Virus record (IMG/VR): IMGVR_UViG_3300042544_003935
Span: 1-22,647 of that record
Origin: a virus
DNA: 22,647 nucleotides
Reading direction: 5' to 3' (one strand)
Every line of letters starts with the position of its first letter. The first letter of the stretch is position 1. Position numbers and translations under genes: made by a program. Below the pieces are notes generated by a model that was given only the letters and a program-made list of their open reading frames with translations, had not been told where the DNA came from and searched no databases. This document shows positions 1 to 22,647 of the stretch, in pieces.

Positions 1-2
1 AC

Positions 3-113
3 CACTACTTCGATGCGGAGTCCATGCAGGCGACGGCGGCGACCATGCTCAAGATCGTCGGTCGCGAGGCGGTGGCGGCAGCGCCCGTTGACAGCGCGGA
101 CGGGGAGACATGA
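3..113 (+). CDS. Terminase large subunit, C-terminal fragment (GpA-like, 5' end outside window)
   Basis: Only the last 36 residues are visible, beginning HYFDAESMQATAATMLKIVG and ending in TGA. The run resembles the C-terminal NH(W/Y)xDAE...A...LKI pattern common in GpA-type large terminase subunits, the ATPase/nuclease that packages DNA into the prohead. The position fits too: a lipoprotein, an endolysin and then a gpW-like connector and portal follow. Its TGA overlaps the ATG of the next gene (ATGA), so the two are probably translationally coupled. The frame was chosen over the other two because those read as arginine-rich or glycine-rich shadows. The identity rests on a short segment, so another late protein cannot be excluded. 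Confidence 0.5.
   Translation, partial: HYFDAESMQATAATMLKIVGREAVAAAPVDSADGET
87..92 (+). promoter_or_regulatory. GTTGAC start motif before the lipoprotein gene
   Basis: GTTGAC begins 23 bases before the ATG at 110. It lies inside the terminase reading frame, where it encodes Val-Asp. Confidence 0.5.
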
Positions 114-274
114 AGACCCTGATTCCGATCATCGCCGCTGCGCTCGCCCTGCTCGTGAGCTCCTGCACCACTCCACCGCCGATCCAAGGCGAGTTCATCA
201 ACAAGGACGGACGCATCCGGGTTCATCCGGACGGCCGCATCGAGATCGTCGTGGAACCCCGCACCGGAAAGTGA
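110..274 (+). CDS. Small lipoprotein, possible lysis accessory (spanin-like)
   Basis: This 54-residue protein has a basic start (MKT), a hydrophobic stretch (residues 4-16) and a lipobox ending VSSC at Cys19. It is therefore predicted to be cleaved by signal peptidase II and lipid-anchored. The mature part is about 36 residues and charged, with TTPPPI just after the Cys. It sits directly upstream of an M15 peptidase with a 3-base gap. A small lipoprotein beside an endolysin is the arrangement of outer-membrane spanins such as Rz1, but there is no embedded or adjacent inner-membrane partner, so that role is inference. The start overlaps the upstream TGA and is preceded by GTTGAC 23 bases away. 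The gene could also be a lysogenic-conversion lipoprotein. Confidence 0.7.
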   Translation: MKTLIPIIAAALALLVSSCTTPPPIQGEFINKDGRIRVHPDGRIEIVVEPRTGK

Positions 275-277
275 GCC

Positions 278-718
278 ATGCCCGCCGAATCCTTCAACGA
301 CTGGTTCGCCGCCCAAGGCTTCCGCCACTTCGGCGCGGGTGAGTTCACCAGCTACTTTGCCCGCGAGCGCAAAGGCGTGAAGAATAGCCCGCCGCCCAAG
401 CGGCTGTGGAAGAACCTCGTGCCCACGCTCCGGGTCGTCGATGAACTCCGCGCCTCGTTCGGCAAGCCGTGCCGCATTCTGAGTTCCTACCGTGCCCCTG
501 CCTACAACAAGGCGGTAGGCGGTGCCGCACTCAGCCAGCACCTTGAGTTCAATGCCCTGGACATCGCCTTCGATGGTGTTAGCCCGCAGCGGGTCTATGA
601 CCGGCTGGTCGAATGGCGCGCCCAGGGGAAGTTCACCGGCGGCCTCGGGCTCTATCCGTCGGCCGGATTCGTCCACATCGACACGCGGGGGCGCAACGCG
701 ACATGGAAGGGCCGTTGA
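278..718 (+). CDS. M15-family peptidase, probable endolysin
   Basis: A 146-residue protein with the zinc-site layout of M15 D-Ala-D-Ala carboxypeptidase/endopeptidases: SQH (His88), then LDI (Asp95) seven residues later, and VHID (His133, Asp135) near the C-terminus. Arg72 in SSYRAPAYN precedes the metal site, as in the family. These enzymes cut peptide cross-links in peptidoglycan. There is no signal peptide, so release would need a holin; candidates are the two small membrane proteins near 17.6-18.0 kb. The usual SQH-LxGxAxD reads SQHLEFNALD here, which keeps the metal ligands. It begins 3 bases after the lipoprotein stop, and its own stop is 1 base from the stop of the convergent HEPN gene. 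A location between terminase and portal genes is unusual for an endolysin. Confidence 0.85.
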   Translation: MPAESFNDWFAAQGFRHFGAGEFTSYFARERKGVKNSPPPKRLWKNLVPTLRVVDELRASFGKPCRILSSYRAPAYNKAVGGAALSQHLEFNALDIAFDGVSPQRVYDRLVEWRAQGKFTGGLGLYPSAGFVHIDTRGRNATWKGR

Positions 719-719
719 T

Positions 720-1268
720 TCAAGCTGGAGAAGTTCTATCCGTGAGGGCCTTATCTGTGGCTTCGACCAACCCCTTGAGGAACCTGACGGCCTTCGCCAG
801 GTCCTCACGCTTCACGGGATGAGGCTTGGACGGTCCTCCGTCGTCGGGAGCTTTCGACCGATGAACAATATCGCCGCGTATCCCGAGCAGTTCATCCAAT
901 TTCTTCTTTGAGGATGCCGTGTCATACCCAGGCCATTGCCAATTCTTCGTCACGTCCAAGCCCGCGTAATCGAGAAAGAGCTTCCGGGTTTTGTCGGAGG
1001 TGGGATTGTGAAACCGTTTCAGCTCTTCGGTAAGGCGCGCGTGCATGAACTTCTCGGCGTGACTGACGCTTCCCGAATGCCTGTCGATCACCACTTCTTG
1101 AATCAGATCTTCGACGTAGGTTTCCCATGCAGTAAGAGCCATCACCAAGCCCGCCCGTTTGAGGACCTCGGCGTTCTTCGGCGGCGGCTTTGTTTGGTTA
1201 TCGAAGTGCAACAGCAAATCCACGGCATCCTGAATGGAAACGTCAAACCTCTCTCGTGCCTTTGTCAT
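720..1268 (-). CDS. HEPN-domain protein (RiboL-PSP-HEPN type), possible RNase or defence moron
   Basis: This 182-residue, mostly helical protein carries the HEPN nuclease signature R-x4-H (Arg131, His136, in LGIRGDIVHRSKA). An N-terminal helix with AWETYVEDLIQEVV (residues 47-60) is typical of the RiboL-PSP-HEPN group. HEPN proteins of this kind are often metal-independent RNases in abortive infection, toxin-antitoxin or defence loci. No antitoxin gene adjoins it. It is transcribed against the late operon, fits exactly between the endolysin stop and the connector gene, and its composition is less GC-rich than its neighbours, all typical of a moron. The start at 1268 (MTKARERF) was chosen because the upstream extension of the open frame has no domain character and runs antisense through the gpW-like gene. 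Confidence 0.75.
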   Translation of the reverse strand: MTKARERFDVSIQDAVDLLLHFDNQTKPPPKNAEVLKRAGLVMALTAWETYVEDLIQEVVIDRHSGSVSHAEKFMHARLTEELKRFHNPTSDKTRKLFLDYAGLDVTKNWQWPGYDTASSKKKLDELLGIRGDIVHRSKAPDDGGPSKPHPVKREDLAKAVRFLKGLVEATDKALTDRTSPA

Positions 1269-1326
1269 GCCCAATCTGCTATCAGATCCAGCCCATGACG
1301 ACAAGCCGGGAGCATGCGGTTTCGCC

Positions 1327-1332
1327 GTTGAC
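1327..1332 (+). promoter_or_regulatory. GTTGAC start motif before the gpW-like gene
   Basis: GTTGAC begins 20 bases before the ATG at 1347. It is in the intergenic stretch between the divergent HEPN and connector genes, so it is not part of any stop codon or coding sequence. Confidence 0.55.
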
Positions 1333-1346
1333 ACCCGCCGCCGTGC

Positions 1347-1607
1347 ATGGCCCGCGGACTCTTCATCACCGGATTCACCGTCGCCGAAGTCCTTGCGATC
1401 CAGCAGCGGGCGAAGTCGCTCCTGTTGGAAGGCAAGACGATCATGAACTGGAACGACGCCGAAACTTCGGTGTCCAAGCAGTTCACGCTGCCGGTGGACC
1501 AGGTGCTTGAAGAATGCGGCCACGCCCTGCGGGTGCTCGACCCGGACACCTACGGCAAGCCCCGCATCGCCGCTGCCTCCTTCATCTCTGGACACCTCGC
1601 GAAATGA
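1347..1607 (+). CDS. gpW-like head-tail connector protein
   Basis: An 86-residue protein directly before the portal gene, the place of lambda W. Its middle reads like the connector family: a helix FTVAEVLAIQQRAKSLLLEGKTIMNW followed, in pieces, by SVSKQFTLPVDQVLEECGHAL, in which a helix leads into a short hairpin and a second helix. In lambda, gpW (68 residues) binds the packaged head and prepares it for tail joining. The stop overlaps the portal ATG (ATGA). No Shine-Dalgarno is visible, but a GTTGAC motif lies 20 bases upstream and supports this start. Assignment is from size, position and residue pattern only. Confidence 0.65.
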   Translation: MARGLFITGFTVAEVLAIQQRAKSLLLEGKTIMNWNDAETSVSKQFTLPVDQVLEECGHALRVLDPDTYGKPRIAAASFISGHLAK

Positions 1608-3043
1608 ACCGCCTGCAATCCATCGCCCGCCTGTTCCTGCCGCCCGTCCTTCTGCCGAAGGCATGGGCGTCGCCGTTTGAGGCCGCGAACTGGTCGCCCC
1701 GCCGTGGTGCCGTGCCCGGAGCATCGCCCTCCGATGCCCGGAAGGAACTCACCCCGGGCGTGCGCACCGAGCTGGTCCGCAAGTCGCGCTATCTTCACAA
1801 GAACTCGGGATTCGTCCGCGAGCTGGTCGCCAACATGGCAATCTACTCGACCGGCGACGGTATCCGCGTGCAGGCGCAATCGCCCAACCCCGACTGGAAC
1901 CGCGCCGCCGAGGAATACTTTTCCTATTGGTCGTCCCGCTGTGAAGTCACCCGACGCTTCTCGTTCGAGGAATGCCAGGCGCTCGTCTGCCGGGGCATGG
2001 ACATCGACGGCGAATACTTCGTCCACAAGACCCGCGATCTCGACGGCGAGCCGCGCCTCCAGTTGATCGAGAGCCACCGCATCGGAGATGAGATGGGCTC
2101 GAAGGAAACCGTGGACGGCATCGGCCTCGATGCGTTCGGTGCCCCGGTGTTCTACCGCGTGCTGCAGGATGACAACACGGCCCGCGACCTCCCGGCGCCG
2201 GCCATCCTTCACATTCATGAACCGGAGTGGGCCGGCGGCGTGCGCAACCACCCGACGATCCAGCATTCGATCAACCACATCCTCGACGAGATCGAACTGC
2301 TCGCCCTGGAGAAGCATGCGGTGAAAGACAACGCCGACGTAGCCCGCATCTTGAAAACGGCGCGGGGCGAGATCGACGACAACGGCGATTTCGTGGTCGG
2401 TGGCGCAGGTGGTGGCGGGGAGGCCAGCGACCCGGTCACCTTGCAGCGCATTGTCGGCGGCAAGCTGGTGGCGCTCAAACCCGACGAATCGCTCGATAGC
2501 TTTCAGTCAAACCGCCCGTCGCCCACGTTCACCGGCTTCCTCGAACACCTGCGGCGTGATTCCGCCCTTGGCATGATCCCGTTCGAGTTCGCGGCGGATT
2601 CCAGCAAGGTCGGTGGCGCGGGGGTGCGTCTTATCGTCGCCAAGGCCGACCGGCGTTTCTCTTTCCGCCAGATGATCCTCGAACGGCGACTCATCCGTCC
2701 GGTGTGGGCCTACCTTGTCGGCGATGCGATTGCCCGCGGTCTGCTGCCTCCAGTCCAGGGCTGGTGGAAGGTGGCGACGGTGCCACCCAAGCGCGTGACC
2801 GTGGACGCCGGCCGCGAGGCCCAACAGAACCGTGCCGACGTGGAGGCGGGACTCAAGACGCTCTCCGACCACTACGCAGAACTCGGTGCCGACTTCCGCG
2901 AGGAGATCGAACGCCGTGCCACCGACGCGAAGCTGATCCTCGAAACCGCCGCGAAATACGGCGTGCCTCCGGAAATGCTCTGGAAGCCGTCCGGTGGATC
3001 ATTCGCCCCGTCCCTGCCCGACGAACCGCCGCCCGGTCGTTGA
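1604..3043 (+). CDS. Phage portal protein (lambda gpB family)
   Basis: A 479-residue protein of the size and sequence style of lambda-type portals. The N-terminal half carries TPGVRTELVRKSRYLHKNSG followed by FVRELVANM and later the MDIDGEYFV...RLQLIESHRIGDE pattern typical of this family. The portal dodecamer is the DNA-entry vertex, docks the terminase and later holds the connector and tail. The ATG at 1604 overlaps the stop of the gpW-like gene; the open frame extends upstream but that part is antisense or shadow to gpW. The N-terminus contains a hydrophobic segment (LFLPPVLLPKAW), which is not expected to be a signal peptide here. Its TGA is embedded in the GTTGAC motif serving the next gene. 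Confidence 0.92.
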   Translation: MNRLQSIARLFLPPVLLPKAWASPFEAANWSPRRGAVPGASPSDARKELTPGVRTELVRKSRYLHKNSGFVRELVANMAIYSTGDGIRVQAQSPNPDWNRAAEEYFSYWSSRCEVTRRFSFEECQALVCRGMDIDGEYFVHKTRDLDGEPRLQLIESHRIGDEMGSKETVDGIGLDAFGAPVFYRVLQDDNTARDLPAPAILHIHEPEWAGGVRNHPTIQHSINHILDEIELLALEKHAVKDNADVARILKTARGEIDDNGDFVVGGAGGGGEASDPVTLQRIVGGKLVALKPDESLDSFQSNRPSPTFTGFLEHLRRDSALGMIPFEFAADSSKVGGAGVRLIVAKADRRFSFRQMILERRLIRPVWAYLVGDAIARGLLPPVQGWWKVATVPPKRVTVDAGREAQQNRADVEAGLKTLSDHYAELGADFREEIERRATDAKLILETAAKYGVPPEMLWKPSGGSFAPSLPDEPPPGR

Positions 3044-3044
3044 C
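3039..3044 (+). promoter_or_regulatory. GTTGAC start motif before the S49 protease gene
   Basis: GTTGAC begins 20 bases before the GTG start at 3059 and contains the portal TGA stop. It supports GTG as the start, because no ATG is available at that spacing. Confidence 0.55.
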
Positions 3045-3058
3045 ACGCGGGCAGGTGC

Positions 3059-4333
3059 GTGACTTCCGACCTGCTCCAGAACCGCGAATGGCTGATCCAG
3101 CCCGACGCCCTCCACGCGATGGCCGCGACCACGCGTGCGTTCCATGACCGGGGCGGCAACCTCCCGGCATCGGCACCGGCCAGCGACCTGCTCGCCATCG
3201 AGGACGGCATCGGTGTGGTCGCCATCAACGGGCCTATCCTCCGCAAGCCGGGGATTTTCGCCCGCGTGTTCCTCGGTGCCACCGACTCGGAGGAGATCGG
3301 CGCTGCCATCCGTGAAGCAGGCGGGCGGGGCGATGTGAAGGCGGTCTTCCTCGACATCGATTCTCCCGGCGGCACCGTGCTCGGCACCCCGGAACTGGCT
3401 GCCGCCGTCGCCACGCTCAATGAGAGCAAGCCGGTGTATGCGTTCTCGTCCGGGCTCATGTGCTCGGCGGCCTACTGGATCGCCAGCCAGGCCCGAGCCG
3501 TCTATGCCACGCCCTCCGCACAGGTCGGATCCATCGGCGTGGTGCAGGCGGTGATCGACAACTCTGCCGCCCTCGATAAGGCGGGCATCAAGGTCGAGGT
3601 GTTCGCCGTCGGCAAATACAAGTCCATCGGGGCACCCGGCACTCCGCTCACCGACGACCAACGCGAGTTGATCCGCTCGAATCTTGGCGAGATCGCCCGC
3701 GACTTCCACGCCGCCGTGCTCGCCAGCGGACGTGCCATCCCGACCGAGGCGATGGAAGGCCAGACCTTCAGCGGGCGGCAAGCCCAACGGCTCAACCTCG
3801 CGGGCATGGTCCCGGACCGGGCCGAGGCGCTGCGGCGGCTCCGCGTCTATCACGCTGCGGTTGACACGGGAGCACGGGCGATGAGCACCGCTCCAGAAGA
3901 CCTCCTACTCGAAGCCCGCACCCAGGTCGCCGACCTCCAACGGGATCACCAAGCCCAGACCGAACTTCTCAACGAGGCGTCGGCCAACCTCGAACGCCTG
4001 CGCGGCGAGGTCGAACTGCTTTCCGCCGAGATCGACACCCTCAAGTCCGAGCGCGACACGGCCACCGCCGAAGTCACCACGCTGCGGACCCGCGTCACCG
4101 AACTCCAGGCGTCGCAGGCCGACTTCGACAAGCGCGTCCAGACCGAGGTCGCCCGCGTGGTCGCCTCCACCGGCACGACCACCCCGGCTCAAGTGACGCC
4201 CGCCGGGGAGTCCACCCAAGCCGCCGACCTCCACGCGCAGTTCGCCGCCATCAAGGACCCGGCCGAACAGACCGCCTTCTGGCGGAACCTCACCCCGCAA
4301 CAGCAAGCCATCATCCTCAAACACCAAGCCTGA
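3059..4333 (+). CDS. S49 (SppA/gpC-like) prohead protease with C-terminal scaffold domain
   Basis: A 424-residue protein starting at GTG. Residues 45-260 are an S49 serine peptidase: strand VVAINGPI, then AVFLDIDSPGG (96-105), the nucleophile region SSGLMCSAAYW with Ser136, and GKYKSIGAP with Lys188 as the probable general base of the Ser-Lys dyad. Residues 275-424 are a charged coiled coil (heptad-rich, roughly 280-370) and a C-terminal tail rich in Gln and Lys, typical of a capsid scaffold. In lambda, gpC is the maturation protease and Nu3, made from the same frame, is the scaffold. The same arrangement is proposed here, with an internal start at 3881. It lies 15 bases after the portal stop and just before the capsid gene. 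Confidence 0.9.
   Translation: MTSDLLQNREWLIQPDALHAMAATTRAFHDRGGNLPASAPASDLLAIEDGIGVVAINGPILRKPGIFARVFLGATDSEEIGAAIREAGGRGDVKAVFLDIDSPGGTVLGTPELAAAVATLNESKPVYAFSSGLMCSAAYWIASQARAVYATPSAQVGSIGVVQAVIDNSAALDKAGIKVEVFAVGKYKSIGAPGTPLTDDQRELIRSNLGEIARDFHAAVLASGRAIPTEAMEGQTFSGRQAQRLNLAGMVPDRAEALRRLRVYHAAVDTGARAMSTAPEDLLLEARTQVADLQRDHQAQTELLNEASANLERLRGEVELLSAEIDTLKSERDTATAEVTTLRTRVTELQASQADFDKRVQTEVARVVASTGTTTPAQVTPAGESTQAADLHAQFAAIKDPAEQTAFWRNLTPQQQAIILKHQA
3860..3865 (+). promoter_or_regulatory. GTTGAC motif before the internal scaffold start
   Basis: GTTGAC begins 21 bases before the in-frame ATG at 3881 and lies inside the protease coding sequence, where it reads Val-Asp. The same motif and spacing mark ordinary gene starts in this phage, which argues that the internal ATG is used. 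Confidence 0.55.
3881..4333 (+). CDS. Internal-start capsid scaffold protein (Nu3-like)
   Basis: In-frame with the S49 protease, starting at Met275 of that protein (MSTAPEDLLLEARTQ), 150 residues. The predicted product is almost entirely scaffold: a long coiled coil with repeated Leu/Ala heptads followed by a Pro/Thr linker (TGTTTPAQVTPAGE) and a short C-terminal helix (FAAIKDPAEQTAFW), where scaffolds normally contact the coat protein. Lambda Nu3 is produced by exactly this kind of nested start within gene C. The evidence for use of this ATG is the domain boundary at that point and the GTTGAC motif 21 bases upstream. No protein data are available, so expression as a separate product remains an inference. 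Confidence 0.65.
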   Translation: MSTAPEDLLLEARTQVADLQRDHQAQTELLNEASANLERLRGEVELLSAEIDTLKSERDTATAEVTTLRTRVTELQASQADFDKRVQTEVARVVASTGTTTPAQVTPAGESTQAADLHAQFAAIKDPAEQTAFWRNLTPQQQAIILKHQA

Positions 4334-4342
4334 TAGAACGCC

Positions 4343-5236
4343 ATGTCCAACACCCTCACCAACGTCAAAGACATCAAGGTCGCGCAACGGGCGCTCATGC
4401 CCTTCACCGCGAACCTGCTGCCCGTCACGGCGTTCTCGACCAACTTCGGTCCCCAGCAGGCCGACAAGGGCGACACCGTGCGAGTCCCGCTGGTCGGCGC
4501 CCCGTCCGGGTCGAGCGATTTCGCCGGTGACTACACCGCCAACGCCGATTCGACGGTCACCACCATCCCGGTGACGCTCAACCGCCACAAGTTCAAGACC
4601 GTCCACGTCACGGCCCGCGAGGTGTCCGAGACGGCCATGGATGTGCTCGACGCCCTTGTGGAAACCGCCGCCCAGCAACTCGCCCAGGACGTGCTGCTCG
4701 ACATCATGTCGGTCATCACGCAGGCGAACTTCGGCGGTTCGCTCCCGGCCGTCGCCGCGACCAACTACAATTACAAGAAGGTCCTCGAAGCCCGCGAGAA
4801 GTGCGGGGAAGCGAAGATGCCAGCCTCGCCCCGGTCGCTCGTGCTGGACGCCGGCCACTACACCAACCTGCTCGCCGACGACATCGTCGCCAAGAGCTTC
4901 AACCTGAACCTCAGCGCCCCTGGCGTCACCGAGGGTCTCATCAAGCGGCTCGCCGGATTCGACCTCTTCGAGACGGTGGTGATCCCGCCTGACCACGCCG
5001 AGAAGCTCGTCGGCTTCGCGGTTCACCCGAGCGCCATCGCGGTGGCCATGCGCTACCTCGTGCCGGTCGCCGAATACCAGCAGTCCGGCGCGGTCACCGA
5101 TCCGCAGACCGGCATGACCTTCGGCTACCTGCGCTTCACCGACACTCGCGCCAACAAGGTGTTCGTCACCATCGAGTGCCTCTACGGCTTCACGGTGGGC
5201 AAGACCGACGCACTCAAGCGCGTCGTCAAACCCTGA
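4343..5236 (+). CDS. Major capsid protein
   Basis: A 297-residue protein following the protease-scaffold gene by 9 bases, the standard place of the coat gene. The N-terminal part (TNVKDIKVAQRALMPFTANL, then VTAFSTNFG) resembles major coat proteins with a P22/HK97-type fold in which the first segment binds scaffold, followed by VRVPLVGAPSGSSDF and a long helix ETAAQQLAQDVLLDIM. The large size without an obvious cleavable delta domain agrees with use of a separate scaffold. No GTTGAC motif or clear Shine-Dalgarno precedes it; the leader ends GATAGAACGCC, and a similar AGAACAACGCC precedes the next gene. This protein should be the most abundant product of the operon. Confidence 0.88.
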   Translation: MSNTLTNVKDIKVAQRALMPFTANLLPVTAFSTNFGPQQADKGDTVRVPLVGAPSGSSDFAGDYTANADSTVTTIPVTLNRHKFKTVHVTAREVSETAMDVLDALVETAAQQLAQDVLLDIMSVITQANFGGSLPAVAATNYNYKKVLEAREKCGEAKMPASPRSLVLDAGHYTNLLADDIVAKSFNLNLSAPGVTEGLIKRLAGFDLFETVVIPPDHAEKLVGFAVHPSAIAVAMRYLVPVAEYQQSGAVTDPQTGMTFGYLRFTDTRANKVFVTIECLYGFTVGKTDALKRVVKP

Positions 5237-5269
5237 GCCATCCAAACCAACACCTAGCAGAACAACGCC

Positions 5270-5785
5270 ATGATTCCCTTCAGCTTTACCGGCAACGCCG
5301 GCTCCACCCTCAGCCATGTGGTTGTCCCCGCCAGCGGGCGCGACCGTGTGCGGATCCAGTATGCGAGCGCGACCTCCGACAAGGCCGCCTCGCTGCTGAC
5401 CTTCCGCGCCCAGTCGCGTGCCACCACCGTGACGGCCACCAGCGCGGCCAACCAGACCGTCATCAACGCGCCGCCTTACACGGGCGCCGCCGCGAACGAC
5501 GTGGTGGTTCTGTTCTCCAACGCCACCGGAACCGGCGTGCGCGGAGTGGTCGCCTCGGTCGATGCCGGGGCCGGAACGATCACCCTCAACGCCAACCTCG
5601 GCCTCGCGCTGGCACCGGGCGACACCGTCTCGCTCATGACCTCCCGCGGCCAGGTGCCGGTCGGTGCCACCACCAAGGAGGTCAACGCCCCCACGGTCTT
5701 CGCCGTTAACGAGGGGCCTGCCCTCATCGAACTGGACGGCACCTCGGCCTGCCGCATCAACCTGGTGGCGGGCGAGTATTCCTGA
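5270..5785 (+). CDS. Putative capsid decoration or head protein
   Basis: A 171-residue, beta-rich protein with many Ala, Thr and Val residues and no recognised catalytic motif. It lies between the major capsid gene and the head-tail connector, next to a terminator, so a capsid decoration or stabilising role (as lambda gpD) is the most reasonable guess. In lambda, however, D lies before the coat gene, so the order differs. The segment VVASVDAGAGTITLNANLG reads like a beta-sandwich edge. The start at 5270 follows a 33-base gap and has no GTTGAC motif. It may instead correspond to lambda FI, which has no fixed sequence signature. Confidence 0.6.
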   Translation: MIPFSFTGNAGSTLSHVVVPASGRDRVRIQYASATSDKAASLLTFRAQSRATTVTATSAANQTVINAPPYTGAAANDVVVLFSNATGTGVRGVVASVDAGAGTITLNANLGLALAPGDTVSLMTSRGQVPVGATTKEVNAPTVFAVNEGPALIELDGTSACRINLVAGEYS

Positions 5786-5817
5786 GCAAACCTTTCCTTG
5801 GTTCGATTGGTCATCGC

Positions 5818-5856
5818 CACCCTCTCCCGGGAAACCGGGAGGGGGTGTTTGCTTTT
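5818..5856 (+). terminator. Rho-independent terminator inside the late operon
   Basis: A 13-bp stem (5818-5830 with 5835-5847, one G-T wobble) closes a GAAA tetraloop and is followed by TTTGCTTTT. It lies 32 bases after the stop of the decoration gene, separating capsid from connector and tail genes. It would make the downstream genes less abundant, which fits the high demand for coat protein. Confidence 0.9.
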
Positions 5857-5859
5857 GAC
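5854..5859 (+). promoter_or_regulatory. TTTGAC variant of the start motif, directly after the terminator
   Basis: The motif begins 20 bases before the ATG at 5874 and overlaps the T-tract of the terminator. This is the only member whose first base is T instead of G. Read as a -35 box it has no -10 partner, because a 17-base spacer would put that inside the gene. Confidence 0.45.
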
Positions 5860-5873
5860 AAGCCTACCGCTGC

Positions 5874-6185
5874 ATGAGCCTTGAATCCGACATCCTCGCC
5901 GACCTGCGGCAGCTTCTAACCGAGCACGGCGTGAAGGCACGCTGGAAGGGCATCGACCTGCTCGTTCTGGTCGGACGGGTCGAGCGGTCCCAACAGATCG
6001 AGATGGGCGGCTTCGTGGATTCGCCCGAACTGAGCCTGCGGGTGCCCAAGACCGCCTTCACCGGACCACTGCCCAAGTTCGGCGAGCGCATCGAGGTCGA
6101 AGGCACCGAATACCGGATCTCACAGGTGTCGGGCCATCCGCGCTCTCCGCTCCTCACCCTCAGCCTTTCCTCGACCGATGAGTGA
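5874..6185 (+). CDS. Head-tail connector / neck protein (FII-like)
   Basis: A 103-residue protein at the position of lambda FII, between the head genes and the tail-end genes. The sequence is a short N-terminal helix (LESDILADLRQLLTEHGV) followed by beta strands, with ERIEVEGTEYRISQVSG near the C-terminus resembling head-closure proteins. These proteins sit below the portal and form the surface to which a finished tail binds. The stop overlaps the next gene's start by eight bases (ATGAGTGA), so the two are probably coupled. Its ATG has a TTTGAC motif 20 bases before it. Confidence 0.6.
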   Translation: MSLESDILADLRQLLTEHGVKARWKGIDLLVLVGRVERSQQIEMGGFVDSPELSLRVPKTAFTGPLPKFGERIEVEGTEYRISQVSGHPRSPLLTLSLSSTDE

Positions 6186-6969
6186 CGACGCCGTCCGTTT
6201 CACCGCCAAGCTCAAGGGAGCATCCGACGTGGCCCGCTTGTTGCGGCGTCACCCGGAGAAGGTCGGCCGCACGCTGGAATCCCTGGTGAAGCAGGAGGCA
6301 CGCGGCCTCGCCGTGGAACTGGCCCGCAACACTCGGCCCTTCGGGTTCTCGGAGAAGGCGCGAAAGCTGGGTGAAGGTGCGGTGGCCGGCGACATCAGCG
6401 GTGTCTTCGCTTTGCCCTCCGATGCCTTCGAGGAAATCCGGAAATCCGATCCCGAGGCCGCCGACCGCTTCTGGGCGAACATCCAGAACCGGCGCTTCGC
6501 GCGCGCACAGAACGCGCTTCGCCAGTCGGGTTCCGGTTGGAAGGACCTCACGGTAGGCCGTCTCGATCCGAATCTCCACCAATGGGGGCAGCTCGGAGCA
6601 GCCAAGCCGAAGCAGATCGTCACCAGCAAGAAGGCGCGGGACAACTACATCGCCAAGATCCAGAAGCGGGTCGGCTTTGCCAAGGGCTCGTGGATCCAGG
6701 CCGGCAAGTCCATCGGCGGGCGCATCCGTGGGGCGGTTCAATGGGCGACCCGTCACAAGCAGGCCCCCGGCAGCGCGGTGGTGAAGACCGGTGCCAAGGC
6801 TTCCGTCACGCTGGTCAACAAGCTCGACTACATCGAGGACGTGAGCACCTGGAAGGGGATCAACCTCGCATTGCAGATCGCGGCGGCACGTTTGCGCAAG
6901 GCGCTGTCCACCTCGTTGCTCAAGATCAACGAACGGGCGAACCAGGCGCTGCGACGCCGTGCCGGTTGA
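6178..6969 (+). CDS. Minor tail protein, tail-end (Z-like)
   Basis: A 263-residue, strongly basic, Arg/Lys- and Ala-rich protein in the lambda Z position. The N-terminal part (FTAKLKGASDVARLLRRHPEKVGRTLE) is the kind of start seen in tail completion proteins related to HK97 gp10 and gpZ. It is longer than lambda Z (192 residues), with an extra segment around residues 70-180. Role: completes the end of the tail so that it can join the head. The ATG overlaps the end of the preceding gene; the TGA is part of the GTTGAC serving the following gene. Function is inferred from order and pattern, not from a diagnostic motif. Confidence 0.6.
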   Translation: MSDDAVRFTAKLKGASDVARLLRRHPEKVGRTLESLVKQEARGLAVELARNTRPFGFSEKARKLGEGAVAGDISGVFALPSDAFEEIRKSDPEAADRFWANIQNRRFARAQNALRQSGSGWKDLTVGRLDPNLHQWGQLGAAKPKQIVTSKKARDNYIAKIQKRVGFAKGSWIQAGKSIGGRIRGAVQWATRHKQAPGSAVVKTGAKASVTLVNKLDYIEDVSTWKGINLALQIAAARLRKALSTSLLKINERANQALRRRAG

Positions 6970-6970
6970 C
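6965..6970 (+). promoter_or_regulatory. GTTGAC start motif before the U-like gene
   Basis: GTTGAC begins 22 bases before the ATG at 6987 and contains the TGA stop of the Z-like gene. It decides the start of the next gene, where the open frame itself extends far upstream. Confidence 0.55.
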
Positions 6971-6986
6971 GCGCCGCCCGTGGCCG

Positions 6987-7418
6987 ATGTCACATATTAT
7001 CGAAACCGTCCTGACCACAAAACTCGCCGCATGGCTTGACCAGACCCGCCCCAATGGATTCCCCTCGGCGGCTGAGTTGCCGGTTCACGTTGCCAACCGT
7101 GACGAACTGCGAACCCGTCCCTGCCTCGTGCTTGCGACATCGGAAGCAAAACCGGTCTCAGGGATGCCTAACACCGCACGGATCAACCTCGACATTCATC
7201 TGTTCAGTCAGGTCGATGACACGCCGATCCACGAGCATGTCGCGTGGGCGATGTTGTTGAATACACTGCTGGCCAACGTGACAGGCCAGAGGGATTCACT
7301 CAACTCGGAATCGTTCGTCCTTCACGACTTGATCCTGCGCAGTTCTTCAACCACGCCGGACGAATCGCGCGGCCGGGAAACCGTGCTCAACTACGAGGCG
7401 GTTGTCTCCGCCCTGTGA
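6987..7418 (+). CDS. Tail terminator protein (U-like)
   Basis: A 143-residue protein in the place of lambda U (131 residues). U-like proteins cap the tail when the tube reaches its set length. The chain has the expected alpha/beta order: an N-terminal helix (HIIETVLTTKLAAWLD), strand RPCLVLAT, strand RINLDIHLFS, a helix in the middle (HEHVAWAMLLNTLLAN) and a C-terminal strand (RETVLNYEAVVSAL). An upstream extension of the open frame to 6537 was rejected because it runs out of frame through the Z-like gene and is Gly/Arg/Gln-rich. The start at 6987 follows a GTTGAC motif 22 bases away. Confidence 0.6.
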   Translation: MSHIIETVLTTKLAAWLDQTRPNGFPSAAELPVHVANRDELRTRPCLVLATSEAKPVSGMPNTARINLDIHLFSQVDDTPIHEHVAWAMLLNTLLANVTGQRDSLNSESFVLHDLILRSSSTTPDESRGRETVLNYEAVVSAL

Positions 7419-7422
7419 TGCG

Positions 7423-7428
7423 GTTGAC
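7423..7428 (+). promoter_or_regulatory. GTTGAC start motif before the tail tube gene
   Basis: GTTGAC begins 23 bases before the ATG at 7446 and lies in the intergenic gap, after the U-like stop. Confidence 0.55.
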
Positions 7429-7445
7429 ACGCCACACGCGGTCAA

Positions 7446-7826
7446 ATGGCCGCGACTTTCCTTGGCACCACCGGCAACTGGGGCATCCCCCAGGATGAAT
7501 CCGGCATCATCATCACCGACCTGTCCTTCGACTACTCCAACCAGGAGAAGGTCGTGCTGGACAAGGGCGGCGAAATCATCGGCCTCGCGCTCTATCAGGA
7601 GAAGGCCGAGATCAAGCTCTCCGGGCTGGTGAAGAAGACCGGCGCTTTCGCGGGCAAGATCGGCGCCGCCCTCGCGCTCACCAACGCGGTCCCGGCCCAC
7701 ATGCAGTCGAGCGGTGGCACCACGATCATCAAGCAGATCAGCCGCGCCCTCAACAACGAGGACTTCGAGAAGATCGACATCACCGCCACCAACTATCCGC
7801 TCGTGTCTTCCGGCGGTGGTGCGTGA
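7446..7826 (+). CDS. Major tail tube protein (V-like)
   Basis: A 126-residue, acidic, beta-rich protein (GTTGNWGIPQDESGIIITDLSFDYSN cut in two shorter parts: GTTGNWGIPQDESG and IIITDLSFDYSN). The strand EIIGLALYQEKAEIKLSGLV resembles tail tube subunits, in which a beta sheet forms the tube lumen. It is small but within the range for tube proteins. It lies after the U-like gene and upstream of the G/GT chaperones and tape measure, as expected. It stands out among the tail genes as the one whose product should be made in hundreds of copies. Only one tube gene is present and no sheath gene, which points to a siphovirus tail. Confidence 0.7.
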   Translation: MAATFLGTTGNWGIPQDESGIIITDLSFDYSNQEKVVLDKGGEIIGLALYQEKAEIKLSGLVKKTGAFAGKIGAALALTNAVPAHMQSSGGTTIIKQISRALNNEDFEKIDITATNYPLVSSGGGA

Positions 7827-7854
7827 GCCAGACTTTCGAACCTGAGATACCGAT

Positions 7855-8256
7855 ATGAACGCGATCACCCACATTTCATCCACCGCCACCAGTAACACCT
7901 GCCTCGCAGCCGCTCTAACGGCCGTGGGCATTCCGCTCGCCGAGAAGCCCTTCGTTCGTGTCGTTGGCGACGGCATCCGCGGCGAGCGCACCGTCTGGTT
8001 CTTCGAGCCACAAAGCCCATGCGGAAAGTTCCAGACCAAGGAACTCATCGAAGCGTGGAACGACGACGCCTGGCACCTCGCAAATTCGGAGCACCCGTTC
8101 GCCTACATCAAGTGTGCGCTCATGAACCGCCAGCGTCTGGTGGACAAGGTGAAGCAAGACGTGCCGCTCGCCTGTGTGAAGCGCCGGGGCAAGGTCGCCT
8201 TCATCCCCCTCGATGCATCGCCCGCCACTGAAGACCTGTTCCTCCGCCACCTCTGA
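7855..8256 (+). CDS. Unknown protein between tube and tail chaperone genes
   Basis: A 133-residue protein that I do not recognise. It has no signal peptide or membrane segment. It contains three Cys residues before the last third, a Trp-rich middle (VWFFEPQ, WNDDAWHL) and a basic stretch VKRRGKVAFIPL. Many phages have a single small gene here with no known role. The 28-base gap before it holds no GTTGAC motif and no clear Shine-Dalgarno. Base use is like that of its neighbours, so it does not look like a recent import. It could help tail assembly, but nothing in the sequence proves this. Confidence 0.65.
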   Translation: MNAITHISSTATSNTCLAAALTAVGIPLAEKPFVRVVGDGIRGERTVWFFEPQSPCGKFQTKELIEAWNDDAWHLANSEHPFAYIKCALMNRQRLVDKVKQDVPLACVKRRGKVAFIPLDASPATEDLFLRHL

Positions 8257-8260
8257 AGCC

Positions 8261-8680
8261 ATGGACGACACCGACCGCCAGAAACTCCTCTCCGCCGCCT
8301 TTCACGATGTGGAAACCATCGTCGGCGGGCACGCCATGCGCCCGCTGTCGCTGGCCAGCTACGACGTGCTGCTGCGCACCGGCAACCCGCTGGTGAAGGG
8401 TAAAATGCCGAAGGACGGCACACCCGAGTTCACCTCGGCCATCATGGGTTTCGTTTACACCCATTGCGCCCCGTGGCCCGAGGTGGTGCGGGCGTCATTT
8501 GATGAACAGGCCTTCCGTGAGGCTGCTTTGATCTTCTGCGGCGGGCTCGCCCCTGCCGATTTCCAGACCGCCTTCAAGCGGCTGGAGGAGCAGAGCCGGG
8601 AACTGGAGGCGGCACAGGTCGATCCCGTGTCGGTGCTGCCGGGAAAAAAGCCCCGCCCTGCGACGAGCCCGGCTTCCTAG
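8261..8680 (+). CDS. Tail assembly chaperone G
   Basis: A 139-residue, mainly helical protein just before the tape measure region. Its C-terminus contains GGA AAA AAG, giving the phased heptamer A AAA AAG (8644-8650). This is the same slippery sequence as in E. coli dnaX. A -1 slip reads into the 86-codon frame ending at 8910. In lambda and most siphoviruses, G and the frameshifted GT fusion are made in a set ratio and coat the tape measure during tail building. The start was placed at 8261 (MDDTDRQKLL), 4 bases after the stop of the previous gene; the upstream open frame is a shadow of that gene. Without the slip the protein ends PRPATSPAS. Confidence 0.78.
   Translation: MDDTDRQKLLSAAFHDVETIVGGHAMRPLSLASYDVLLRTGNPLVKGKMPKDGTPEFTSAIMGFVYTHCAPWPEVVRASFDEQAFREAALIFCGGLAPADFQTAFKRLEEQSRELEAAQVDPVSVLPGKKPRPATSPAS
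8644..8650 (+). other. -1 programmed frameshift site, A AAA AAG
   Basis: The heptamer is correctly phased with the G frame (GGA AAA AAG) and is followed by a long open -1 frame, in the place where lambda-type phages always have such a site. Confidence 0.8.
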
Positions 8681-8910
8681 CCGCCCAGGTGTTCGCCGTC
8701 ACCGCTGAGACCGGATGGTCTGAGGAGCGTGTCCTGTTCATGCCGCTGGCAAGACTGGCGCAATACCAGCACTGCCTGCTGCGAAAAAATGGGACGAGGA
8801 CAAATTGGTGTAACTCCGGCTTTGATAAGCCTACTCTGCGGGACCAGTTGGATGCCCTTCGAATCCGTTACGGACTATCGTGGGCATCGTGGAGCGATGA
8901 GGTTGATTAA
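8650..8910 (+). CDS. T domain of the frameshifted tail chaperone GT
   Basis: Read after a -1 slip at 8644-8650, this adds 86 residues to the first 130 of G, giving about 216 in all. It opens APPCDEPGFLAAQVF and contains WSEERVLFMPLARLAQYQHCL, the pattern of T domains that bind the tape measure and tube. The frame has no good independent start (GTG at 8689 would drop the N-terminus). A 4-bp hairpin CGGC-TTCCTA-GCCG lies 19 bases after the slip site, too weak to be sure of. From 8784 the frame may be damaged: one base shift at A AAA AAT would give KKWDEDKLV and a stop at 8813, a more natural end. Confidence 0.7.
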   Translation, partial: APPCDEPGFLAAQVFAVTAETGWSEERVLFMPLARLAQYQHCLLRKNGTRTNWCNSGFDKPTLRDQLDALRIRYGLSWASWSDEVD

Positions 8911-8954
8911 TTGAATGTTGCATGACTGATTGGTGATGACATGCTCCCGATTGC

Positions 8955-8975
8955 CCGAGGTGACCTCCACCTCGG
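8955..8975 (+). promoter_or_regulatory. Hairpin before the low-GC accessory gene
   Basis: CCGAGGTG and CACCTCGG form a perfect 8-bp stem with loop ACCTC, ending 18 bases before the ATG at 8994. It has no T-tract, so it is not a standard terminator. It may mark an insertion edge, stabilise the transcript or bind a regulator; nothing else is known. Confidence 0.5.
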
Positions 8976-8993
8976 AATCTGGAGAACTGAAAT

Positions 8994-9479
8994 ATGAGTG
9001 AGATGCAGTTGTTTGAAAGATGGTTTGTCGCACCCCTGGAAAAGCTGAAGGAGTGCAACAACGGAGATGGTGCCTTCGTCGCCCTGATGATGAGCTTGCC
9101 GCTTTATGAACGTCTCTTGAAGAGCCGAATCAAGATTCGTGACGGCAGTTGTCCGGATGCGGCTTTCAACACTGAAGTCTGCGCCGACCTCGGCATAACC
9201 GAAAGTGTGAGACAAAAATTTTGGAGTATTTTCCGAGTCGGAATGATGCATCAAGCTATGCCTCAAGCCGGAAAAACCTATTGGGAATTTGGTTCAGTAT
9301 GGGATGGCTACCCTCAAATCGAAGATCGGATGGGGATTCAAGTCATGAGCATCGATCCGTGGAAGTTCGCGGATCATGTAATCGCTCTCTGTCGCTCCGA
9401 ACCTGCGGCTTTGGTTGCGTCGGAGAGTTTTCCGTTCGCATCGATTTACACGGTGCCAGTTTATAAGGTGGGTGACTGA
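8994..9479 (+). CDS. Accessory protein of unknown function (moron)
   Basis: A 161-residue protein that I do not recognise, placed between the tail chaperone and tape measure genes, where conserved tail genes normally abut. It differs from its neighbours: far lower GC (about half G+C in a sampled 60 bases), many AT-rich codons, and a regular GGAG Shine-Dalgarno at 8981-8984 with 9-base spacing, in contrast with the GTTGAC type seen elsewhere. The protein is Met- and Cys-containing and probably cytosolic, with helices such as FVALMMSLPLYERLLKSR and a C-terminal ALVASESFPFASIYTVPVY. No transmembrane segment or catalytic motif is apparent. The features suggest a transferred gene expressed on its own, for example in immunity, but there is no sign of a specific function. 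Confidence 0.75.
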   Translation: MSEMQLFERWFVAPLEKLKECNNGDGAFVALMMSLPLYERLLKSRIKIRDGSCPDAAFNTEVCADLGITESVRQKFWSIFRVGMMHQAMPQAGKTYWEFGSVWDGYPQIEDRMGIQVMSIDPWKFADHVIALCRSEPAALVASESFPFASIYTVPVYKVGD

Positions 9480-9490
9480 GCGGAAGCCAA

Positions 9491-9496
9491 GTTGAC
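9491..9496 (+). promoter_or_regulatory. GTTGAC start motif before the tape measure gene
   Basis: GTTGAC begins 20 bases before the ATG at 9511, just right of the low-GC accessory gene. It is in the GC-rich phage part of the gap, so the accessory insertion left the tape measure leader intact. Confidence 0.55.
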
Positions 9497-9510
9497 GCGC
9501 CCCCCGGCGC

Positions 9511-11271
9511 ATGAGCGCCCTGACCGTTACCCTTGGAGCCGACATCACCGCCCTGAAGCGGGCCATGGCTGGCGCATCGGAACTCGTTTCGGCATCCGCC
9601 CGACGCATGGGCAAGATCACCGGCGCGGGACTGGCGGGGCTCGGCAAAGGTGGCGCGGCGGCGCTCAGCAAGGGCTTCTCGGTCGCGGGCACGGCGCTCA
9701 AGGCAGGCGTGGGTGCTGCGTTGGCGGGTGGCGCGGCGGCGATGGGTGTCGGCGTGAAGGCGGTCAACGCAGCCGCCGACTTCGAGCAGACCAAGGTGGC
9801 GTTTTCCACGCTGATCGGCGATGTGGGCAAGGCCGAGGAAACGCTGGCGAAACTTCGGGAACTTGGTGCCAAGACGCCATTCGAGTTTCCCGAACTGGCC
9901 GACGCCGGCCGCAAGCTTATCGCCTTCGGGGAATCCGCCGACTCGGTGCCCGAAACCCTGCGACGCATCGGCGACGTGTCCGCGGGCGTGCAGGCACCGG
10001 TCAACGAGATCGCTGAACTCTACGGCAAGGCACGGGTGCAGGGTCGGTTGTTCGCCGAGGACATCAATCAGCTCACCGGCCGCGGCATCCCGATCATCCA
10101 GGAACTTGCCAAGCAGTTCGGCGTGTCAGACTCCGAGGTGAAGAAGCTCGTGGAATCCGGCAAGGTCGGCTTCCCCAACATCGAGCGGGCGTTCATCGAC
10201 ATGACCTCCCAGGGCGGCAAGTTCTCGGGCATGATGGAGGCGCAGAGCAAGACGACCTCGGGCCTGTTCTCCACCCTCAAGGACACGATCAATGAGGTGT
10301 TCCTCACGCTCGGGACTCCGATCAACGACGCCATCCGTCCCCTGGTCGAGCAGGCCATTGGACTGGTCCAGAAACTCACGCCCCTCGCTGCGGAAGCAGG
10401 CAAGAGGGTGAAGGAGGCCGTCATGTTCGTGATCGCCGCGTTCAAGAGCGGCCAGCTTCTCGATCTCGTCACCTCGGGTTTGAAGCTCGCCTTCGCGGTG
10501 GGGGTGAACGCCTTGGTCAATGGCTTCCGCACCGCCATCGAGTTCTTCTGGAACCTCCTAACCGATGGAGCGATGTGGAAGAGCCTCGGCACGACGCTGC
10601 TCGGTCTGGTGGCCGGCTTCGGTGCCGCTTTGCTCAACGCGTTCCAGACGCCCATCGTCTATCTGCAATCCGGGATGGAATGGGTGGTGGCGCACCTGCT
10701 CAAGGGCCTGCTCAAGATTCCGGGAATGTCCGACCTGCTCGGCTTCGAGGCCGGCGACGTGGAAACCGATTTCGGCCGCATCCTCAAGGACCGGCAGGAA
10801 ACCGGTGCCGAACTCTTCGGCATGAACTTCAAGGACATGGCGGAGGAAGCTCAGGGACTACTCGGCAAAGGCGCTCCCCAACTCGGCGAACGGGTGGCGG
10901 AAGCAGCACGGAAGGCGGGCGAAACCACTGGTAGCGAACTGATCGACACCAGTGGCCTGCGGGACAGTTTCGGCAAGGTGGTGGCCTCCATCCGCGACAC
11001 GATGCCCAAGCCCGAGGAGATGAAGCAGGCGGCTACCGCTGCGGCGAAGGTGACGACCGACAATACGCCTGCGGTCGCCAAACCGGCCGCCTCCACGCTT
11101 GCGCCCATCGTCACCTCGCTCGGCAAGGTGGGCGGCGGCGGATACTCGACCGGAGCGCTGGACGCCCAACGCGAGAACAACCGGCTGACCAGTGAAACCA
11201 ACCGGATCTTGCGCGACATGAGCGAACGGATGAAGCCGGGGACCGGCACCTACGTTCCGGTATTCGGTTGA
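9511..11271 (+). CDS. Tail tape measure protein (H-like)
   Basis: A 586-residue protein with the N-terminal tape measure domain: after an Ala/Gly-rich helical lead-in (residues 1-90) comes FEQTKVAFSTLIGD, the KTPFEFPEL region, and LTGRGIPIIQELAKQFG, hallmarks of the family. Two hydrophobic helical stretches follow in the middle (around residues 310-350 and 355-385), of the kind that may enter the host membrane when DNA is delivered. The C-terminus is Ala/Thr/Lys-rich. Tape length sets tail length: about 0.15 nm per residue would suggest a tail of roughly 90 nm, a rough guide only. The ATG has a GTTGAC motif 20 bases before it; the TGA is part of the next one. Confidence 0.92.
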   Translation: MSALTVTLGADITALKRAMAGASELVSASARRMGKITGAGLAGLGKGGAAALSKGFSVAGTALKAGVGAALAGGAAAMGVGVKAVNAAADFEQTKVAFSTLIGDVGKAEETLAKLRELGAKTPFEFPELADAGRKLIAFGESADSVPETLRRIGDVSAGVQAPVNEIAELYGKARVQGRLFAEDINQLTGRGIPIIQELAKQFGVSDSEVKKLVESGKVGFPNIERAFIDMTSQGGKFSGMMEAQSKTTSGLFSTLKDTINEVFLTLGTPINDAIRPLVEQAIGLVQKLTPLAAEAGKRVKEAVMFVIAAFKSGQLLDLVTSGLKLAFAVGVNALVNGFRTAIEFFWNLLTDGAMWKSLGTTLLGLVAGFGAALLNAFQTPIVYLQSGMEWVVAHLLKGLLKIPGMSDLLGFEAGDVETDFGRILKDRQETGAELFGMNFKDMAEEAQGLLGKGAPQLGERVAEAARKAGETTGSELIDTSGLRDSFGKVVASIRDTMPKPEEMKQAATAAAKVTTDNTPAVAKPAASTLAPIVTSLGKVGGGGYSTGALDAQRENNRLTSETNRILRDMSERMKPGTGTYVPVFG

Positions 11272-11272
11272 C
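11267..11272 (+). promoter_or_regulatory. GTTGAC start motif before the first distal tail gene
   Basis: GTTGAC begins 23 bases before the ATG at 11290 and includes the tape measure TGA. Confidence 0.55.
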
Positions 11273-11289
11273 GCCGCCACCCGGCCAAG

Positions 11290-12012
11290 ATGCCGAGACA
11301 CATCGCGATTCAACCGGGGCGACTCTACCCGCAGCCGGATTATTCGGTGGCGGTGGACCGCGAGGGCAAGTGGACCGCCACCCAGGTGTTCCTGTGCCAC
11401 CGCAATTCCCTCACCCAGGTAATGCCGCGTCCGGGCACTCCCCACCCGGACATTCCGTTCATCTGGGTGGACAACGCCACCGCCCAAGTCAGCGAGGGCG
11501 ACATTGCCCAGATCACCTGCAACTACGCGGGCACCGACAACACCGCCAACGACCCGGCAAAGACGACCTACTCGCTCGGCCTGTCGTTGTCCGAGGAGCC
11601 TTTGCTTTCCCACAAGAAGTTCCGCGATCTCACCGACGAGGAGAAGGAGGCGCTGCAGGCGATCATCAGCGGCAAAGACAAGGATTCTTCCGGCAGTTCC
11701 TACAAGGACAAGGTGACAAGTGCCACCGGCAAGAAGGCACTGGAGAAGATTTTGCGCGGCCAAACCTCCTATTACTCGCCGAAGGTGGTCTGGCGGCAAT
11801 CCACCGTGCGCAAGACCTCGGCGGCATCCAGCGACGTGCGCAAGATCGGGCAGATCGACAGCCCCGACGGGCGGCAGCCCAACCTATCAGACGGTCGGAC
11901 GTGGCTGCTCAACAGCGTGAGCCAGAGCCAGGAGGGCAACTCCTACCGCATCGAGCGCGAGTGGATTTCATCCGACGCGGGCGGTTGGGACGAAGACATC
12001 TACAACCTCTGA
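11290..12012 (+). CDS. Distal tail protein of unknown family
   Basis: A 240-residue protein immediately after the tape measure, where the distal tail or tail-tip proteins lie. It does not match a family I can name. Its opening (IAIQPGRLYPQPDYSVAVDR) is beta-like; residues 115-150 form a charged helical segment (LTDEEKEALQAIISGKDKDS); the C-terminal third (GRTWLLNSVSQSQEGNSY and REWISSDAGGWDEDIYNL) is a strand-rich region with many aromatic residues. There is no signal peptide. It precedes by 4 bases another unknown tail gene and is likely part of the same baseplate. Lambda M, L, K and I are not recognisable in the window, so this gene may replace one or more. Confidence 0.6.
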   Translation: MPRHIAIQPGRLYPQPDYSVAVDREGKWTATQVFLCHRNSLTQVMPRPGTPHPDIPFIWVDNATAQVSEGDIAQITCNYAGTDNTANDPAKTTYSLGLSLSEEPLLSHKKFRDLTDEEKEALQAIISGKDKDSSGSSYKDKVTSATGKKALEKILRGQTSYYSPKVVWRQSTVRKTSAASSDVRKIGQIDSPDGRQPNLSDGRTWLLNSVSQSQEGNSYRIEREWISSDAGGWDEDIYNL

Positions 12013-12016
12013 AATC

Positions 12017-12664
12017 ATGCGCCTGCCATCGAAGAAACGCCCCGGCAATCCGATCCTCGCCAAGGACTGGAACCTCCTCATCGACGCGCTGGAAGCTCGC
12101 ACGCCGCGACCGGGCCCCGGCACCGAGATTGTTTCGACCTCGGCAGGTTTCACCTTTCGCGTGAAGCCCTCCGCTGCGGGGGGCGCGGGTGCCAAGGCAG
12201 TTCCGCTCGCCATCCTCGGGTCGCGTCCGCCCTACATCGCCGCACCGGCCACACCGCCCGACCCGCAGGCGACCGGCAAGCGGTATTACATCGAATGGGG
12301 CACGCTCAACAATCTGGTCGCGGAAAACTGGGATGATCATTTCGATGTGTCAGCAACCACCTACTTCTTCGCCAAGGCCACGCTGAGGACCACCGGCTCG
12401 CTGCTCGTCACCCGATGGGAAATCGTCACCGGCCCGAACTACGACTCCCATGAAATGCCCGACTGGGAAATCGGGGCAAGCCGTCCCAACAGCGCGGTCG
12501 TCTCGCTTGGCATGGTCTTCGTTGCCGACGGCGTTCACACCATCGCGCAGTCGGGAGGCGGATCACTGGTCGTGAGCGAGCACGTCACCTCGATCCAACC
12601 GGGATCTTCGGCCGGCGACATCCGCGTCGGCAAGGAACTCACCTATCACCGGCTGGCCTACTGA
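12017..12664 (+). CDS. Tail-tip or baseplate protein of unknown family
   Basis: A 215-residue protein beginning with a basic segment MRLPSKKRPGNPILAKDWNL. A Gly/Ala-rich stretch lies near residues 50-60. The rest looks beta-rich, with KRYYIEWGTLNNLV, TTYFFAKATLRTTGSLLVTRW and a final GKELTYHRLAY. The RPGNPILAKDWN opening followed by a small-residue linker and a beta domain suggests a structural connector or fibre-like part, but I do not recognise it as a named family. It begins 4 bases after the previous stop and ends 3 bases before the next ATG, so these genes are probably translated together. No signal sequence or catalytic residues are visible. Confidence 0.6.
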   Translation: MRLPSKKRPGNPILAKDWNLLIDALEARTPRPGPGTEIVSTSAGFTFRVKPSAAGGAGAKAVPLAILGSRPPYIAAPATPPDPQATGKRYYIEWGTLNNLVAENWDDHFDVSATTYFFAKATLRTTGSLLVTRWEIVTGPNYDSHEMPDWEIGASRPNSAVVSLGMVFVADGVHTIAQSGGGSLVVSEHVTSIQPGSSAGDIRVGKELTYHRLAY

Positions 12665-12667
12665 AAC

Positions 12668-14620
12668 ATGAACCTCACCTACAACGACCTGATGCCGCCC
12701 AAACCGACGGCGCCGATCAAGCAGGTGTGGTTTCGCCTGCCGCTCACGCCGTTTTTCATCGATCCGTCGGGCAGCGGCAATCCACGCACCCGCGGCTTCC
12801 ACGGCGATGACTTCTTCCTCCAATACAAGAACACCCGCGAGTTCAAGGAGGACGGGACGCTTGAGGACGAGCCGATCTGCGGTTTTGCCGCCTATCGAAA
12901 ATCGACTTCGGTGGACTTCGAGGAAGAGGAGTATTGGAGCGGCACGCTGACCCGGTCCTACGTGTTCGATCAGGACACCAACCAAGTGCGCGTCGAGACT
13001 GTGGAGCAAGGCAACCACACCATCGGCCTGACTCATACCCGCACGGCGACCACTGCGAAGCAGGGTGATCCGTTCGAGGATCCGCCGACCCACATCGAGA
13101 TCACGCTCTCCGAGGCTGTGGACAAGGCGTGGCTTGCGGGTGAGTTGCAGCGGTGGATGGACGAGCCGGATGACTTCCGCGAAGCGACAGGCGGCGGCCT
13201 CGGCACGTACTCCTACATCGGCCAGGGAGCCACCCGCAGTGAGAGCGACGGATACCTTGGCATCGTCGGCGGTGGTGACGTGGTGGCGTTCGGTCCGTGG
13301 TTTTATGGCGAACCGTTCGGCATGGTTGGCGACGAGGGGGAGAAATGGAACGGACGGTTTTCCACCTGGATCAACCGGGTCCGGCGAAAGAACGCGCCGG
13401 TCATCCATCGGGAAAGCTCCAAGCATGACGGGGCTGTGTATTTGGGAAGCTCGAATCTGGCGGTCGGCGATTCAATCTATCGGGACGGATACGCGGAAAT
13501 GGCGCTGTCGGACCTGATTGGTGACGTGTGGATGGATGGCCACGGCGTGTTTCAGGAGTCCGATGCGCTCGACTCGTTTCCGATGGAGGCAGCCTACGCT
13601 TACGATTTCCACGGCCTGGTGTCTCACACCGGCGACGGCGAGGCCAACGAACTGACCCTGGTGAGCCGCACCGGAAAGCGATACCGGGTCACGATCCAGA
13701 CAGGCCGCAACGAATACAACGAGGACGGCTCCGAATGGGTGACGAGCCAGAGCCATGTCCTGACGACCGATGCATCCACGCTCCAGGCAACGCTCACGCT
13801 TGAGGAAAACGAAGACGCGTGGGAAATCCGCGTGGCACGCATCGAGGAGGAGGTCACCATCGAAGGCCAGAAGCAGTGGCGGGTCGTGGCGGATGCGGAC
13901 GCCTATGCGCAATACGTGAAGGATCTTCAAGCGTGGCAGACCGCATGGGACGCTTGGGACGTGGGTGGCCGGGTGGGAGATGCCCCGATCAAACCCGCCG
14001 AACAGAAGTATCCCGCTTCCCTCATCGGCCCCGATGTGGTGGGGAGCTACCTGCTGCTGGCGGCGATGAAACTGCGGAGCGGCACCCGGTTCGGATTCTC
14101 ACCGCTCGTGTATTCCGAGGAAACCGCGAATGACCGCTACCGCAAGCGCACGTTCAAGCTGCACCTCACTCCGGGAACCGTCGAATCTCATGAGGGGGCA
14201 TGCGGGCTGGCGACCATCAGCGGCTCGGCCGATCTGGAATGGAGCGAGGAGTTCGACGCGGAAACCGGACTGCAGCTTCCCCGCGAGGTGGGCCAGTGGC
14301 AACTCAGCATCAACGGACAGGACTGGACGCAGGAATCCTACGCCGAGTTCGACAGCGTGTTCTTCAACGGATCGACCTCGAAGGTTCAGACGGCCACCAA
14401 GATCCGGCGCGAGGGAACCTACACATGGGCGGGCCGATTCCTCGTGGCGTTCGACGCGCCGGATCCGCGCGGCAAGGTTCTGTCCACCGGCTGGGCCAAA
14501 GCCGCCATGTCCGCGGTCGATGAAAGGAACGAATCGGAAGCTCTCACGCTCGATCCGCCAGCGGCGGGAGGAAGCGTGTTCTTCGAGGGGCACCGGCTGA
14601 CCTATGACACGGGGGCGTGA
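12668..14620 (+). CDS. Large tail protein (probable baseplate or receptor-contact protein)
   Basis: At 650 residues this is the largest product of the window. No family is recognised. It is acidic, rich in Trp, Tyr and beta strands, with no signal peptide or membrane segment. An early Pro-rich section (MPPKPTAPIKQVWFRLPLTP) leads to repeated short strand patterns. Residues near 405-440 (YAQYVKDLQAWQTAWDAWDV) form an aromatic helix. The last third carries GQWQLSINGQDW and TYTWAGRFLVAFDAPD, which look like a sandwich fold. It follows two other distal tail genes and precedes a tail fibre, so a central baseplate hub or tip protein analogous to lambda J by position is plausible, though J is much longer and has different motifs. 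Confidence 0.55.
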   Translation: MNLTYNDLMPPKPTAPIKQVWFRLPLTPFFIDPSGSGNPRTRGFHGDDFFLQYKNTREFKEDGTLEDEPICGFAAYRKSTSVDFEEEEYWSGTLTRSYVFDQDTNQVRVETVEQGNHTIGLTHTRTATTAKQGDPFEDPPTHIEITLSEAVDKAWLAGELQRWMDEPDDFREATGGGLGTYSYIGQGATRSESDGYLGIVGGGDVVAFGPWFYGEPFGMVGDEGEKWNGRFSTWINRVRRKNAPVIHRESSKHDGAVYLGSSNLAVGDSIYRDGYAEMALSDLIGDVWMDGHGVFQESDALDSFPMEAAYAYDFHGLVSHTGDGEANELTLVSRTGKRYRVTIQTGRNEYNEDGSEWVTSQSHVLTTDASTLQATLTLEENEDAWEIRVARIEEEVTIEGQKQWRVVADADAYAQYVKDLQAWQTAWDAWDVGGRVGDAPIKPAEQKYPASLIGPDVVGSYLLLAAMKLRSGTRFGFSPLVYSEETANDRYRKRTFKLHLTPGTVESHEGACGLATISGSADLEWSEEFDAETGLQLPREVGQWQLSINGQDWTQESYAEFDSVFFNGSTSKVQTATKIRREGTYTWAGRFLVAFDAPDPRGKVLSTGWAKAAMSAVDERNESEALTLDPPAAGGSVFFEGHRLTYDTGA

Positions 14621-14624
14621 TCCG

Positions 14625-14630
14625 GTTGAC
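14625..14630 (+). promoter_or_regulatory. GTTGAC start motif before the tail fibre gene
   Basis: GTTGAC begins 20 bases before the GTG start at 14645, in the gap after the stop of the large tail protein. Confidence 0.55.
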
Positions 14631-14644
14631 AGCAGGGCACGGGC

Positions 14645-15841
14645 GTGAAGCTCCACGTCGATCTTGAAACCTTCGAACTGATCGAGGGACCCGGATTCCG
14701 CAACCCGGTCACCACGTTGCGGTTCAAGCGCGGAGACGCGGCGAAGCTGGAGGTCGCTTTCCTCCGTGACGGCACCACTCCCGAGGCCATCGGCGATCCC
14801 GTTTCGCTGGAAATGCGCTTCGGCGTGAAGCCGCGCAACCGCTATGACGTTGGCTACCTCGTCCACACCGCTGACTGGACGATGCCAGCCCCCGAAACGG
14901 AGAGCCCGGTCTATCAGTGCTCGCCCAGCTTCAACACCGAGGAACTCAACTCGGCGCTCAACGTCGGGTCCGCAACCGCCACCGAGCTGTCCGAGATCAC
15001 CCTCATGGGTGAAATCACCTGGCGCGAGGGCAGCGCGGAGCCGACCAGCACCCGCACCTTCCTCGTGATCGTCGAGAACGACGTGAACCGCGGGGACGAG
15101 GGAGTGCCCGAATCCGCCGAGCCCGCCTATCCGGCACCGGAGGGGATCGAGCTTGTCGCCCGCAAGGGTGTCGCGAACGGGTATGCGGGTCTGGATTCCG
15201 GCGGCAAGGTGCCCGCCGCGCAGCTCGCCATCAACGCCGCCTCGATCTCCGATTCGACCACGACCGGCCGTGCGCTCATCAAGGCTACCTCCGCCGCGTC
15301 GGCCCGCAGCACCATCGGCGCGATGGCCAATCCGTCGCTCAGCGGGGCACCGATTCACGGCCTGAACCAGTTCGGATCGTGGGTGGGCATCACCCAGGGG
15401 CAGCGTGCCGTGCTCTACTCGCCCTACGACTACGCTTCCTACCCACTTCCGCAGTTCTTCAAGGGGCTGGCGCTCTACGTCCTCGATCCAACGTATGCAT
15501 GGTATGGTTACACGCTCGCCGACCTCGTGAGCTACATGGAGTCCTACCACGGCGGGTCGGCCTTCTGGGGGCAAGTGCTCACCCAAGGAACCGGCGAATG
15601 GACCATCCCCGGATTCGCAGTCCTCAACCTCAACGGCAGTTCGCCGATCCCGGTCGGGGCGCTCTTTTCCTGGCCCGTGCTCACCAGCCAGCCCGGCCGC
15701 CAGAATCCCGGCTCCGAGGTCTATCTCGACCCGAACGGCATGGCCACCCTGCGCTTCCTCAACACGGGCGTCGTCTCGGTCCACGGCGACCTGAGCACGA
15801 CCGGAGGCGGCTACGGTTCCTACTATCCTCTCATCCCATGA
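14645..15841 (+). CDS. Tail fibre protein
   Basis: A 398-residue protein starting at GTG. Residues 1-155 form a beta-rich N-terminal domain (VTTLRFKRGDAAKLEVAFLR) like baseplate-binding heads of fibres. Next comes the classical fibre-linker pattern NGYAGLDSGGKVPAAQLAIN (about residues 179-198) and then TGRALIKATSAASARSTIGA, a motif found in many fibre shafts. The C-terminal 160 residues, with LYSPYDYASYPLPQFFKG and a Gly/Ser/Tyr-rich end, are the probable receptor-binding tip. The stop overlaps the next gene's start (ATGA). The start is supported by GTTGAC 20 bases upstream. Confidence 0.82.
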   Translation: MKLHVDLETFELIEGPGFRNPVTTLRFKRGDAAKLEVAFLRDGTTPEAIGDPVSLEMRFGVKPRNRYDVGYLVHTADWTMPAPETESPVYQCSPSFNTEELNSALNVGSATATELSEITLMGEITWREGSAEPTSTRTFLVIVENDVNRGDEGVPESAEPAYPAPEGIELVARKGVANGYAGLDSGGKVPAAQLAINAASISDSTTTGRALIKATSAASARSTIGAMANPSLSGAPIHGLNQFGSWVGITQGQRAVLYSPYDYASYPLPQFFKGLALYVLDPTYAWYGYTLADLVSYMESYHGGSAFWGQVLTQGTGEWTIPGFAVLNLNGSSPIPVGALFSWPVLTSQPGRQNPGSEVYLDPNGMATLRFLNTGVVSVHGDLSTTGGGYGSYYPLIP

Positions 15842-17253
15842 AACTGACCTGCTTCATCTTCACGCACGCCCCCGAGGCACCGCTGCTCGCCCGCTGCATC
15901 GCCACCGCACGCGCCGGGAAGGGAACCCATGACGCCTCCTTCGTCGTTGTGGAGGACGGCAACGCGCCGCTTCCACAGGCCACCCGGACGGCTCTCGCCA
16001 CCAATGGCGTGCCGGTGGTCCGCACGGTCCAACCCCGGCGCGGCAACCTCCGGGGCGTGCGTTGGTTCGCCGAACAGATGGCCGTGATGTCGGACCATGC
16101 AGGCGAAGCCGACCTCGTGCTCAAGATCGACCCCGACACGCTTGTCCTGTCGCTGGCCAACGTGGTCAAGCCGCTGGTGGACAAGCCTGCTCTGGCGGGT
16201 GCCGGTTACGGCCGCAACGACAGCTACGTCTATGGTCCGTGCTACGCATTCCGCCGCTGGATCGTGGACTACATGGCCGCGAAGTATGCCGTGCTGGCCG
16301 GCGTCGAGCAGGAGGAACTGCGGACGGCCACCGCGATCACCAACGGCGGCACGATGGCCCGACCGGTCCACGAGGACGTGTTGCTGAGCCGCGAGGCACT
16401 TGCCTTCGGTGGCCTCGACTTCGGCCAGAAACGCGCCCGCTGGCGGCACGACAAGGACGGCCGCGACATGGCTGCGGTGAAGGCGCGTGTCGATGTGGTG
16501 CTGTTCGGCAACCCCGGCCCGGTGTCCCACGGCGGCGGCGAAATCCGTCCGGTGATAGCACGGGTGATGGATTCGTTCCTCGCTGCAGACACCGCCGCCG
16601 AGCCGCTGCCCGAGGGACAGAAACCCGTCGTGGTCCTCGGCCTCGGGCCCGGGCGTTCCGGCACCTCGTTCATGGCGACGCTGCTCAACATGCAGCCGGG
16701 TGCCTGGATCAGCCACGAGAGCTACTCGCCGGTGCTCCTCAACCTGCCCAATGTGGACGGCTTCGCCCAGCGCCTCGTCGAGGGCCGGCCGGGACGCCGC
16801 TTCGTCGGCGACTTCACCCCGGCCAACACCAGGATGGCCGCGGGCATGACCCGCTGGCTCGTGTCGCAGGGGTATCCGGTGAAGCTCGTCTCAACCGAGC
16901 GCGACGACGACGAACTCGTCGCCTCGTGGGTGGCGATGATGGAGCGGCAGGAACACGACCCGTTCGTGACGGTCCCGCCGGATGGATGGGTCCACCGGGG
17001 ATGGTCGAAGGCGTTCCCGAAGTTCGACTCGATCACCACCCGCGAAGGACGCGTGCGCGCCTACCTCGCCTGGTGCCGCGATCATGTCGCCGCCCTGGAG
17101 ACCGAGTTCCCTGGCATGGTCCGCTCGATTGACACCGCCGACATGAACGACCCGGCGGAGATCAACGCCTTGCTCGACTGGATCGGCATGCCGGCCACCG
17201 GTCGCCGCCTCGAATTGCTCGGAACCCCCGTGAACAACAGCCCGACCCCATGA
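15838..17253 (+). CDS. Glycosyltransferase-sulfotransferase fusion
   Basis: A 471-residue protein that appears to join two enzymes. Residues 1-245 look like a GT-A glycosyltransferase: opening KLTCFIFTHAPEAPLLARC, a Rossmann-like half and the acidic metal/nucleotide motif KIDPDT (Asp98, Asp100), followed by a conserved-looking NGGTMARPVHED stretch (169-180). Residues 262-471 look like a PAPS-dependent sulfotransferase: VVVLGLGPGRSGTSFMATLL contains the phosphosulfate-binding loop (Arg273, Ser274, Gly275, Thr276, Ser277), and TERDDDELVASW carries the 3'-phosphate-site Arg355 and Ser363. The start overlaps the fibre stop and the end overlaps the DUF4376-like start, so it is within the fibre cluster and probably coupled. 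A role in modifying fibre, virion or host surface glycans is inferred. The single frame is unbroken over both domains. Confidence 0.75.
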   Translation: MKLTCFIFTHAPEAPLLARCIATARAGKGTHDASFVVVEDGNAPLPQATRTALATNGVPVVRTVQPRRGNLRGVRWFAEQMAVMSDHAGEADLVLKIDPDTLVLSLANVVKPLVDKPALAGAGYGRNDSYVYGPCYAFRRWIVDYMAAKYAVLAGVEQEELRTATAITNGGTMARPVHEDVLLSREALAFGGLDFGQKRARWRHDKDGRDMAAVKARVDVVLFGNPGPVSHGGGEIRPVIARVMDSFLAADTAAEPLPEGQKPVVVLGLGPGRSGTSFMATLLNMQPGAWISHESYSPVLLNLPNVDGFAQRLVEGRPGRRFVGDFTPANTRMAAGMTRWLVSQGYPVKLVSTERDDDELVASWVAMMERQEHDPFVTVPPDGWVHRGWSKAFPKFDSITTREGRVRAYLAWCRDHVAALETEFPGMVRSIDTADMNDPAEINALLDWIGMPATGRRLELLGTPVNNSPTP

Positions 17254-17606
17254 ACCTCCGTTCCGCCATCGCCCGCATCGAAGGAGCCTTTGCCGCCCGC
17301 ATCCGGCAGGGCATCACCATCGGAGGCGTCACCCTGCGTGCCGCCGATTCCGACCGCACCGCCTTCACCCAACTGCTGACCATGCTCAACGAGGCAGAAC
17401 GCCTCGGCATGTTGCCGCCAACCACCACCATCGCCGACAAGGACGGTGTTCCGCACGAGCTGCCGACCGCACAGGTCCGGGCGATGCTGGTCCAATACGG
17501 CGGCATCTATCAGACGCTGTGGATCCACCGAGTCAGCCTGGAGAACGCCGTGAAGGCCGCCGCCGATGACGCCGCCCGAGCCGCCATCCCGATCACCTTC
17601 GCCTGA
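17250..17606 (+). CDS. DUF4376-like protein, tail fibre associated
   Basis: A 118-residue protein with the pattern of DUF4376: an N-terminal helix, ITIGGVTLRAADSDRTAFTQLL in the expected G(V/I)T...DSxR position, a central Lys-Asp-Gly (ADKDGVPHELP) and a C-terminal helical stretch with LENAVKAAADDAARA. Such proteins are commonly found after tail fibres in temperate phages, often as fibre assembly or tip segments. The start overlaps the previous stop (ATGA), and the next gene is 2 bases away. No membrane segment is present. Confidence 0.6.
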   Translation: MNLRSAIARIEGAFAARIRQGITIGGVTLRAADSDRTAFTQLLTMLNEAERLGMLPPTTTIADKDGVPHELPTAQVRAMLVQYGGIYQTLWIHRVSLENAVKAAADDAARAAIPITFA

Positions 17607-17608
17607 CC

Positions 17609-17797
17609 ATGCGTGCCCCCTTCGACATCGAGTTCGCCCTCAAGGGCATCGTCGGCACCGCCTCGCCGCTGCTCGGAGTGATCACCTCCATGCAGGAGCA
17701 AGTCGAGTGGCACCTGCGTGTAGCGTCGCTCTTCGTCGGCCTGCTGGTCGGCGTGCTCTCGGTGATCGGAATGTGGCGGAAACTGCGGAAGCGTTGA
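17609..17797 (+). CDS. Small membrane protein, possible holin
   Basis: A 62-residue protein with one clear membrane segment near its C-terminus (VASLFVGLLVGVLSVIGMW, about residues 38-56), followed by a positively charged tail (RKLRKR). The N-terminal half has a weaker hydrophobic segment (LKGIVGTASPLLGVITSM), so two passes are possible. Small, one-to-two-pass proteins with a basic C-terminus in a phage late region are good holin candidates. The endolysin lies far away at the left end, which is unusual but known. The stop is within the GTTGAC motif of the next gene. Confidence 0.6.
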   Translation: MRAPFDIEFALKGIVGTASPLLGVITSMQEQVEWHLRVASLFVGLLVGVLSVIGMWRKLRKR

Positions 17798-17798
17798 C
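17793..17798 (+). promoter_or_regulatory. GTTGAC start motif before the second small membrane protein
   Basis: GTTGAC begins 23 bases before the ATG at 17816 and includes the TGA of the preceding gene. Confidence 0.55.
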
Positions 17799-17815
17799 AC
17801 GGCGAACGGGTCGCC

Positions 17816-18007
17816 ATGAAAGCGCTCAAATACATCAGCCTGGTCGGCAAGATCGCCGGCTTCGTGTCCGCCCTGAACGCCATCCCGTTCGTTGATCCGA
17901 AAGTGGGCCTGATCGTCTTCGCCGCCGCGTCCCTGCTCAAGGACGTGGCGAACCGGGTCGGCGATCTGCTCGATGACGGCCAGCCGAACCAAAGCTTCAA
18001 GGGTTGA
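17816..18007 (+). CDS. Second small, partly hydrophobic protein (holin or antiholin candidate)
   Basis: A 63-residue protein with two moderately hydrophobic stretches (YISLVGKIAGFVSALNAIPF and VGLIVFAAASLL), a charged C-terminus and no signal-peptide cleavage pattern. Together with the gene before it, it forms a pair of tiny membrane proteins at the end of the late operon, as in holin/antiholin pairs. Function is inference only. The motif 23 bases upstream supports the start; the stop is followed by a strong terminator. Confidence 0.55.
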   Translation: MKALKYISLVGKIAGFVSALNAIPFVDPKVGLIVFAAASLLKDVANRVGDLLDDGQPNQSFKG

Positions 18008-18008
18008 C
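18003..18008 (+). promoter_or_regulatory. Orphan GTTGAC copy at the end of the late operon
   Basis: This copy contains the last TGA of the late operon, but the terminator begins about 20 bases later and no open frame follows. It is either a relic of a lost gene or a chance copy. Confidence 0.3.
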
Positions 18009-18022
18009 CCGACACTCCAACA

Positions 18023-18060
18023 AAAAGCCCCCGGACGGAGAGATCCATCCGGGGGCTTTT
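18023..18060. terminator. Bidirectional terminator between late operon and integration genes
   Basis: A perfect 13-bp stem (18023-18035 with 18048-18060, AAAAGCCCCCGGA / TCCGGGGGCTTTT) has A and T tracts on both sides. It can stop the rightward late operon and also the leftward integrase-excisionase transcript, both of which end within about 20 bases. Confidence 0.92.
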
Positions 18061-18073
18061 GTTTGGAACGAAG

Positions 18074-18349
18074 TCAGGTCCGTGTGACCGGCTCGATCTG
18101 ATAGTGCTTCTTGATCGCTTCAAGAACCGCGTCGAACTCGTAGAGGTAGAACCGGGGAGTGATCTGGATGTAGGGAATCAACCGTTTGGCCATCCAGGTA
18201 TCGACGGTGCGGGTGCTGACCGACAGTCGCTTGGCGAGTTCCTTCTTCCGGATGACCTTTGGCTGGACGATTTCCGCAGAGCCGGAGGTCATCATGGCTT
18301 CACTTGAGTTCATCGTCTGGACGCTTTGTGTGAGAATGGTCGCTTTCAT
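18074..18349 (-). CDS. Excisionase-family helix-turn-helix protein
   Basis: A 91-residue protein with a MerR/Xis-type winged-helix pattern: VIRKKELAKRLSVSTRTVDT (HTH, about residues 32-51) then WMAKRLIPYIQI, leading to FYLYEFDAVLEAIKKHY. The first 30 residues are an extra, Met- and Ser-rich segment. Such proteins (excisionase/DNA-binding family) bend attachment-site DNA and favour excision. Its ATG overlaps the integrase stop (ATGA), so int and this gene form one operon on the minus strand. A GTTGAC motif lies 26 bases upstream inside the integrase frame. It may instead be a small transcriptional regulator. Confidence 0.75.
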   Translation of the reverse strand: MKATILTQSVQTMNSSEAMMTSGSAEIVQPKVIRKKELAKRLSVSTRTVDTWMAKRLIPYIQITPRFYLYEFDAVLEAIKKHYQIEPVTRT

Positions 18350-19674
18350 GGTTGCGCATCTTTGGTCGTGTCAACGACCGGCGACTCAATTTCGGAGATC
18401 ATCCGTTTGAGCTTTTCCCGCAGGCTCCACTTCAGCTCCGGCGGCACCCACCCGTCGGGCGGCATGATTGAAAACCACGCCTTTGCCGCCGCTTCATCCA
18501 CGACCTCCCGGTAGTGGCGGAAGATCATTTTCGGCGAGTTGCCAGCCTCCAGAGCTGTCCGTGCCACGTCGCCTGTCAGTGCCACGCGATAGCTGATGAA
18601 CGAGTGTCTGAGGCCATTCTGACGCCATCCGCCGGGAACTTTCGCCTTCACGGCGGTATCGCTCAAAGCGCCCGACGCGTCCGTGATCGTGATGACCGGG
18701 CCGGTTTCCCCGCGCCATGGGGCGAGCCACGCCTTGAGGTTCTCCGACAGGGGGACCAACCGTCGTGCCGCCGTCTTCGCCTTGCGACCGGCGATCTCGA
18801 TGTGGCCGCGGTCCCACTTGAAATCCTCCCAGTGGAGTCGCCCGACCTCGGCAGAACGCACCCCGGAGAATCCGCCGATGGCGATGAGCGGCAGGATTCG
18901 GGCATTGGCAGCGAGTAGCATGTTCTGCATCTCGTCGGGGGTGAAGATCGCGATCTCTGTCTCGGGAGCCTTGAACGTCTCGCTCAACTCGGCTGCCGTC
19001 TTGCGGTCGGGGTGGAGGTAGCCCTGGCGTTTGGCGAAGCTGAACATCGTGACGAGGTTGCGCCGGATGCCGTTCTTGCTGACCGGACCGAGTTTCCTCA
19101 AACCCGCCAGGAACTTGTTGATGTCCGCGACGGTGACGTCGGCGATGTTGCCCCCGACGACATCGGTGAATCGCTTGAGGCTGCTGGTGGCGTTCCGGAC
19201 GTAGATGTCGCTCACGCCTTTCCGCTTCAGCGACTCGACAAACTCGACAGCGACCTGAGTCACGGGTTTGACGGCGAACAGGTCGGTGCGATTGGCTTGG
19301 TAGAAGCGCACGGCATCGGACAGCGTGATTCCCACAACCACCGATCTGGCACTCACCCACTCATCGACCGCGGCGGCAAGCGTGACGCCGAATTTTTCCG
19401 CTTGGCGCTGGCAATGCCAGAGCAGCTCAAGGTCCCGCTTGGTCGCCTCCCCTCCGATCACCCAGCCGTTGGCGATCTTCACCGTGATCTGCTGGGCGAC
19501 CATCCGCGCCTCATCCATGCAGGCAAAGCTGCGGCGGCGCCCTCGGCCGCCCTCCTTCCAATAGAGCGTGAACTCTGAGTAGCCATCTTTCCGATTGATC
19601 GTGTAGATGCGGACCCTGGCCGGGCCAGTTCCGATTTCCACGACACTGCTGCGACGTTTGCGTTTCCGGGTCAT
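18346..19674 (-). CDS. int: Tyrosine recombinase / phage integrase
   Basis: A 442-residue protein with the layout of site-specific tyrosine recombinases: an N-terminal arm-binding part (basic start MTRKRKRR), a core-binding domain (about 100-215) and a catalytic domain. Visible catalytic residues are Arg273 (GVRSAEV), Lys298 or Lys300, Arg356 (NGLRHSF) and Tyr388 (RHYREVV). Two positions usually His are Asn (Asn353 before the box II Arg; Asn379 in GNSP). This may be a natural subgroup rather than a defect, because the frame is intact. It is next to the chromosomal flank, as expected for an integrase. The start at 19674 was chosen for its GTTGAC (22 bases upstream) and basic opening; the longer open frame upstream runs through noncoding DNA. 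Confidence 0.9.
   Translation of the reverse strand: MTRKRKRRSSVVEIGTGPARVRIYTINRKDGYSEFTLYWKEGGRGRRRSFACMDEARMVAQQITVKIANGWVIGGEATKRDLELLWHCQRQAEKFGVTLAAAVDEWVSARSVVVGITLSDAVRFYQANRTDLFAVKPVTQVAVEFVESLKRKGVSDIYVRNATSSLKRFTDVVGGNIADVTVADINKFLAGLRKLGPVSKNGIRRNLVTMFSFAKRQGYLHPDRKTAAELSETFKAPETEIAIFTPDEMQNMLLAANARILPLIAIGGFSGVRSAEVGRLHWEDFKWDRGHIEIAGRKAKTAARRLVPLSENLKAWLAPWRGETGPVITITDASGALSDTAVKAKVPGGWRQNGLRHSFISYRVALTGDVARTALEAGNSPKMIFRHYREVVDEAAAKAWFSIMPPDGWVPPELKWSLREKLKRMISEIESPVVDTTKDAQP
18370..18375 (-). promoter_or_regulatory. GTTGAC motif before the excisionase-like gene
   Basis: On the minus strand GTTGAC begins 26 bases before the ATG at 18349, inside integrase codons for Val-Asp. 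The spacing is outside the 20-23 range of the others, so it is a weaker case. Confidence 0.35.
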
Positions 19675-19690
19675 AGACCCCGGTTTTCGA

Positions 19691-19696
19691 GTCAAC
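19691..19696 (-). promoter_or_regulatory. GTTGAC start motif before the integrase gene
   Basis: On the minus strand GTTGAC begins 22 bases before the integrase ATG at 19674, in intergenic DNA. It shows that the motif is not tied to the late operon or to one strand. Confidence 0.55.
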
Positions 19697-19930
19697 TTAT
19701 CCGAATTTTTTTCAGGAGAACCCCGTCTATTAGGGCCTAATGGACGCTCAAGTGATTGACAATCAACGCAGTGGCGCGAGGCTCCTTGCCTCTCCGCCAT
19801 TCCAGATCCAAATCTCTTGGGCCAAATCTCCAGGACCATTAGCCGTTAGCCGCAAATGCAATTGGAAGGTGGGTAACAATCCGGAAAGGGCTTGGCGGTT
19901 CATGCCTTCTGGAATAATCGAACGTCGGCA
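19697..19930. other. Intergenic stretch, probable site of the right attachment sequence
   Basis: About 230 bases without a credible gene lie between the integrase and the chromosomal regulator. The stretch holds a T-run at 19707-19713, a near-palindrome TTAGGGCCTAA, and an inverted repeat GAGGC-TCCTT-GCCTC (19778-19792) extended by GGCG/CCGCC. An attachment site is expected here from the integrase position, but its core cannot be defined without the left junction. Confidence 0.4.
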
Positions 19931-21097
19931 ATGGAAAAACCATTCGTTCCACCCAGCCCCAAAGCGTCGACGCTGCGCTCGCAGGTTGCAAAGATCATCG
20001 AAGAGGCGATTTCCAGCGGCCAGTGGAAAGGCAGTCTGCCATCCGAATCGGAGTTGTGCCGATTGCTCAAGGTCGGACGAAACACGGTGAGGGCAGCATT
20101 GAAAGTTCTCGCTGCCAAAAAACTCATTCTCCCCGGTGGAAACGGGCGGAACCACACGATTGTCGCACGATCCGTATCGGCCAAAAAGGATCTGAAGAAG
20201 TCCAAGCCTTCACGCATGATCCGCTACCTGAGCAATGAGCCGTTTTTCCAGTTGGGTGAGTTGTCCACCAAGGTGTATTCCACGGTGGAAGCCAAGTTGG
20301 CGGATCGGGGCTATCATTTGGTTTTCGAACATGAACCGGGGATCTACAAGCGCTTCAGTGAGGAAAGGCTCCGCCAAATCACTTCGCGGCCCGATACGGC
20401 GTGCTGGATTCTTTTCCGAACCACCAAACAAATTCAGGCCTGGTTCCAGCGGGAAAAAATACCTGCCGTGATATTTGGTGCGGCCCATCCGGGAATCTCC
20501 TTGCCGGCCATACGGCTGGACTTGGAGGGTGCCTGCCGCCATGCCGCCCTCAGGTTCCTGGACGAGGGACACGACCATCTCGCCTTTGTCACACCCATCA
20601 AGCGGGTTGCCGCAGAAGAGGAAAGCGTCAGGGGCTTTCTCTCGGCCAAGGCGGAGCGTCCTGATGCAAGGCTTTCATTGATCGAGCATGACCTCACCAT
20701 GACTTCAATCATGAACGGAATCCTGGCCTCACGACTGGGTCGGAAACCGGTAACGGCCTATCTTGTGATGGAGCCGCAGGAGGCGATTTCCGTTCTCAAT
20801 ATTCTCCAGTATTCCGGAGTCCGTGTCCCTGAATCGGCATCGGTTGTTGCGCGCTTTGGGGACGGAACGATGTCCCGGGTCATCCCCAACATTGCTCACT
20901 ATCTCTTCGATGGAATCGCCATCGGAAAGGGGGTCACGAAAACCATCATTTCCATCATCGAAGAAAACGGTCCCGGACGAATGGACCTTCTTGGAAACAT
21001 TCCGTTCCAGAGCTTCAAGCCGGGCGGAAGCCTTGCGCGTCTAACAGACATGGAGTATTCAAAGCCTCACCCTGTCACTCATCACCGGAAGAGGTGA
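19931..21097 (+). CDS. GntR/LacI-type transcriptional regulator (host)
   Basis: A 388-residue protein. Residues 13-80 are a GntR winged helix (LRSQVAKIIEEAISSGQW, LPSESELCRLLKVGRNTVRAALKVLAAKKLI). Residues 115-388 are a sugar-binding periplasmic-type effector domain of the LacI/AraR kind (RFLDEGHDHLAFVTP, VRVPESASVVARFGDG). Such hybrids control carbohydrate genes in several phyla and are common in Verrucomicrobiota and Lentisphaerota. I placed the start at 19931 (MEKPFVPP); an ATG at 19892 would add 13 residues without a family match. Composition is clearly less GC-rich than the prophage. It lies about 770 bases before an SDR gene, which it might regulate. Confidence 0.85.
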   Translation: MEKPFVPPSPKASTLRSQVAKIIEEAISSGQWKGSLPSESELCRLLKVGRNTVRAALKVLAAKKLILPGGNGRNHTIVARSVSAKKDLKKSKPSRMIRYLSNEPFFQLGELSTKVYSTVEAKLADRGYHLVFEHEPGIYKRFSEERLRQITSRPDTACWILFRTTKQIQAWFQREKIPAVIFGAAHPGISLPAIRLDLEGACRHAALRFLDEGHDHLAFVTPIKRVAAEEESVRGFLSAKAERPDARLSLIEHDLTMTSIMNGILASRLGRKPVTAYLVMEPQEAISVLNILQYSGVRVPESASVVARFGDGTMSRVIPNIAHYLFDGIAIGKGVTKTIISIIEENGPGRMDLLGNIPFQSFKPGGSLARLTDMEYSKPHPVTHHRKR

Positions 21098-21603
21098 TTT
21101 CGGAGATATCCCGATCAGACGGATTCCGGCAAATCTGCCAGCAAGTTGAGACGTGAAGCGGAAGTTTTTTCAAGTCAATCGCCTCCATAACACCCGGCAT
21201 GGTGCAGGCACCGGCCTTGTCCGCTCTCATTCCTTTGCCACCATCGGGTTTGATGGAGTAACCGCCGAAGTCGTAAGCGACGGACTTTCCAACAAGCGGA
21301 ACCAGCCGTGAGCGGGATGTTCCTCGATGTGAAACCCGACTTCCGGATGGCGCGAAACCTACGTCAAAATCCGATGGATCCAAAAAATGTTCCTTCTAGG
21401 AACAATTGAATCGGTTGTCTTCCCTCTAGCCTCTTTCCGGAGAACTCGGAAAAGTTCCCGGGTTATGCGAACGCCCTGTCTGAATCGGAAAGCACAGTTG
21501 CAATCCTCCATTGCACCCAAGCCGACGACGCAGGGTTGAAGCAATTCCGACCACTCGCACGACATCCATTTTGATTCCCCCAAACTCGCTATCCCCGGAA
21601 TAA
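21098..21603. other. Mostly non-coding host stretch with two inverted repeats
   Basis: No well-supported gene is seen. Two perfect inverted repeats occur close together: TGTTCC-TTCTA-GGAACA (21388-21404) and TTTCCG-7-CGGAAA (21434-21452). Both have 6-base arms and might be operators, for example for the regulator upstream. A minus-strand open frame of 102 codons (21075-21383) overlaps the regulator end; it has no recognised family and its standing is doubtful. Confidence 0.5.
21388..21404. promoter_or_regulatory. Inverted repeat, possible operator
   Basis: TGTTCC and GGAACA arms are separated by five bases, a centre-symmetric site of the size bound by dimeric winged-helix or LacI-type regulators. 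It is 29 bases before a second inverted repeat. The regulator is inferred, not proven. Confidence 0.35.
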
Positions 21604-21756
21604 ATGAAATTGAAACACCTCTCCAGTCATTCCGCCTTGGCAGGGACTTTCCTTGCCATTTCCCTTCAAGCTCACGCCCAGTTGACCTGGGATGCATCTC
21701 CCGATCCTGGTGTCCAGATTGCCGCTGGCACATGGAACACCTCCACGGCCACTTGA
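21604..21756 (+). pseudogene. Autotransporter-type beta-strand protein, truncated N-terminus
   Basis: A 50-codon frame opens with a signal peptide (MKLKHLSSHSALAGTFLAIS, cleavage after AHA-Q near residue 25) and continues LTWDASPDPGVQ, then AAGTWNTSTAT before a TGA. Proteins of the autotransporter-associated beta-strand class begin their mature part with LTWD and later GTWxTSTxxW. The TGA lies just where that Trp (TGG) would be, so a one-base change explains the stop. After it the same frame reads TKGNPLFPSSGPA for a while and soon ends. It is probably a remnant of a secreted surface protein in the host chromosome. Confidence 0.6.
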
Positions 21757-21871
21757 ACCAAAGGCAACCCCCTCTTCCCGTCCTCCGGACCGGCACAACG
21801 GCGGTTTGAGGAGCATCCCGCAAAAGCCAGATCCCTGACAGCCGGATTCCAATCATATCCAACACATCATT

Positions 21872-22647
21872 ATGCAGAACCAAACAACAAATAGTTTCCT
21901 TGGAAAAGTCATCGCTGTCACCGGAGGGGCCAGCGGAATGGGAGCGGAATGTGCCCGCCTTTTCATTGAATCCGGGGCGAAGGTATTCATCATCGACCGT
22001 AATGCGGAACTTGCAGCAGCCACTGCCGCGACGCTTGGCGCGGAGGCCATCATTGGCGACATCAGCCAATCATCGTTCTGCGATGAGGTGATTGATCAGG
22101 TCTCGGCCGGCGGGAGGATCGACTGTCTGGTGAACGCGGCCGGAATCATTGTGCGAGCCGACGGAGTTGATACTACTGACGAGGATTGGCATCGGAACAT
22201 GAGTATCAATCTTGGTGGAGTCTTTTTCATGTGTCGCGCTGCGATTCGTAAAATGAAGACACAGTCCGTGGACGGAGAGCATGGACGCGGTGCAGTGGTG
22301 AATTTCGGCAGCATCTGGGGTGAACTCAGTGGCAAAGGAGCCCATGCCTATGCAGTGAGCAAAGGAGGCGTTCACCAGATTACCCGCACTTTCGCCATAG
22401 AGCATGCCCGAGACGGAATCCGAGTAAACGCGGTTTGTCCCGGAGAGGTGGACACGCCGATGCTGAGGGCCGCCGGCCGTCAGGTGCCGCTCACGGATGA
22501 AGAGGCGCGTGACATGGGCGAACGCGTGGTGCCGATGGGCCGTTTGGCCCGGCCCGTCGAAATCGCCCGCATGGTTCGGTTCCTCTGCGGTTCAGAGGCA
22601 AGTTACATCACTGGTGCGATGCATTATGTTGACGGTGGCTTTTCCGC
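21872..22647 (+). CDS. SDR-family dehydrogenase/reductase (3' end outside window)
   Basis: The window shows 258 residues of a classical short-chain dehydrogenase, running off the right edge. Visible features are the nucleotide site TGGASGMG (17-24), LVNAAG (87-91), the catalytic tetrad Asn113 (SINLGG), Ser147 (NFGSIWG), Tyr160 and Lys164 (YAVSK), and PGEVDTPM after the active site. IDR at 41-43 with an acidic residue after the second strand suggests NAD(H) preference. The end (YVDGGFS) is the normal SDR C-terminus, so only a few residues are missing. The partner genes and substrate are unknown; a sugar or polyol oxidoreductase fits with the GntR/LacI regulator. No Shine-Dalgarno or GTTGAC motif precedes it. 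Confidence 0.92.
   Translation, partial: MQNQTTNSFLGKVIAVTGGASGMGAECARLFIESGAKVFIIDRNAELAAATAATLGAEAIIGDISQSSFCDEVIDQVSAGGRIDCLVNAAGIIVRADGVDTTDEDWHRNMSINLGGVFFMCRAAIRKMKTQSVDGEHGRGAVVNFGSIWGELSGKGAHAYAVSKGGVHQITRTFAIEHARDGIRVNAVCPGEVDTPMLRAAGRQVPLTDEEARDMGERVVPMGRLARPVEIARMVRFLCGSEASYITGAMHYVDGGFS

Follow-up and report, generated by a model that had tools for sequence, protein, structure and literature searches.

A TTGAC-based tag before late-gene start codons in phages of Verrucomicrobiota, and its candidate two-gene reader

The late promoters of phage T4 carry TATAAATA at -10 and use a sigma2-like factor, and a sigma70-type promoter consists of a -35 box, TTGACA, followed ~17 bases on by a TATAAT-like -10, the whole lying upstream of the gene. 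The stoperators of cluster A mycobacteriophages are not placed at a fixed distance from start codons. The nearest precedent for the element described here is the SAS of cluster K mycobacteriophages, a 13-bp GGGATAGGAGCCC immediately before start codons, partly Shine-Dalgarno-like and with an unknown reader (PMC3203893). LmbU, known as a regulator of actinobacterial antibiotic clusters, is an activator that binds CGCCGGCG, a GC-rich palindrome (PMC6510168). Phage-specific start tags have been seen earlier but are not understood, and in the open-access literature we found no description of the present one.

Like the cluster K SAS, the GTTGAC motif is phage-specific, asymmetric and oriented, is fixed upstream of many starts and is absent from the host. 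Unlike the SAS it is a TTGAC-based hexamer at -20 to -24 with no Shine-Dalgarno match and no fit to GGGATAGGAGCCC, and it occurs mainly at late genes and the integrase, in company with a candidate reader pair. It shares with the T4 late promoters, which are served by phage factors, the placing of one signal near many individual late-gene starts; restriction to late genes, close to each gene start, was found here as in T4, the exceptions being the integrase and a Vsr-like gene. It differs in having no TATAAATA-like -10, the TTGAC lying 20-24 bases before the start and a GC-rich spacer following. That spacer also sets it apart from a sigma70 promoter, whose -10 position would here fall in the coding region. 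With the cluster A stoperators it has in common dispersed asymmetric sites in one orientation and an HTH reader (a candidate in our case), whereas GTTGAC keeps a fixed distance to start codons. What is new is a tag that is mainly a late-gene one, common to two capsid lineages, with a sister sequence in Akkermansia phages and a two-gene candidate reader whose pattern of presence and absence is clear. The question addressed, how phages of bacteria poor in Shine-Dalgarno sequences distinguish late from early genes, is now reduced to a few bench tests.

The motif in the window and in related phages

The window is the whole stretch of DNA that was analysed, 22,647 nt of virus record IMGVR_UViG_3300042544_003935. 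The original prediction placed twelve copies of the hexamer 20-23 bases before gene starts, and re-reading all of them from the sequence gave just these distances: 20 in five cases, 21 in one, 22 in two and 23 in four. Eleven are on the plus strand. GTTGAC at 87..92, within the terminase-tail reading frame upstream, stands 23 bases before ATG 110, and the copy at 1327..1332 stands 20 before ATG 1347, the start of an 86-aa gene directly 5' of the portal gene. At 3039..3044 it lies 20 before GTG 3059 of the S49 protease, with the TGA of the motif serving as the portal stop, and at 3860..3865 it lies 21 before ATG 3881, nested in the protease gene. The variant TTTGAC at 5854..5859 is 20 before ATG 5874. 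Further GTTGAC copies occupy 6965..6970 (22 before ATG 6987, the upstream TGA stop inside the motif), 7423..7428 (23 before ATG 7446), 9491..9496 (20 before ATG 9511 of the tape measure), 11267..11272 (23 before ATG 11290, the tape-measure TGA stop inside the motif), 14625..14630 (20 before GTG 14645) and 17793..17798 (23 before ATG 17816, again with the upstream TGA stop inside). The minus-strand copy at 19691..19696 is 22 before ATG 19674 of the integrase, matches GTTGAC-N11-GG and is conserved in G001, G002, G004 and G010.

The number of copies is only mildly raised: the two strands of the window together contain 19 GTTGAC, where shuffles give 11.1 +- 3.0. The striking part is their placement before starts: chance would put ~0.05 copies at the twelve positions, and on the plus strand of the phage part 10 of 11 GTTGAC serve starts, the sole exception being 18003.

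Portal and capsid searches provided 150 related viral loci, and with L001, the window's first 600 bases, the set comprised 151. Positional enrichment in related phages had been proposed as a check on the prediction, and the peak at 19-24 bases before starts is there: across the 151 loci, 394 of 557 dereplicated plus-strand GTTGAC have an ATG at that distance downstream. In the same loci control hexamers without the TTGAC core (GTTGAT, GTCGAC, GATGAC, GTTCAC and GTTGCC) gave 3-24 each and no peak. The relatives also use the minor variants ATTGAC and TTTGAC, the latter with a peak of 49 at distance 20. When hexamers were scored at dereplicated starts called with a simple gene caller, GTTGAC at -24..-20 was the most enriched hexamer both in the core group, with 79/283 starts against 0.75 expected, and in the Chthoniobacter-type group, with 35/259 (0.35 expected). 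In the Akkermansia group GTTGAC was absent from the enriched words and TTTTGACA occurred in 10/66 starts. Since GTTGAC prevails in most groups and TTTTGACA in the Akkermansia phages, we take the core of the motif to be TTGAC(A). These data confirm that the start-linked motif is real and far beyond chance, and it can be used as a start-site predictor when annotating these phages.

Alignment by spacer class brought out a second block, GG at +17/+18 counted from GTTGAC, whose distance to the hexamer is constant while the start codon shifts by 0-4 bases. The GG itself is present in 105/232 of a dereplicated set, and in the 14-base spacer class the G's stand at +16 and +18. Position +6 takes A, G or T, with C nearly absent. 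The consensus is [G/T]TTGAC(A)-N11-GG, and its first base lies 20-24 bases before the start codon. A further copy had been reported 26 bases before 18349; it has no GG and is off the pattern. The prediction that this is no classical -35 box holds up, as the 14 bases after it are rich in GC and a -10-like hexamer is lacking. GC content in the last twelve bases before the start is 75-79%, and the spacer has more CCGG, CGGC and CCGCC than its shuffles do. Two other candidate features were rejected: a conserved hairpin inside the spacer, which had no pair covariation, and a fully leaderless mRNA always starting at +20, a position not consistently purine at spacers 15-17.

Late genes, hosts and other prophages

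In complete prophages the motif goes with the late genes: G001:C6, for example, has it at none of its 11 called early genes and at 12 to 13 of 27 genes running from a ParB-like gene through the tail region, as well as at the opposite-strand integrase. Outside the late block it is also found at the Vsr-like nuclease gene and at one more gene in G004; the Vsr-like gene (phrog_503; L218:18816-19211 and homologues) keeps its motif even as an early-region gene or a neighbour of the terminase. Among late genes, those starting 0-14 bases after the upstream stop never carry the motif (0/67), much as the original prediction had said of genes that closely follow an upstream stop, and at gaps of 15-19 it is present in 28/32, because the TGA of gTTGAc doubles as the stop of the upstream gene. 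The stop codons noted within some copies are thus a matter of layout. The motif is found at the majority of late genes without translational coupling to the preceding gene, and at the integrase. The gene at 3881-4333, probably a scaffold, is nested in frame within the S49 protease gene, as in the lambda C/Nu3 arrangement, and in the Chthoniobacter prophage G010 its counterpart is a separate gene with its own motif.

Capsid relatives were confined to genomes of Verrucomicrobiota (Akkermansiaceae, Verrucomicrobiaceae, Chthoniobacter and its kin), one record being titled only 'bacterium'. The prediction had left it open whether the signal is phage-specific or shared with the host lineage. A host-shared initiation or leader signal across the whole Verrucomicrobiota lineage would suit the poverty of phages and hosts alike in Shine-Dalgarno sequences, and Akkermansia is on a published list of Shine-Dalgarno-scarce bacteria, in agreement with what we see at host starts (PMC10783764). 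However, in 13 such host genomes GTTGAC-N14-17-ATG is overall no commoner than the control GTTGAC-N30-33-ATG, the motif was found at 1/223 and 0/149 host starts, where Shine-Dalgarno sequences were not enriched either, and it is missing from other prophages of the same order. We consider sharing with the host very improbable; it is the phage-specific half of the prediction that stands. Two patterns in individual genomes, a weak TTGAC excess at -36/-35 of G002 host starts and several G009 genes with GTTGAC-N30-33-ATG and a similar stretch downstream, suggest host promoters of leaderless or short-leader type.

Among nine HK97-capsid prophage regions from the same order, eight have little or no motif. 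The exception, G129, has about eight late genes with the motif and no early gene with it. The protease-capsid of G170 is 67% identical to that of G129, and G170 has no motif and open, A/C-rich leaders. Such leaders are also the rule at the early genes, in the host order's other prophages and in the hosts, all of which lack the motif and mostly lack a Shine-Dalgarno sequence too, and the idea that GTTGAC generally replaces Shine-Dalgarno is not supported by this comparison. With early genes lacking it and late genes and the integrase having it, the motif is not a general phage initiation signal. As a separate observation, L252/L280 (G163:C12), alone among the prophage regions examined, has GGAGG at -16..-12 in 7/40 starts, which hints at Shine-Dalgarno use by one phage in a host order otherwise poor in it.

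A gene pair that accompanies the motif

Comparison of gene content brought up a non-structural gene common to G129 and the window-type phages, with a second gene beside it. In profile searches covering 18 genomes the two, which encode an HTH protein and an LmbU-like protein, appeared as an adjacent pair in the motif-bearing prophages of G001, G002 (three times), G003, G004, G005, G007, G010, G011, G012 and G129. The three pairs of G002 go with three motif-bearing capsid copies, and G001:C9 also carries the pair. It was not found in the whole genomes G112, G156, G170, G076, G106 and G161, whose HK97 prophages are without the motif. G163 has the pair and a motif-poor HK97 prophage on different contigs, the pair contig being an early-region fragment on which the sole motif gene is the Vsr-like one. 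Motif and pair are common to prophages of two capsid lineages. Within one of these, viral contigs with a G129-type capsid, the eight with the pair have 73/142 TTGAC at start spacing against 19 at control spacing, and the five without it have 8/64 against 5 (each figure a sum over per-contig rows). When viral contigs were scanned with the G129 and G010 LmbU-like proteins and with the G170 capsid, few or no matches resulted. The co-occurrence test across genomes was run on this pair; among genes close to the late region, the AAA clamp-loader-like, tRNA-methyltransferase-like and ParB-like ones were set aside as readers. One gene of the first kind, for an AAA clamp-loader or DnaC-like protein (L219:2931-3683), directly precedes the late region in the G001 prophage and has relatives in G004, G002 and G010.

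The longer protein of the pair matches the LmbU family model NF038070 with 119.7, 80.4, 106.8, 95.7 and 83.2 bits (E 1e-34 to 2e-22), all below the curated cut-off of 125. Unlike the known LmbU, it is phage-borne and encoded beside an HTH gene. Folding from a single sequence gave a poor model of the HTH protein, and the protein's matches among solved structures (sigma factors, KorA, sigma4 domain) were not significant, the best E being 0.29. In window-type phages the pair belongs to the early region and precedes the late genes, and in L447, a sister contig of the window phage with 100% identical portal and capsid, it lies upstream of the window region. A position in the early region before the late genes is typical of a late activator.

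Judging by this co-occurrence, the motif is most likely read by the phage-encoded HTH and LmbU-like pair; alternatively, pair and motif could merely have been inherited together. Were the pair to act as a repressor or roadblock, binding its sites and silencing late cistrons in the manner of the cluster A stoperators, one would expect what we see in an asymmetric site with one orientation, dispersed across many genes and accompanied by an HTH protein. The LmbU-like gene, moreover, carries the motif itself wherever it does not overlap the HTH gene (G129, G005 and G011:C11), as in autoregulation. A roadblock, however, needs neither the near absence of copies away from starts nor the strict distance of 20-24, and the pair of window-type phages sits in the early lytic region. 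An operator role seems unlikely to us.

Transcription or translation

Because the co-occurring pair combines an HTH protein with an LmbU-like transcription regulator, action at the level of transcription is suggested. Our preferred reading, to which we would give about an even chance, is a phage-specific late-gene control element read by the pair, our best guess being a compact late promoter. The HTH protein would contact TTGAC and the LmbU-like protein the GC-rich spacer, and the mRNA would begin at the start codon or a few bases 5' of it. In 42 families the message from 0 to 40 relative to the start codon is less structured than shuffled sequence by 1.9 +- 0.3 kcal/mol, whereas the GC-rich sequence upstream would fold onto this region. 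This contrast, the kind of protein in the pair and the fixed GG lead us to lean slightly toward action on DNA over action on RNA. Against a promoter, TTGAC is to our knowledge too near the start for any known RNA polymerase geometry, an AT-rich -10 is lacking, and the closer complementarity of the spacer to the gene's own first codons than to those of sister genes would be unexpected if the spacer is untranscribed, unless it reflects a DNA dyad.

That complementarity bears on an explanation at the level of translation, in which a phage factor would recognise GUUGAC in the mRNA, with a hairpin downstream in many genes whose loop holds the start codon, and would recruit or release the ribosome at late cistrons in hosts without Shine-Dalgarno sequences. 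The tight linkage to start codons, the nested in-frame start at 3881 included, agrees with this, and so does the need for the motif only where coupling to an upstream gene is impossible. Spacer and first codons covary: over 41 families natural combinations differ from within-family swapped ones by -0.69 +- 0.16 kcal/mol, compared with -0.16 for shuffled spacers (paired t -3.4), and some families, such as that of the Vsr-like gene, have clear compensatory hairpins. The effect of the start-codon hairpin is significant in these families, but it is weak and modest in size; the complementarity is absent at spacer 17 and not above shuffles in a smaller set, and the balance of G-U against A-C mismatches favours neither RNA nor a DNA dyad. 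The complementarity hints at action on RNA or at a DNA dyad. Motif starts are also more structured (MFE -16.3 vs -10.0), which hinders initiation without Shine-Dalgarno pairing. Early genes of the same phages manage without the motif, and the associated proteins resemble DNA binders. Pairing with 16S rRNA, the route by which the motif had been suggested to serve as a ribosome signal, finds no footing in two hosts of such prophages, G004 and G010: their 16S contains neither GUCAAC nor UGUCAA and has a normal CCUCC end. We regard a translational signal as possible but rather doubtful.

Returning to the compact late promoter, its components can be put together tentatively, with rather less than even confidence, as what would be a new class of phage late-gene switch, in which the HTH and LmbU-like proteins would together read the TTGAC tag and a GC-rich dyad overlapping the start codon, promoter and start codon being one element; or, under the same heading, as an RNA-level start tag that would replace Shine-Dalgarno at late genes only.

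Two minor observations concern the window itself. On the minus strand at 720-1310, between the M15 peptidase gene and the 1347 gene, which face the other way, lies a gene with a RiboL-PSP-HEPN domain (Pfam E 1e-27), possibly defence or toxin cargo. Beyond the integrase, 19937-22647 encodes a GntR/LacI-type regulator and a putative secreted protein with a TWDASPDPGV stretch, and this right end of the window looks like host DNA.
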